The notes beneath the pieces are model-generated. The model saw only the letters and a program-made list of their open reading frames with translations. It did no database searches and was not told where the DNA came from. A DNA stretch of 45,826 nucleotides from a virus. The stretch spans positions 1 through 45,826 of the IMG/VR virus record IMGVR_UViG_3300017917_001873, one strand, 5' to 3'. The first letter of the stretch is position 1. Each line of letters opens with the position of its first letter. Positions 1 through 45,826 of the stretch are shown here, piece by piece. The translations under genes and the position numbers were made by a program.

Positions 1-25
1 AATAAAAAAAAGTAAAGGCATCTAA

Positions 26-334
26 ATGGCGATTAGGAAAAAGGATAGATCGTTTGAAGAAATCCTTAAAGATGTTGTCATGGAAGAAGTTCCTATAGAA
101 TACATTACCCATATACAATTAAAAATGAACAATGGGCAAGTGTTGGAATTCTCCCAAGACGACCTTGTTGGTATGAAAGATGCCAGCGAAGTACTTAAAG
201 CGAGTGGGTTAGAGCATTTGCGTGAAAGTGTGCAAGACATAGAAGTATTCATTGATAGCGCCAAAATCAAAGGCAGAGTCGTTAACTACGTTAGAACTTT
301 ACTAGACGGGCAGTTCGGCGACGAACCAAAATAG
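26..334 (+). CDS. Small conserved-looking phage protein, function unknown
   Basis: A 102-residue acidic, mostly helical-looking protein with no signal peptide or membrane segment. It starts ATG at 26, with an AAAGG-type ribosome binding site about ten bases upstream, and ends just before the late-promoter-like octamer at 339. It has no cysteine cluster, so it is not part of the radical-SAM set. Its size, charge and edge position fit the many small uncharacterised proteins of T4-like marine phages. I recognise no domain and assign no function. The reading frame is convincing because it has a ribosome binding site and normal composition; the overlapping reverse-strand frame looks like a shadow. 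Confidence 0.75.
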   Translation: MAIRKKDRSFEEILKDVVMEEVPIEYITHIQLKMNNGQVLEFSQDDLVGMKDASEVLKASGLEHLRESVQDIEVFIDSAKIKGRVVNYVRTLLDGQFGDEPK

Positions 335-338
335 TACA

Positions 339-346
339 TATAAATA
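339..346 (+). promoter_or_regulatory. T4-type late promoter octamer
   Basis: The exact octamer TATAAATA lies in the short gap after the first gene. It matches the T4 late promoter consensus, which functions without a -35 element. Transcription would start about five to seven bases downstream, near 351-353, and would read the split radical-SAM pair and perhaps thyX. The match is seen; the activity is inferred. An 8-base AT-rich match can occur by chance, but this one is intergenic, correctly oriented and just upstream of a gene. Confidence 0.55.
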
Positions 347-369
347 TGTATGTTCTCATGAGCATACAT

Positions 370-708
370 ATGAAAAAGTTAGTCAATGCTGCCTGCATGA
401 ATAAAAGCAATCCTACATTTTTAAAACCTGACGGTTCATACTTGCCCTGTTGCTGGGCGGCCACCAATCCAGATTTTATAAATTATCTAGGTGTGGAATT
501 ATACTCTCAATTAAATATCAATAATTATTCTATTGATGAGATCATGAATTCCCAGGCAATGAAACTGATAACAGAAAAAATTTTGTCAGATGACCCATTT
601 CAAATATGCATTAAAATATGCAAAGCGGACACAACAAAATTTGGCAAGGATATTATCAGCAGTTCTGTTATTGACAAAGACGGTGTTAATAGGGCGGTCA
701 ATCTTTGA
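370..708 (+). CDS. Detached auxiliary Fe-S (SPASM/twitch-like) half of a radical SAM pair
   Basis: About 112 residues from ATG 370. In-frame ATGs at 346 and 358 exist, but 346 overlaps the promoter, and 370 matches the length of the paralogue at 19425-20099. Cysteines sit at about 9, 27, 28, 80 and 84, in the pattern C...LPCCW...CxxxC. The same pattern forms the C-terminal third of the fused radical SAM protein at 22054-23226 (PCCW, then CxxxC) and recurs in the 19425-20099 product. There is no CxxxCxxC SAM-cluster motif, so alone it should only hold an auxiliary cluster. It is followed, with a 4-base overlap, by its radical-SAM partner. A partner subunit is the likely role. Remnant status is less likely, because the cysteines are conserved and the frame is open. 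Confidence 0.65.
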   Translation: MKKLVNAACMNKSNPTFLKPDGSYLPCCWAATNPDFINYLGVELYSQLNINNYSIDEIMNSQAMKLITEKILSDDPFQICIKICKADTTKFGKDIISSSVIDKDGVNRAVNL

Positions 709-1370
709 TAAATTTAAAGGATCCTGGACGAATAGAAATAGAGCTTACCTCTAAATGTACATTAGAATGTTCACTATGCCCCAGAACTTTGGATTCTAAT
801 GAAACAATAACCAGATGGAAGTTCGGCGAACTAAATTTTACTGCTGTAGAGCGGTTGATAACTCAAACTGTCAACACCAAAAGTTTAATTTTGGGTGGAG
901 GTCATGGAGATCCAATTTACTATTCAAGATTATTTGATGTGATTAAACTAGCGCACCAACATAACATAAACGTGCATCTAGAGACTGCTGCCAATTTAAG
1001 ACCCAAAGAGTGGTGGCAAGAACTTGCCAGTATAATAAAACGAAATGACACTATAAATTTTAGTGTAGATGGTTTAGAGCATAACAATCATATGTATAGA
1101 AAAAATGCCGTATGGTCCAGTATACAAACTGCCATGTCTGTCATTGGTACGGAGTCTAAGTGTAACACTATTTGGAAATGGATACTATTTAGATACAATG
1201 AAAACGATATTGTTGAAGGCTATAAATTATCAAAACAATTAGGGATAAGAGAATTTAGACTGGTGGAAAGTGGCAGGATTCCTATAGGTATGAAGCCAAC
1301 AAAAACATATCAACAGGCTATAGATGAAATAAAAAATTACAAGGCAAGTCTGAGCCATCAGACTAGTTGA
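705..1370 (+). CDS. Radical SAM core protein, 'GDP' subtype, lacking its own auxiliary domain
   Basis: 221 residues from TTG 705, which overlaps the upstream stop as TTGA. Starting here gives an N-terminus matching the paralogue at 20089-20727. The radical-SAM cluster motif CTLECSLC is at residues 18-25. The usual GGEP loop is replaced by GGGHGDP, the same GDP variant found at 20089 and 22054. A later segment (WKWILFRYNENDI, then YKLSKQLG) is nearly shared with 20089. Length is only that of the partial barrel core, and the auxiliary cysteines are encoded by the preceding gene. Expected chemistry is reductive SAM cleavage to a 5'-deoxyadenosyl radical; the substrate is unknown. A 31-base gap separates it from thyX. 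Confidence 0.8.
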   Translation: MINLKDPGRIEIELTSKCTLECSLCPRTLDSNETITRWKFGELNFTAVERLITQTVNTKSLILGGGHGDPIYYSRLFDVIKLAHQHNINVHLETAANLRPKEWWQELASIIKRNDTINFSVDGLEHNNHMYRKNAVWSSIQTAMSVIGTESKCNTIWKWILFRYNENDIVEGYKLSKQLGIREFRLVESGRIPIGMKPTKTYQQAIDEIKNYKASLSHQTS

Positions 1371-1401
1371 CTTTTTCAATAACAAACAGTAAAATATTAA
1401 T

Positions 1402-2286
1402 ATGACATTAAAAACTGAAATCAATTTCGAACAAGATAAGAACTATGTTCCTGTATTGGATCATGGTTTCGTTGGTCTAGTAGACCATATGGGCAGTGAC
1501 AGTGCTATTGTGCAGGCTGCTCGTGTCAGTTATGGTGCTGGCACTAAACAAGTTCAAGACGATAGAAACTTAATCCGTTATCTGATGCGTCATGAACACA
1601 CAACACCTTTTGAAATGTGTGAAGTAAAGTTCCACATTAAACTTCCTATCTTCGTTATGCGACAACTTGTACGTCATCGTACTGCTAGCATGAACGAATA
1701 TAGTGCTCGTTATAGTGTGCTTACAGATGAGTTTTACATTCCAGAATTGGAACAAATCCAAAAGCAAAGTACGACTAACAAACAAGGGAGAGAGGATGAT
1801 GAGTGGGGATTCGAAGAACGTAGAAGTGTGCAACACGCCTTCCAAAGGAGCTTTTTTAACGCTTATCGAGAATACTCCCAACTTCTGGGAAAAGATGGGT
1901 CTGGCCTTGCTCGCGAACTCGCCAGAAGCGTTTTACCTGTTGGAGGATACACTGAACTCTACTGGAAAGCAAACTTAAAGAACTTCCTACACATGGCTCG
2001 CCTGCGTATGGATTCACACGCACAGTGGGAAATTCAGGAATATGCTCGAGCTATGTATGATCTAGCCAAGCCCTTGTTCCCCGAAGCTTGCCAGGCTTTT
2101 GAAGACTATGCTGTTAATTCTGCTAAATTCAGTTCTGGGGAAATGATATTGTTGACAGAACTAGTCGATGAAGGCAAGTGGCAAAGACTACTACACAAAT
2201 ATGACGGCAATGAAAATGCCATGGCCAGCGACATGGGTTTGAGCAAAAGAGAACTAACAGAGTTTAAAACAAAATTAGGTCTGTAA
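1402..2286 (+). CDS. thyX: Flavin-dependent thymidylate synthase ThyX
   Basis: 294 residues. It carries the ThyX signature RHRTASMNEYSARY at about residues 91-104, the RHRxxSxxxxSxR pattern that binds dUMP and flavin, preceded by the usual MRQLVRH helix. ThyX makes dTMP from dUMP using methylenetetrahydrofolate and reduced FAD, supplying thymidine for DNA synthesis. It is frequent in marine T4-like phages, where it supports an AT-rich genome. Its C-terminus overlaps the end of the convergent gene at 2275 by about 12 bases, so no dedicated terminator fits between them. It has no evident link to the sugar and radical-SAM genes and probably belongs to the phage core. Confidence 0.96.
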   Translation: MTLKTEINFEQDKNYVPVLDHGFVGLVDHMGSDSAIVQAARVSYGAGTKQVQDDRNLIRYLMRHEHTTPFEMCEVKFHIKLPIFVMRQLVRHRTASMNEYSARYSVLTDEFYIPELEQIQKQSTTNKQGREDDEWGFEERRSVQHAFQRSFFNAYREYSQLLGKDGSGLARELARSVLPVGGYTELYWKANLKNFLHMARLRMDSHAQWEIQEYARAMYDLAKPLFPEACQAFEDYAVNSAKFSSGEMILLTELVDEGKWQRLLHKYDGNENAMASDMGLSKRELTEFKTKLGL

Positions 2287-2826
2287 TGGATCTATGCTGA
2301 TCTCATTCACATGTAAACGTGCAGGCTGATCAATAATCCATTTAATATAACCAGCGGCATCCTGAATAGACATACATGTTCTTTCAGGATGTTTCTCTTG
2401 CACGTTACTTAAACTGCCGAAACTTATATAAGTTACTCTGGGGCCGCCATTCCATACCCCCATCATACCTAGGCTGTTGCAGTAATCACGTAGAGCCTTT
2501 TTCTCTGCATTATACATCCACTCTGTAGCCTTCTTGGTTCTATCGGTTGTAGAACCTATGCAGATGATTAGTGGTGATTTGTTTGCTGTCTTTAATTTTT
2601 TATATACCACGTCTAACAACACGGTCTGATTAAATTTGTATAATGCGCTACACAAAATAATGATATCAAAATCTATTGCCGCTTCTGCAAAACGTGCTTG
2701 GTCAGCTGCCTTGGTTAAATCATAACCAACGCTTCTGCTTAGGAACGTTACATCGTGATCTACTAGTGAATACTTGAGGCCTTCGGCTAGACCATATTCA
2801 CTGTTGCCCGCTACTAGAATCTTCAT
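2275..2826 (-). CDS. Rossmann-fold (SDR-like) NAD(P)-binding protein
   Basis: Starting at ATG 2826 the product is about 183 residues and opens MKILVAGNSEYGLAEGL, a beta strand followed by a glycine-rich dinucleotide loop. A longer frame begins at 2871 but would add 15 unlikely residues inside the upstream gene. Later segments FDIIILCSAL and PLIICIGSTT resemble successive Rossmann strands, and ALRDYC follows with a lysine-containing helix, as in short-chain dehydrogenases. No clear YxxxK is visible, so an atypical reductase or epimerase is possible. It is the last gene of the left minus-strand block and overlaps the preceding radical-SAM gene by 29 bases. Confidence 0.65.
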   Translation of the reverse strand: MKILVAGNSEYGLAEGLKYSLVDHDVTFLSRSVGYDLTKAADQARFAEAAIDFDIIILCSALYKFNQTVLLDVVYKKLKTANKSPLIICIGSTTDRTKKATEWMYNAEKKALRDYCNSLGMMGVWNGGPRVTYISFGSLSNVQEKHPERTCMSIQDAAGYIKWIIDQPARLHVNEISIDPLQT

Positions 2827-3985
2827 ATGTCTTATCACCTGGGAATAAAGGTAGTTTAGTGCCTGGTGCACGTTTTGGTATCTTACTATCTGCGCTACTT
2901 ACGCAACTATGGCCGCTGCATGGCATGGGCTTATCGTATAGTTTAAATCCGGTTTCAATATGGCCTAGTGGCACTTCACTGCAACTATAGCTACGTTTGA
3001 TTGTACCGTCTGGTTCTCGAATGATAATGCCTCTGTAGCCACTACTACACTCCCAACCATGGAAATTGTTAAAGTTAAAGGCATTGAAACGTTCTGCTTG
3101 GTCCATGAACCAGGGGTTACCTTCCCGATCAATAAACTCAACCTGATAGTGTGCGTCCACTGCGGCCTGCTGTTTGTATCCGGGGTCTGCCTTGTCTATC
3201 ATGTAAGTAGGCTTTGGTCTTTTAACCAAGTCTGCCCTAGCGGCTTTGACTTCGGTAAATGCTCGCTGTGGCATGCCATTATGCAATTTGGCCAGCATGT
3301 CTTCCGTATAACCGTCTACCACACGGCTGGCTGTGGGATCGCTTTGTGGTTTTAGTGTAACATTAATGCCACGATCATGGAAGTAAAGAGCAAGGTCATA
3401 TATTTCATAGAACTGTTCAGGTACCATGACCATGTTAATGGTAATTTGAGTATCGTATTCTTGGCATAGCACCAGCTTGTCAGCGAATTCTGCTACCTTC
3501 TTCTTTGTATCAACATGTTCTCTATGACAGCTAGCAGTAATGCTGGCGCGATGGAAATACTTAACCGCAGGAACATACTTTTGTTCAAACCACTTGATGG
3601 GGCGACTCATGTTTGATGTCATGTGTACGCTGGTATAATTTGTGTTCTGAACATCATCATTTAGGTGATTTAAAATATCAATGTAAGCAGGATGGAATGT
3701 GGGTTCACCACCACTTAGACTAAAATGGTAGCTATTAAAACCACGTTCACGTGCCTGGCGCTTGATCTCGTCTACTGTTTTGAGCATTAAGGGTGTAGGA
3801 CGATGATCCTTGGTGTCACTGCGAGCATAGGGCCAGCAGTAGCTACAGCGATAGTTACAGTAGCGGCCTAGTAGCCAACTTACTGTAAACATGTCGCGGT
3901 ACAGCATGGTTCTTTGACCGACTCTTACTAGATCCTTGTAAGGAATTTTAGTAAAGTCATATTCGCTGGTTTTTAAATCACTCAT
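2798..3985 (-). CDS. Radical SAM protein with C-terminal auxiliary-cluster domain (type A)
   Basis: About 395 residues from ATG 3985, which overlaps the upstream stop by 8 bases (ATGAGTGA). The longer frame to 4045 would run through the upstream gene. SAM cluster CNYRCSYC is at 43-50; LSGGEP follows. C-terminal cysteines at about 313, 335, 356 and 361 mirror those of the type A proteins at 4205 and 10941. The final CxxxxCxC is reduced here to CxxxxCVSS, so one possible cluster ligand is missing. This resembles twitch/SPASM enzymes with one auxiliary Fe-S cluster. The substrate is unknown. The long Lys/Pro/Ser-rich tail after the last cysteine is not shared with the relatives. Confidence 0.85.
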   Translation of the reverse strand: MSDLKTSEYDFTKIPYKDLVRVGQRTMLYRDMFTVSWLLGRYCNYRCSYCWPYARSDTKDHRPTPLMLKTVDEIKRQARERGFNSYHFSLSGGEPTFHPAYIDILNHLNDDVQNTNYTSVHMTSNMSRPIKWFEQKYVPAVKYFHRASITASCHREHVDTKKKVAEFADKLVLCQEYDTQITINMVMVPEQFYEIYDLALYFHDRGINVTLKPQSDPTASRVVDGYTEDMLAKLHNGMPQRAFTEVKAARADLVKRPKPTYMIDKADPGYKQQAAVDAHYQVEFIDREGNPWFMDQAERFNAFNFNNFHGWECSSGYRGIIIREPDGTIKRSYSCSEVPLGHIETGFKLYDKPMPCSGHSCVSSADSKIPKRAPGTKLPLFPGDKTYEDSSSGQQ

Positions 3986-4208
3986 CTTGTTCGTATATAA
4001 ATTTAACATCCTTACCGGGACCAACTTCGCTAGGCATACCGCCATACTCTTTTACATACCATTCTATAGCAGCCACATACCAACCTTGGCTGTTATGTCT
4101 GCTGGCCTTGTTGAATTTATGTATGTTGTCATTGGTAGCTTCCATGGAGGCTATTACTCTGGCTGCTTCTAATTGTAGTTTTCTTAATGGTAGTTCAGAG
4201 ATATTCAT
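3978..4208 (-). CDS. Small hypothetical protein between two radical SAM genes
   Basis: 76 residues, joined to the upstream gene by ATGA and to the downstream gene by ATGAGTGA, so it is almost certainly co-translated with both. It contains an N-terminal amphipathic helix-like stretch rich in Leu, Arg and Ala, then a Trp/Tyr-rich middle (GWYVAAIEWYV), and ends acidic. There are no cysteines, signal peptide or membrane segment. I recognise no family. Given the context, it could be an accessory or peptide-recognition protein or a substrate for the adjacent radical SAM enzymes, but there is no direct sign of that: no leader/core division and no repeats. Confidence 0.7.
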   Translation of the reverse strand: MNISELPLRKLQLEAARVIASMEATNDNIHKFNKASRHNSQGWYVAAIEWYVKEYGGMPSEVGPGKDVKFIYEQDE

Positions 4209-5164
4209 GTATTATATTTACTTTTACTAGCCATCATGTCAGGCAGACACCAGCATGAATTGTAAGGACAAACCACACCATCATTTGGCAACCATTTTAT
4301 ATTGGATTCTTTCCAGTTACCAAAATCCTCATCGGTGCCTAGCATACAACCGCTGCCCCTGCGTATAGTGCCATTGGCGTCCAGAGTTATTTTGTCAACG
4401 CCAATAGCACAGTACCAATCCTTAAACCTGTTTTGTTCGTCTATTAAAATCTGACTGGTCACTGCCTGCAACTTTTTATCATTGTCATAGGTAAAACTTG
4501 GATTAAATATAAATTTCTTAGACTTAGACACACGCATATTAGCCTGCATGTAGTCTATTTGTGCCTGTGTGTATTGAACTCTACTATCAGCCACAGTCTG
4601 ATATCTATTATCGACAACTTTTATTTCCAAACTGGTGAATTCTTTTACGTGCTCTAGTATGTATTCCCTGGCATGAACAACCTTGTCCCAGGCATCAGGC
4701 CAGGCTAGAACTAGTATGGTCTTATAGTCATTGTCTAGTGCATTTATGCTCTCTACAAATTTCTCCACGCTCTTTACCTGCGTAGGATGATAGCTAAACA
4801 CTACTGATGTTATTTGCTTGCCTATTCTACGCCAATAATCTTCTGGCATTACACCATTGGTTATAAACTTTATATGACAGTCTGGGCTGTTTGTTTTTAT
4901 TATTTCCAGGGCCTCCGGGAGTTTTTTCCATATGGCTAGTTCGCCGCCCAGTAGAATATAATCCAAGCGTCTGTTCTTACCGTAGTGTGCCTGTAATTTC
5001 TTTGTGGTGTAGTCTATACTCTCAAGAGTTGGCCAACCGAAACTACCATCATGTGTTATAGTAGGACAATATTCACAGGCATAATTGCAGACATTGGTCA
5101 TAGTCCAATCTACAATGACCCAATTGGGATCTGCCTCTATGCGATTAAATGGTAAAGTTTTCAT
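4205..5164 (-). CDS. Radical SAM protein with C-terminal CxxxxCxC auxiliary region (type A, fused form)
   Basis: 319 residues. SAM cluster CNYACEYC is at 26-33. The GGEP loop is altered to LLGGELAIW. The C-terminal auxiliary cysteines are at about 252, 273, 299, 304 and 306, the last three as CPYNSCWC, on either side of a 'DANGTIRRGSGC' turn typical of SPASM/twitch regions. It is the intact counterpart of the split pair at 11276-11977 plus 10941-11279, whose cysteines line up one for one. Its start overlaps the end of the upstream gene by 20 bases. Expected cofactors are one radical-SAM 4Fe-4S and one auxiliary cluster. The substrate is unknown. Confidence 0.88.
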   Translation of the reverse strand: MKTLPFNRIEADPNWVIVDWTMTNVCNYACEYCPTITHDGSFGWPTLESIDYTTKKLQAHYGKNRRLDYILLGGELAIWKKLPEALEIIKTNSPDCHIKFITNGVMPEDYWRRIGKQITSVVFSYHPTQVKSVEKFVESINALDNDYKTILVLAWPDAWDKVVHAREYILEHVKEFTSLEIKVVDNRYQTVADSRVQYTQAQIDYMQANMRVSKSKKFIFNPSFTYDNDKKLQAVTSQILIDEQNRFKDWYCAIGVDKITLDANGTIRRGSGCMLGTDEDFGNWKESNIKWLPNDGVVCPYNSCWCLPDMMASKSKYNT

Positions 5165-6344
5165 ATAATTCTGGACATACTGCCTGTATATTTTGACAAC
5201 GTTTCTTATCTAGCACCTGAGTAAACTTTTGAAAATCATTCCATAAACTAGCAGGCTTTTTCATATTTAAGGTTCTACGCATGTTATCTATAAAAAACTT
5301 ATTGGACTCTCCGTATTTCTTTTCTACATAATCCAACTGTTCTGCCGCCGCTTTCTTTATGTGCTCGGGAGCCACTGCCACATGCAGGCATTCTGGATGG
5401 GTAAGCAATCTAAATTCTATCCATTCACTGGGTCTATTTATTATGGCTTCGGCCCAATCATAAAACTCTGCTACATTAAGCATATTATATATCTGATAAC
5501 TTGCATTGGGACTAAACAAGAAGTTTGTGTTTTCTTTTCTAAATGCACATAGCATGTCAATTGTAGAGGTTAATTGTTGCCAGGTGCACTGATCGCCACC
5601 GCGCATGTATTCAAACAATTTGCCCGTGCCATCAATGCTGATGTTTATGTTGACCTTTTTTGCTGACTTTAATCTTAGCAAATGCTGCTCTGTTAACAAA
5701 CTACCATTAGTTGTTATGCTGAGGTGTAAGTTTTTCAATATACCCGCTGTGTCCAATATATCGAATACATCTAGTAGATCATTGTTGATAAACGGTTCGC
5801 CGCCTGTAACTGTGATCATACGCAAATCTGTTAGTCTAGGCAACAAATTTGTCACAAAGGTTTTTAGGTCATTCCTATTCTTTGTATAATCTTCATAGTG
5901 ATGGCGCCCAAAACCATTCTGCCTTAGTAGCTCGTCGTCGTTTATCCAACTGTTGCTATAAAGGCTATTGCACATCCTACATTTAAAATTACAAAGGTTA
6001 CTGGTGTTTAAAAATAAATGATATATCTTATTACCAGTCTTTGTATTTGCAAAGTCTTTGGTGTCCCAGATGTCACCAGTCCACCAACGCTCATTGGTTT
6101 TCCAGTTGATTCTTTGGCTGACTAATCCTTGTTGCTCACGTTCGTGGCAGGTGGCGCATCCAGGAAGGTTCCAACGACCCTTCACCATATCGGTGCGTAA
6201 TTTAACAAACTGTTCATTGTCCCATACACCAGGATCTGCCATGGATCCCATGGGTAATGAACTCATCATACATCTACTAATATAACCTGCAGGATGAGTC
6301 GCTATTGATATCCATGGAATTATGCAGACATTATTTGAAGACAT
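5145..6344 (-). CDS. N-terminal-twitch radical SAM protein (type B, single-Cys 'RCxMS' subtype)
   Basis: About 399 residues from ATG 6344. The frame extends to 6362, but the extra six residues lie further inside the upstream gene. The N-terminal auxiliary region has C7 (VCIIPW), C25 (SRCMMS) and the pair C63/C66 (GCATC), followed by the SAM motif CNFKCRMC at 118-125 and VTGGEP. Where most relatives have CC, this one has a single Cys in RCMMS, exactly as in the first module of the 863-residue protein at 11970, which also shares the following MG...WDNE.F segment. This matches the family annotated as twitch domain-containing radical SAM proteins. It overlaps the type A gene downstream. Confidence 0.88.
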   Translation of the reverse strand: MSSNNVCIIPWISIATHPAGYISRCMMSSLPMGSMADPGVWDNEQFVKLRTDMVKGRWNLPGCATCHEREQQGLVSQRINWKTNERWWTGDIWDTKDFANTKTGNKIYHLFLNTSNLCNFKCRMCNSLYSNSWINDDELLRQNGFGRHHYEDYTKNRNDLKTFVTNLLPRLTDLRMITVTGGEPFINNDLLDVFDILDTAGILKNLHLSITTNGSLLTEQHLLRLKSAKKVNINISIDGTGKLFEYMRGGDQCTWQQLTSTIDMLCAFRKENTNFLFSPNASYQIYNMLNVAEFYDWAEAIINRPSEWIEFRLLTHPECLHVAVAPEHIKKAAAEQLDYVEKKYGESNKFFIDNMRRTLNMKKPASLWNDFQKFTQVLDKKRCQNIQAVCPELYENFTI

Positions 6345-7506
6345 TGCTAAATTCAGGAACAAGATCTAATAATTGTTCCTCTCTACTTTTGTCTAGCACC
6401 TGTGTATACTCTATAAATGCAGGCAATTTGTTACTCCAATCCTCTGCATTCATATAATCTATCACACCTTGTACTTTTTTAATATGCGTGTATGGTTTCA
6501 GTCTATCGCTGGCTAATTGTTTTAGCTCTGGAGGCAAAACTCTCACATTCAAACATTCAGGATGATTCAAGATATTTAGATATATATCAGTTATCCCTGA
6601 TGCTGCCAAATAGTCAAATAACTTATGTATCTCCAGGACGTTGTAGATCTGAACTGTGCAGTGTAATTGTAGATCTATCTTACCCTGTTGTTCTAGCTCT
6701 ATAAATGTCTTAAGATTCTTTTCAACTAGAGACCAACCTGTAGGATATCTGATATATCTATTTAGATCCCCATGGGCGTCCACGCTAGCATTGATCTTAA
6801 TCTTTTTAAAGTGTTTCCAGTATTCAACTAGCTTGTTTGGTAGATTAGTACAATTGGTATTGTACTTTAACGTGATCCCCCTAGCCAGGTCCAGCTCAAT
6901 TAGCTTATCAAATAGCTTATATTGGCTCAGAGCCAGTGTTGGTTCCCCACCTGTTAGATAGATCTCATCTATGGTATTTGCTAGTTTTAACAGGTTATTG
7001 GCCACTGCGTCATCATTAGGCCAATCCATTTTAGTCAGACGTTCTATTTCACTGTCAGTTAATTGTTCCTCTACTAGGTGCCATTCGTCTACCCATTGAT
7101 TACTAGCATATGGATTACACATACGGCATTTTAAGTTGCACAGATTACCCAGGCGTATATCTATATATTTGATCATCATGGGAGGAGTGGTCGACGCCTC
7201 GTAGTCAAACATATATTTTTCGTTCCAGGCTTGTCTTGCACTACGAACACCACTGTCCTCTTCCCTAAAGCAACGTTCGCACATTGCAGGACGTTGATCA
7301 GTTAATAGCTCCTGTCTAATTTGTTTCATAGTGTTACTATGCCAAAAGTCAGTCATGTCCTGATCTGTTATCTTATATGGTTTATTAGAATAATTTCTTA
7401 GTATGAAATTCTTACCTGGCGTGCTATTACAGCAGACACGCAGGTTTCCACTAGCATTGGTTGCTAGATGCATCCAGGGCAATATGCAAAACGTTTTACT
7501 TTGCAT
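6331..7506 (-). CDS. N-terminal-twitch radical SAM protein (type B, CC subtype)
   Basis: 391 residues. The N-terminal region FCILPWMHLATNASG carries C7, followed by CC at 25-26 and C76/C79 (CERC). The SAM motif CNLKCRMC is at 123-130 and LTGGEPTL follows. The post-GGEP sequence KYNTNCTNLP and the SVDAHGDLNRYIRY motif are shared by most type B members in this window and probably line the active site. The C-terminal 'LDKSREEQLLDLVPEF' ending is a family signature recurring as LD..R......PE. Start ATG 7506 overlaps the oxygenase gene upstream by 11 bases. The substrate is unknown. Confidence 0.9.
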   Translation of the reverse strand: MQSKTFCILPWMHLATNASGNLRVCCNSTPGKNFILRNYSNKPYKITDQDMTDFWHSNTMKQIRQELLTDQRPAMCERCFREEDSGVRSARQAWNEKYMFDYEASTTPPMMIKYIDIRLGNLCNLKCRMCNPYASNQWVDEWHLVEEQLTDSEIERLTKMDWPNDDAVANNLLKLANTIDEIYLTGGEPTLALSQYKLFDKLIELDLARGITLKYNTNCTNLPNKLVEYWKHFKKIKINASVDAHGDLNRYIRYPTGWSLVEKNLKTFIELEQQGKIDLQLHCTVQIYNVLEIHKLFDYLAASGITDIYLNILNHPECLNVRVLPPELKQLASDRLKPYTHIKKVQGVIDYMNAEDWSNKLPAFIEYTQVLDKSREEQLLDLVPEFSNVFK

Positions 7507-8236
7507 CTAATTCTTCCAATAGTTTATCATAACTGCGGCAAACGATGTCCATGTGGCCGGGGGCTGCTGCGCCATGAATAATCATGTGTATCCTAGGTTC
7601 CGTACCAAGATGTCGTACACTGTGTTTTCTACCAATATCAATTGCCCTGGCATCTCCTGGTTGCCAAGGTATAAGGCCAGCATCTTCCATGACAAATTCC
7701 ACACCATCTGGATTATTAATGGCTACGTTATAAGCAGCAAGACGTCTTACTTCGTAGTCTGCATGAGGTTTGATGCAGCCACCTGGCATTAACAACATAA
7801 AACGCACACGGTCAAATTTTCTATAACTCCATACGGTCTGTAACCAGTCTTTGGTGGTAGGGCATACATCTGCTATTTCCGTCCACTTATATTCTGGTTG
7901 TTCTTCAAAGTTATATGCTTTGCTACGCCAATCGTCTGTGGTATGTTTGCTATAACCATGTATTACTAGACTATGCCAGCCTGGGTGCTCTTCTCCACGA
8001 TGTTTAACAAACTCATCCATTAAGGCAAGAGCTTCTGCTTCCATTTCTTTATGTGGCACAGGCATGTCTAGTCGTAGACTAGGGCAATTACTTTCGCGCT
8101 CTATCCAGTTAAAATAATCTAATTTAGCAGATGGATCGTTACGCCAATTTTTAAATCTCTCTGGTCTTGGATTTAATACACTATAGTGATCAAAATCAAT
8201 CCAGGTATTAAAAAAATCAACTACTTCCTGTTCCAT
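7496..8236 (-). CDS. Aspartyl/asparaginyl beta-hydroxylase-like 2-oxoglutarate/Fe(II) oxygenase
   Basis: 246 residues. A double-stranded beta-helix core is suggested by the order PGGCIKPHADYE (His158 and Asp160 as HxD), VEFVMEDAG, WQPGDARAIDIGRKHSVRHLG (His205, the probable distal iron ligand, with His209 an alternative) and PRIHMIIHG (Arg215, the probable 2-oxoglutarate anchor). This order and the 'H.VRH' element are those of the Asp_Arg_Hydrox group. Such enzymes hydroxylate peptide Asp/Asn side chains or small molecules. A clear GAAGGA ribosome binding site lies 8 bases before ATG 8236. Its place inside a run of radical SAM genes suggests it modifies the same acceptor; that is inference. 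Confidence 0.75.
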   Translation of the reverse strand: MEQEVVDFFNTWIDFDHYSVLNPRPERFKNWRNDPSAKLDYFNWIERESNCPSLRLDMPVPHKEMEAEALALMDEFVKHRGEEHPGWHSLVIHGYSKHTTDDWRSKAYNFEEQPEYKWTEIADVCPTTKDWLQTVWSYRKFDRVRFMLLMPGGCIKPHADYEVRRLAAYNVAINNPDGVEFVMEDAGLIPWQPGDARAIDIGRKHSVRHLGTEPRIHMIIHGAAAPGHMDIVCRSYDKLLEELDAK

Positions 8237-8251
8237 AAAAATTCCTTCAAA

Positions 8252-9646
8252 TTATGACCTATACCATGGCAGGCATTCTAGACCGGGAGTTTGTTTGGTT
8301 AGCATAGGGTTTGATAATATCTGTCTTGGTGTATGAAACCTCCAGTTAGATCCCCTACCGGGTCTATTAGAATACAAAAATAAATTATCAGGGCCTTCTT
8401 TATTGAATAAATTTATAAGGTCACGTTCTAATCTATATCTATTGGTTGCACTGTATAACCATCCTGTATTCTGATAGTGAAAGATATTGGTTAAATGCAC
8501 CAAAGTATTCTCACCTTTGTGCCTATTAATTAGGTTTCTTACATAATATAATTCTGTAAGGTTCATTTCAAAATGTAAGACTTCCAGATGCGGCCAAACA
8601 TTATTGATAAAATCCTCCAGGCCTTGTGGCATTAGGGTATCTATAATTTCTTGCATTCTGTCTATATTATCCACAGCTCTCCACATCGAATCTAGCTGTA
8701 GGCCGCGGGTGACATTTTCAAAGTCTTGTCTAAAATTTTTAAAGTTACATTTTGCCTTTCTAAATTCTCTCTGTATGGCAATAGACAACGGGCTAACATC
8801 AAATATACTTACTTTTGCACCTGGCTTTAAATTTGCAGTATAGGCGCAGATTAATGGTGTAAGGCCACCTGCTGTACATATTACACCCTGCATGCCTGAG
8901 GGCATTTTATCTGGTGGAGTCTCTGTGTTTGCAACAAAATGACTATAAGATTGCATATTATTGAACACATCTGTCATTTTACTGTGAAAGTCAGGTTCAA
9001 CTTCAGGGTACAAATAATATTTGTTATCCCTTATTAGCTCGTTGAAGCTATTAATCCTATTTCCAGATTTGAGTGCTTCATTTAAAATATTCCAACCATA
9101 ACGACGTCCAGTATAGTCGGTATTGTCGTCGGTTTTTTCTATCCAGTGAGGGGTATAGTCATCGTGCCAGTTTTCTTCGCTACGTCTTACCTTAGTAGCA
9201 GTCCAGGCAATATTCATATTTTCCTCGCCCACAAAAGGCTTACCTGCGGCACGCCACCAATTCATGTCCACCAAGAAACATTGATGGTGTAGCTCGTAGA
9301 ATTTACTCCAGCGATCTAATACATGACCGGCCACTGTCAGTGTGTCTTTGTTCTTTTCAATGTACTCGGGCAATGCATTAAACAAATTTTTTCTTTTTGC
9401 TAGATGTGAACCAGTGGCAACAACCAAAAGATAATTAAGGCCTGCCTGATCTGCCCAGTTCAACAAATTATCTGCATTATCACTACAGGACACTTTCATA
9501 TTATAATTAGCAGCCTCCTGAGTCCAAAATTCTGTGATATTTTTTGACAACGCCAGTGCCATTGTGTCTTTTATTCTGCTGGTAAGATCTAGCCAACCTA
9601 GACCTACTTTATTGTTCTCTAAATATTGATAGTCGTAATAAAACAT
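8252..9646 (-). CDS. Two-part protein with methyltransferase-like Rossmann C-terminal half, function uncertain
   Basis: 464 residues. The first 150 residues contain NYLLVVATGSHL (71-82) and FYELHHQCFLVDMNWW, which resemble a nucleotide-sugar or glycosyltransferase-type alpha/beta domain, but no DxD is clear. Residues about 254-290, GVICTAGGLTPLICAYT then VSIFDVSP with Asp283, look like motif I and the acidic loop of a class I SAM methyltransferase. The rest is Trp- and Arg-rich and unlike anything I recognise. It begins ATG 9646 directly after the upstream stop TGA, with GGGG nine bases upstream. A bifunctional transferase is the best guess. Confidence 0.5.
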   Translation of the reverse strand: MFYYDYQYLENNKVGLGWLDLTSRIKDTMALALSKNITEFWTQEAANYNMKVSCSDNADNLLNWADQAGLNYLLVVATGSHLAKRKNLFNALPEYIEKNKDTLTVAGHVLDRWSKFYELHHQCFLVDMNWWRAAGKPFVGEENMNIAWTATKVRRSEENWHDDYTPHWIEKTDDNTDYTGRRYGWNILNEALKSGNRINSFNELIRDNKYYLYPEVEPDFHSKMTDVFNNMQSYSHFVANTETPPDKMPSGMQGVICTAGGLTPLICAYTANLKPGAKVSIFDVSPLSIAIQREFRKAKCNFKNFRQDFENVTRGLQLDSMWRAVDNIDRMQEIIDTLMPQGLEDFINNVWPHLEVLHFEMNLTELYYVRNLINRHKGENTLVHLTNIFHYQNTGWLYSATNRYRLERDLINLFNKEGPDNLFLYSNRPGRGSNWRFHTPRQILSNPMLTKQTPGLECLPWYRS

Positions 9647-10948
9647 TCATTTCCCCACAAATTTTTCTTTGCGTTTATCATCTAAAATTCTATTGAATTC
9701 TTCAAACTTTGCATAATTTTCTTCATGCTTGTTTGTTTTAATGCACTCGTCAATCCAATTAATTGCATCAAGAACATGGCGTCTGTTGTTAATCTCTAGA
9801 ATATTTCTTTCCTGCATTATTTCTTGCCGCGCTATTAATTTTTCTTTGGCTCGTTCTAATCGATCAATGGGTAGAACGTTTGCATGAAGGAAACTAGGCC
9901 ATTGTAATCTACTTGTGTGCCACATTATACCAAAGTCTTCTGTAACTGCGTCCAGTGTTTCCAAAAGATACTCTGCATTTAGTGCAGATATACAAGTGCT
10001 GGCCTTGATGTAATCCAGTCTATCACCCAATTCTGCTTTGACGTAGGCTATATTTTTCTTTATGTCAGCCCAGACTGCGCCGTGTCTAATATAGGCATTC
10101 AACTCGTCATATCCATCAATGCTGATAGTCAGTCTAACTGCCTTAAACTTTTTCCATAGATCAACAACATTGCGTCCTTTTTTAGCTTCTAAATCAGTCA
10201 AGTTGGTGCTGTATTTCAATATAACCTGGCTGGGATCTTTAATGCGCTCCAGCATGTTATAATGCAATGGATCCATCAGGGGTTCGCCCCCGGCAAATTC
10301 AAATTCTTTTATGTCATCAATGATCTCATACAGGTCTCTAACAAATTTTTCATGTGACTCGAACAAGTTCAAGACTGGCTTTCGTCTCATGTCATTTTCA
10401 TTGATGATTCCATTAATATAATCTTGCTCGCCCTGATCATATATCTGTTTAACACTGTCCCAATCCTGCATCCAGGGTGTACTATCCTTGGGCCAGCACA
10501 TACGACATTTTAAGTTACAGAGATTGCTTAGTTTAAATTCAACAATTGGTATGCTCCATGGTATTAGATCTGTTCTATAATACTCATCAACGATATGAGC
10601 ATACTCTGCTGTTCTTTCATAATTTTGGCTTTGACGCAGACTTATAATTCCTTTGTCTTCCATCTTCCAACAGGCATTACAATGTGTATCCCTGACACCA
10701 TTAATTAAATTGCTTCTTACTGTTTTATATTTTCTATGATTCCACAGATCACGCAAAGGAATATTTTGAATATCCCACATCCTGGTGCTACGGCAGCACA
10801 GTCTAAAATCACCATTGGTGGTTGTGCTAGTATGTATAAATGGCATGATGCAGAAGGTCTTATCATCTACCGAGAATCCAAAACGTTCTTTGAAAAGCTC
10901 ACTTGGTTTATAGTTTTTAAGATGTTTTTTGCCTATGCCCTCACTCAT
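9647..10948 (-). CDS. N-terminal-twitch radical SAM protein (type B, CC subtype)
   Basis: About 433 residues from ATG 10948, chosen over the TTG at 10954 because an AAGGA site sits about nine bases upstream and it makes the ATGAGTGA overlap seen at other boundaries. After a 30-residue lead come FCIMPF (C33), CC at 51-52 and C90/C93 (CNAC). The SAM motif CNLKCRMC is at 144-151 and FAGGEPLMD follows. The barrel is longer than in the 6331 product owing to an Arg/Glu-rich insert before the GGEP loop (DYINGIINENDMRRK region). It lies immediately downstream of the split type A pair. Confidence 0.88.
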   Translation of the reverse strand: MSEGIGKKHLKNYKPSELFKERFGFSVDDKTFCIMPFIHTSTTTNGDFRLCCRSTRMWDIQNIPLRDLWNHRKYKTVRSNLINGVRDTHCNACWKMEDKGIISLRQSQNYERTAEYAHIVDEYYRTDLIPWSIPIVEFKLSNLCNLKCRMCWPKDSTPWMQDWDSVKQIYDQGEQDYINGIINENDMRRKPVLNLFESHEKFVRDLYEIIDDIKEFEFAGGEPLMDPLHYNMLERIKDPSQVILKYSTNLTDLEAKKGRNVVDLWKKFKAVRLTISIDGYDELNAYIRHGAVWADIKKNIAYVKAELGDRLDYIKASTCISALNAEYLLETLDAVTEDFGIMWHTSRLQWPSFLHANVLPIDRLERAKEKLIARQEIMQERNILEINNRRHVLDAINWIDECIKTNKHEENYAKFEEFNRILDDKRKEKFVGK

Positions 10949-11279
10949 TGCCAATCCTTAATCTTTTAATATTATCTGGTTGTGCTTTACTTAACTGTAT
11001 ATCCGCCGCACAAGTACAATTTTCTTTTGTACAAACAATTGGTTCAGTGGGTATTTCAAAACCGTTATAAATTGTGCCCAACTTGCCACCAACTTTACAT
11101 ATTGCACGCCAAACATTGCCATCGTTGTCTATAGTTAGGTTTTGTACACCTGCCCAACATATCCAACCTTTAAACTTGTTGGTTTCGTTTGCCAACAAAT
11201 CGTTTACATTGCTTTCTTCACTGGTACCGTTTTCATAGTGAACTACGATGTTTGCCCAATTAGTTACTTTGTTAGTCAT
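10941..11279 (-). CDS. Detached C-terminal auxiliary-cluster half of a type A radical SAM enzyme
   Basis: 112 residues with cysteines at 41, 61, 83, 88 and 90. These match in order and nearly in spacing the five C-terminal cysteines of the fused protein at 4205 (252, 273, 299, 304, 306). Both share the pattern W.C..GV..[IL]T.D..G. and end CxxxxCxC. It overlaps the upstream radical-SAM core gene as ATGA. It therefore looks like the second half of one enzyme, made as a separate chain by translational coupling or joined to the first half by a -1 frameshift in the AAGAAGAAATGA region near 11280. It has no radical-SAM motif itself. Confidence 0.75.
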   Translation of the reverse strand: MTNKVTNWANIVVHYENGTSEESNVNDLLANETNKFKGWICWAGVQNLTIDNDGNVWRAICKVGGKLGTIYNGFEIPTEPIVCTKENCTCAADIQLSKAQPDNIKRLRIGNE

Positions 11280-11977
11280 TTCTTCTTATTAAGCATGAAA
11301 TCCAGTTCTTCTGGCGTGTAATAAGCATCCTTGCTTTTACCATGTGTTGTTTTCAACCCGCTCACTCCGGCTGCGGCCCATGTGCCTGTTGTGGGATCTA
11401 TTCTAGGACGAATTCTTCTAATTGCCCAATGTACATCATTTTGATTCATTATATCAATGATTTCATTGGCTTCGCGCATTTTACCCGGCAAGTACATTAG
11501 GTGTACGTGTAAATTTTGGTTTTTTCTTTCTTTAACTAGCTTATTTAATTCCACGATAGTATTAATAATCTTGTCATGGTAGGCGAACTCAAAATGGTAG
11601 CTGAAAATATAGTAATTTATATAGGGCAAACTGGCTTCATACTTGGCTAGTGGTACGCTTCCATTGGTGGTAACACTGATCTTGTTTATACCATTGTCCT
11701 TGATGATCTTCAGCAAATCGATAATCTTAGGGTGAGCAAAAGGTTCGCCACCTGTTAAACTTATTCTGCATTCTTTGCCCTGTGATTTTGCCACGGTTGC
11801 TATCTGTTTGACTGTATTTTCAATTACAGCCAAATCTAAATGAGGACTTTCTCTGTTATGTATATCGCTGCCGCAATAGCTACAATCATAATTGCATCTG
11901 CGACCAAGATTCCATTCTATTCTTAGCCAATTGTCCTTGGGTGCATGGTTATCTTCTACGGCAACAATTTTAGTCAT
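11276..11977 (-). CDS. Radical SAM core half of a split type A enzyme
   Basis: 233 residues. SAM cluster CNYDCSYC is at 28-35 and SLTGGEPF at about 74-80; VTTNGS and FSYHFEF follow. It stops at YTPEELDFMLNKKK. The equivalent region of the 4205 product (YTQAQIDYM) runs straight into its auxiliary domain, so the chain ends at the domain border. The missing auxiliary cysteines are in the next gene. Its start overlaps the double-module gene by 8 bases (ATGACTAA). A sequencing error near the lysine-rich end is possible, but the ATGA junction is like other genuine boundaries here. Confidence 0.82.
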   Translation of the reverse strand: MTKIVAVEDNHAPKDNWLRIEWNLGRRCNYDCSYCGSDIHNRESPHLDLAVIENTVKQIATVAKSQGKECRISLTGGEPFAHPKIIDLLKIIKDNGINKISVTTNGSVPLAKYEASLPYINYYIFSYHFEFAYHDKIINTIVELNKLVKERKNQNLHVHLMYLPGKMREANEIIDIMNQNDVHWAIRRIRPRIDPTTGTWAAAGVSGLKTTHGKSKDAYYTPEELDFMLNKKK

Positions 11978-14561
11978 TCCAATAATCCTTTAATTCAGGA
12001 ACGACGTCTAAGACGTTTTCGTCACGTAGTTTATCTAGCTCAATGGTGAAATCCTTAAAGGTTGGCCAGTGTTCTTTATACACAGCATCATCTTTTAAGT
12101 TTTTAACTAGCGTACTAAATTCTTTGATATCTTTTAATTCATTATAGGCTCTGTCACGAAGTTCTGCGGGCAGAACGAACGGGCTCAAATACATGGGTGC
12201 ATTGCAAATAGTGATAAACGCACCATCTGCACTGACATTTTTATATTTTTCTTCCCATGACTTTAATAAGAAATATAATTCACGCAGGTTTAGCAAATTA
12301 TAGGCCTGCATGGTAACGTTGAATCCCATGTGTACATTGTCTAGGTCATTGTACATGGCCAGTGTTTTTTCCATTTCATCAATGGTATATTTGCCACCTC
12401 TGATGTAGCTGTATAACTGGCCAGCACCTTCAATGCTAAACATTATCCTTACTTTTTTAAACTTGGATAGCGTATTCAATATTTTAGGATTTACAATAGT
12501 ACCATTGGTTGTATATTGTAACGTTATCTTTTCATGCAGTCCGTTATCAATTAACAACTCCAGGAATTCCACATGGTTCTTAGCCATCATGGGCTCACCG
12601 CCCTTGAAGTCTATCCTAGTTAGTTTTTTCAGATAGGGCAGTAAACTACTTAAATCGTCTAGGCCGTGTTGTCTTATTACTTGATTTTCAGGATTGCCTT
12701 CTTTCTTAAAATCTCTGCCGATTTTTCTACCTATTTCGGCTAATTTTAAGTCCTCCTCAAACCAACTATTGCTTGCCCAGCTGCCGCACATCCTGCATTT
12801 TAAATTGCATACATTACTTAGGTTAATATCCATCTGCGTCCAAAGCAAATCAGTCTGATCTGCTTTATAGACGTAGTCATCAGGAATATTTTTAGTAAAC
12901 TTATCTGTAAACCACTTGCGTCTGCTTTCGCCTATTTGTTCTTCTCTAGTCCAGCAACTACGGCAAGATTCTGGTTTTTTACCTTCTAAAAAATCCTGTC
13001 GCAGTTCTATCATCTTAGAGCTTCGTTTAAATTGTTCTGGAATATTTACTGCACCAACTTTGCCAATACTACCTTCCCACTGGCAACATGGTTTGATATT
13101 GCCATTCGCAGCTACCGCTAGGCCATGCCATGGCATAAAACAAAAATTATCAGGCAATTCTTCCTTGGTCTTTTTAACTTGTTCTACTTTATTTTCTTTG
13201 GTATTCTTATATAGATTAAAGTATGCTTCAAAGTCATTGTATATTTCCGGCGCCGCTTCTAGCAGACTGTCGCCTCGAATCTTATCAATCTCAGTGATAT
13301 ATCTTACAAATTCATAAGGACCGTATTGTGTGTTTTCTTTATCCGGTTCTTTTAATATAAAACCTTCTAATAGCTTTTTAATATCAAGCAAATATCTTGT
13401 TTCTGCTATAGGATTTTGTGCATCTGTTTGTTTAAAAAAGTCATAGGTATCTAAAAGATAGTTTACCTGATCAAGACTCTTTCGCAGTACATCTTTTGAT
13501 AACCACTGTACGTGCAGTGATTTTGGACCAATTAATATTCTGTGCTCAAAGCTGTGTCTATTTTTGCTGCTTACGCCGGGGTGCTGATTCCAACCATAAA
13601 ATTTTATTATCCATTCAATAAAATCTTTTATGTTGAGCGCATTCATGGACATAAATGTGCCATTGATGTTTAGTTTATACTGACCTTTTCTGGGCTTATC
13701 ACACCAATCTTTAATTAATTCTGCCTTCTTAACTATGCCATCCCAGTCTATTGCGCCTGCACTTCTAATATAGGAGAATAATTTACCAGTAGCATCAAGG
13801 CTTAGGTTAATATTAACATATTTGAATCCCTCTAGTGCTTCGAGGTGTTTTTCTGTTACAACACTGCCGTTGGTTGTAATCATTAATTCTATTTGCTTAT
13901 CCAGGCCGGCTGCTCTAAGCATACCCAAAAATTCCATGAACTGTGGTACAAGGAATGGTTCACCGCCTAGAATTTCTATTCGTCTTAGGTCTTTTCCGTT
14001 ATCTACTAGTTCTTGTAACTGTTCTGTATCCAAGGTATGCTTTGATCTTTTAAATGTATTGCTGGGTCGTTCGTAAACACTGCCTGCACCGCCTGGTGGC
14101 ATGCCCAGTTTCATGAGTTTTTCTTCGTCACCTATCCAGGCATTGCTATATGCACTGCTACACATCTTGCATTTAAAGTTGCATAGATTATTAAACGCAA
14201 TATCCAAATGCACAAGTTTATTACCTGTAAGATTGTTGTCCCAATCTATTTCTTCCCATCGATCCTCTACAATACCCAGAGTTTGCCAATGTACTCGTTT
14301 GCTGGTTACATTTCTATTTTCTTTTGTCTGACAATTTTGACAACCACGAGTCCAGATGCCATTTCTCTGTGCCCTGCGTAATTCCTGAAAGTTTTCATTG
14401 TCCCACTGCTCTATAATAGAACCCTGTGTGACATCGCCCATCTCCGCCTCACTCATGTGGCAACGAATCATCTTACCAGTGGCATGTATAGCAATGCTTG
14501 ATACTGGTAGCATGCAAATCGTTGGGCTTAGATTTTTATTTTTGTCGCCTAATTCACTCAT
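11970..14561 (-). CDS. Double N-terminal-twitch radical SAM protein, two complete modules in one chain
   Basis: 863 residues, twice the usual length. Module 1 has C16 (ICMLPV), C34 (IRCHMS), C74/C77, SAM motif CNFKCKMC at 127-134 and ILGGEPF near 198-203. Module 2 begins about 470 with FCFMPWHG (C474), CC at 492-493, C533/C536, SAM motif CNLKCRMC at 585-592 and FKGGEP. The joint is a Lys/Glu-rich linker at about 450-470. Module 1 belongs to the RCxMS subtype of 5145; module 2 belongs to the CC subtype. So two different enzymes have been fused rather than one duplicated. Four Fe-S clusters are predicted. It overlaps both neighbours by 8 bases. Confidence 0.92.
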   Translation of the reverse strand: MSELGDKNKNLSPTICMLPVSSIAIHATGKMIRCHMSEAEMGDVTQGSIIEQWDNENFQELRRAQRNGIWTRGCQNCQTKENRNVTSKRVHWQTLGIVEDRWEEIDWDNNLTGNKLVHLDIAFNNLCNFKCKMCSSAYSNAWIGDEEKLMKLGMPPGGAGSVYERPSNTFKRSKHTLDTEQLQELVDNGKDLRRIEILGGEPFLVPQFMEFLGMLRAAGLDKQIELMITTNGSVVTEKHLEALEGFKYVNINLSLDATGKLFSYIRSAGAIDWDGIVKKAELIKDWCDKPRKGQYKLNINGTFMSMNALNIKDFIEWIIKFYGWNQHPGVSSKNRHSFEHRILIGPKSLHVQWLSKDVLRKSLDQVNYLLDTYDFFKQTDAQNPIAETRYLLDIKKLLEGFILKEPDKENTQYGPYEFVRYITEIDKIRGDSLLEAAPEIYNDFEAYFNLYKNTKENKVEQVKKTKEELPDNFCFMPWHGLAVAANGNIKPCCQWEGSIGKVGAVNIPEQFKRSSKMIELRQDFLEGKKPESCRSCWTREEQIGESRRKWFTDKFTKNIPDDYVYKADQTDLLWTQMDINLSNVCNLKCRMCGSWASNSWFEEDLKLAEIGRKIGRDFKKEGNPENQVIRQHGLDDLSSLLPYLKKLTRIDFKGGEPMMAKNHVEFLELLIDNGLHEKITLQYTTNGTIVNPKILNTLSKFKKVRIMFSIEGAGQLYSYIRGGKYTIDEMEKTLAMYNDLDNVHMGFNVTMQAYNLLNLRELYFLLKSWEEKYKNVSADGAFITICNAPMYLSPFVLPAELRDRAYNELKDIKEFSTLVKNLKDDAVYKEHWPTFKDFTIELDKLRDENVLDVVPELKDYWND

Positions 14562-15840
14562 AATTTAATAGCTTTGCCATCTCCGGAAAGGTCTTAACAA
14601 AACTTTCATTTCGTTTTGCATCAACAAAGTTAATAGTGCTCTTGCGTTTTTCGTCGATGCTTTCGCTCCAGTCATCAATAAACATCATGAAATTAATTAT
14701 ATTATCAACTTGTGTTTCAAAGTTATTGTCAATAGTAGATCTATTATTCAACAGTATTTCTTTTATTTGTTCTTTAACTGATCTGTGTAGAGTTCTTACA
14801 TTAGAATAACCCTTGGGTGTAGTAACATAATGGGGGCTAAAATATTTAGACAGGCCCATGCTTGCTAGCTCTTTGACAAATTCATGAATAGTCACAATGT
14901 TGTATATGCTTATTGTAGCATCAATCATTGATTCATAGTTGGGTTTAGAGAAGAAATATGGTAATTTTGCTTTTACATCTGTCCAGTCTGCACCACTGCG
15001 TTGGTAATTGAATTTGTCACCAAAATCATCAATGCTGATGCTCCAGAATATCTTTTTAAATTTAGACAATAGTTGTTCTTGCTCTGGGGTAGGAAGTATT
15101 GTGCCATTTGTATTATACCATACAATAATGTTGCAGGCGTCAAACTTTTCATCAATGGCTTTCAACATCTCATAGTGTTCTTCAATCATCAAGGGTTCAC
15201 CGCCCATGAGGTGTATTATTTTAATATCATCAAAACCATCAATGTTTTTCCAAAAGTCTACATTGTCGATCCATTTGGCCTGTTGGTTATAGGCAAACTC
15301 AGGACTCTGTTTGAATTCGGGATAAGACGCCCTAGTTGTTTTCTGAAGTTCATAGGACTCTTTGAGCCACTTGGCACTGTTCCATAGACCGCAAATTCTG
15401 CAGGCTAGGTTACATCTATTGCCCGCTTTTATTTCTAGCCATACTAATTTTTGGCTGGGTGCAGCACCTTCCATTATTCTTTTTACTTCATTATAAACTT
15501 TCAATGACGAAGAATAAACATATCTGCCGCTGAATTTGTCATTATGATAGTCTCCCCAACATGGGTTGCAAGCAGGATGTTGCTCATTGTTTAAAAATGC
15601 CTGTCTAAACTTTACATGGGTAGGATGATTTATTATATCAATGACGGGCATGCCGTTAGAATTAAATGTTGTACCATCATCATTTTTTAATGGGTCACCT
15701 AGACAGCAGGGCCTAACATCTCCATTAGATTCTATGGCCACGTGGAAAAAGGGCATGGCACAAAAATTATTTGTGCTCAGCCAGTCGAATACTTGATTTT
15801 TTTCTGTTTCAGTGATAGTCACCGATCTAGAATTACTCAT
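14554..15840 (-). CDS. N-terminal-twitch radical SAM protein (type B, CC subtype)
   Basis: 428 residues. A 20-residue lead precedes FCAMPFFHVAIESNGD (C27), CC at 45-46, C91/C94 (CNPC), the SAM motif CNLACRIC at 143-150 and LMGGEPLMIEEHYEML. It shares with 15833 and 20720 the long insert before GGEP that ends in a Trp-rich 'W.N.D.W.NI' stretch, so these form a subgroup. ISIDDFGDKFNYQR replaces the SIDG/SVDA motif. It joins upstream and downstream genes by ATGAGTAA and ATGAGTGA overlaps, and ends LLNYE, like the 17292 product (KINYE). Confidence 0.9.
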   Translation of the reverse strand: MSNSRSVTITETEKNQVFDWLSTNNFCAMPFFHVAIESNGDVRPCCLGDPLKNDDGTTFNSNGMPVIDIINHPTHVKFRQAFLNNEQHPACNPCWGDYHNDKFSGRYVYSSSLKVYNEVKRIMEGAAPSQKLVWLEIKAGNRCNLACRICGLWNSAKWLKESYELQKTTRASYPEFKQSPEFAYNQQAKWIDNVDFWKNIDGFDDIKIIHLMGGEPLMIEEHYEMLKAIDEKFDACNIIVWYNTNGTILPTPEQEQLLSKFKKIFWSISIDDFGDKFNYQRSGADWTDVKAKLPYFFSKPNYESMIDATISIYNIVTIHEFVKELASMGLSKYFSPHYVTTPKGYSNVRTLHRSVKEQIKEILLNNRSTIDNNFETQVDNIINFMMFIDDWSESIDEKRKSTINFVDAKRNESFVKTFPEMAKLLNYE

Positions 15841-17299
15841 TAAATATATCTTTCATTTCGGGGAATGTATTGTAGAAGCTGGTACCGCGATGTTGATCTA
15901 TTTTTTCTAAATAGTCTTTCATTTCGGGCAATCTAACGCTCCAATCCTCGCTCTTCATAAATCTAACAAGGCCGCGTAGACGCTTAATACCATAATCATT
16001 CATAATGAAGACATCTTCACTGACTTCCTGATCAGGCAGAATGCCCAACTTATAGTTCTCAGTCCACCATGGTATAAAATCTTCTATTTTCTTTTCTACT
16101 TCGTCTTTAAACCATTTGGGCAAAACCTTTACGTTTAAAAATGCAGGCCAGTATACAAAGTGGAAATTAACTCCACCTGCACCCAGTGGCCACTTGTTTA
16201 TCTTCTTGAAATTTTGCTGTAGCTTCCACTTGATGAACTCGGGAAGATAGTAAATGTTAAGAGCATTAACAGCACAGGCGATTGTGACTTCTACGTTGTC
16301 GGTTGTTTGCTCATCTAATATTTTAAATACTTCTGCTGTTCGTTCCCATTTGCTGGGATAACGAATGTATTCGTTTCTTGGACCAAAATCATCCACACTA
16401 TAGTGGAAGCGAACTAGTTTAAAGTGACTCCATAGTTCAAACAAGTCTTCACGCCATTCAACACCATTGCTATTATAGCGAATCTCCATGTCTTTGGCGT
16501 ATCCTTGACGAATACATTCTTCTAAAATATCATAATGTTCTTCAATTACCAAGGCTTCTCCACCTGCAAAGTATAATTGCTTCATGTGAGGAATCTGCTT
16601 GTAGAACTGCTCCCAGAACTTGGGATTATTCTTGTGCCAGTTGTAACTGCTGCCGTTGGTACTTCCTTTGTTTTCCCAATTCCAAATTTCTTTTACTTTA
16701 TCATTTTCTATTGTAGGATATACAGCTTGCCAGTCTTTAACCCAACCAGAACTATCATGGGGGCTACACATGATACATGCTAACTGGCACTTAGTACCAA
16801 AACGCAGATCAATATATCTTAATTTGGGCTCAGTACTTCCGTCTTCTTTGGTCTCATCTAACAATTCTTGAAGATCAACACGCTTTAACCAATATTCTGT
16901 TTCCCACTGTCGTTTACTTCTGTGGCCTGCTGCTTCTTCTTTATAACATTTTAAACAACTAGGCGGCTGTTCTCCTTTGAGCATTTGCTTACGGACATTT
17001 TTCATGTAACTACTGTTCCAGCTGGACTCAAAATCCGCCACATTTAGGTTGTTGGGTCTACCTTCTTCGTCTTTGAGAATACCTATATTGCCGCCATGTA
17101 TCTTATCATTTGTTGGACCTACGCTGCTGGCATTAGCAGTACAGCATACACGCATTTGCCCGTCGGGTCTGGTACTAAGGTGTATCCATGGCAAAATACA
17201 CCATGTTTTACTAACATGGAAATAATGCTTGGTTTTAAGATTATAATCTTTATGTTTGTTTATAAAATATTTGCTTAGGTCTTCTTGTTGTTCACTCAT
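15833..17299 (-). CDS. N-terminal-twitch radical SAM protein (type B, CC subtype, long form)
   Basis: 488 residues. A 30-residue charged lead is followed by WCILPWIHLSTRPDG (C34), CC at 52-53, a 60-residue insert, C115/C118 (CLKC), the SAM motif CQLACIMC at 171-178, and FAGGEALVIEEHYDIL. The GGEP loop is GGEA here. SVDDFGPRNEYIRYP marks it as close to 14554 and 17292. A WP..LNV motif near the C-terminus is shared with 9647 and 17292-type proteins and may contact substrate. It overlaps both neighbours by 8 bases. Confidence 0.9.
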   Translation of the reverse strand: MSEQQEDLSKYFINKHKDYNLKTKHYFHVSKTWCILPWIHLSTRPDGQMRVCCTANASSVGPTNDKIHGGNIGILKDEEGRPNNLNVADFESSWNSSYMKNVRKQMLKGEQPPSCLKCYKEEAAGHRSKRQWETEYWLKRVDLQELLDETKEDGSTEPKLRYIDLRFGTKCQLACIMCSPHDSSGWVKDWQAVYPTIENDKVKEIWNWENKGSTNGSSYNWHKNNPKFWEQFYKQIPHMKQLYFAGGEALVIEEHYDILEECIRQGYAKDMEIRYNSNGVEWREDLFELWSHFKLVRFHYSVDDFGPRNEYIRYPSKWERTAEVFKILDEQTTDNVEVTIACAVNALNIYYLPEFIKWKLQQNFKKINKWPLGAGGVNFHFVYWPAFLNVKVLPKWFKDEVEKKIEDFIPWWTENYKLGILPDQEVSEDVFIMNDYGIKRLRGLVRFMKSEDWSVRLPEMKDYLEKIDQHRGTSFYNTFPEMKDIFNE

Positions 17300-18554
17300 A
17301 ATTTATTTTTTCATGCAATTCAGGAAACGTTTCAGCCCAGTTAGTATTCCTTATGGTGTCTAACTTATTCAAAGTTTCGACGCAATGACGCAGTTTGCCT
17401 GCGTCACCATCAACGTTGCTTTCCAAGTATTTAATCAAATGACTTACTTTGATGTCGGGGTGTTGTTTTTCAAAATCAGTGTAAATTTTGATAAGATCCT
17501 GTTTTACACTCTTGGGCAGTATTGCTACATCAAAATAGTCCGGGCTGCTCAATATTCTAACACTGATGTTATTATTAGAAAACTTGCTGAGATATTTTAA
17601 TAAGTTAGGTGTGGTATAAGCAGTTAGAACCTGCCAGGTCACAGTAAAATCTAATTTAACATTGGTTACTTGACCAAGTATTTTGTCGAGATTGGCTGCA
17701 ACCTGATTCCAATTGGCAGGGAACCTTACATAGTTAAATTGATCACCAAAATCATCAAGGCTTATGCGTAGCCATATCTTCTTAAAATGCTTCCATAGCT
17801 CTAGAGCTCGCTTGTGTACGGCGGTTAGATTGGTATCATATTCCAGGGTAACTTCGCCGGCTCTGCCGCTGTCAATGACTTTTTGTAGGAAATCGTAGTG
17901 CGGTTCAATTAGCATGGGTTCACCACCCACAAGATATACTTGTTTAAGATAGGGAATCTTGGCTTCTAGTCTAGTCCAGAAATCCTCATTGTCCCACCAG
18001 GAATATTCACCAGCATCCTTGTATCTACCATTAATTTCCTTGAGATTAATTTTAGTACCGCTGTCAGTAAACGTTGTAGTACCGTTTAACAAAACATAAT
18101 CTTCATACCACTGGCTGCTACTTGCTGGGTGGCACATCACGCACTTTAAATTACAAAGATTACCAAAACGTAAATCCCAATAGCTTGGTTGCCAGTCTGT
18201 ATTTCCGTCAGCGTCAGTGTGAGCTATTGCTTGTTCTAATTCGAATTCGTCTAGATACATTTTATTACTGACAGTGCGCCTGCTGGCTGCACCCATATCT
18301 TCCTTGACCCAACATGTATTACAGTCTGGGTGGCGTTCTCCTGCCAACATGGCCAGTCTTATTTCTCTGGCTTTGTCACCATTTTTAATTAAGTCGAAAT
18401 CATCCCTGCCCAAATTGTATGGCTTGCCGTTGTCGTCACGTATAGTGCCCTGCTGACTGTCTTTGCTGTTTGTCATTAGGCAACAAACCCTGGCGGTGCC
18501 AATTGGCTTGCAGGCCATTTGCACCCAGGGTATTACACAGAAGGCCTTGTTCAT
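17292..18554 (-). CDS. N-terminal-twitch radical SAM protein (type B, CC subtype)
   Basis: 420 residues. The chain begins almost directly with FCVIPWVQMACKPIG (C6, plus an extra C15), then CC at 24-25, C78/C81 (CNTC), the SAM motif CNLKCVMC at 134-141, and LVGGEPMLIEPHYDFL. ISLDDFGDQFNYVRFP places it with 14554 and 15833. It is the first of a tightly coupled run (17292, 15833, 14554, 11970), each starting within 8 bases of the previous stop. The upstream SGNH gene overlaps it as ATGA. Confidence 0.9.
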   Translation of the reverse strand: MNKAFCVIPWVQMACKPIGTARVCCLMTNSKDSQQGTIRDDNGKPYNLGRDDFDLIKNGDKAREIRLAMLAGERHPDCNTCWVKEDMGAASRRTVSNKMYLDEFELEQAIAHTDADGNTDWQPSYWDLRFGNLCNLKCVMCHPASSSQWYEDYVLLNGTTTFTDSGTKINLKEINGRYKDAGEYSWWDNEDFWTRLEAKIPYLKQVYLVGGEPMLIEPHYDFLQKVIDSGRAGEVTLEYDTNLTAVHKRALELWKHFKKIWLRISLDDFGDQFNYVRFPANWNQVAANLDKILGQVTNVKLDFTVTWQVLTAYTTPNLLKYLSKFSNNNISVRILSSPDYFDVAILPKSVKQDLIKIYTDFEKQHPDIKVSHLIKYLESNVDGDAGKLRHCVETLNKLDTIRNTNWAETFPELHEKINYE

Positions 18555-19444
18555 TTGAAATATCTTTCTGCTATTTTTTCTGCAAATTTTTTATGAATTT
18601 TTTCTGTAAAGTGAAACCCCACAGTAATTGTATCAGGTTCATCCACATCTATGCAATCTAACATGCTTAATTCTACTTGCTCTTTCATTTTTTCTGTAAA
18701 ATCTAACAAGTAATGTTTATGCTGCAAGAATAAGAATATATCAGTAAAGCCCTCGATGTCATAAATTGTTCTCTTAAAGAACACGCTATCAACAAAGATA
18801 AGTTTGGCATCTGTTATATTTTCTATAGCATTTTTAAACAAAAACAATTCGTAAATAAACCTTGTTTCTGATATATCTAAAGGTTCGTCAGACGCTATTA
18901 AAGCCTGGTGTTGGATATCACTGGGATCTGACAAAAGCCTACTGATTATTTTATATTTTTGCCGTTCCAAAAATTTATTTTGTGTATAATCTGGTTCTTC
19001 ATCCCATGCTGTTTCTTTAAAAGTAGATATCCGTGTTGGGCCTGTTAATTGAATTATTATATGAGTTACGTCGTAGCCCTTGCGTTTTAACATCATAAGA
19101 TCTTGCAAAGTTCTATAACATATTGCATACATACTACTACCGCTTTGGGATGAAAAGTTTAGAACAGGTTTATTTAATATGTTTGATAGAATAGAACTCC
19201 ATCGCATTTTTTTTCTATAGTCATAGCACTGTTCTAATTGTGCAGGGTTATTGTTATAAAAATCTATTTGTTTATTTAAAAATATATTTTGAACTTCAAA
19301 TAGTTTGGCCTGGTCGCCGTTGATAACATCCCTATGGCTATAATGTCGTTCAAAAAAAGGTAGCAAATGGTAGTCCAGATCAGAACCTTCTGTAAAACTG
19401 TCACCGTTAACGTAGATTACATCTTTACCTTGGGTCATAGTCAT
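18551..19444 (-). CDS. SGNH/GDSL-like hydrolase or acyltransferase
   Basis: About 298 residues from ATG 19444 (ATG 19438 is equally possible; the longer frame to 19459 lies further inside the upstream gene). Block I is VIYVNGDSFTEGSDLD with the nucleophilic Ser in GDSF. NFSSQSGSSMYA resembles the block II/III Gly-Asn region, and IIIQLTGPTRI is a core beta strand. The C-terminal His is in FHFTEKIH, but the usual DxxH Asp is not at -3, so the catalytic dyad is uncertain. The family includes O-acetyl esterases and acyltransferases acting on glycans. It sits between a detached auxiliary gene and a radical SAM gene. Confidence 0.72.
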   Translation of the reverse strand: MTMTQGKDVIYVNGDSFTEGSDLDYHLLPFFERHYSHRDVINGDQAKLFEVQNIFLNKQIDFYNNNPAQLEQCYDYRKKMRWSSILSNILNKPVLNFSSQSGSSMYAICYRTLQDLMMLKRKGYDVTHIIIQLTGPTRISTFKETAWDEEPDYTQNKFLERQKYKIISRLLSDPSDIQHQALIASDEPLDISETRFIYELFLFKNAIENITDAKLIFVDSVFFKRTIYDIEGFTDIFLFLQHKHYLLDFTEKMKEQVELSMLDCIDVDEPDTITVGFHFTEKIHKKFAEKIAERYFK

Positions 19445-20099
19445 CCCATTCAACAGCATTATTCATTTGAAATTCATAATCTTTCTTTAGTTTTTCAAAA
19501 TCGTCTACATGGTATCTTAGATTAAGATTGCCGCCGTGCGTGTTTATTGTGAACCTAACTGCATTGAGTTTGAATTTTACCACGCAATAAAGTTTTACGC
19601 CGCACTCTAACTTGATATTAATTCCTGGCTTCTCATAGGCACCTGCAAATATATCTTTGAGTTCTTGATGTGTCAATCTATATGTTAACACAAAATTGTC
19701 ATTGACCTTTAGTGATAGATCGTTTATGTCATATTTCTTATATGCATATAGTTTGAAACTATTAAAAAACGGTACCATTGGAAATTTATCATTGTTTGCG
19801 CTCATTTTTATATTCCCCACTAGATCTTGATTTAACGCTTTTTCCTTCTTCTCACATGTCCATATACATGCTTTTATAGGCTGATCGGATTCGATACTTT
19901 GTTCTATTCGTTTCCATGCTTCAGACTTAATAATTTGATCATATGTATAGTTTTTTAGATTTAATTGCAGATACAACTCTGGTCCAAGATAATTTAATAA
20001 CTCATTATTGCTGCTCAAATAACAGCAGGGCAAAAAGGTACTGTCGGCCTTGACAAAGAATATGTTATTTTCTTTTTTGCATTCTGGATCAAGTAGCAT
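19425..20099 (-). CDS. Detached auxiliary-cluster protein with extra C-terminal domain
   Basis: 224 residues. The first 90 match the 370-708 product: cysteines at 7, 25, 26, 78 and 82 in the pattern C...LPCC...CxxxC, with NYLG.ELY.QLN..NY between. Residues about 100-224 form a beta-rich extension (SFKLYAYKKYDINDLSLKV, later LYCVVKFKLNAVRFTINTH) that is absent from the left-hand copy. The partner radical-SAM core gene lies immediately upstream with an 11-base overlap. Gene order (core, then auxiliary) is the reverse of the left-hand pair. The role is probably the auxiliary subunit; the added domain may bind substrate. Confidence 0.65.
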   Translation of the reverse strand: MLLDPECKKENNIFFVKADSTFLPCCYLSSNNELLNYLGPELYLQLNLKNYTYDQIIKSEAWKRIEQSIESDQPIKACIWTCEKKEKALNQDLVGNIKMSANNDKFPMVPFFNSFKLYAYKKYDINDLSLKVNDNFVLTYRLTHQELKDIFAGAYEKPGINIKLECGVKLYCVVKFKLNAVRFTINTHGGNLNLRYHVDDFEKLKKDYEFQMNNAVEWDDYDPR

Positions 20100-20727
20100 T
20101 TATTTTAAACCTCATTAATTCATGATAGCAATCATCAAAACTTCTAGTAGGCTGCATACCCACTGGATAATCTCTGCCACTATCTACTAAGATGAAATCA
20201 TCAAACCCCAACTCTTTGCTTAGTTTGTATCCTTCAATGATGTCATTTTCATTGTATTTGAATATTATCCACTTCCATTGTACGTATGCCTTTGTCAGCG
20301 ATGTCATGGTTTTTATTCCCGCCTCCATGCTAGGCCAATCGGCATTTACTCTATATTGGTCCTTACCTGGCAGGCCATCTATACTAAAAATGAATATGTC
20401 GTTTTGATCAAAAAGGTCTGCGGTTTCCTGCCACCATGTTTGATTCCTATAACTACCATTGGTATTGATGCTTATTTTCTTGCCTGCAGATTTAATGATC
20501 TTAATTACATCATGGAATTTTGTATGATAAATTGGATCGCCATAACATCCGGATAGAATTATAGTTTTTGCAGGCGTTGCAACAACACGTTCAATAACAT
20601 GCAGGGGTACTTCTCCAAAATTCCATTTTTGCAAAGTTTCATTCTTGTCCTTGGTTCTAGCACAATCAGGACAATATAGAGTACATTTGCTTGTTATTTC
20701 TAGTTCTATATTCTTTGGCTCAATCAT
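20089..20727 (-). CDS. Radical SAM core protein, 'GDP' subtype, lacking its own auxiliary domain
   Basis: 212 residues. SAM cluster CTLYCPDC is at 15-22. The GGEP loop is replaced by LSGCYGDPIYH. WKWIIFKYNENDIIEGYKLS is nearly identical to a segment of the 705-1370 product, which is clearly a paralogue. SINTNGS and FSIDGLPGKDQYR are conserved barrel segments. Its start overlaps the upstream type B gene by ATGATTGA. No C-terminal auxiliary cysteines are present; these are in the next gene. Together the two should equal the fused protein encoded at 22054. Confidence 0.82.
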   Translation of the reverse strand: MIEPKNIELEITSKCTLYCPDCARTKDKNETLQKWNFGEVPLHVIERVVATPAKTIILSGCYGDPIYHTKFHDVIKIIKSAGKKISINTNGSYRNQTWWQETADLFDQNDIFIFSIDGLPGKDQYRVNADWPSMEAGIKTMTSLTKAYVQWKWIIFKYNENDIIEGYKLSKELGFDDFILVDSGRDYPVGMQPTRSFDDCYHELMRFKINAT

Positions 20728-22051
20728 ATAGTTTAAGTATTTTGTTTAACTCTGGCAAAAAATCAGGCAACCTTTGCTTCCTTATTCTATCTAGGCCAAG
20801 TATTCTATAATTACGTCTGTCCTCTGTCTCTTGGTCCCAGGTATCTTTAGCCATCATATGATTAAGCATATTCTCCACTGTGGTTTCTGCACGCTCCATC
20901 ATTCTTGGTGTTAAATTACCCTGGCGCAGTAGTTCTATATCAGCCAACATCTTGGCTTTAAATTGTTCTTTCTGTTCAGGTTTTAGACTCTGTGGGCAAT
21001 AGTAGGGACCAAAATAATAGTGGCCATCAAAATCAAACTGCTTGTCACTTAGATTGTACTTGCGTTTGAATTCATCTGCCCAGAAGAACAATTCTGCTAT
21101 GTCCAGCAAGTTTAGAATACTCCAGCCTGGGTCGATCTTGGCTTCTATATTTTTAACAGTCGTAACCCACTTGCTCATGTTGTCTTCTGCTTCTTGCCAG
21201 ACGCCGGGATAACGCTGATAATGAAATTTGTCTTTGATGCCGTCTATGCTGAATGCAACTCTGGTACTATGAAATTTATCGTAGGTTTCTGCCAGTACAT
21301 TTTCTGGCGGCAGTGTGCTGGCATTTGTATTATAACTCATCCTGATTTTATCTGCATCAGGTCTTGTTGCTAATTTCTCTAAAAACTTAAAGTGAGCATT
21401 AATCAGCATGGGTTCACCTCCCATAAGGTGAAACTTCTTACCATTGTACATTACTTCACTGTTCCAAAGCTCACTGTCCAGAGCCCAGTGTCCCATTTTT
21501 GTTGCTTTATTTGCATCTACTGTGCCGTATAGTTCTCTTTGATCGCTGATCCAGCTGCTACTTGCATGTGGACCACAGAAATGGCATTTAAAATTGCAGG
21601 TTGTTCCCGGCTCTATTTCTAGATCCCAGGGAGCCTCTACTTTATCTAATTCTGCCTGCACTTCGTCCCAGGTTATTTTATCTGCAAAGAAATCAGCCAG
21701 TAACTTGTATAGTGTTGTTTCTCCGCCTTCCCAACTTTTATTCATAAAGAAGGTCATCACACGCTTTCTGTGGCTTTCCCCTTTGTGATCATCCACAGTC
21801 CAGCATCTATGGCATAATTCGGAACGCTCATTGTTTTTAAATTGTTGTCTAAATTCTTTATTTTCTTTTGATGCTATAAACGTATCAAAATCAATGTAAT
21901 TGATGTTTGCATCTTGGCCTGATTCCATTACATGTGTGTCAGCTACACAGCATGGTTTAAAGTCCCCATTGCCGTCAATGGCCTTGTGCAGATATGGCAT
22001 TAGGCAGAAATTGCTTGGCACTTTGTTATACTTGTCAAAATCTTTATTCAT
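20720..22051 (-). CDS. N-terminal-twitch radical SAM protein (type B, CC subtype)
   Basis: 443 residues. N-terminal FCLMPYLHKAIDGNGD (C16), CC at 34-35, C80/C83 (CHRC). A roughly 60-residue acidic insert (near 'KITWDEVQAELDKVEAPW') precedes the SAM motif CNFKCHFC at 152-159. LMGGEPMLINAHFKFLEKL and FSIDGIKDKFHYQRYP follow. It is flanked on both sides by type C genes, the fused one upstream and the split pair downstream, the only place where types B and C alternate. A 2-base gap separates it from 22054. Confidence 0.9.
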   Translation of the reverse strand: MNKDFDKYNKVPSNFCLMPYLHKAIDGNGDFKPCCVADTHVMESGQDANINYIDFDTFIASKENKEFRQQFKNNERSELCHRCWTVDDHKGESHRKRVMTFFMNKSWEGGETTLYKLLADFFADKITWDEVQAELDKVEAPWDLEIEPGTTCNFKCHFCGPHASSSWISDQRELYGTVDANKATKMGHWALDSELWNSEVMYNGKKFHLMGGEPMLINAHFKFLEKLATRPDADKIRMSYNTNASTLPPENVLAETYDKFHSTRVAFSIDGIKDKFHYQRYPGVWQEAEDNMSKWVTTVKNIEAKIDPGWSILNLLDIAELFFWADEFKRKYNLSDKQFDFDGHYYFGPYYCPQSLKPEQKEQFKAKMLADIELLRQGNLTPRMMERAETTVENMLNHMMAKDTWDQETEDRRNYRILGLDRIRKQRLPDFLPELNKILKLYD

Positions 22052-22053
22052 TG

Positions 22054-23226
22054 TTAATTAAATTGCTCAGTAAAGGCATCATATTTAGTGCCACATGTTT
22101 TGGCGCAAACTGCCAATTTGCCTTCTGCACAACTTGGTTTGTTCCAGCTGTCGGGTATGACTTTTTGTATGAATTCTCCATTAATAACCTTGATCAGTGA
22201 GTTCGTTTTTAAATTTAATGAATCAATACCAACTTTATCTATGGCCTCCCAGATCTGCCCACCACGTTCTTTCCAATACCAGACATACATCTGGCCCGCT
22301 GTCCAACAACAAGGTTGTAAATAGCCTTCTGCCGTTATATAGATACTCTTTTCCTCAGCCACCTTACATTTTATTGGAACAGTATCCCAATACTTTTCCA
22401 TGTCCTTTTTCTTTGTGGGGTCTAGATTAAATTTTTGGGCACCAACTTTTCCCTTGAGATCTTTGACCGTTGTCATTAGGTCCATGCTGTATGCTGCCTT
22501 GTCTTTGCTTAGGTCTGCAAGTTTTTGTATGGCTGCATTTTGATATTCGGGATTTTTTGGCATGCTGATCAATGTGGTGGCGGCGCCTTTTCTGTTACCT
22601 GCTTGGTGCTCTGTTTTGACCTGACCACGTGTATTACTAAAGAAGCGATTGCTTTTCTTAACATTAAATTTTTCAAAGCCCATACGCTCTGCAAGTGCTC
22701 GCGCTTCTTCCACTTGATGTTCATTATGTCCAAATACAATGAAATCCCAACGTGCTCTGCCACCTGCTGCTATAAATGCTTCCGCATTTTCCATGATCTT
22801 TTTCCACACGGTGCCCTGTCTATATAGATGATTTGTGTCCTCTAGCCCGTCTACACTAAAGACAACATAGTGATTCTTGCCCATGGCTGAGGGTAATTTG
22901 CTCCACCACTCAGGAGTTTTGGCGCTGGCATTTGTGTGGAAACTCAACTGCATGCTGTCATTATGTTTTCTCAGATACTGAAAAATTTCTAGTGTATCCC
23001 TGGCGCTTATAGGATCACCATAATTGCCACACATATACAAGCGTTTGAGTTGTTTAATAAATTTTGGTTTTAGAATCTTTTTAATATCATTCAAACTTAA
23101 CTCGGCATCATGTAACAGTGGATTAACTTCGCCACCATTAATATTTCTAGCACATTGAGGGCAACTGGCGTTGCAACGCTCTGTAACCTCCAGGTGGACC
23201 GTAGTTATTTCAGATGCACTATACAT
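22054..23226 (-). CDS. Radical SAM protein with C-terminal SPASM-like region ('GDP' type C, fused form)
   Basis: 390 residues. SAM cluster CNASCPQC is at 18-25. MCGNYGDPIS replaces GGEP. FSVDGLEDTNHLYRQGT is as in the two split pairs. The C-terminal auxiliary cysteines are at about 287, 306-307 (PCCW), 366, 374 and 378, more than in the detached versions. A 50-residue Lys/Gly/Ala-rich insert (200-260) separates barrel and auxiliary domain and may be a flexible linker. This intact gene is the template for interpreting the 370/705 and 19425/20089 pairs as halves of one enzyme. It shares one base with the upstream stop. Confidence 0.88.
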   Translation of the reverse strand: MYSASEITTVHLEVTERCNASCPQCARNINGGEVNPLLHDAELSLNDIKKILKPKFIKQLKRLYMCGNYGDPISARDTLEIFQYLRKHNDSMQLSFHTNASAKTPEWWSKLPSAMGKNHYVVFSVDGLEDTNHLYRQGTVWKKIMENAEAFIAAGGRARWDFIVFGHNEHQVEEARALAERMGFEKFNVKKSNRFFSNTRGQVKTEHQAGNRKGAATTLISMPKNPEYQNAAIQKLADLSKDKAAYSMDLMTTVKDLKGKVGAQKFNLDPTKKKDMEKYWDTVPIKCKVAEEKSIYITAEGYLQPCCWTAGQMYVWYWKERGGQIWEAIDKVGIDSLNLKTNSLIKVINGEFIQKVIPDSWNKPSCAEGKLAVCAKTCGTKYDAFTEQFN

Positions 23227-24104
23227 TATTTTATTCCATATACCATATATCTATTGCCATGGCTTATGGCCATTTGCCCTGATACATTTGTATGTCTAAG
23301 TGGAAATTTTGTTTTTAATTCTTCCAGACTATTTACGCAATTCACATGACCCTCTATGTCAAACATGTCATTACTTTGTATAAGCACCGTCTGGTTCTCA
23401 GGTAATCTGTTAAACCAATCTTCACTCATATGCTCTGCGCTTGTATTAATGATGATGTCAAAGGCCATATCCGTGCCATCTACATTAACTATACCATTGT
23501 CTTTGAGTAAATTATTAATGTCACCCGCTATGGCAACATAAGGATCTTCGTCTCTGTCAGCAATGGTTTTACTGACGAAGGTTGCCCTCTCGTCAAGATC
23601 TACGTTCACTATGCATTTAATATTGATGTCATTAAAATACCAACGATGTTGCCCATACCAGCCGCCAACTAATAATATATTCATTGGTTTTGTGGCGAAC
23701 TTTCTAATGCTTTCTGCCATCCAAATTTTGCTCAATACCTGGCTTTTGCTGAATAGATCGTTGGCAACCACGGTATCTGTGTTGTTAAAAAATAGATATA
23801 AATCATTAATAAACTTTTCTTCGCCCCAGATAGTATGCATTACCCAAAATAATAATTTTACAGGAATTTCCTCCTTGACCATCATCTCCGTGTATACATT
23901 CCATCTATTATCTCGTTCTTTATCAGGAAAATACTTGGCATCCAGTGCTAGTAATTTTTTAAGGGCCCAGGGCCTGTCTTCTATTTTATAATAACGTAAT
24001 TGAATTATGGCCCGCATGAACTCATGTTTTCTCTGCTCATTTCTAAACTGAAAAAACTTTTCCAGACCAAATAACCAACTGTTTATATTTTCTTTATTTT
24101 CCAT
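23226..24104 (-). CDS. Class I SAM-dependent methyltransferase-like protein
   Basis: 292 residues. Residues 142-155 (NILLVGGWYGQHRW) form a glycine-rich motif I after a 140-residue helical N-terminal domain. IVNVDLDERA (Asp169 region) is the acidic strand-2 end, VAIAGDIN is motif II, and FDIIINTSAEHM is the strand-4 loop where catalytic residues sit. The family methylates small molecules, sugars or proteins. It lies between the glycosyltransferase trio and the radical SAM run, so O- or N-methylation of a sugar is plausible but not shown. It overlaps the upstream glycosyltransferase by 11 bases. Confidence 0.7.
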   Translation of the reverse strand: MENKENINSWLFGLEKFFQFRNEQRKHEFMRAIIQLRYYKIEDRPWALKKLLALDAKYFPDKERDNRWNVYTEMMVKEEIPVKLLFWVMHTIWGEEKFINDLYLFFNNTDTVVANDLFSKSQVLSKIWMAESIRKFATKPMNILLVGGWYGQHRWYFNDINIKCIVNVDLDERATFVSKTIADRDEDPYVAIAGDINNLLKDNGIVNVDGTDMAFDIIINTSAEHMSEDWFNRLPENQTVLIQSNDMFDIEGHVNCVNSLEELKTKFPLRHTNVSGQMAISHGNRYMVYGIK

Positions 24105-24777
24105 TTACGCCCAACCAATCATAAAATTTTTGTCTTAACCATTTAAAATCATTAACAAGTTCAAAGTTTGCATCTTTAGACTTGGCATATGCCACACCCT
24201 GTCGAGCACCCTCTATGGCAAAATATCCATATTGCGCTTCTATGCCGGCAGTGCACCACATGGCGAGCCTGTCCTGACTTTCTTGATCATTGTTATTCTT
24301 ATTAAGGCCGGCACTTAGTTTAATTGCTTCTCTAAATGCTGTGCGCCAGGTACTATAGGGATTATAATTAAATCTATGCTCGCTAGCCAGGACATTTACT
24401 TTGATATATGCGTCTGCCAGTGTTGTTGTCATGTCAGGACGATCTAAGCGTTCTGCACTAAAACAATCTTTGCTAAACAGTTTAATGCCGCCGTGCCCGT
24501 AGACTAGGCCATTAATGGGATTTTTAGCTCTAAATACAGCAACGCTTTTGGGCTTTAAATCTACTTCTCTGTCGAACTTAAATCCATCTACTATCCAGCA
24601 ATCACCATCAACAACATAGAATCTATCTGATTGGCACTTTTCGGCAATATGCTTATGACTTTCAAATATTGTACCAACACTGGCAACATCAATTGGATTT
24701 TTAACGACCTTGTTCAGCCGCTCCCAATTTTCATTTAGGTTATCTTCATTGGTATATAAGAAATATACTGGTATCAT
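24094..24777 (-). CDS. GT-A type glycosyltransferase, GGIKL family
   Basis: 227 residues. FYVVDGDCWIVDGF gives an acidic DGD at 57-59 at the metal-binding DxD position. INGLVYGHGGIKLF and STWRTAFREAIKL are shared with the paralogues at 24774, 25771 and 41445, as is the later 'W...GIEAQYGYFAIEGARQG' segment. No signal peptide or membrane segment, so cytoplasmic. The donor sugar is unknown. It is the shortest of the four paralogues and lacks a C-terminal extension. Coupled to the upstream gene by ATGA. Confidence 0.78.
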   Translation of the reverse strand: MIPVYFLYTNEDNLNENWERLNKVVKNPIDVASVGTIFESHKHIAEKCQSDRFYVVDGDCWIVDGFKFDREVDLKPKSVAVFRAKNPINGLVYGHGGIKLFSKDCFSAERLDRPDMTTTLADAYIKVNVLASEHRFNYNPYSTWRTAFREAIKLSAGLNKNNNDQESQDRLAMWCTAGIEAQYGYFAIEGARQGVAYAKSKDANFELVNDFKWLRQKFYDWLGVNGK

Positions 24778-25793
24778 AGCTTTTGTGCGAATCCAAACAA
24801 GGGCAGTGCACTACAATTGAGCAGATTGCTCCAGGTTGTACCTTTGGGTGGGCAAATATTAACATGCTTGAACCATGCGCTTTGTGCAGCGTCTAATTCT
24901 ACCAGAGGCAGTTTTAGTTGATCACAAAGATCTATTAATATAGCATGGCTTTTATCTTCCATATATTCGCCATGTACTGTGGTTATGCCGTAGACTTCGT
25001 TCCAGAATTCCTTAAACCAATCATAGTCTGCAACTACGGTGTGATCGAATTCTTCTACGTATAATTTCCAAGCCGCAAGTCTAGCACCATACATTGCCCA
25101 GGCGCCGTTTTCAACATCTCTGCCCACTGTCATCCAGATTAACCAACGGCTAAAATTGGCAGGATACATTCTATACTTAAATTCCTCTGGGTCTACTTTA
25201 TGTCCTTGATCTAGACCCATCTTGACGCCTTCTCTAAAGCCTGCACGGAATGCCTGAAAGGCTGTGGCATTATTATATACAGTACCGTAGGTATTGTTCA
25301 TCTGTTTATAATTTTCAAAGTCCCAGCAGAAATCTATATTATTTTTACCATCTGTCTTATCCGCTGCTTCATGGCTCTTCATATTTTTAACATATTCACT
25401 GTACCATAATTTAATGCCACCATTTCCATAGACAAGACCATTGACAATATTTCTACTACTCCAGCTGAACGTGGCTCTTGAAATGTCAGGCGTAATCTCT
25501 AGGGACCTTTTCCATATAGCAGGATCTACTAGACAATCTGCATCAACAGTAAAAAATCTATCACTGTTGGCTAACTCTGCACAGGCTTTATGCGCTGCAT
25601 CAAAACCTTTAACGCCATGCACTCTCTTGACCAGGTGGCTATTGGGGTGTTTGTCCATCAGAGAGGAGAAATTTTCATCTGCATTTGGTTCGTCATAGCT
25701 AAGAAAAATAACAGGAACCTCACGTAGATTTACCAACACGGGCTTCTTTGTATTTTTGCTATCTAAATTTTCAAGAGAATCTATCAAACTCAT
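24774..25793 (-). CDS. GT-A type glycosyltransferase, GGIKL family, long form
   Basis: 339 residues. VIFLSYDEPNADENF is the N-terminal strand and loop, and FFTVDADCLVD holds the DxD (84-86). VNGLVYGNGGIKLWY and FRAGFREGVKMGL follow. The closest relative in the window is 41445-42416, with which it shares GDQGHKVDP-like/'VDP..' and 'GRDVENGAWAMYGARLAAW' segments and a similar C-terminal extension ending in ELDA..S.WFK..NI.PP. It starts at ATG 25793, 22 bases inside the end of the upstream paralogue. Confidence 0.8.
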   Translation of the reverse strand: MSLIDSLENLDSKNTKKPVLVNLREVPVIFLSYDEPNADENFSSLMDKHPNSHLVKRVHGVKGFDAAHKACAELANSDRFFTVDADCLVDPAIWKRSLEITPDISRATFSWSSRNIVNGLVYGNGGIKLWYSEYVKNMKSHEAADKTDGKNNIDFCWDFENYKQMNNTYGTVYNNATAFQAFRAGFREGVKMGLDQGHKVDPEEFKYRMYPANFSRWLIWMTVGRDVENGAWAMYGARLAAWKLYVEEFDHTVVADYDWFKEFWNEVYGITTVHGEYMEDKSHAILIDLCDQLKLPLVELDAAQSAWFKHVNICPPKGTTWSNLLNCSALPLFGFAQKL

Positions 25794-26511
25794 TTCTAAT
25801 CCAGTCGTAATTGTTAATTAATTTAAGTCGTTCAGAGTCGTGTGCATTTTCTATACCAAATTCTTTGCCTTTTATTGCTCCTGCAATTGCATACTCTCCA
25901 AACTTTCTATCCTTGCCTACACTGCACCAGGCTCTTAGACGCCGTATATTATCCTCGTGCCAGGTGTCTTGAACGTCATCGTCTATATTTTCCTTCAGTT
26001 CTCTGTTGGTTATATTGGCAGCTAATTTTGTACATTCCCTGAAGGCGCTACGCCATGTACTAAACTCATCATGGTTAAATGCGCTAACATTGCTGATTTC
26101 AGTGAAGGCTTTAACTGGTAATCCAAAGCCAGTGGTAAAGTCAATTGTGTCTTTGTCCTGTCTAAGTAAGGGTATTTTCGGTATTAGTTTAACACCTCCA
26201 TAGCCATAAATCAAGTCATTGATAGGATTGATACTGCTCCAAAGGCACAAACATTCGCTTTCTGGAACACCTGGCCAGAATTCTTTAAATTTGCTGGGCG
26301 TGTAATCGAAATCAAAAGCATCCACAATTATGGCATCTGCGTCAACAACATAAAAGTTGTAGGTTAAACTTTCTTTGGCACATTGTCTATGTGCATTGAC
26401 AAAGCCTTCTACGCCGTGTACACGTTTGGCGTGGGGTGCTTTTTCCAAAAGTTTCTGGAAATTTTCATCGGCAAATGGTTCGTTATAGCTGAGAAAAAAC
26501 ACGTCTAGCAT
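25771..26511 (-). CDS. GT-A type glycosyltransferase, GGIKL family
   Basis: 246 residues. It begins LDVFFLSYNEPFADENF, then FYVVDADAIIVDAFDFDY with DxD at 57-59. INDLIYGYGGVKLIP is the family motif with substitutions, and WRSAFRECTKLAANI and WCSVGKDRKFGEYAIAGA follow. It is the first of three consecutive paralogues, probably from tandem duplication followed by divergence. A 19-base gap separates it from the carbamoyltransferase gene upstream. It may act on the same glycan. Confidence 0.8.
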   Translation of the reverse strand: MLDVFFLSYNEPFADENFQKLLEKAPHAKRVHGVEGFVNAHRQCAKESLTYNFYVVDADAIIVDAFDFDYTPSKFKEFWPGVPESECLCLWSSINPINDLIYGYGGVKLIPKIPLLRQDKDTIDFTTGFGLPVKAFTEISNVSAFNHDEFSTWRSAFRECTKLAANITNRELKENIDDDVQDTWHEDNIRRLRAWCSVGKDRKFGEYAIAGAIKGKEFGIENAHDSERLKLINNYDWIRNEFDRFS

Positions 26512-26530
26512 TATGCTAGTATTTAATGTT

Positions 26531-28003
26531 TCAACTCAGCACAGACACATTGTATTTTTGTTCAAAGGCACGAGCATCATCAATGTTATTCACCATGGGC
26601 ATGCCTTTGATGTTTAGGCTGGTGTTCAACAACATAGGACAACCGGTTTCTGCGTGCCAATTCTCCAATAGCTTTCTAAAACCAGAACTATCATTCTTGC
26701 CCACTGTCTGCACACGACTGGTGCCATCTGCGTGTATGATTGCAGGGAATTCTTCTGGGCGTTTGCATCTGGCAACGAATTGCATATAGGGACTGGTGTC
26801 TATGTGTGCTGGCATTTCAAAATATGTGTGCACATGCTCTTCTAAGATTGCGGGGGCAAAGGGTCTGAATTTTTGTCTTCGTTTGATTGCGTTAACTGTG
26901 TCCTTGATTTCCGTTCCTCTAGGATCTGCCAATAAACTTCTATGTCCCAGGGCACGAGGACCGAATTCTGCCTGTCCGCTAGCCACTCCCACAATTTTTT
27001 TAGTTTTGAGTACATCTATTGTAGCCTCCACTGGATATTTGTCCCCCATATCATAGCCCAGGTACGGGCCTGGCCATGTGATATGCTCACCTATGTATGC
27101 TGCCACTGCTCCTACACTGCTGCCGGCATCACCGGGATTGGGCATTATCCATACATTATTCCAATCACCTGTTATCGTACTGTTGGCCACACAATTAAGA
27201 GCGCAACCACCCATTAATATTAGATTGTTACTGTCAAGTCTTAGATTTGCCCAGATGCTAAGATTGTTCAATAACTCTGTGTACACTGCCTGGGTAGCGG
27301 CAGCGATGTCGTACATGTCCTGCTCTGATGTCAGGTCTGGGCGCCACCATGAACAACCGCGGTGTAGGTTATGCTTGAACCTTATTTCAGGTGCTCGAAT
27401 TGATTTAAAGAAATCGTTGTAGATATCTGCTTTCAGCCTATCTGGATTACCATAAGCAGCCATGCCCATTAAGATGTATTCTTCTTCGTTGGGCTTTAGG
27501 CCGCAACGTTGTGTCATTGCACTAAACCATATGCCCACACTATGCGGATAGCTTTGACTGTAGACCTTTTTAAGGTTATTACCTTTGCCTTCCCATACTG
27601 TTAAGCACTCAAATTCACCAATGGCATCAATAACGATAACAGTGGCATCACTAAGCCCACTTGTATAATAGCCTGCGGCTGCATGGCTTTCGTGGTGTTT
27701 GCCAAATACCACAGGTTGTGTCAAATTATATTTGGCAAGGTATTGTTTGATGTCATTTTCTTGTGCTCGCCATCCTTGGCCTGCGTATAACTGTCTTACG
27801 GTTTTGAGCCAGGGTTTTTCATACCAGACAATTAACTCAGGTTCCCCGTATTGCAATGCGTCTTCAATCACACCTCGACACAAATCGCCATCATTTTTAA
27901 TACCACTATAGCGTTCGCTATGCGCGGCAAATTTTAGTTCTTTGTCGTGCCAGACGCTAATTGCGGCATCATGGCTGTTGGCACTTATACCCCAGATATT
28001 CAT
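26531..28003 (-). CDS. Carbamoyltransferase, NodU/TobZ family
   Basis: 490 residues with both domains. The N-terminal Kae1-like part begins GISANSHDAAISV and contains the HHESHAAAGYY motif (His103, 104, 107), VIVIDAIGEFE and NEEEYILMGMAAYG. A GGCALNCVANS motif leads into the C-terminal domain with GQAEFGPRALGHRS, KFRPFAPAI and LLNTSLNIKG. The family transfers carbamoyl from carbamoyl phosphate, through carbamoyl-AMP, to a hydroxyl of a sugar or antibiotic. Length is a little shorter than the usual 550-600 residues. It shares one base with the SGNH gene upstream and has a GGAAG site before its ATG. Function is well supported; the acceptor is not known. Confidence 0.95.
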   Translation of the reverse strand: MNIWGISANSHDAAISVWHDKELKFAAHSERYSGIKNDGDLCRGVIEDALQYGEPELIVWYEKPWLKTVRQLYAGQGWRAQENDIKQYLAKYNLTQPVVFGKHHESHAAAGYYTSGLSDATVIVIDAIGEFECLTVWEGKGNNLKKVYSQSYPHSVGIWFSAMTQRCGLKPNEEEYILMGMAAYGNPDRLKADIYNDFFKSIRAPEIRFKHNLHRGCSWWRPDLTSEQDMYDIAAATQAVYTELLNNLSIWANLRLDSNNLILMGGCALNCVANSTITGDWNNVWIMPNPGDAGSSVGAVAAYIGEHITWPGPYLGYDMGDKYPVEATIDVLKTKKIVGVASGQAEFGPRALGHRSLLADPRGTEIKDTVNAIKRRQKFRPFAPAILEEHVHTYFEMPAHIDTSPYMQFVARCKRPEEFPAIIHADGTSRVQTVGKNDSSGFRKLLENWHAETGCPMLLNTSLNIKGMPMVNNIDDARAFEQKYNVSVLS

Positions 28004-28662
28004 TATGCTTCCAATAAATTAAGTTCGTTGATATATTTTGTCATTCTTTCTGCTATGTGTATGTGTCCTTCTACCGAAGGATGACATCCATCATGACAGA
28101 TGAATCGCCCAGAATCTTCCTGTGTCCATTGTTGCAGTGAGCTATTAAAATCTAAATATCTTTTGCTCTTTAATTCTTGTTTGAGATTTTTCAAAATATA
28201 ATTATTTTCCGTATTGAACGGATCATCTACTAGTGCGTTAACAAATACATAGGGCACCTTATGAGTTTCTAATATTTTTTGCACAGCATTTTTAATGATT
28301 AGGCTTTCAAAATATCCACTGAACTCAGTGTATATATTGTTGTAGTAATACTCTATGTCTTTTTTACGTTTTTGAGTAAAGTATTGTACTAGCACGTGAT
28401 CCCATGCCTGTGTTTTATCATCCCAAAAAGAGCTACGTATGTGACTGGTCCAGGCAATGGCTACGAATTTGTCTTTGAAATTTTCAGCATCAAAGTTTCT
28501 AATGAACTCTGTGGCAATATATTTGTTGGAGCAACCGCCCATGCCGTAATTTCTCACAGTGGTATTAAAATTATAACCAAGGCAATAAGGCCATGACCTA
28601 TAGTGGTCAACACCTTCGCCTTGTGTAAAACTACATCCAAAAGCAGCTATTTCTTTAATCAT
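28003..28662 (-). CDS. SGNH/GDSL-like hydrolase or acyltransferase
   Basis: 219 residues. AFGCSFTQGEGVDHY is block I, with Ser in GCS rather than GDS. NYGMGGCSNKYIA gives the block II Gly and nearby Asn. CHDGCHPSVEGHIHIAERM supplies the C-terminal DxxH, so the catalytic set is complete. The N-terminal block resembles the 33455 product (GLGCSWTQGEGG). It overlaps the 46-residue gene upstream by ATGA and the carbamoyltransferase downstream by one base. A glycan O-acyl esterase or acyltransferase is the likely class. Confidence 0.82.
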   Translation of the reverse strand: MIKEIAAFGCSFTQGEGVDHYRSWPYCLGYNFNTTVRNYGMGGCSNKYIATEFIRNFDAENFKDKFVAIAWTSHIRSSFWDDKTQAWDHVLVQYFTQKRKKDIEYYYNNIYTEFSGYFESLIIKNAVQKILETHKVPYVFVNALVDDPFNTENNYILKNLKQELKSKRYLDFNSSLQQWTQEDSGRFICHDGCHPSVEGHIHIAERMTKYINELNLLEA

Positions 28663-28799
28663 TTGTAAATGAATGGATCTCTTTTACGTAATTCTTCTAT
28701 GCGTTTTTTAATGCGCTCTTCTTCTGCACGTTGCTCTTTTCTTTCGCGCAGTATTCTGAAAATGTTCAGTTTACCCAATAGGTTTCTTATAAAAGACAT
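28659..28799 (-). CDS. Small basic/acidic helical protein, first gene of the left minus-strand block
   Basis: 46 residues, too short for common ORF cut-offs. It has an AGGAG ribosome binding site (in CTAGGAGATC) upstream of ATG 28799 and a stop overlapping the next start as ATGA. The sequence begins MSFIRNLLGKLNIFRILRER and continues as a highly charged E/K/R helix ending in RDPFIYK. This looks like an amphipathic membrane-binding segment followed by a coiled-coil-like helix. A late-promoter-like octamer lies about 20 bases upstream. The frame is well supported; the function is unknown. Confidence 0.7.
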   Translation of the reverse strand: MSFIRNLLGKLNIFRILRERKEQRAEEERIKKRIEELRKRDPFIYK

Positions 28800-28818
28800 G
28801 GTAATGATCTCCTAGTCA

Positions 28819-28826
28819 TATTTATT
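28819..28826 (-). promoter_or_regulatory. Late-promoter-like octamer AATAAATA for the left minus block
   Basis: Reading on the minus strand the octamer is AATAAATA, one mismatch from the T4 late consensus TATAAATA and a match to the looser NATAAATA form. It lies 20 bases before the start of the 46-residue gene, with the ribosome binding site between. It would drive the long run down to 2275. It faces away from a second octamer 10 bases to its right. Confidence 0.45.
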
Positions 28827-28835
28827 ATCTACGTA

Positions 28836-28843
28836 CATAAATA
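28836..28843 (+). promoter_or_regulatory. Late-promoter-like octamer CATAAATA for the + strand SGNH gene
   Basis: CATAAATA ends only five bases before ATG 28849. If it works like a T4 late promoter, transcription would start at or next to the A of the start codon, giving a leaderless message. No Shine-Dalgarno sequence is visible upstream of this gene, which agrees. One mismatch to the consensus; a chance match is possible. Confidence 0.4.
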
Positions 28844-28848
28844 TTCAC

Positions 28849-29526
28849 ATGGCAAATATTTTATTGATTGGTGACAGCTGGGCTATAACCCCGCCACATC
28901 TTGCGGAAGCAAGCAATTGGTTTGAATATCAGCTCATGAAACGTGGCCACAACGTCTTCGCCAAATGCTGGGGTGCGAGTCAAAACTATTTTCAACTGCA
29001 CCTTGCAGAAACATTTCTAGAAGCTACCAAAAACAGTCATAAAATAGATCTAATAATTTGGTTCCACACAGAAGTCATGCGTGACTGGAATCCAGGACAT
29101 CGTGAATTTAATTTCGAAAAATATGATTTTGATGGGCTAATAGATGCACTTGCTACACAATCTTACCAAAGGGCCAGTGATCTCAAAAATAAATTCCCAG
29201 ATATAAAATGGGCCATTATAGGTGGCCACTGTGCCCTAAGAGAATCAAAAAAGCACATACTAGACTGGGCAGATTTTAGGATAGATAATTGGCGTGGTGA
29301 AATTGTAGGCAAACCCATGCCAGAATGTCATACAACAACATTTTTATGGTTACTTGAACAATATGTGGAAGTTTTAGGCACTGATGTAGTTGAGCGTGAA
29401 CTGGCAAATAGGGAAATTATTCTAAAGGCCTGCGAAGATAGAAATTTATTCTATGACGGAATACACCCACATATAGGACCGATCACAGATCTGGCAAATA
29501 AGATTATTACAAAGTTTGACTTGTAA
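28849..29526 (+). CDS. SGNH/GDSL-like hydrolase, the only + strand gene inside the island
   Basis: 225 residues. ILLIGDSWAITPPHL carries the block I Ser in GDSW. KCWGASQNYFQ may be block II/III and LIIWFHTEVMRDW a core strand. FYDGIHPHIGPITDLANKI has the C-terminal DxxH. The catalytic set looks complete. It is flanked by the divergent promoter pair on its left, and its stop abuts the stop of the convergent gene at 29527 with no spacer, so both minus-strand blocks are separated by this single oppositely transcribed gene. Confidence 0.82.
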   Translation: MANILLIGDSWAITPPHLAEASNWFEYQLMKRGHNVFAKCWGASQNYFQLHLAETFLEATKNSHKIDLIIWFHTEVMRDWNPGHREFNFEKYDFDGLIDALATQSYQRASDLKNKFPDIKWAIIGGHCALRESKKHILDWADFRIDNWRGEIVGKPMPECHTTTFLWLLEQYVEVLGTDVVERELANREIILKACEDRNLFYDGIHPHIGPITDLANKIITKFDL

Positions 29527-30285
29527 TTAACGACGCTCTATATCTTCTTCCTCGCATCGTTCACCATATTGTATTTCAACTATCTTGCATGGAATATCAT
29601 AGGGATTGTATAATTGATGCCATGTATTAGTATCAATTTTAATCTGTTCATGCTGAGATAAATTGTTTTCTGTGAAGCCACCCTCGCCGTCGGGTAGAAG
29701 TACAACTCCATTTCCGCTACTAACAATCCAATACTCTGATCTTGCACCATGGCGTTGCATACTCAACCTGGATCCAGGGTTAACTGTTAATTCTTTTACT
29801 TTCATACCAGGTACTTCGTGTAATACACGGTAATAACCCCATGGGCGTTCTGTCTTGGGTGCTTTCCATTCCTCGAGAATCCAGCTTGAACTGTTCTTTT
29901 TATCCTCGCCGCCTACACCAAATACATATTTTAAATTAGGTGCCATGCATCTACGCATCTCTAATATATTTTTTCCTGTTCTGTCACCGCCGTTGGCAAA
30001 AATGACCTCAGCACCATTATAGTCAAACATTACAGAATTAATTGCCGCCACAGCACTATCGTCACTGTCATCAAAACTTATAACTTTGTCCACTGCTTTT
30101 AAATTGCCCACAACATCTGCTCGTTCCTGCCAGGTCATAAAACTACGTCCTTTTTTGCGGCGTAGCCAATCGTCACTGTTGATGCCTACAATTAATTTGT
30201 CACCAAGAGCTCTAGCGGCATTTATATAAGATATGTGCCCGCTATGTAATGGGTCAAAGCCCCCTGTAATTAAAACAACTTTCAT
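29527..30285 (-). CDS. Fusion of a cytidylyltransferase-like nucleotidyltransferase with a type II PMI cupin
   Basis: 252 residues, two domains. Residues 1 to about 130 are a nucleotidyltransferase: GGFDPLHSGHISY (HxGH at 14-17) and GINSDDWLRRKKGR, as in TagD/RfaE/GCT proteins that load CTP or ATP. Residues about 145-252 are a cupin like the C-terminal domain of ManC/type II phosphomannose isomerase: ERPWGYY, PGSRLSMQRHGARSEYWIV, TWHQLYNP and VEIQYGERCEEEDIERR, with His179, Glu184 and His223 as probable metal ligands. It likely helps make an activated sugar. ManC itself has a different N-terminal domain, so this combination is unusual. Confidence 0.85.
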   Translation of the reverse strand: MKVVLITGGFDPLHSGHISYINAARALGDKLIVGINSDDWLRRKKGRSFMTWQERADVVGNLKAVDKVISFDDSDDSAVAAINSVMFDYNGAEVIFANGGDRTGKNILEMRRCMAPNLKYVFGVGGEDKKNSSSWILEEWKAPKTERPWGYYRVLHEVPGMKVKELTVNPGSRLSMQRHGARSEYWIVSSGNGVVLLPDGEGGFTENNLSQHEQIKIDTNTWHQLYNPYDIPCKIVEIQYGERCEEEDIERR

Positions 30286-30286
30286 T

Positions 30287-31537
30287 TTAATCTCTAAAAA
30301 TATCTACAAATTTTTCAATTAGTTCGTGTCTGGCAAGTTCACCACGTAGTGCAAGTCTGTTGAAATTAAACTCTGTTATTTCTTCTGCTCGTCGACTAAT
30401 TTCATCTAATTCTTCTTTTGTTTTTTTACTTATATTATTAATTACTTCTATTAATTTTGCAAACCTGGCCTGATCATCAAGAATGTCGTCGTAGCCCTCA
30501 TCTATTAAATTACCAAACGTCATGTATCCTTTTTTACGCATGGCTTTTAAAACACCTGCAGGACCAAACACTATAAATGGCATCTTATAGAGTATTGGTT
30601 TGAATATTTTTTCACTGGCATGTATACCTTTGAACGAACTATTATTAAAATTATAAAAGGTAGTTTCTGTTACGATATAAAAATGATAGCGAGTGTGCTC
30701 TGTCATATAGCTATGACTTTGGTGCGTGTTAAGTTTTGAGGTGTCGTCTACTACCAAGGGCAATAGTTTTTCAATCTCGTCTGCATCTTGTTTGATAGTA
30801 GACAGTTCCTCATCAGTAAAGAATCCAGTGGCAAAATTTTGTAATTTTTCACTGTAGGTTTGCTCACTAGCAGGATCATTTTTTAAAAAACTTATGGCAA
30901 AATTTTCTAATAAATTATTTTTCCATAGCTTCCAAAGTAAATGGACTCTATGATGTTGCCACATTCTATTTAGGCATATAAATGTATTCAATTTTGTCGA
31001 TTTATTATTGACATCTTTGAATTGGCCTATGTTCGTACTTACAACGATTTCATTCCAATCCGCAACTATTATCTTAATGCCCCAGGGATTTTCTATATTG
31101 TCGACATCTATCGCACCAGTGAGAAAAATTATTTTTTCTCTGGGAATTTCATTAGCATCAGTTATTTTAAGTAATTCTTCTACTCTATATATTTCTAATG
31201 GATCAACGGCGTCATTAACTAGTAGATAGCCCTTGCCAAATTTAATACCCCACAGAACAATATCTGTCATTTCCGATATTAAGTTTTCTGGATGTTGCCA
31301 TATATTCCAGGGCAGTTCATATAGAAAACTATCACCGTATTTTAATGAGTATGGCGTGCATAACTGAAAAACTTCTTCGTTATTATGATGGTCTATAACG
31401 TTTTGAAAATATGAATTAACCCAAAAAGAATATTTGTTGTCATTAACATATTCCAATGTCTTTATATCTGGAGGCTGTGCGTTGTTTGCTGGACCAAATT
31501 TGCCAATTATGTTATACACTAATTTTATTTTCTTCAT
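30287..31537 (-). CDS. Glycosyltransferase-like protein of the 'EKxxKP' family
   Basis: 416 residues. FICLNRMWQHHRVHLL (about 187-202), YIVTETTFYNF (288-298) and SEKIFKPILYKMPFIVFGP (308-326) are followed by LKAMRKKGYMTFGNLIDEGYDD. All four elements recur in the same order in the N-terminal part of the 35375 product and more weakly in 34318. The layout (NR..HR, E.T.F, then EK..KP..) resembles GT-B enzymes such as exostosin/GT10-like fucosyltransferases, but this is a likeness only. No membrane segment. A 1-base gap precedes the fusion gene at 29527. Confidence 0.55.
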   Translation of the reverse strand: MKKIKLVYNIIGKFGPANNAQPPDIKTLEYVNDNKYSFWVNSYFQNVIDHHNNEEVFQLCTPYSLKYGDSFLYELPWNIWQHPENLISEMTDIVLWGIKFGKGYLLVNDAVDPLEIYRVEELLKITDANEIPREKIIFLTGAIDVDNIENPWGIKIIVADWNEIVVSTNIGQFKDVNNKSTKLNTFICLNRMWQHHRVHLLWKLWKNNLLENFAISFLKNDPASEQTYSEKLQNFATGFFTDEELSTIKQDADEIEKLLPLVVDDTSKLNTHQSHSYMTEHTRYHFYIVTETTFYNFNNSSFKGIHASEKIFKPILYKMPFIVFGPAGVLKAMRKKGYMTFGNLIDEGYDDILDDQARFAKLIEVINNISKKTKEELDEISRRAEEITEFNFNRLALRGELARHELIEKFVDIFRD

Positions 31538-33458
31538 AGTGGCTTACCCATGCCTTGCCAAAGTTTTTACGTCTAGCAAAAAATATTTGTTCGCAGAAAG
31601 TTGTCAGTGACATATTTTTATTTTCTAAGAAATCAAACTTGTACGTTGTCTCTCGATCGAGGTCAGAACCATCTCTCATAAATCCCAAAAAGTCATAGTT
31701 TGATTTTACTATTCTAGGATAGCTGTTTAGCTCGGCATGGTTAATTAAGTAATTTCTTTGGAATTCTACCAACTGATCAATAACGTCTGTGTCTAAATAC
31801 TCAAACTCTTTCTTCATGAAAGCTCTAATGACGTCAAATACATGTTGACTTTTTCCACTTGCATGGATGTTGATGACACTTCTATGTATAAGATTAACGC
31901 CGAAGATGTTAACTCCCGCCAGGTTAGGATGATTAATTTCGCCATCTTGCATCCATTTCTTAAAGTAATTTTCTGTGTCTGTCATCTCTTTTAACATCCA
32001 CTCGTCGCTCTTTATAAAATCATAAAGTCGTTCATAGAAAGCTTCATATTCTATACCGTACTTTTGATACATAAACCTACTTAGAAATGTAGTAACACCA
32101 TTGATGTGAAATGTATTCAAGAACCAACTAAAAATTATTGCTTCTAGCATTACGGAACGTGGCATGTCCTTAGTACCAACAACCACCTGTATACCTTCCC
32201 TAAGCTCATCCAGGTTATTTGCGCCGTCTAGATAATCCCAAACAGTAACAGATTCCAACCCATATTCTTCGCGCTGTGTAAGATTCATTTCGGCGTTTTC
32301 TAATAGCTGTGCTTGATATATGGTTACGCCTGTGTGGTTACCTGCTTTAAACAACTTCCAAAAGTTCTGTTTCCAGGTATCTAGAGTTTCCCCTGGCATA
32401 CCTAGTATTAATTCAGTGTATAAAGGTATTTGGTTCTGCTCACAAAGTTTGAATACTTCTTCGATTTGATTGATGGCTAAATTTTTACGCTTGATTGCTT
32501 CCAGTGTGCCATCGCTCAAACTCTGTACACTAAGGTTAAGACCTAGCTTGCTGTAACCCGTACTAATTAAAGTCTTTACAATGTCAATAACTTCTCTGCG
32601 CTGGTTCTTTGCCCAGCTGATTGTGTAGCTCTTAGGATATCCATACTTTGCTTGTACTTCTACAAGTTTCTCAGCGATTGCCTTGTCACGCTCAGGAAAT
32701 ATGCCGAAGTTAGCATCTGCAATATTGATAAATCCGCAGTGATTTTTGCCTATCCACTCTAGCTCATCAAATACTCGTTCAAGTCCAAACTTTTTAACTT
32801 TGTTATATGTTAGACTTCCCCAGTCACAGAATGTGCAAGCATAAGGACAACCACGATTGGTTTCCAGTGTGGTGTTCCATTCTATATCTGGATGCTCTGC
32901 CATCATCTTGTCAAAGTAACCCATTAGATATGGACTAGGTATATCATCCAGATTATCAATACGTTGCGGCTTGCCAGTATCTATTAGATGACCATTATAG
33001 TTAATCAATAAACCAGATATTGTTTTTAAATCTGTGCCATCTACTAGGCCTGCTAGTAATTTTTTAAATGTTATCTCACCCTCTTGCTTGACAACAAAAT
33101 CTATATAGGGTTGTGTAATAAAAAAATCTGGATCTTCTATGGCAGGTTCGGGACCACCGAATACAATTTTTATTTCTGGCTTGACTCGTTTTAATTCTCT
33201 GGCTAGTGTATAACTATAATTTCTATTCCAAACATAGCAGCTGAATCCCACCATGTCGGCTGTCTTTAACTTGGCCACGGCAACATCAATATCGTCTCTG
33301 CGCCAGAGCATATCTCCTAGCTGATAGTTGTCGGTGATTTCACTAAATTGCTGTGCGTATGACCACAGTATGCCTACGCTATAGGGAAGGTAGTGGGCAT
33401 TAAATTCTTTTGGGCCTTGTTGGAAATTGACATTTACAAACGATACAGTATATTTCAT
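31512..33458 (-). CDS. B12-binding-type radical SAM protein
   Basis: 648 residues. The first 170 or so residues look like a cobalamin-binding Rossmann domain (MVGFSCYVWNRNY, then IKIVFGGPEPA and the KQEGE turn near 125). They are followed by the SAM motif CPYACTFC at 204-211, with RGCP before it as usual in this class, and ELILGMPGET later. The remaining 250 residues are helical, as in the enzymes annotated B12-binding domain-containing radical SAM protein. Members perform methyl transfer to unactivated carbon, ring contraction or sugar dehydration. This is the only radical SAM protein here of this class. It ends 26 bases inside the 30287 gene. Confidence 0.88.
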   Translation of the reverse strand: MKYTVSFVNVNFQQGPKEFNAHYLPYSVGILWSYAQQFSEITDNYQLGDMLWRRDDIDVAVAKLKTADMVGFSCYVWNRNYSYTLARELKRVKPEIKIVFGGPEPAIEDPDFFITQPYIDFVVKQEGEITFKKLLAGLVDGTDLKTISGLLINYNGHLIDTGKPQRIDNLDDIPSPYLMGYFDKMMAEHPDIEWNTTLETNRGCPYACTFCDWGSLTYNKVKKFGLERVFDELEWIGKNHCGFINIADANFGIFPERDKAIAEKLVEVQAKYGYPKSYTISWAKNQRREVIDIVKTLISTGYSKLGLNLSVQSLSDGTLEAIKRKNLAINQIEEVFKLCEQNQIPLYTELILGMPGETLDTWKQNFWKLFKAGNHTGVTIYQAQLLENAEMNLTQREEYGLESVTVWDYLDGANNLDELREGIQVVVGTKDMPRSVMLEAIIFSWFLNTFHINGVTTFLSRFMYQKYGIEYEAFYERLYDFIKSDEWMLKEMTDTENYFKKWMQDGEINHPNLAGVNIFGVNLIHRSVINIHASGKSQHVFDVIRAFMKKEFEYLDTDVIDQLVEFQRNYLINHAELNSYPRIVKSNYDFLGFMRDGSDLDRETTYKFDFLENKNMSLTTFCEQIFFARRKNFGKAWVSHYEENKISV

Positions 33459-34321
33459 TGATCTATAAGGCCGCGTGTTTTTCTATTGATAAACGACGCA
33501 ATTTCTTTGGCAATAACTTTGTAACCCTCTATAGTGGGATGTATACAGTTAGTTAGATATTTAGCAGGCCATTTTAGCTTTTGATAGACTTCGTGATAGC
33601 CGCCATATTCGGTTATACCGTCTAGTCTTACCAATAATTCTACAAAATTTTCATAATCTGAATAGTCATGTAGATAGTTTTCCCATTGAATATTATTGAT
33701 TAGATCTGAGCAATGCTGACGCATATAATGCTTTGCCCTACCATCAAATGCATTACACAATATAAATTGTAAGCCATGTGCCTTACAGAAAGTTTGTACT
33801 TCCATTATATTTGCATAAGTTTCCAAAATAGTCTGCTCTTCTGAATATACCATTTCTGCGTATGCATCCCAGAGTTTATTGTTTTGTCCGGGATGTGGCC
33901 ACATGGTGTTGAAATCGTAGTGTCCAGTAAGTTTATAGGCGTGTTTTACGCCGTATTTTTCTTCGATATCTTTAAAATCATCTACTCTCTGTCTAAAAAA
34001 ATCAAAACGTTCAAAACCACTCAGCTGCATGACCACATAGCCTTCTGTATTGGCCCAGTCTATATTGGTCAAGTACAGAGTTTTGGCTGCACCTCTGTTG
34101 CCAATGCCACGTTGTCCTAGGTTGATAGGTTCGTAGTCGGGGAAATAATTTTTACAGAGTACATTTACCCAACTGTGTTCTAACTCCATGGGTATTAGAT
34201 GCACGCTTTCATGCATGGGTTTGTTGACCCTACCACCATACTGTTCAAATATATCTTGAGTGTAGCCACCCTCGCCCTGGGTCCAGCTGCAACCAAGCCC
34301 AATTATTACTTTACGTTTCAT
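33455..34321 (-). CDS. SGNH/GDSL-like hydrolase or acyltransferase
   Basis: 288 residues. IIGLGCSWTQGEGGY is block I (GCS with Ser12), close to 28003. INLGQRGIGNRGAAK gives block II/III Gly and Asn, and VVMQLSGFERFDF a core strand. The C-terminal NCIHPTIEGYKVIA has His but Asn in the DxxH Asp position, so activity may depend on another acid or be altered. Adjacent to the radical SAM gene 31512 (ATGA overlap) and a glycosyltransferase-like gene. Cytoplasmic, with no signal peptide seen. Confidence 0.78.
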   Translation of the reverse strand: MKRKVIIGLGCSWTQGEGGYTQDIFEQYGGRVNKPMHESVHLIPMELEHSWVNVLCKNYFPDYEPINLGQRGIGNRGAAKTLYLTNIDWANTEGYVVMQLSGFERFDFFRQRVDDFKDIEEKYGVKHAYKLTGHYDFNTMWPHPGQNNKLWDAYAEMVYSEEQTILETYANIMEVQTFCKAHGLQFILCNAFDGRAKHYMRQHCSDLINNIQWENYLHDYSDYENFVELLVRLDGITEYGGYHEVYQKLKWPAKYLTNCIHPTIEGYKVIAKEIASFINRKTRGLIDQ

Positions 34322-35382
34322 GTATTACCTGCAAACATATGTTCTGTTTGTATTACAAATAAATCTTTTCTATTTGTGTCTTCAATGGTTACAGACTTAT
34401 CATGCATATATTTTTTCCACTCAACTATTTTCTTAGGCCAGAATCTATCGTCATAGATAATATCGTGCACTCTGTGCCTATTGTGTATGATTTTGTCTTT
34501 TAAAGGCACGTACAAGTCTGAGATGTCATCTAGACTCATTAGGGATAATTTTTTAACTTCTGCTGCGAACATTTCAACTCTTTTGTCGAGATCTTTTTCT
34601 AGATCGAAACTATAATCAAATACTTCTTCAAATATTTTAAATCCTAATTCATCTCTTAGGTAATGATTAAATCCAGGCGAACCAAATACTATAAATGGCT
34701 TATAAAACCACATGGCCATGGTTGTCTTTTCTGTGACAAAGATTTGATCAGGGCTAGATTCTGCGATTACGCTAAATGCCGCATCATTATAAATTTTTGG
34801 TAGCCTATAACAATTGTATCTTCCCAGATCATCGTAAAAGTTATCACCAGGTATAACTATTTTTTTAGGTATAAAGTGTTTGAATGTAAATTGATCAACG
34901 CTTGGTAAGCTAACAGCATTCCATGATATTAGATTCTCTTCCTGGAATAACCCCAGCCTGGCGAATTCATCAATAATTTTACACCTGAACAGATGTGCTC
35001 TATGATTTAGTGAGCAAAATTTATATGTGAAACGCTTGGGCGTAAATTCAGTTGGTGGGGGCAAAGCAGTAGGATCAAATCGTTGTGTGTCTATAAAATG
35101 ATGTTTTGCTTGGTGGAAGAAATTAACTACATAGGGCTCGTATACTACCCTGTCTCGTTGCACACATTTATCTACATCAGGAGTTGCTACTAGTATGTAT
35201 AGTGTCGCGGCGGGATTGCTGTCCAGATATTCACTAAAAACAGCATACTCTGGCATATGATGCACGCCGATTTCTTCAATACATAACCATTCTATTATTT
35301 CTGGTCGTTGAGTGTACAACCTATTTCTTAGATCATTAATATCAAATGTCTGCCAGGTAAAAAATTGAAAATATTTAGACAT
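34318..35382 (-). CDS. Divergent 'EKxxKP' family glycosyltransferase-like protein
   Basis: 354 residues. FCSLNHRAHLFRCKI (about 122-136), VIAESSPDQIFVTEKTT (205-221) and WFYKPFIVFGSPGFNHYLRDELGFKIF correspond to the NR..HR, E.., EK and PFI.FG segments of the 30287 and 35375 proteins, in the same order. The KP after EK is shifted (TEKTTMAMWFYKP), so it is the most divergent of the three. Coupled upstream by an 8-base overlap (ATGTCTAA) and downstream by ATGA. Probably a glycan-building enzyme; the donor is unknown. Confidence 0.55.
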   Translation of the reverse strand: MSKYFQFFTWQTFDINDLRNRLYTQRPEIIEWLCIEEIGVHHMPEYAVFSEYLDSNPAATLYILVATPDVDKCVQRDRVVYEPYVVNFFHQAKHHFIDTQRFDPTALPPPTEFTPKRFTYKFCSLNHRAHLFRCKIIDEFARLGLFQEENLISWNAVSLPSVDQFTFKHFIPKKIVIPGDNFYDDLGRYNCYRLPKIYNDAAFSVIAESSPDQIFVTEKTTMAMWFYKPFIVFGSPGFNHYLRDELGFKIFEEVFDYSFDLEKDLDKRVEMFAAEVKKLSLMSLDDISDLYVPLKDKIIHNRHRVHDIIYDDRFWPKKIVEWKKYMHDKSVTIEDTNRKDLFVIQTEHMFAGNT

Positions 35383-37660
35383 TTTTCTTTTCTACCTGTT
35401 CTTTAATCCATGCGTAGGTGATACGTAATCCATTTTCCAAATCCTCACCAGGGGCCCAGCCAATAACATCATTAATAAGTTTATTATGACTGTTCCTGCC
35501 CATAACACCCAACGGTCCGTCCACATTTTTAATGTTGATTGTTTTGCCTGAAATGCTGGCGATCAATTTAACAAGTTCATTAATGCTTATCATTCGCTCG
35601 CTGCCCAGATTCAATGGTCTATCATAGTCGCTGGCCATGATCCTTTCAATGCCCTGTAAACATTCTTCAATGAACAAAAAGCTTCTTGTTTGTACGCCAG
35701 GTCCCCAGACTTCTACGGTTCCACCATCTTCGCACATGGCAACTTTGCGACATAGGGCTGCTGGTGCTTTTTCTTTACCGTTGGCCCAGCTGCCCAGCGG
35801 TCCAAATATATTATGGAATCTGGCAATGCGTGCACGTATGCCATGATTGCGTGCGAATGCCATGTAGACACGCTCGCTGAATAATTTTTCCCAGCCGTAT
35901 TCACTGTCAGGATCAGCAGGATATGCACTGTCTTCGCTTAGTAAGGGATTGTCTGGTTCTGTTTGATTTCTACTAGGATACATGCAGGCACTGCTGCTAT
36001 AGAATACTCTTTTAACACCCTTCTTGACCATTTCATGCAAGACGTTTAGATTAATTATTGCACTGTTATGCATTATGTCTGCATCATTGTCGCCAGTAAA
36101 AATATAACCTGCCCCGCCCATGTCTGCTGCCAACTGATATATTTCATATACATCTTCCGTGATTAATTTTGCAACATTCTGTGGGTCACGCAGATCCATG
36201 ATATGAAATTCATGCGCTTCTGTTGTACTGTATTCTGGATATTTTAAGTCGGCACCGATAACATAGTAGCCATCTTTTTTTAATTTTTCTGCAAGATGTG
36301 TTCCTATGAAACCACCTGCACCACATACTATAACCTTTTTCATTTCCCTGGCTCCTGTAACTTCTGCCCCATATTTATCGCAGAATTTTTGCATTTCTAT
36401 ATGTTTACGATTTCTCAAATGCTGGAAATTATATTCAACAATTTCCTTGACATTTTCTTGTAATAAAATCTTGTCATCATCTGATAGATTGTCAATTTCA
36501 CTGATAAGGTCCATTACTTTTTGCATACGCAATTTATAATTGGGTTCATCATCATAACTCTCGTCCCAGATATCACCAAATGTTTTAAAGCCCATGTCCC
36601 TTAGATACTTCAATGAATGCTGAGGTCCGATCATTATAAATGGCTGCTTAAAGATTATGGGCTTCATTGTTTTTTCAGTTATGTGTATCATCTCCACTTC
36701 AAAGTTTGTTTCTGATACGATGTGAACAAGACTCTCATCATAAAATTTTACTGTCTCTGCATAGACATCATCTTCCATGGGGAACTTATCAAACTCACCG
36801 TTGTCAAGTATTAATGGCAAACGTTGTTCTAGTTCTTTTATTTGTTCGTTTGACAGATTAATGTTTTCCCTGTTGGCAATTTCTCTGGCAATTTCAAACC
36901 AGGACGCATGACTACCGGACTGTTTGGCTGCAAAACTGATATGTGTCTTGTCTAATAAATTCCTTTCAAACAACCGTAGTAAAAAATCAAATCTATGCGG
37001 TCTGTAACGCCTATTGAAATTTAAGAAAGTTTTTTTCCTGGGCCCAATAACATATTTTCTGTCACACAATCTTTGATCATTTGCAACTTGTATTTGATCC
37101 AGCAAATAAATTCCTGCATACTCAAAGGTCATCTTGGGTTCAAGGCCGCGATGCAGGCAATATCTTTCGTAAATTTCTTGACCGTTGAGACAGTTACTTA
37201 GATATATGACTCTAGTTAAATCTATACCTTTATCTGCAAAATAAGATTGTATTTTTGTAATTGTGTAATCATCAACAAAGCTCTCATGATGATTCGTTAT
37301 TAGTATCCAGCCTTGGCGTCTATTAACGGCATCAATTACACTTTCATTAATGGGGACATTCTCAAATACACCAATGCCAGATTGGAACGCTGACGATTCA
37401 AAATTTCTTTTGAATGACATGGTTAATTCATATAAGAAGGGACCAGTGGTCATGCCCAGATCATAGACTGGTATACTGCGTGTAGGTACGTAATTTCTAT
37501 AAAAAGTTGCCACGGGGTTGACATCGTCTGTTGTTATATGTCGTTGCCAGTCTATTCTAGGCATGGCCTTGGCTAGATCGTACACATCAGGTATTTTTGT
37601 GTTAATTATAGGACCACGCGGTCCGATCCATTCGTATAAAAATTGTAACTCTTTAGACAT
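35375..37660 (-). CDS. Fusion of an 'EKxxKP' glycosyltransferase-like domain and GDP-mannose 3,5-epimerase-like domain
   Basis: 761 residues. Residues 1 to about 430 are the glycosyltransferase-like part: FLNFNRRYRPHRFDFL near 212-227, SETNFE at 316-321, ITEKTMKPIIFKQPFIMIGP at 327-346. From Met440 a complete extended SDR epimerase follows: KKVIVCGAGGFIG, LAADMGGAGYI, SSSACMYP, EYGWEK (catalytic Tyr588/Lys592), RFHNIFGPLG, GKEKAPAALCRK, QTRSFLFIEEC, LNLGSERM and VDGPLGVMGRNS. These motifs fit GDP-mannose 3,5-epimerase, which converts GDP-D-mannose to GDP-L-galactose/L-gulose. The fusion suggests the transferase uses the epimerised sugar directly. An internal start at Met440 could also give free epimerase. 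Confidence 0.88.
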   Translation of the reverse strand: MSKELQFLYEWIGPRGPIINTKIPDVYDLAKAMPRIDWQRHITTDDVNPVATFYRNYVPTRSIPVYDLGMTTGPFLYELTMSFKRNFESSAFQSGIGVFENVPINESVIDAVNRRQGWILITNHHESFVDDYTITKIQSYFADKGIDLTRVIYLSNCLNGQEIYERYCLHRGLEPKMTFEYAGIYLLDQIQVANDQRLCDRKYVIGPRKKTFLNFNRRYRPHRFDFLLRLFERNLLDKTHISFAAKQSGSHASWFEIAREIANRENINLSNEQIKELEQRLPLILDNGEFDKFPMEDDVYAETVKFYDESLVHIVSETNFEVEMIHITEKTMKPIIFKQPFIMIGPQHSLKYLRDMGFKTFGDIWDESYDDEPNYKLRMQKVMDLISEIDNLSDDDKILLQENVKEIVEYNFQHLRNRKHIEMQKFCDKYGAEVTGAREMKKVIVCGAGGFIGTHLAEKLKKDGYYVIGADLKYPEYSTTEAHEFHIMDLRDPQNVAKLITEDVYEIYQLAADMGGAGYIFTGDNDADIMHNSAIINLNVLHEMVKKGVKRVFYSSSACMYPSRNQTEPDNPLLSEDSAYPADPDSEYGWEKLFSERVYMAFARNHGIRARIARFHNIFGPLGSWANGKEKAPAALCRKVAMCEDGGTVEVWGPGVQTRSFLFIEECLQGIERIMASDYDRPLNLGSERMISINELVKLIASISGKTINIKNVDGPLGVMGRNSHNKLINDVIGWAPGEDLENGLRITYAWIKEQVEKKNV

Positions 37661-38510
37661 GATAAGATTTAGTTACGTCCTTATAACCATTTTGTCTTTC
37701 GAAATCGTCGAAGGCAGCATGTGTGCCCATTGGTGTATATTTGCCACCAGGGCAAACAGAATTTAAATAGTTTTCCGCATGGTCTGCATATCTTGCCATT
37801 ACGTCCATGGATAATCCATCAATGGTTCTCATCGCATGATCTTTTATCCAAAAAAGGAATTGCATTGGACTTGGATGCGTATCTAGAAATTCTATATGTT
37901 TACCTTCATGGTAATATGAGCATGTATATTTCCATGCATTGTGGCCGTATGTTTCTTTTATATAATCATTGAAATTTTTATCTATTAGATGATCTTTATA
38001 CTGTTGCATGGTTCTTTTTAATAAATCATATTCAGGTGTTATCATTGTATTCTGATAATGCACATTAAATTCTTCATTATGAGAATCCAAATGCACCATT
38101 GAAAATTTATTCAAGAATGCATAGTACCATTTACAGCCTGTTTCCTCCAATAGTTTTGCTACAGCAACCATATAAGTTAATTGTTTTACAGTGGTTAGTT
38201 GATCAGAATTATAATAATCAAGACCGGCCATAACAAGTCTTTCTGCCGATGTATCTCCCAACATCGGCCAACCCCCATTGTTATCCAAGAAATCTATTCT
38301 AGCAGGATCAGTCCATTGAACTATAACAGTATCGTCTACTCCTATATTTTTATCCATGACCGCCTGCATGACTCTATAGAAGATAACAAAGTTACCGCAC
38401 CCTGGCTGACCATAATTTAATGTTATGTCAAAATTTTGCCCTATTATATTAGGCCAGGTGGGCCAGCGGTATTTTGTGAAACTATCACCAAACGCAATCA
38501 ATCTTCTCAT
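37653..38510 (-). CDS. SGNH/GDSL-like hydrolase or acyltransferase
   Basis: 285 residues. LIAFGDSFTKYRWPTW is block I with canonical GDSF. LNYGQPGCGNFVIFY has the block II/III Gly and Asn. VIVQWTDPARIDFL parallels IIIQLTGPTRI of the 18551 protein, and the two are probably closest to each other. The C-terminal EFLDTHPSPMQF has Asp two rather than three before His. Overlaps: 8 bases with the fusion gene downstream and ATGA with the radical SAM gene upstream. Confidence 0.8.
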   Translation of the reverse strand: MRRLIAFGDSFTKYRWPTWPNIIGQNFDITLNYGQPGCGNFVIFYRVMQAVMDKNIGVDDTVIVQWTDPARIDFLDNNGGWPMLGDTSAERLVMAGLDYYNSDQLTTVKQLTYMVAVAKLLEETGCKWYYAFLNKFSMVHLDSHNEEFNVHYQNTMITPEYDLLKRTMQQYKDHLIDKNFNDYIKETYGHNAWKYTCSYYHEGKHIEFLDTHPSPMQFLFWIKDHAMRTIDGLSMDVMARYADHAENYLNSVCPGGKYTPMGTHAAFDDFERQNGYKDVTKSYHV

Positions 38511-39952
38511 TTTGTATTTTTATGATGCTGTGGTGTGCCATCTCCTAATGGCTGGAATTCGCCATGATAGTCAACCTTGATCGTATCATACCACTGAATT
38601 AATTCGTAGGGGAATGTTGTCCAAAAATTAAACCCATTGCGTTTGTCATACTGTTCGTAGAATGCCCTAAAGTCATGTTGCAGATCTTCCTTGTTGCCTA
38701 CACGTACATGTGGTTTTTCTACCACTTCAATATAATCTATTAGACGTTCTATCTGACTGCCTTCTCCTATTTGAATAGCAGGGAAACCGTCTTTGACTAA
38801 TTTCTTCTGCTTGGTAACTTCATACCACGTTTTGAGTTTCTCACGCAGCAGGTTCTTTAAATGATCTGGTAGCGCAAGAGGACTCATAAAGCTGGGCCAG
38901 CGCAATATGTTTAGATCCAACATAGGCTTGTTGTTGCCAAAACGATCCTTTAAACTTATCATATCATCCATGAATTCAGTAATACTGAATAGGCATAGAC
39001 TATTGATAGTCATCATGATTGTTACTGCTCTGGGCTTGCCGTTTTCTAACATGTAGACCAGATTGTTTCTCCATGTATCATAATCTAGGCCAGCACGTAT
39101 GTAATTTGCGTGTTTGCCATAGGACTCGTTACTGGTATAGATATCGAACTCTTTTACTTTTAGAGTGTTGGTATAATGAACTAGTTTTTCCAACAACTCC
39201 TGTTTCATACCAAAGTTAGTATTAACCGCAATACGCAGGTTGGGATTTTCTTCCTGACTTAACATTTCCATAAAGCGCCAGAAATTATGACTCATGGTGG
39301 CTTCGCCGCCTGTGATGCGTATTTCCTGTAACTCTGTACGCAATTGTGGCCACCAGCGGAAGAAAGCTTCTACGTAGGGATTTCCCGTGTTAAATTTACC
39401 GTAGGGATCTGCCCAGCTGCCATCATGATGATATGCGCCACGCCCATCACTTTTCATATGCTGATAGGCGCCATGTTGTTTCATCTGTCTTGCCCACTCG
39501 GTGCTGTAGCCTGCATTGCAGTAGCTACAGCTAAACTGGCAGATGCGATCAAAACTGATCTCCATGGTTTTGGGTATAATATCTTCTGTATGCGCTCTAG
39601 TTGGTATCTTTTGTATGTCTTCTATCTTGTAGATCATGCTCTTGAATACACGATCACTGACATTCTCTCTGCCTATGTCTTCTACTTTCCAACAATAATC
39701 ACATTCATGCGGGCGGTGACCATCCAGCATGAGTTTACGCATTTTCTTTTTGTGGTTAGTATTGTGTATTAGGCTAGGATTCCAACGTAGTTCATCTTCG
39801 CCTGCTTCTATCATGTGTGGCAGTGGCAAGTGACAACTCATTGTTTCACCACTGCCCAGGTGTATGCTTGTATTATACCATTTTGCAGCACAAAAGCTGG
39901 GACTAATACTGTCTAAATTTTTCTTGCGCCAGTCGTATAGTTCGTTTCCCAT
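38507..39952 (-). CDS. N-terminal-twitch radical SAM protein (type B, 'SPSFCAAKW' subtype)
   Basis: 481 residues. The usual FCxxPW is SPSFCAAKW (C21), the CC is a single Cys in MSCHLP (C40), and CDYC follows at 84-87. SAM motif CQFSCSYC is at 138-145 and the GGEP loop reads RITGGEATMS. It resembles only its neighbour at 39962 in these points (both have SPSFCAAKW, HNTN.KK..RK and ILRWP/YLRWP.F.S). These two form a separate branch of type B located in the other operon. A 9-base gap separates them. Confidence 0.88.
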   Translation of the reverse strand: MGNELYDWRKKNLDSISPSFCAAKWYNTSIHLGSGETMSCHLPLPHMIEAGEDELRWNPSLIHNTNHKKKMRKLMLDGHRPHECDYCWKVEDIGRENVSDRVFKSMIYKIEDIQKIPTRAHTEDIIPKTMEISFDRICQFSCSYCNAGYSTEWARQMKQHGAYQHMKSDGRGAYHHDGSWADPYGKFNTGNPYVEAFFRWWPQLRTELQEIRITGGEATMSHNFWRFMEMLSQEENPNLRIAVNTNFGMKQELLEKLVHYTNTLKVKEFDIYTSNESYGKHANYIRAGLDYDTWRNNLVYMLENGKPRAVTIMMTINSLCLFSITEFMDDMISLKDRFGNNKPMLDLNILRWPSFMSPLALPDHLKNLLREKLKTWYEVTKQKKLVKDGFPAIQIGEGSQIERLIDYIEVVEKPHVRVGNKEDLQHDFRAFYEQYDKRNGFNFWTTFPYELIQWYDTIKVDYHGEFQPLGDGTPQHHKNTK

Positions 39953-39961
39953 TGATTTTCC

Positions 39962-41443
39962 TTATGCTGTAAATTTATCTGCAAGAGATTTTGCATTATA
40001 ATCATCATATACCTTTTTACACTCATAGTAAAAATCAGTATACTCGGGGAATGTTTCTAGGAAATTTGTGCCCCTACGGCGATCATGTTCATTGACAAAG
40101 GCATAAAAATCCCCCTTGGCCTTGGACAAGAATTCCCAGTCTGGTTTATGATGATTTCCTTCTATCACTCTATAAATGCGTTTCATTCTACTTATTTCAT
40201 AATCGAAATATCCCTTGCCGCAGAGTGGTAGCCAGTAGGTCTGCTGCATGTTTTTATACATGTAGCTAACGCTGTCTTCTACATACTTGATCATGTCATA
40301 GGGTATGATCCAAGCAGACAAGAACTGTGGCCAGCGCAGGTATGGAATATCTAGACTTACGGGATGTGGTCTAGTTGGTTGTACGGTGTATTGTTCTTTA
40401 AGTACCAAGACATCTTTCATAAAGTCAGTAAAACTACTAACGCTAAGAACATTATACGTACTCATTATTGTGAGTTTGCTGTCTCTGATTTCACTTAGAA
40501 CTCTATGACAATTCTTTAACCATTTGTCGTAATTTAGGCCGAAACGTATGTACTCTGCACGTTTGCCATGCGCTTCACAACTTGTGTAAAGTTTAAAACT
40601 CTTAATGGCACCTTTTTCCTGTATGATGGCCATGCGTTCGACGAATCTTTCAAATATCTCGTCTGGGATACACAGGTTGCTGTTGATGTCTAGCTCTAAC
40701 TCTGGCTGAGGATTTTCTATTAGATAATCCAATACCCTATATGTGTGTTTGCTCAACAGTGGTTCACCACCAGTAATTCTAAAGACTTTGAGTCCTTTAA
40801 TTAGGTCAGGCCACCACTTCCAGAAAGCATCAACGTAGGGATTTTCTTCACGTTCAGGTATGGGCATTTTGCCTATTTGTTTAAGATAATCAAGGTTATT
40901 ATAACCTATACTAAACAGTTCATAGTGACCATGAGCCTGTATTTCTTCCATCCATTTACTGGATACTTCTGGGCTGCAATAGCTGCATTTGAAATTACAA
41001 ACATTACTAAAACTTATTTCAAAATAAGTAGGATTAGCATCATCGTCCCACTTGGCATTTTTAATTTCTTCTATATAGGGTCTTGCCCAGTGCTCAGATG
41101 ACTTTGTTACTCGGTCGCTGAATACTTCATCGCCTGTTTTTACTGGGCTATCTTCTACACGCCAGCAATAATCACATTCTGCAGGTCGTTGACCTTCCAA
41201 CATCATTTTACGCTGTTGCTTTTTAAAATTTGTATTATGAATAGCAGTGGGATTAATTAAAACCTCATCAACAGGAATTTTATGAGTTGTTGGGTGGTGG
41301 CAACTATGTGTCTGTCCAATGGCCAGATGCACAGTAACCTGTTTCCATTTTGCAGCACAAAAGCTGGGACTTATTGTATCCAGTTCGGCTTTGACCGATG
41401 GCATTAATGCATTAACATCAAATTTTCTATCTTCTTTTTCCAT
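39962..41443 (-). CDS. N-terminal-twitch radical SAM protein (type B, 'SPSFCAAKW' subtype)
   Basis: 493 residues. SPSFCAAKW (C29), HSCHHP (C48) and CDYC at 90-93. The SAM motif CNFKCSYC is at 149-156, with RITGGEPLLS. A paralogue of 38507 by tandem duplication: the N-terminal 100 residues and the 'RRGTNFLETFPEY' C-terminus align with KRNGFNFWTTFPYE there. The His-rich stretch around C48 (SCHHPTTH) is notable and could supply non-Cys cluster ligands. A 1-base gap to the upstream glycosyltransferase. Confidence 0.88.
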   Translation of the reverse strand: MEKEDRKFDVNALMPSVKAELDTISPSFCAAKWKQVTVHLAIGQTHSCHHPTTHKIPVDEVLINPTAIHNTNFKKQQRKMMLEGQRPAECDYCWRVEDSPVKTGDEVFSDRVTKSSEHWARPYIEEIKNAKWDDDANPTYFEISFSNVCNFKCSYCSPEVSSKWMEEIQAHGHYELFSIGYNNLDYLKQIGKMPIPEREENPYVDAFWKWWPDLIKGLKVFRITGGEPLLSKHTYRVLDYLIENPQPELELDINSNLCIPDEIFERFVERMAIIQEKGAIKSFKLYTSCEAHGKRAEYIRFGLNYDKWLKNCHRVLSEIRDSKLTIMSTYNVLSVSSFTDFMKDVLVLKEQYTVQPTRPHPVSLDIPYLRWPQFLSAWIIPYDMIKYVEDSVSYMYKNMQQTYWLPLCGKGYFDYEISRMKRIYRVIEGNHHKPDWEFLSKAKGDFYAFVNEHDRRRGTNFLETFPEYTDFYYECKKVYDDYNAKSLADKFTA

Positions 41444-41444
41444 G

Positions 41445-42416
41445 TTATTCTATGCTGTTTTCTACTTGGCTTTCTTTAACCATTGCACCTAACCTAGGAG
41501 GATTGATCCAACTCTCTTTGAAGAATTTACTACCATTGGCGTCAAGCTCTGCTATTTCCAAGCCCAATCTAGTTCTCAAAACTTCTCCTAGTTTAAAGAC
41601 TTCATCCTGTAATTTTCTTTTATCATATGTCCAGCCAGTTGCCTTGCATATTTCTGCTCCACCACTGAATTGGGGCTGTACGCTCTGCTGCCAGAAGGCA
41701 TCATGCCATTTAAAGTCTCTTACATTTTTATAATCAAAACTGTCACGTGCTAGATTGGTCATATAGGCACCTAGTCTAGTGCCAAACATAGCCCATAGAC
41801 CATTTTCAACATCCGCACCCACACTTGCCCAGACTAGAAGTCGCTTGTAATTTCTATCATGTACTCGTTCTTTTAATCTTCTAGGATCAACTGTTTGACC
41901 AGCTTCTAATGTTAACTTGACACCCTCTCGGAATCCTGCACGATACGCTTGGTATGCGCTGGCATTATTATGAACATCACAATAGATGTTGTTCATCTGA
42001 TAATAATAGATATCCCAACAAAAGTCAACTTGTGCTTTGGGGTCATCTGCCGCTTCATGTGTACGCATTTGTTCTACAACATGTTTTGGCCACATCTTAA
42101 TGCCACCGTTGCCGTAGACTAATCCGTTGATGACATTTTTTCCAGCCCAGCTTATAACATCATGTTTGCCCACTTTGTTCATATCAATTTCTATCGTAAA
42201 GAAATCATCGTGAACAATATTGTCAGCATCCACAGTGATGAACCTGTCTGTTTCCGCTACCCTGGCGGCGGCTTTGTGGCAGGCATCACTGCCATAGACG
42301 CCATGTATTCTTTTCGCCCAGGGTGCCTTTTGTTGTAAGTTAGCATAGTTTGCATCAGCATTAGGTTCATCTAAACTCATGAAAACAATGTCAAAATCTG
42401 TAATAGGTACTAGCAT
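41445..42416 (-). CDS. GT-A type glycosyltransferase, GGIKL family, long form
   Basis: 323 residues. FDIVFMSLDEPNADANY, FITVDADNIVHDDF (DxD 63-65), VINGLVYGNGGIKMWP, AYQAYRAGFREGVKLTL and ASVGADVENGLWAMFGTRL correspond step by step to 24774. The C-terminal AELDANGSKFFKESWINPP matches the extension found there. It lies 15 kb away from the trio and in the other operon, so the family has spread across both blocks. Its start lies 26 bases inside the preceding gene. Confidence 0.8.
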   Translation of the reverse strand: MLVPITDFDIVFMSLDEPNADANYANLQQKAPWAKRIHGVYGSDACHKAAARVAETDRFITVDADNIVHDDFFTIEIDMNKVGKHDVISWAGKNVINGLVYGNGGIKMWPKHVVEQMRTHEAADDPKAQVDFCWDIYYYQMNNIYCDVHNNASAYQAYRAGFREGVKLTLEAGQTVDPRRLKERVHDRNYKRLLVWASVGADVENGLWAMFGTRLGAYMTNLARDSFDYKNVRDFKWHDAFWQQSVQPQFSGGAEICKATGWTYDKRKLQDEVFKLGEVLRTRLGLEIAELDANGSKFFKESWINPPRLGAMVKESQVENSIE

Positions 42417-43482
42417 AATTATCCTCTAAATGTAGGTGTAGGTGATCTGTGGTCAACCTTACAGCATCTTTTGATTTTAATTCTATTTCATATAAATTAA
42501 AATTATTCAATGCGCTTCTATTAATTCTTTTATATTCCATCAGACGTGTAGGATCAAACTTCGAGAACATATAAAACGTTATTTCTTCATTGATTTTAAA
42601 ATTATTTGTGTCTTGCATTATACTTTGCAAAAATAATTTATTACCGTCTTGCTTGTATATTATCTGCGGTCTTTCATAATTGCCGCCAAGAGTGGGTCTT
42701 TCATATTCATTCTGTAGCGAAAATGTCAGTGGTAGTTCATTATTATAGTGCAAGAATGATATTTTTTTAAAATCATCTTTGCTATCAGGCAACCAATTGC
42801 ACTTTTTTTCTATTTGCTGTAGGTTACACAACTCAAATATATTGATATCAATTTTATCATGAAGTCGTGTTCTATCTGTTTTGTCTATACAAAACAAACT
42901 GAAATGACCGTTATTTCTTTCCAGTCTATGTTCTGACAAGTTATCAGACGACATATATCGTTTTAATTTTTCATAGTCTAATACGACACTAATCTTTTTC
43001 AATACTATGTCGCAATATACGTGTACCACTGCTTCTGGATTATCATGCGGTACGAACACATAATCAAATTCTGATTTAAGGTATGAGGGAGATTCCAGTG
43101 TTATTTCTTTTGATCTATCCTTGTTATGTTTAACATGAAGTCTAGATAAAGGAATTCTACCATCAAAAATTTTGTTTATAATATTTTCTTGTTTGGTAAC
43201 AAATATTCCATAGCGCAAAGAGGATGCAGCTTCTCTTTTTTCAGGAGTTATTTCAATAATACTATTTGTTAGTTTATCGTACTCTACAAAAAATTCTAAT
43301 TCCTTTTTTTCTTTTTTTCTTAGAAGCCTTGGTTGTACGTCAAATTCATAGTCTTGTAATAATATATCAGACGTTTGTTCTTCGTCTAATTCATTATCCA
43401 AGAATAGATCAGCACCTGGATCTTCCGTCCATTGTTCTCTAATATCGCCTAATTCGGGGGCTGACCAATCAAATTCTTCCAT
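42391..43482 (-). CDS. Unassigned 363-residue protein
   Basis: I do not recognise this protein. It opens with an acidic, disordered-looking 60 residues (LDNELDEEQTSDILLQDY), then a basic KKEKKE segment, then a beta-rich body with repeated VFVPHD/VHVYCDIVLKK/SFLHYNNEL-like strands and few Gly. There is no catalytic motif, signal peptide or membrane segment. A NYERPTL/NYERPQI-type short repeat occurs near residue 270. It is located between two glycosyltransferase genes and overlaps the downstream one by 26 bases. A sugar-binding or structural protein is possible; there is no direct evidence. Confidence 0.65.
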   Translation of the reverse strand: MEEFDWSAPELGDIREQWTEDPGADLFLDNELDEEQTSDILLQDYEFDVQPRLLRKKEKKELEFFVEYDKLTNSIIEITPEKREAASSLRYGIFVTKQENIINKIFDGRIPLSRLHVKHNKDRSKEITLESPSYLKSEFDYVFVPHDNPEAVVHVYCDIVLKKISVVLDYEKLKRYMSSDNLSEHRLERNNGHFSLFCIDKTDRTRLHDKIDINIFELCNLQQIEKKCNWLPDSKDDFKKISFLHYNNELPLTFSLQNEYERPTLGGNYERPQIIYKQDGNKLFLQSIMQDTNNFKINEEITFYMFSKFDPTRLMEYKRINRSALNNFNLYEIELKSKDAVRLTTDHLHLHLEDNYASTYYRF

Positions 43483-44325
43483 TTAATTTTTTAGCAGAGA
43501 CAAGTACTCTTCTGATAGCCAGCCTGTATGTTGATATTTGACCAGTCCCAGCTGTATAAAATTTTCTATTTTTAACTTGCCTTCCTCTGTTACCCAATAG
43601 CTCAAAAACTTGTTCCAGGATTCCTTGCTCCATATTGGATTCCAAAAATTGTTTTCTTGAATGCTCAGATCTATGCAATCAACAAAGTCAAAAGTTTTTA
43701 TTTTATCTTCTAGTACATTACGCAGGAAACTCACGACCCATTGTTCCCATAAAAATTCAGGGAAGGTCGGTAACAACAAATCATCACCGGAATCAGATAG
43801 TTGTCTGCTCCATTCTAAAAATTCCTGCTGTTCATAAGAAGCGCATAGATCAACAGCGATACCAAGAATATCCTTGGCGCCATATGACTGATTCAGGTAA
43901 ACAGCATTGAGTACACTGGCATAGCCAAATGTTTTTTCCTCCGCACTGTCTTGCCAGTAGGCACTGGGCCAAATTCTATCTCCAGCAAAACTTAATTTTT
44001 TTTCGGGTATTATAATGGGACCCATACCACGTAGTGATTCCCAGACATCTACATTGAATTTTGTTAGCAATTGGTCGGGAAGCAATGCTATGGTTTTTTC
44101 TAGGGGAGTTGCTAGAAGACTTTTGAAATATTGCAATACCTTGTTTTCACCCACTGAATCTAAATGTATAAGATCAGTGACTCCTTTGACATTTTTTAAT
44201 TCTTCATCAAAAGTAGTAACTATGACAGGTCGAGATGGGTCTATTTTTTTAATACTGTAGATTAACAATTCTACCTGTATTAAATTCTCGTTGGTTGCAT
44301 TGACTATTAAATATCCTTCTTCCAT
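43483..44325 (-). CDS. Divergent glycosyltransferase-like protein without DxD
   Basis: 280 residues. The N-terminus (LLIYSIKKIDPSRPVIVTTFD) and TPLEKTIALLPDQLLTKF (about residue 73-90) occupy the places of AAISVKKH...VTLMTD and SPYKKTLMIDVDYFI in the 44326 protein. The DVD metal motif has become LPDQ, so a metal-dependent GT-A reaction is doubtful. WSKESW..F and W-rich C-terminal segments are unassigned. It may be an inactive paralogue that pairs with the neighbour, or an enzyme with a different mechanism. The upstream gene is adjacent with no gap. Confidence 0.5.
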   Translation of the reverse strand: MEEGYLIVNATNENLIQVELLIYSIKKIDPSRPVIVTTFDEELKNVKGVTDLIHLDSVGENKVLQYFKSLLATPLEKTIALLPDQLLTKFNVDVWESLRGMGPIIIPEKKLSFAGDRIWPSAYWQDSAEEKTFGYASVLNAVYLNQSYGAKDILGIAVDLCASYEQQEFLEWSRQLSDSGDDLLLPTFPEFLWEQWVVSFLRNVLEDKIKTFDFVDCIDLSIQENNFWNPIWSKESWNKFLSYWVTEEGKLKIENFIQLGLVKYQHTGWLSEEYLSLLKN

Positions 44326-45225
44326 TTATTGCTCCAATGCTAGATCTAATAAACGTTGTTCGTGTCTAAGAATTGCCAGCTTATTCATAAGGTGAACATT
44401 CTCATTTTTTATTCTACTGCAAATATTCTTCCAGGGTTCCTTGGGATCAGGGCAGAGCAGTACATAATTATTATATTTGTCGAACTGTACAATATCATCA
44501 ATCTGTTCACTAAACCTCATGATTTCACCTGGCAGCTGGTCTACAAAATTTCCTTTTACTTGGCCATTAAGCAGGTGTATTGCAATACTGGCAGCATAGT
44601 CTGTTCTAAACAATCTGCCAGGAAATTTGTAAAGCCACTTATAATAGTCATAGTTCTCTTTGACATGTTCCCAAATACCAAAGAATAATTTTGCGCTTTC
44701 GCTTTCTGCATTCCAATAAACAACAGTTGACCACCACATGTCAATGCCATCAGGATGTAGTTTTTGTTCCCAAATTCTTGGTTTATAGTTACGTACACTG
44801 ACAGCATCTTTATATAATGCCAGTTCACTGTCCGTATCAAAAATAAGATCTAGAGTATCGTTGCCTATAAAATAGTCAACGTCGATCATCAAGGTCTTTT
44901 TGTAGGGTGATCTATAAAAAATTGTATGTTTGTTTTTGTTGCTAAATTGCGTGTTGAATTCTGTCCATGGACTATCATGGTGGGTTCTAGTATTGCGCTC
45001 ATGCTCTATGCTCTCCACGATCATGTGGTCAAAAGCCATGGCTATTAGATCAGGAGTAAAAGTTTTTTGTATATAATCATAGGTTGCCTGATCCGTCATC
45101 AAGGTAACATGATTATTCTTCATGTGTTTCTTTACTGATATGGCTGCGAACCACGCTAACCGCGCATAATCGATTTTGGAATTGTTATAGGCTATCAGTA
45201 ATACGCCGCTGTCAAACTTATACAT
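44326..45225 (-). CDS. GT8-like glycosyltransferase
   Basis: 299 residues. LAWFAAISVKKHM and VTLMTDQ form the first strands, and SPYKKTLMIDVDYFIGND contains DxD at 115-117. The segment before it (THHDSPWTEFN, then NKHTIFYRSPYKKT) is typical of GT8-like phage proteins annotated as glycosyltransferases. WSTVVYWNAESE and RTDYAASIAIHLLNG follow. A GGGA ribosome binding site precedes ATG 45225. It is the first clear enzyme of the right-hand operon and overlaps the small gene upstream by 8 bases. Confidence 0.75.
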   Translation of the reverse strand: MYKFDSGVLLIAYNNSKIDYARLAWFAAISVKKHMKNNHVTLMTDQATYDYIQKTFTPDLIAMAFDHMIVESIEHERNTRTHHDSPWTEFNTQFSNKNKHTIFYRSPYKKTLMIDVDYFIGNDTLDLIFDTDSELALYKDAVSVRNYKPRIWEQKLHPDGIDMWWSTVVYWNAESESAKLFFGIWEHVKENYDYYKWLYKFPGRLFRTDYAASIAIHLLNGQVKGNFVDQLPGEIMRFSEQIDDIVQFDKYNNYVLLCPDPKEPWKNICSRIKNENVHLMNKLAILRHEQRLLDLALEQ

Positions 45226-45571
45226 TTATTCCCACTAGTTTCTTTGTGTCTCTTAATTTTTTTAGTTTTTCGTTTTCTACGTAATATTCATTCAAAGCCT
45301 CAGTGTAGGTACTGATCAGTCTGCTGTGAAAATCAAGCAGGTCAGTTACCATGACGGGGTTTTCATTGTCATCTAAGAAAACGTATTGCTTAACATCAAG
45401 GTCCAATAACTGCTTGACAAAATTTATCAGCTCAAGTTTGGCTGTGAACATGTTACCATTATAGCCAATGGTCAACATAGTCTGCATACGCATTTTCAAA
45501 TTTTGTTTTTGGTTGTTTAATGTAAGACGGTAGTTGCTGAATTCTAAAGCTGCCTTTAGTTTTTCATCCAT
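45218..45571 (-). CDS. Small phage-like protein, first gene of the right-hand minus-strand operon
   Basis: 117 residues, helical and charged, with central VKQYVFLDDNENPVMVTD (a short beta hairpin) between helices. The C-terminus is Lys-rich (KLKKLRDTKKLVG). A GGAG site lies about ten bases before ATG 45571, with a consensus late promoter about 30 bases upstream. There are no cysteines or catalytic motifs. It has the look of a T4-like marine phage core hypothetical protein, which would place the edge of the island here. Function unknown. Confidence 0.72.
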   Translation of the reverse strand: MDEKLKAALEFSNYRLTLNNQKQNLKMRMQTMLTIGYNGNMFTAKLELINFVKQLLDLDVKQYVFLDDNENPVMVTDLLDFHSRLISTYTEALNEYYVENEKLKKLRDTKKLVGINV

Positions 45572-45600
45572 GTGATGACTCCATTATATGCTATTTTAAT

Positions 45601-45608
45601 TATTTATA
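45601..45608 (-). promoter_or_regulatory. T4-type late promoter for the right-hand minus operon
   Basis: The plus strand reads tatttata, so the minus strand carries the exact TATAAATA octamer. It lies 30 bases upstream of ATG 45571, leaving room for a start site near 45595 and a GGAG ribosome binding site. It is also just after the stop codon of the repeat gene at 45622, in the only gap of note in this region. The best-placed promoter candidate in the window. Confidence 0.65.
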
Positions 45609-45621
45609 ACCTAAAACAGCA

Positions 45622-45826
45622 TTATAATGGGTCTTCTATGGTGACATCGCTTAATGAACTGGACAAGCCAACAGGTAATGTTGATGTTCCACCTGCAAAG
45701 GTGAATTCTGGTGTGAGTCCGGGAATTTGATCTGGCGTAACGGTACTTAATGAACTGGACAAGCCAACAGGTAATGTTGATGTTCCACCTGCAAAGGTGA
45801 ATTCTGGTGTGAGTCCGGGAATTTGA
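45622..45826 (-). CDS. C-terminal end of a protein made of 32-residue repeats (partial)
   Basis: Open frame entering from the right edge, stop TAA at 45622-45624, 68 visible residues. The product repeats a 32-residue unit containing PDQIPGLTPEFTFAGGTSTL and then PVGLSSSLS; two units are seen before the end VTIEDPL. It is rich in Thr, Ser, Pro and Gly with no Cys or Lys. This composition fits a phage fibre/structural protein or an extracellular adhesin; it could also be a modification acceptor. The frame and repeat are plain; the function is not. The N-terminal part is missing. Confidence 0.7.
   Translation of the reverse strand, partial: QIPGLTPEFTFAGGTSTLPVGLSSSLSTVTPDQIPGLTPEFTFAGGTSTLPVGLSSSLSDVTIEDPL
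45650..45826. repeat. Tandem direct repeat, 96-bp period with 81 identical bases
   Basis: 45650-45730 and 45746-45826 are identical over 81 bases; the 15 bases between differ from the flank, giving a 96-bp period (32 codons, in frame with the partial gene at 45622). The window ends exactly at the end of the second copy. This is what an assembler does when it meets more copies than it can resolve, so the real array is probably longer. Confidence 0.9.

Follow-up and report, generated by a model that had tools for sequence, protein, structure and literature searches.

Radical-SAM genes in phages have been described before. The T4-like ocean genome TARA_ERS488813_N000010 (183 kb) carries 12 of them, along with Fe–S assembly genes (Nishimura 2017, PMC5332604); its section on Fe–S supply does not treat an array, the domain types, or the neighboring genes. 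In pelagimyophages, a hypervariable host-recognition island in the structural region (mean cluster size, 44.6 kb) brings together tail fibers, glycosyltransferases, and radical-SAM cassettes, and T4-like phages commonly have hypervariable islands (2020, PMC7029224).

The window, i.e., the whole 45,826-nucleotide stretch that we analyzed, contains 17 radical-SAM genes with 18 domains, which occupy 48% of it (Table 1). An earlier note on this DNA was aware of no phage system on record with as many; the 2017 genome and the 2020 cassettes precede it. The former is likewise T4-like and radical-SAM-rich, but with 12 such genes versus 17 here. The present island belongs to a jumbo phage related to PA5oct, has far more radical-SAM genes than the pelagimyophage cluster, and is flanked by ThyX and by g44 plus tail fibers rather than by VrlC and gp14. 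Moreover, arrays of at least 10 radical-SAM genes are common in uncultured viruses, recurring in 20 of 47 viral records.

All ORFs named in the note were present, and a Pfam profile search placed all 18 domains above the curated PF04055 cutoff, membership being defined by that score and by a CxxxCxxC inside the radical-SAM core. The 17 ORFs hold 18 such cores, two of them within g15. When these proteins were shuffled 1000 times, the motif count averaged 0.09 and never exceeded 2, a control that rules out chance or a motif artifact. The positions originally listed for the cores proved to be the lower coordinates of the ORFs rather than CxxxCxxC sites. Scanning the window for tRNAs and Rfam families gave no match.

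Table 1. Features of the window (coordinates in nucleotides).
Feature	Position	Strand	Assignment and remarks
TATAAATA	339..346	+	T4-late-promoter-like; 23 bp before probable ATG (370) of g02
g02	346..708	+	Free-standing SPASM/auxiliary-cluster subunit, pairs with g03; PF13186 E 1.5e-5; pair conserved
g03	705..1370	+	Radical-SAM core only, g02 partner; PF04055 over cutoff
g04	1402..2286	+	ThyX thymidylate synthase, island edge; PF02511 E 1e-57
g05	2275..2871	-	Core gene of the island; no Pfam match, by eye Rossmann/SDR-like; 47–72% identity across relatives
g06	2798..4045	-	Radical SAM, C-terminal twitch; 69–88%, among island's best-conserved genes
g07	4205..5164	-	Radical SAM, C-terminal twitch
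g08	5145..6362	-	N-terminal-twitch radical SAM; NF033640, 247 bits
g09	6331..7506	-	N-terminal-twitch radical SAM; core gene; AlphaFold pLDDT 95.6
g10	7496..8236	-	Asp/Arg beta-hydroxylase (LpxO/AspH) family oxygenase; PF05118 E 7e-11
g11	8252..9646	-	C-terminus SAM-binding-like by eye; adjoins g10 on bacterial chromosome also
g12	9647..10954	-	N-terminal-twitch radical SAM; 307 bits
g13	10941..11279	-	Auxiliary-cluster (twitch) subunit of g14; 4-bp overlap; 46–88% identity, several relatives
g14	11276..11977	-	Radical-SAM core, g13 partner; PF04055 E 4e-14
g15	11970..14561	-	Two N-terminal-twitch radical-SAM enzymes fused in a single chain
g16	14554..15840	-	N-terminal-twitch radical SAM
g17	15833..17299	-	N-terminal-twitch radical SAM; 430 bits; most widespread twitch gene
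g18	17292..18554	-	N-terminal-twitch radical SAM
g19	18551..19459	-	SGNH-like, motif only (GDSFTEG by eye); without Pfam support
g20	19425..20099	-	Auxiliary-cluster subunit of g21
g21	20089..20727	-	Radical-SAM core, g20 partner; PF04055 E 8e-8
g22	20720..22051	-	N-terminal-twitch radical SAM
g23	22054..23226	-	Radical SAM, C-terminal SPASM-like domain; core gene
g24	23226..24104	-	No function assigned; fast-evolving
g25, g26, g27	24094..26511	-	GT-like (GT-A-like, DxD); one paralogous family including g40
g28	26531..28003	-	O-carbamoyltransferase, TobZ/NovN/GdmN family
g29	28003..28662	-	SGNH hydrolase-like; PF00657 E 4e-4, below cutoff; absent here in close relatives
46-aa ORF	28659..28799	-	C-terminal RKRDPFIYK; in relatives, 4-bp overlap with carbamoyltransferase start
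g30	28849..29526	+	SGNH-like, motif only; opposite strand; accessory
g31	29527..30285	-	Cytidylyltransferase + mannose-6-P-isomerase-type cupin; accessory
g32	30287..31537	-	GT-like family with g35, g36N; function by eye only; no PDB match
g33	31512..33458	-	B12-dependent radical SAM, KedN5-like (C-methyltransferase class); PF02310 + PF04055
g34	33455..34321	-	SGNH hydrolase-like; PF00657 E 0.005
g35	34318..35382	-	GT-like; function by eye only
g36	35375..37660	-	GT-like domain + GDP-mannose 3,5-epimerase, fused
g37	37653..38510	-	SGNH-like, motif only
g38	38507..39952	-	N-terminal-twitch radical SAM
g39	39962..41443	-	N-terminal-twitch radical SAM; sister of g38
g40	41445..42416	-	Glycosyltransferase-like; core gene; 60–90% identity in most relatives
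g41–g43	42391..45225	-	Variable protein + two GT8-like (by eye); island right edge
g44	45218..45571	-	Small conserved protein; first gene of island operon; adjoins tail fibers
TATAAATA	45601..45608	-	T4-late-promoter-like; 29 bp before g44; retained in close relatives

Judging from sequence comparison, the contig represents part of the genome of a T4-like jumbo myovirus, which bears out its initial description as phage-like. In a syntenic 172-kb relative (G001), terminase and sheath are 54% and 45% identical to those of PA5oct, and the baseplate wedge is 35% identical to that of a large Erwinia phage. No T4-type terminase, portal, sheath, or baseplate genes were found inside the window itself, which is a hypervariable island flanked by ThyX and tail-fiber/baseplate genes.

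Synteny of the island extends to relatives found in other metagenomes, with orthologues mostly 60–90% identical and paralogues usually about 30%. For every gene tested, pS was 0.64–0.92 versus a pN of 0.05–0.41; most island genes are under purifying selection. These observations argue against a recent duplication burst, decay, or a chimera, and we saw no sign of the dispersal or absence in relatives that the note had also named as possible refutations. Specifically, synteny across several metagenomes excludes a chimeric assembly, pN values well under pS contradict a decayed segment, and recent tandem duplication was rejected because in the domain phylogeny each twitch paralogue clusters with the orthologues of other viruses, albeit with some low supports. 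The g29–g36 stretch does vary between relatives, and the sugar-nucleotide genes differ from virus to virus. This variability, together with the frequency of hypervariable islands in T4-like phages (PMC7029224), might reflect a site that passively gathers cassettes with no shared pathway. Such hitch-hiking would be very unlikely, given the maintained gene order, the selection on most genes, the ancient one-to-one paralogues, and the occurrence of comparable blocks on a bacterial chromosome.

Cell-encoded counterparts of the array were found in Bdellovibrionales. In MAG-22 (JAHDFM010000016.1), orthologues in the order g11–g10–g15 (double)–g14–g13 cluster with those of g16, g09, g18, and g12, and the block also has a carbamoyltransferase and a B12 radical SAM, like the island. 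It differs in lying on a cellular chromosome, in its identity level (about 24–57%), and in its AsnB, HMGL-like, aconitase-like, and PMT-like membrane protein partners. The chromosomal Bdellovibrionales cluster at G057:C47 44–82 kb has HMGL-like, aconitase-like, QueC-like, and AsnB genes alongside. Such company raises the alternative that the enzymes act on a small molecule or lipid of the infected cell, so that the line would end in a secreted metabolite or an altered lipid headgroup; seven twitch enzymes arrayed on a chromosome without a glycosyltransferase gene (L143) would also agree with this and count against a glycan line. However, the window island yielded none of these acid-chain genes, and the phage neighbors are sugar enzymes, making this reading quite unlikely. 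A "MED685 Gammaproteobacteria" contig was discarded as cellular evidence, since its T4-type portal and gp46 reveal a misbinned virus.

Eleven domains in 10 genes (g08, g09, g12, g15 twice, g16, g17, g18, g22, g38, and g39) gave full-length matches of >170 bits to NF033640, the N-terminal-twitch radical-SAM family; no paper was found that pairs this NCBI family name with phage. The radical-SAM genes that fell below this cutoff or gave no match (g03, g06, g07, g14, g21, g23, and g33) are C-terminal-twitch, split, or B12 types. A profile of eight twitch N-termini, compared with the PDB, had the cyclitol dehydrogenase BtrN (2-deoxy-scyllo-inosamine dehydrogenase) as its sole match below E 0.1 (E 4e-6), with the ligand cysteines aligned. 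BtrN has the same four-cysteine twitch pattern and combines an auxiliary with a radical-SAM cluster, as the island enzymes are predicted to do. However, its twitch follows the core, whereas in the island enzymes the twitch comes first and an additional helical region is found at the C-terminus. In a diverse set of 71 twitch homologues, the radical CxxxCxxC, three auxiliary cysteines, and GGE were invariant, while the fourth auxiliary cysteine (in a CC pair) was kept in >90%; the radical-SAM cysteines are retained in all 18 island domains. The four-cysteine pattern points to an auxiliary [4Fe-4S] cluster in the N-terminal-twitch enzymes.

Three radical-SAM domains are split over gene pairs, with an auxiliary subunit and a core (g02/g03, g13/g14, and g20/g21), an arrangement found repeatedly in both viruses and bacteria. 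The double fusion of g15 is retained in four other genomes (G001, G057, G069, and G070). The g33 product resembles the KedN5-type B12 radical-SAM methyltransferases (NF033712) in its B12-binding plus radical-SAM architecture, with a score of 263 bits that lies under the 700-bit cutoff.

Most characterized SPASM/twitch enzymes are peptide modifiers. When the fold of g09 was compared through Foldseek, the RiPP maturases CteB and SkfB and a sulfatase maturase ranked first, and the sugar/nucleotide enzymes BlsE, DesII, and viperin came close after. A protein or peptide line could thus be envisaged, in which the radical-SAM enzymes act on a virion protein (a tail fiber) or a small ribosomal peptide, with sugars and carbamoyl added to the same polypeptide. 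The adjacent tail-fiber genes would suit such a line, as would the 46-aa RKRDPFIYK ORF conserved ahead of the carbamoyltransferase. Yet we consider it rather unlikely, because 38 of the 43 gene junctions have <15 bp, leaving scant space for precursor genes, and because none of the 25 neighbor families listed for 79 viral loci is a RiPP partner. The small ORF, in turn, is in place and tail more like the bacterial DUF5989 peptide, which occurs beside carbamoyltransferases, than like a precursor, and the latter role is not favored. The likeness is one of position and tail only: DUF5989 (PF19451, cutoff 27 bits) gave no match in the window or at this ORF in phage records, and that identity was rejected.

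The BtrN-type twitch and the neighboring genes favor a sugar substrate; the fold comparison of g09 does not decide the class. Neighbors in the 79 viral loci include PF05118 oxygenases (the family of LpxO; PMC5767591), carbamoyltransferases, nucleotide-sugar enzymes, and glycosyltransferases. In the window, the carbamoyltransferase (g28, E 1e-52), the GDP-mannose 3,5-epimerase domain of g36 (E 4e-97 to PDB 2c59), and the Asp-hydroxylase-like oxygenase (g10) were all as first described. Five SGNH hydrolases had also been proposed: g29 and g34 have weak profile support, and the other three a GDSx-like N-terminal motif alone. The glycosyltransferase-like genes fared similarly. The g25/g26/g27/g40 family has a DxD motif, a confident AlphaFold model, and best PDB matches that are nearly all glycosyltransferases, albeit weak ones (E 2e-3 for g40, TM about 0.3), while most of the genes gave no significant profile match; a GT10/fucosyltransferase identity for the g32 family was dropped for want of PDB support. 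In a set of 18 T4-like records gathered solely by their portal, the g40 family was present in 9/9 with twitch enzymes and 1/9 without (Fisher p 4e-4). It was absent from the GenBank phage records searched. In bacteria, GT2 genes showed no clear enrichment beside twitch enzymes (5/130 versus 3/111 farther off). The Vibrio phage K566/KVP40 group also interleaves twitch-type radical-SAM genes with GT8/GT4 genes, but K566 has only four, and identity is 20–27%; in this cultured phage the block lies next to genes for two lipid-A enzymes, PagP and LpxC.

The window contains two perfect copies of TATAAATA (6 expected), which head the island's two operons; the probability of both landing there by chance is about 1e-5. 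The copy before g44 recurs at 29–33 bp in close relatives, the one before g02 is not conserved in G001, and the motif is unrecognizable in the most distant relatives. Its placement suggests that the island may be transcribed late, together with the tail genes. This bears on DNA hypermodification, i.e., the decoration of phage DNA bases by the carbamoyltransferase, GT-like, and radical-SAM enzymes. Phage carbamoyltransferases and glucosyltransferases acting on DNA exist, and ThyX sits at the island edge; but DNA-modifying enzymes are required early, the window yielded no hydroxymethylase, and the sugar-nucleotide genes vary between viruses, so we give this idea hardly any credence.

The earlier note had proposed a multi-step modification line for a glycan or protein. 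The maintained multi-enzyme island with sugar-handling neighbors supports this in part; the choice of substrate is not settled by fold comparison. We lean slightly towards late expression of a pathway in which radical chemistry builds or remodels a glycan of the surface or the virion, aided by GT-like enzymes, the carbamoyltransferase, and the LpxO/AspH-family oxygenase. The promoter before g44 would probably drive nearly the entire minus-strand run, so that the enzymes would be produced alongside tail proteins. In the order of steps that we infer, GT-like enzymes (g25–27, g40, g42–43, and variably g32, g35, and g36) would build an oligosaccharide on a carrier, and each two-cluster radical-SAM enzyme would make one regio- and stereospecific change at an unreactive C–H of it (a BtrN-like oxidation, epimerization, or deoxygenation). 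The B12 radical SAM would add a methyl, the carbamoyltransferase would cap a hydroxyl, the oxygenase may hydroxylate a chain, and SGNH proteins may act on acyl groups, trimming or moving them. The product would most likely be a modified host-envelope glycolipid or tail-fiber glycan, which could block re-adsorption or superinfection, or else protect or tune receptor-binding parts. A stricter version, in which all 17 radical-SAM enzymes (most two-cluster, three as heterodimers with an auxiliary subunit) successively edit one such glycan late in infection, is possible, though doubtful.

Radical-SAM enzymes require iron, reductant, and low oxygen; at this cost, and at half of a 45-kb island, a large gain for the virus is expected. 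If a glycan is edited, the island would be a reservoir of new C–H chemistry on sugars and a new route for phages to alter surfaces or receptor-binding parts. Were the single-glycan version true, the pathway would be one of the largest known for radical-SAM enzymes; bacteria would share it, and reshuffling between viruses would diversify its product. The enzymology of the conserved split enzymes and the permuted BtrN-type twitch can be tested independently, and the K566/KVP40 group, which carries the cluster in small form, can serve as a cultured model. As for Fe–S carrier genes (PF01521), G001 has none, and the array phages G070 and G074 carry them.

As gene calling and Pfam scans indicated, the window (the complete IMG/VR record of 45,826 bases, itself a fragment) holds 44 main genes, g01 to g44. 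The 17 genes and 18 radical-SAM domains claimed in the earlier note were all recovered, each domain scoring above the PF04055 cut-off. These genes account for 21.9 kb (48% of the window), and the CxxxCxxC motif occurs 18 times, where shuffling predicts 0.09. Packing is tight, with less than 15 bp left at 38 of 43 junctions. At the contig's extreme right end (45650-45826), two identical 81-base repeats, spaced 96 bases, fall within a tail-fibre-like frame and may have caused the assembly to stop there.

The NF033640 ("N-terminal twitch") cut-off was passed by 11 domains in 10 genes, g15 being a fused double of such enzymes (the twitch is an auxiliary-cluster domain); further types are tabulated below. 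When a profile of eight window N-termini was compared with the PDB, BtrN was the sole match below E 0.1 (E 4e-6). The cluster cysteines aligned with those of BtrN, whose twitch domain is, however, C-terminal, whereas that of the window enzymes is N-terminal. Three auxiliary cysteines, three radical-SAM cysteines and GGE were invariant in 71 diverse twitch homologues; conservation exceeded 90% at the fourth auxiliary site (a CC pair). The structure predicted for g09 was confident (pLDDT 95.6); the PDB matches of this model were generic for the radical-SAM class and indicated no substrate.

Radical-SAM enzyme types and promoter motif copies in the window
Feature	Position	Description
g06, g07		radical SAM with C-terminal twitch
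g14 + g13		C-terminal twitch domain of g06/g07 type encoded apart as g13; 4-bp overlap
g03, g21		radical-SAM cores alone, adjoining g02 and g20, respectively
g02, g20		free-standing auxiliary-cluster proteins beside g03 and g21
g23		radical SAM with C-terminal SPASM-like domain
g33		B12-dependent radical SAM; nearest KedN5, under the KedN5 family cut-off
TATAAATA	339-346	23 bp upstream of probable g02 start
TATAAATA		29 bp upstream of g44

The same island lies at 8-58 kb of a 172-kb relative, G001, whose terminase and sheath, encoded elsewhere in the genome, are nearest those of the Pseudomonas jumbo phage PA5oct. Counterparts of g01-g28 and g38-g44 occur there in conserved order. Most share 60-90% protein identity with the window, with g02, g11, g19, g24, g38, g39, g41 and g42 falling lower, and g29-g37 are mostly substituted by different genes; past g44 come tail-fibre-like proteins (by eye), then a baseplate wedge protein. 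Purifying selection across all genes compared between the window and G001 is indicated by pS values of 0.64-0.92 (synonymous sites near saturation) alongside pN values of 0.05-0.41. Another B12-binding-like radical-SAM gene is found at 166578-168104 of G001, distant from the island.

The whole or partial island was also present in G051-G055 (G051 is almost identical to G001). More distant carriers (G002, G007, G014 and the viral contig G056:C3) have a shared core drawn from g05, g06, g09, g17, g23, g27, g28, g40, g43 and g44, some distant records missing core genes. We rejected G056:C3 (NZGL01000008.1, MED685), which is binned as a gammaproteobacterium, as cellular evidence: it has a T4-type portal, gp46 and the same island, and is viral sequence misbinned into a bacterial MAG. 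In G070, a 236-kb record recruited via its portal gene, twitch enzymes are spaced as the window order predicts. A tree built from 77 twitch domains placed each window paralogue with other viruses' orthologues and not with its own neighbours, g38/g39 being the closest paralogue pair; support was high for most groups and low (0.17-0.21) for g18 and g38. Given the synteny with G001, the recurrence and the spacing in G070, most of the island's genes are therefore not dispersed, decayed or absent in close relatives, and the contig is not a chimera; these were the outcomes that the earlier note listed as refuting its reading.

At least 10 radical-SAM domains were counted in 20 of the 47 viral records reached by the twitch query (maximum 19). 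Within 50,697 GenBank phage records, twitch relatives were almost restricted to KVP40-group Vibrio phages. A T4-like genome from the ocean, described in 2017, carries 12 radical-SAM genes as well as genes for Fe-S assembly (PMC5332604), and reports of radical-SAM cassettes within the pelagimyophage host-recognition cluster followed in 2020 (PMC7029224). PF01521 Fe-S carriers occurred in some array phages, chiefly the longest records, with none in G001 (172 kb). As far as the literature searched shows, the scale, synteny, permuted BtrN twitch, conserved split enzymes, late-promoter placement and cellular counterpart are new.

Cellular versions of the array exist, in Bdellovibrionales MAG-22 and another MAG. 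Contig G057:C47 of the former carries the orthologue clusters g11-g10-g15-g14-g13 and g16-g09-g18-g12, together with Obg, NadD and RimO genes (by eye) and no T4 markers. Orthologues of g09-g16 and g18 are clustered at 44-82 kb of this chromosomal contig (L210-L212), where we also found carbamoyltransferase, B12 radical SAM, QueC-like, aconitase-like, HMGL-like, AsnB and PMT-like membrane protein genes. The g14/g13 split is shared by G001 and the Bdellovibrionales chromosome, and g02/g03-type pairs by several viruses and two Bdellovibrionia contigs. On a MAG contig (L143, 7418-17200), seven consecutive twitch radical-SAM genes, with no glycosyltransferase among them, are flanked by nuo-like and atp-like genes.

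The motif TATAAATA, the T4 late promoter, has two copies in the window against six expected, one at the head of each of the two operons. The called start of g02 (346) overlaps the first copy; translation more probably begins at the ATG at 370. Upstream of g44, the motif recurs at 29-33 bp with at most one change in G001/G051, G052, G054 and G055, and has no clear copy in more distant relatives. In G001, 8 of 12 copies sit 18-29 bp upstream of genes, tail sheath among them. Heading both operons and recurring before g44 in close relatives, the motif points to late expression of the island, which weighs against DNA modification as its role.

Among a sample of 140 proteins neighbouring twitch genes at 79 viral loci, the top families were PF05118 oxygenases (6) and carbamoyltransferases (4); next came nucleotide-sugar and glycosyltransferase families, mostly single, amid ordinary T4-type phage proteins. 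At bacterial loci, carbamoyltransferase, PF05118 and GDSL families each made up 3 of 130 near proteins and were absent from the listed families of 111 far proteins, a suggestive enrichment (p 0.004, pooled and post hoc); GT2 was not enriched in near (130) versus far (111) proteins. The glycosyltransferase-like g40 family, without a match in the 50,697 GenBank phage records, occurred in 9/9 records with twitch enzymes versus 1/9 without (p 4e-4; the portal gene was the sole basis for choosing these 18 T4-like records, which are of unequal lengths and mutually related).

The gene set, integrity, conservation, place and promoter motif of the island are shown; its glycan substrate and benefit we infer. 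The best-supported account, in our judgment somewhat likelier right than wrong, is a production line, expressed late, in which an envelope or virion glycan is built and modified by radical chemistry. A peptide is a possible substrate instead. Vibrio phage K566 offers a cultured model of this kind of cluster: four twitch-type radical-SAM genes interleaved with GT8/GT4 genes (L218, 161.5-172.8 kb), adjoining PagP and an LpxC-like gene. Together with the inclusion of LpxO in the PF05118 family (PMC5767591), these two neighbours make lipid A or LPS a reasonable starting candidate for the carrier.

A small ORF (28659-28799, minus strand) lies upstream of the phage carbamoyltransferase. ORFs of 30-60 aa ending LRKRDPFIYK (or close) precede this gene in the window and at L185, L037, L040, L046, L078 and other loci; they lie within 1 kb of a carbamoyltransferase at 22 loci, many overlapping its start by 4 bp. 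The Pfam DUF5989 model gave no match to the small phage ORF; a bacterial DUF5989 peptide (L106, ending APFIYT..) resembles it and occupies the same place before carbamoyltransferase.

Follow-up and report, generated by a model that had tools for sequence, protein, structure and literature searches.

A fusion of two N-terminal-Twitch radical-SAM modules in marine T4-like phages

The window analysed here, a 45,826-nucleotide virus record from IMG/VR, contains an unusually built minus-strand gene, in which two radical-SAM modules follow each other in one open reading frame (Table 1). This raises the questions of whether the frame is a real fusion, from which enzymes it was made, and what two radical-SAM sites on one chain may do. 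The frame starts with ATG and has no internal stop. The family model NF033640 (N_Twi_rSAM; twitch domain-containing radical SAM protein), which describes one module and has a curated cut-off of 170 bits, matches the two halves near full length, with 248.2 bits (model positions 1–396 of 398) and 303.4 bits (2–398 of 398). A Pfam scan of the 863-residue protein gives Radical_SAM and SPASM-like stretches, each twice. Both modules have the layout of the family model, an N-terminal Twitch followed by the barrel and a C-terminal helical part, and GGEP (residues 199 and 654) and TTNG (residues 229 and 684) occur once in each. The first-pass annotation of this DNA had described a single uninterrupted chain with two complete radical-SAM modules, which the frame and the double family match bear out. 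The SAM motifs it gave, at residues 127–134 and 585–592, coincide exactly with the CxxxCxxC cysteines, and the two N-terminal subtypes it distinguished fit the cysteine list, with Arg-Cys at 33–34 in module 1 and Cys-Cys at 492–493 in module 2.

Table 1. Features of the double-module protein and its two adjoining genes (window coordinates; residue numbers refer to the 863-residue protein)
Feature	Position	Strand	Basis
Double N_Twi radical-SAM protein, 863 aa	11970..14561	-	ORF; two NF033640 domains, 541.5 bits for the whole protein
Module 1 N-terminal Twitch, residues 16-77	14331..14516	-	PF13186 at 16-78
Module 1 presumed auxiliary-cluster Cys 16, 34, 74, 77		-	Four columns invariant in 8 window modules
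Module 1 radical-SAM barrel, residues 118-342	13536..14210	-	PF04055 at 124-284
Module 1 CxxxCxxC (CNFKCKMC), residues 127-134	14160..14183	-	Cys positions
Linker, Lys/Glu-rich, residues 447-472	13146..13223	-	Low pLDDT at 455-467; junction comparison
Module 2 N-terminal Twitch, residues 474-536	12954..13142	-	Second PF13186 stretch; TIGR04085 at 476-540
Module 2 Twitch Cys 474, 492/493, 533, 536		-	Cys conservation
Module 2 radical-SAM barrel, residues 576-751	12309..12836	-	Second PF04055 stretch; module 2 model
Module 2 CxxxCxxC (CNLKCRMC), residues 585-592	12786..12809	-	Cys positions
Upstream single-module N_Twi enzyme	14554..15840	-	8-nt overlap with the fusion
Downstream radical-SAM core protein, 233 aa	11276..11977	-	8-nt overlap with the fusion

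The fused frame is also found in other viral contigs, those of loci L009 and L014 (849 aa), L010, L011, L012, L013 and L016 (850 aa) and L027 (840 aa). These relatives come from other metagenomes and are 66–70% identical to the window protein, and the gene order on both sides of the fusion is the same in their contigs. The fusion is real and recurrent; as the frame recurs in independent phage contigs, with the same flanking synteny, a sequencing or assembly error that joined two genes can be dismissed. Locus L120 (positions 3–1892) apparently carries the same fusion, cut at the locus end, since its contig is that of L009. A 916-aa open frame in the L036 contig was considered as a second, independent fusion and rejected, with stops lying between two genes. 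The viral BFVD entry A0A1B1IX00 (974 aa), of which 812 columns align with the full-length model, is possibly also a double-module protein. Among 392 distinct N_Twi-like ORFs from all fetched loci, a sample biased towards relatives of the window, double proteins make up 4 of 319 clusters at 90% identity, and all four are orthologous.

Two loci carry a split version in the same syntenic place. In L015, separate genes for products of 437 and 391 aa overlap by 8 nt (ATGAATGA), the second gene lying in another frame with AAAGGAG upstream of it; in L039, the products are 558 and 386 aa long and the overlap is 4 nt. The unfused module 1 of L039 (4319–5995) has about 130 extra C-terminal residues of unknown kind. 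The fusion ORF itself overlaps each of its neighbouring genes by 8 nt. Orthologues of module 1 were found only beside module 2, namely in L015, L039 and the fused lineages. The reverse does not hold for module 2, which in eight further contigs, most of them fragments, is accompanied only by module 1 paralogues, of about 33% identity or less. No bacterial relatives of module 2 came to light when the genome collection was searched with the chosen sequence patterns.

That two different enzymes were fused, as first annotated, is upheld by the separate orthologous clades into which the modules fall and by the relatives that carry them as adjacent separate genes. The modules are not each other's closest relatives and share 31% identity, and an internal duplication is therefore rejected. 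The annotation had further matched module 1 to the product of window gene 5145 and module 2 to that of gene 6331, and here only the first match stands in full. In BLAST searches within the window, the 5145 product is nearest to module 1 (212 bits), and an 87-row tree joins it to module 1 and its orthologues (support 100, in a quick tree with SH-aLRT support only and with a long-branch warning for 5145). Module 2 has the 6331 product as its best match within the window (159 bits, narrowly ahead of 5145 at 147 bits), but the tree places module 2 with its own orthologues and the 6331 product in another clade. Tree and synteny rule out both genes as sources; orthologues of the two modules adjoin as separate genes in L015 and L039, so neither 5145 nor 6331 is likely to have been the origin. 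The Lys/Glu linker that had been noted between the modules is present in the window copy and absent from the junctions of relatives: the window linker is about 13–15 residues longer than theirs, and its richness in Lys and Glu is not conserved. It also holds a TTG codon with AAGGA upstream, a candidate internal start for free module 2; no equivalent was seen in L009, L010 or L027.

Should the split genes represent the ancestral state, two coupled neighbours would have been joined by stop loss and a net indel, the latter being needed because the second gene of L015 lies in another frame. In the tree of the neighbouring gene 15833, split L015 is nested among the window, L009 and L010, and fused L027 lies outside; a clade of fused phages is rejected by this gene (p-AU 0.00013) and by gene 17292 (p 0.016), and not rejected by gene 9647 (p 0.08). 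For module 2, the window falls together with split L015 (94/93), but a single clade of the fused copies is not rejected with confidence (p-AU 0.054); for fused module 1, the clade has a support of only 85/95. With these last two values, clean separate histories for the two modules were not retained. Module 1 of the window is 60–62% identical to that of L015 and 73% to that of L027, though L015 is closer elsewhere. An exchange of fused and split alleles seems to have taken place, or else the uptake of a foreign module 1 by L015, since the neighbouring genes place this split phage inside the fused group. L015 is a single contig, so that some chance of a sequence error is left, but both of its genes have ordinary starts and ends. 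Between some relatives, the block 11970–15840 (the 14554 gene and modules 1 and 2) has diverged far more than nearby genes, with 63–64% against 87–94% identity for L009 and L015, which suggests allele exchange or diversifying selection acting on the block. For L009 versus L010, dN/dS is 0.06 in module 1 and 0.11 in module 2, rough figures, as synonymous changes are near saturation (pS about 0.7). The near-identical L010 and L011 differ by 12 synonymous and 4 non-synonymous changes in module 1 and by 4 and 8, respectively, in module 2.

The joining may have been neutral, with the overlapping stop lost and an indel gained, so that two proteins already paired and co-translated became one and the chemistry did not change. 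Translational coupling is suggested by the short overlaps of the split genes, the fused copies differ in the length and sequence of their linkers, and the nesting of L015 among fused phages, with alleles that seem exchanged, fits this explanation as well. On the other hand, the fused frame has been held in diverged lineages, and stop loss alone would not have sufficed to create it. We consider a neutral fusion rather unlikely and prefer, tentatively, a genuine bifunctional enzyme. The fusion is not essential to function, as split homologues persist in close relatives.

An AlphaFold model of the whole chain, made from 16 rows, has a pLDDT of 78.5 and a pTM of 0.53. Barrel strands and helices are present in each half, in agreement with the two barrels of the first annotation; in module 1 the strands are at residues 118, 194, 225, 248, 294 and 337. 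The junction is of low confidence in this model and the relative placement of the modules is uncertain. Module 2 modelled alone, from 60 rows, reaches a pLDDT of 95.5 and a pTM of 0.92. Foldseek comparison of module 2 with solved structures returns the radical-SAM enzymes SkfB, anSME, BlsE, viperin, SpeY and MoaA, and among the 50 matches listed no solved structure exceeds a TM of 0.41 of the module 2 length. As these values stay at or below 0.41, the N-terminal Twitch arrangement, as modelled, seems to lack a close solved counterpart.

The fusion might instead serve electron sharing or stability: through the tether, a cluster of one module could re-reduce the radical-SAM cluster of its partner, regardless of what either module acts on. 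Experiments have been reported in which the radical-SAM enzyme PapB passes electrons to another, unrelated one, QueE (PMC10470005), and an unconserved linker, modelled with low confidence, would agree with such a role. The existence of both modules unfused in L015 and L039 speaks against it, as does the lack of any direct sign of inter-module electron transfer in the sequence. We regard this explanation as unlikely, and the bifunctional enzyme remains our preferred reading.

In an alignment of the eight modules encoded in the window, the invariant residues include Cys5, Pro8, Cys23, Cys62 and Cys65 of the Twitch, Cys116, Cys120 and Cys123 of the radical-SAM cluster, GGE, the Asn of TNG and some other positions (alignment numbering). 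In a family alignment of 60 rows, Cys64, Cys67, Cys116, Cys120, Cys123, GGEP and Asn217 are invariant, with Cys5 and Cys23 conserved in at least 90%. The positions invariant in the two alignments are present in both modules of the fusion. Each module would thus ligate the SAM cluster with three cysteines and one auxiliary cluster with four. Because both modules keep this set, the four Fe-S clusters predicted in the first-pass annotation are supported, as two putative [4Fe-4S] sites per module. After the barrel, no conserved cysteine was seen in either alignment. Scanning the protein with Pfam gave no PqqD- or RRE-type domain, such as RiPP maturases use to recognise their precursors. The modules are not of the SPASM type, with its C-terminal SPASM domain and two auxiliary clusters: their PF13186-like cysteines precede the barrel. 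One module could, as in pseudo-enzyme pairs, have lost catalysis and serve as a scaffold or in substrate recognition, and for module 1 the replacement of Cys-Cys by Arg-Cys and the few orthologues found might be taken to point that way. However, the first Cys of the Cys-Cys pair falls outside the conserved columns, so Arg-Cys is no defect, and neither module has lost CxxxCxxC, GGEP, TTNG, the four Twitch cysteines or any of the other invariant positions. A dead module is thus very improbable.

Two radical-SAM domains on one polypeptide have a precedent in FO synthase FbiC (CofG-CofH), whose two complete domains are separate in some organisms and fused in others (PMC11917521). The phage protein resembles FbiC, by analogy only, in being split in L015 and L039 and fused in the window, L009, L010 and L027; unlike in FbiC, CofG and CofH are not among the best 25 of 34 NCBIfam matches, listed down to about 25 bits. 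Its whole-model matches above the cut-off assign both modules to the NF033640 family, the model of which is itself single-module. A barrel with one auxiliary [4Fe-4S] cluster, as predicted for each module, is also the arrangement of the dehydrogenases BtrN and SpeY, the latter one of the fold matches; their Twitch is C-terminal to the barrel, in contrast to the N-terminal one here. In the aminocyclitol dehydrogenase BtrN, four Cys ligate the auxiliary cluster of the Twitch, and the reaction it serves is a two-electron oxidation (PMC9012708). Among isolated phages, the best matches are radical-SAM proteins (phrog_14086 type) of KVP40-like Vibrio phages, which match mainly module 2, at only about 22–26% identity, and none of which spans both modules in full. 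In the available parts of the literature, we found no description of fused radical-SAM modules in marine T4-like phages.

The window as a whole is rich in such enzymes: ten ORFs together encode eleven full NF033640 modules, and there are several weaker radical-SAM matches besides. The upstream single-module gene keeps its place in the contigs of L009, L010, L015, L027 and L039, and the downstream gene directly follows the fusion in those of L009, L010, L015 and L027. The downstream radical-SAM core and a separate 112-aa Cys-rich part (10941–11279) resemble the halves of a 319-aa protein at 4205–5164; the contigs of L009, L010, L015, L027 and L039 all keep this split pair (10941–11977). At 346–1370 and 19425–20727 there are paralogous pairs of a small stand-alone Cys-containing (SPASM-like) protein and a short radical-SAM core. 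Other neighbours encode an NDP-sugar epimerase, a cytidylyltransferase/cupin, a NodU-type carbamoyltransferase, an aspartyl/asparaginyl hydroxylase, a B12-binding radical-SAM protein, further radical-SAM enzymes and a GDSL-like hydrolase (below the Pfam cut-off). Composite genes also occur elsewhere in the window: at 35375–37660 an NAD-dependent epimerase is fused to an N-terminal part without Pfam match, and at 29527–30285 a cytidylyltransferase-like domain is fused to a mannose-6-phosphate-isomerase-type cupin.

No structural genes were seen in the window itself; lacking these hallmarks, its T4-like placement rests on its relatives, T4 Gp23 and a gp21-type protease being present in the contigs of L010 and L009. 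The PF11649 neck protein, sought in order to locate the host-recognition cluster between VrlC and gp14, gave no match anywhere, controls included. A-type Fe-S carriers are encoded in the contigs of L010, L034 and L036, and IscU in L034 and L036; the large contigs of the latter two have 19 and 25 N_Twi matches. Pelagimyophages have radical-SAM cassettes in a host-recognition cluster, a variable region with glycosyl-type genes, the glycosyltransferases of which are thought to alter the host O-chain (PMC7029224), and the T4-like marine genome TARA_ERS488813_N000010 has 12 radical-SAM genes and an A-type Fe-S carrier (PMC5332604). These phages have radical-SAM genes in common with the relatives studied here, some of which also have Fe-S assembly genes. 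The setting is a radical-SAM-rich, glycosylation-like region of marine T4-like phages, and such a setting is already in the literature.

Our favoured reading, held tentatively and at somewhat less than an even chance, is that the protein is a genuine bifunctional enzyme that arose by fusion of adjacent paralogous genes and catalyses two related radical steps, probably on a host-surface glycan. Two adjacent, probably translationally coupled N-terminal-Twitch radical-SAM genes would have become one frame in a marine T4-like phage lineage. Judging by motifs and fold, each module would bind SAM on a three-cysteine [4Fe-4S] cluster and form a 5'-deoxyadenosyl radical; by analogy with BtrN, the Twitch auxiliary cluster may accept the second electron released in a dehydrogenation or a comparable oxidation. 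From the glycan-type neighbours, the phage radical-SAM cassettes and the BtrN Twitch, we infer that one scaffold, probably a sugar or glycan of the host surface, undergoes two related oxidative radical steps, which the fusion would keep close together and in a 1:1 ratio. That the two sites act consecutively on one substrate, as the first-pass annotation proposed, is a plausible hypothesis. The best guess is thus that the protein tailors a surface glycan or a similar scaffold as a bifunctional enzyme, the glycan class being suggested by neighbouring genes only. A peptide substrate is also possible, because the RiPP maturase SkfB is among the nearest solved folds of module 2. That the two sites successively modify one surface-glycan (or peptide) scaffold and in addition pass electrons between the modules is a bolder combination, which we think doubtful.

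No biochemistry of any N_Twi member was found in the literature, and we know of no characterised counterpart of a four-cluster enzyme of this kind. If the bolder combination is true, the phage protein would be a four-cluster viral bifunctional enzyme and would give a first function for the N-terminal-Twitch enzymes. That two members of this uncharacterised family are fused hints at cooperation between both enzymes. It narrows the search for the role of the large radical-SAM arrays in marine T4-like phages, because one polypeptide can be expressed without guessing at pairs, and the natural split orthologues are ready controls for channelling and electron sharing.
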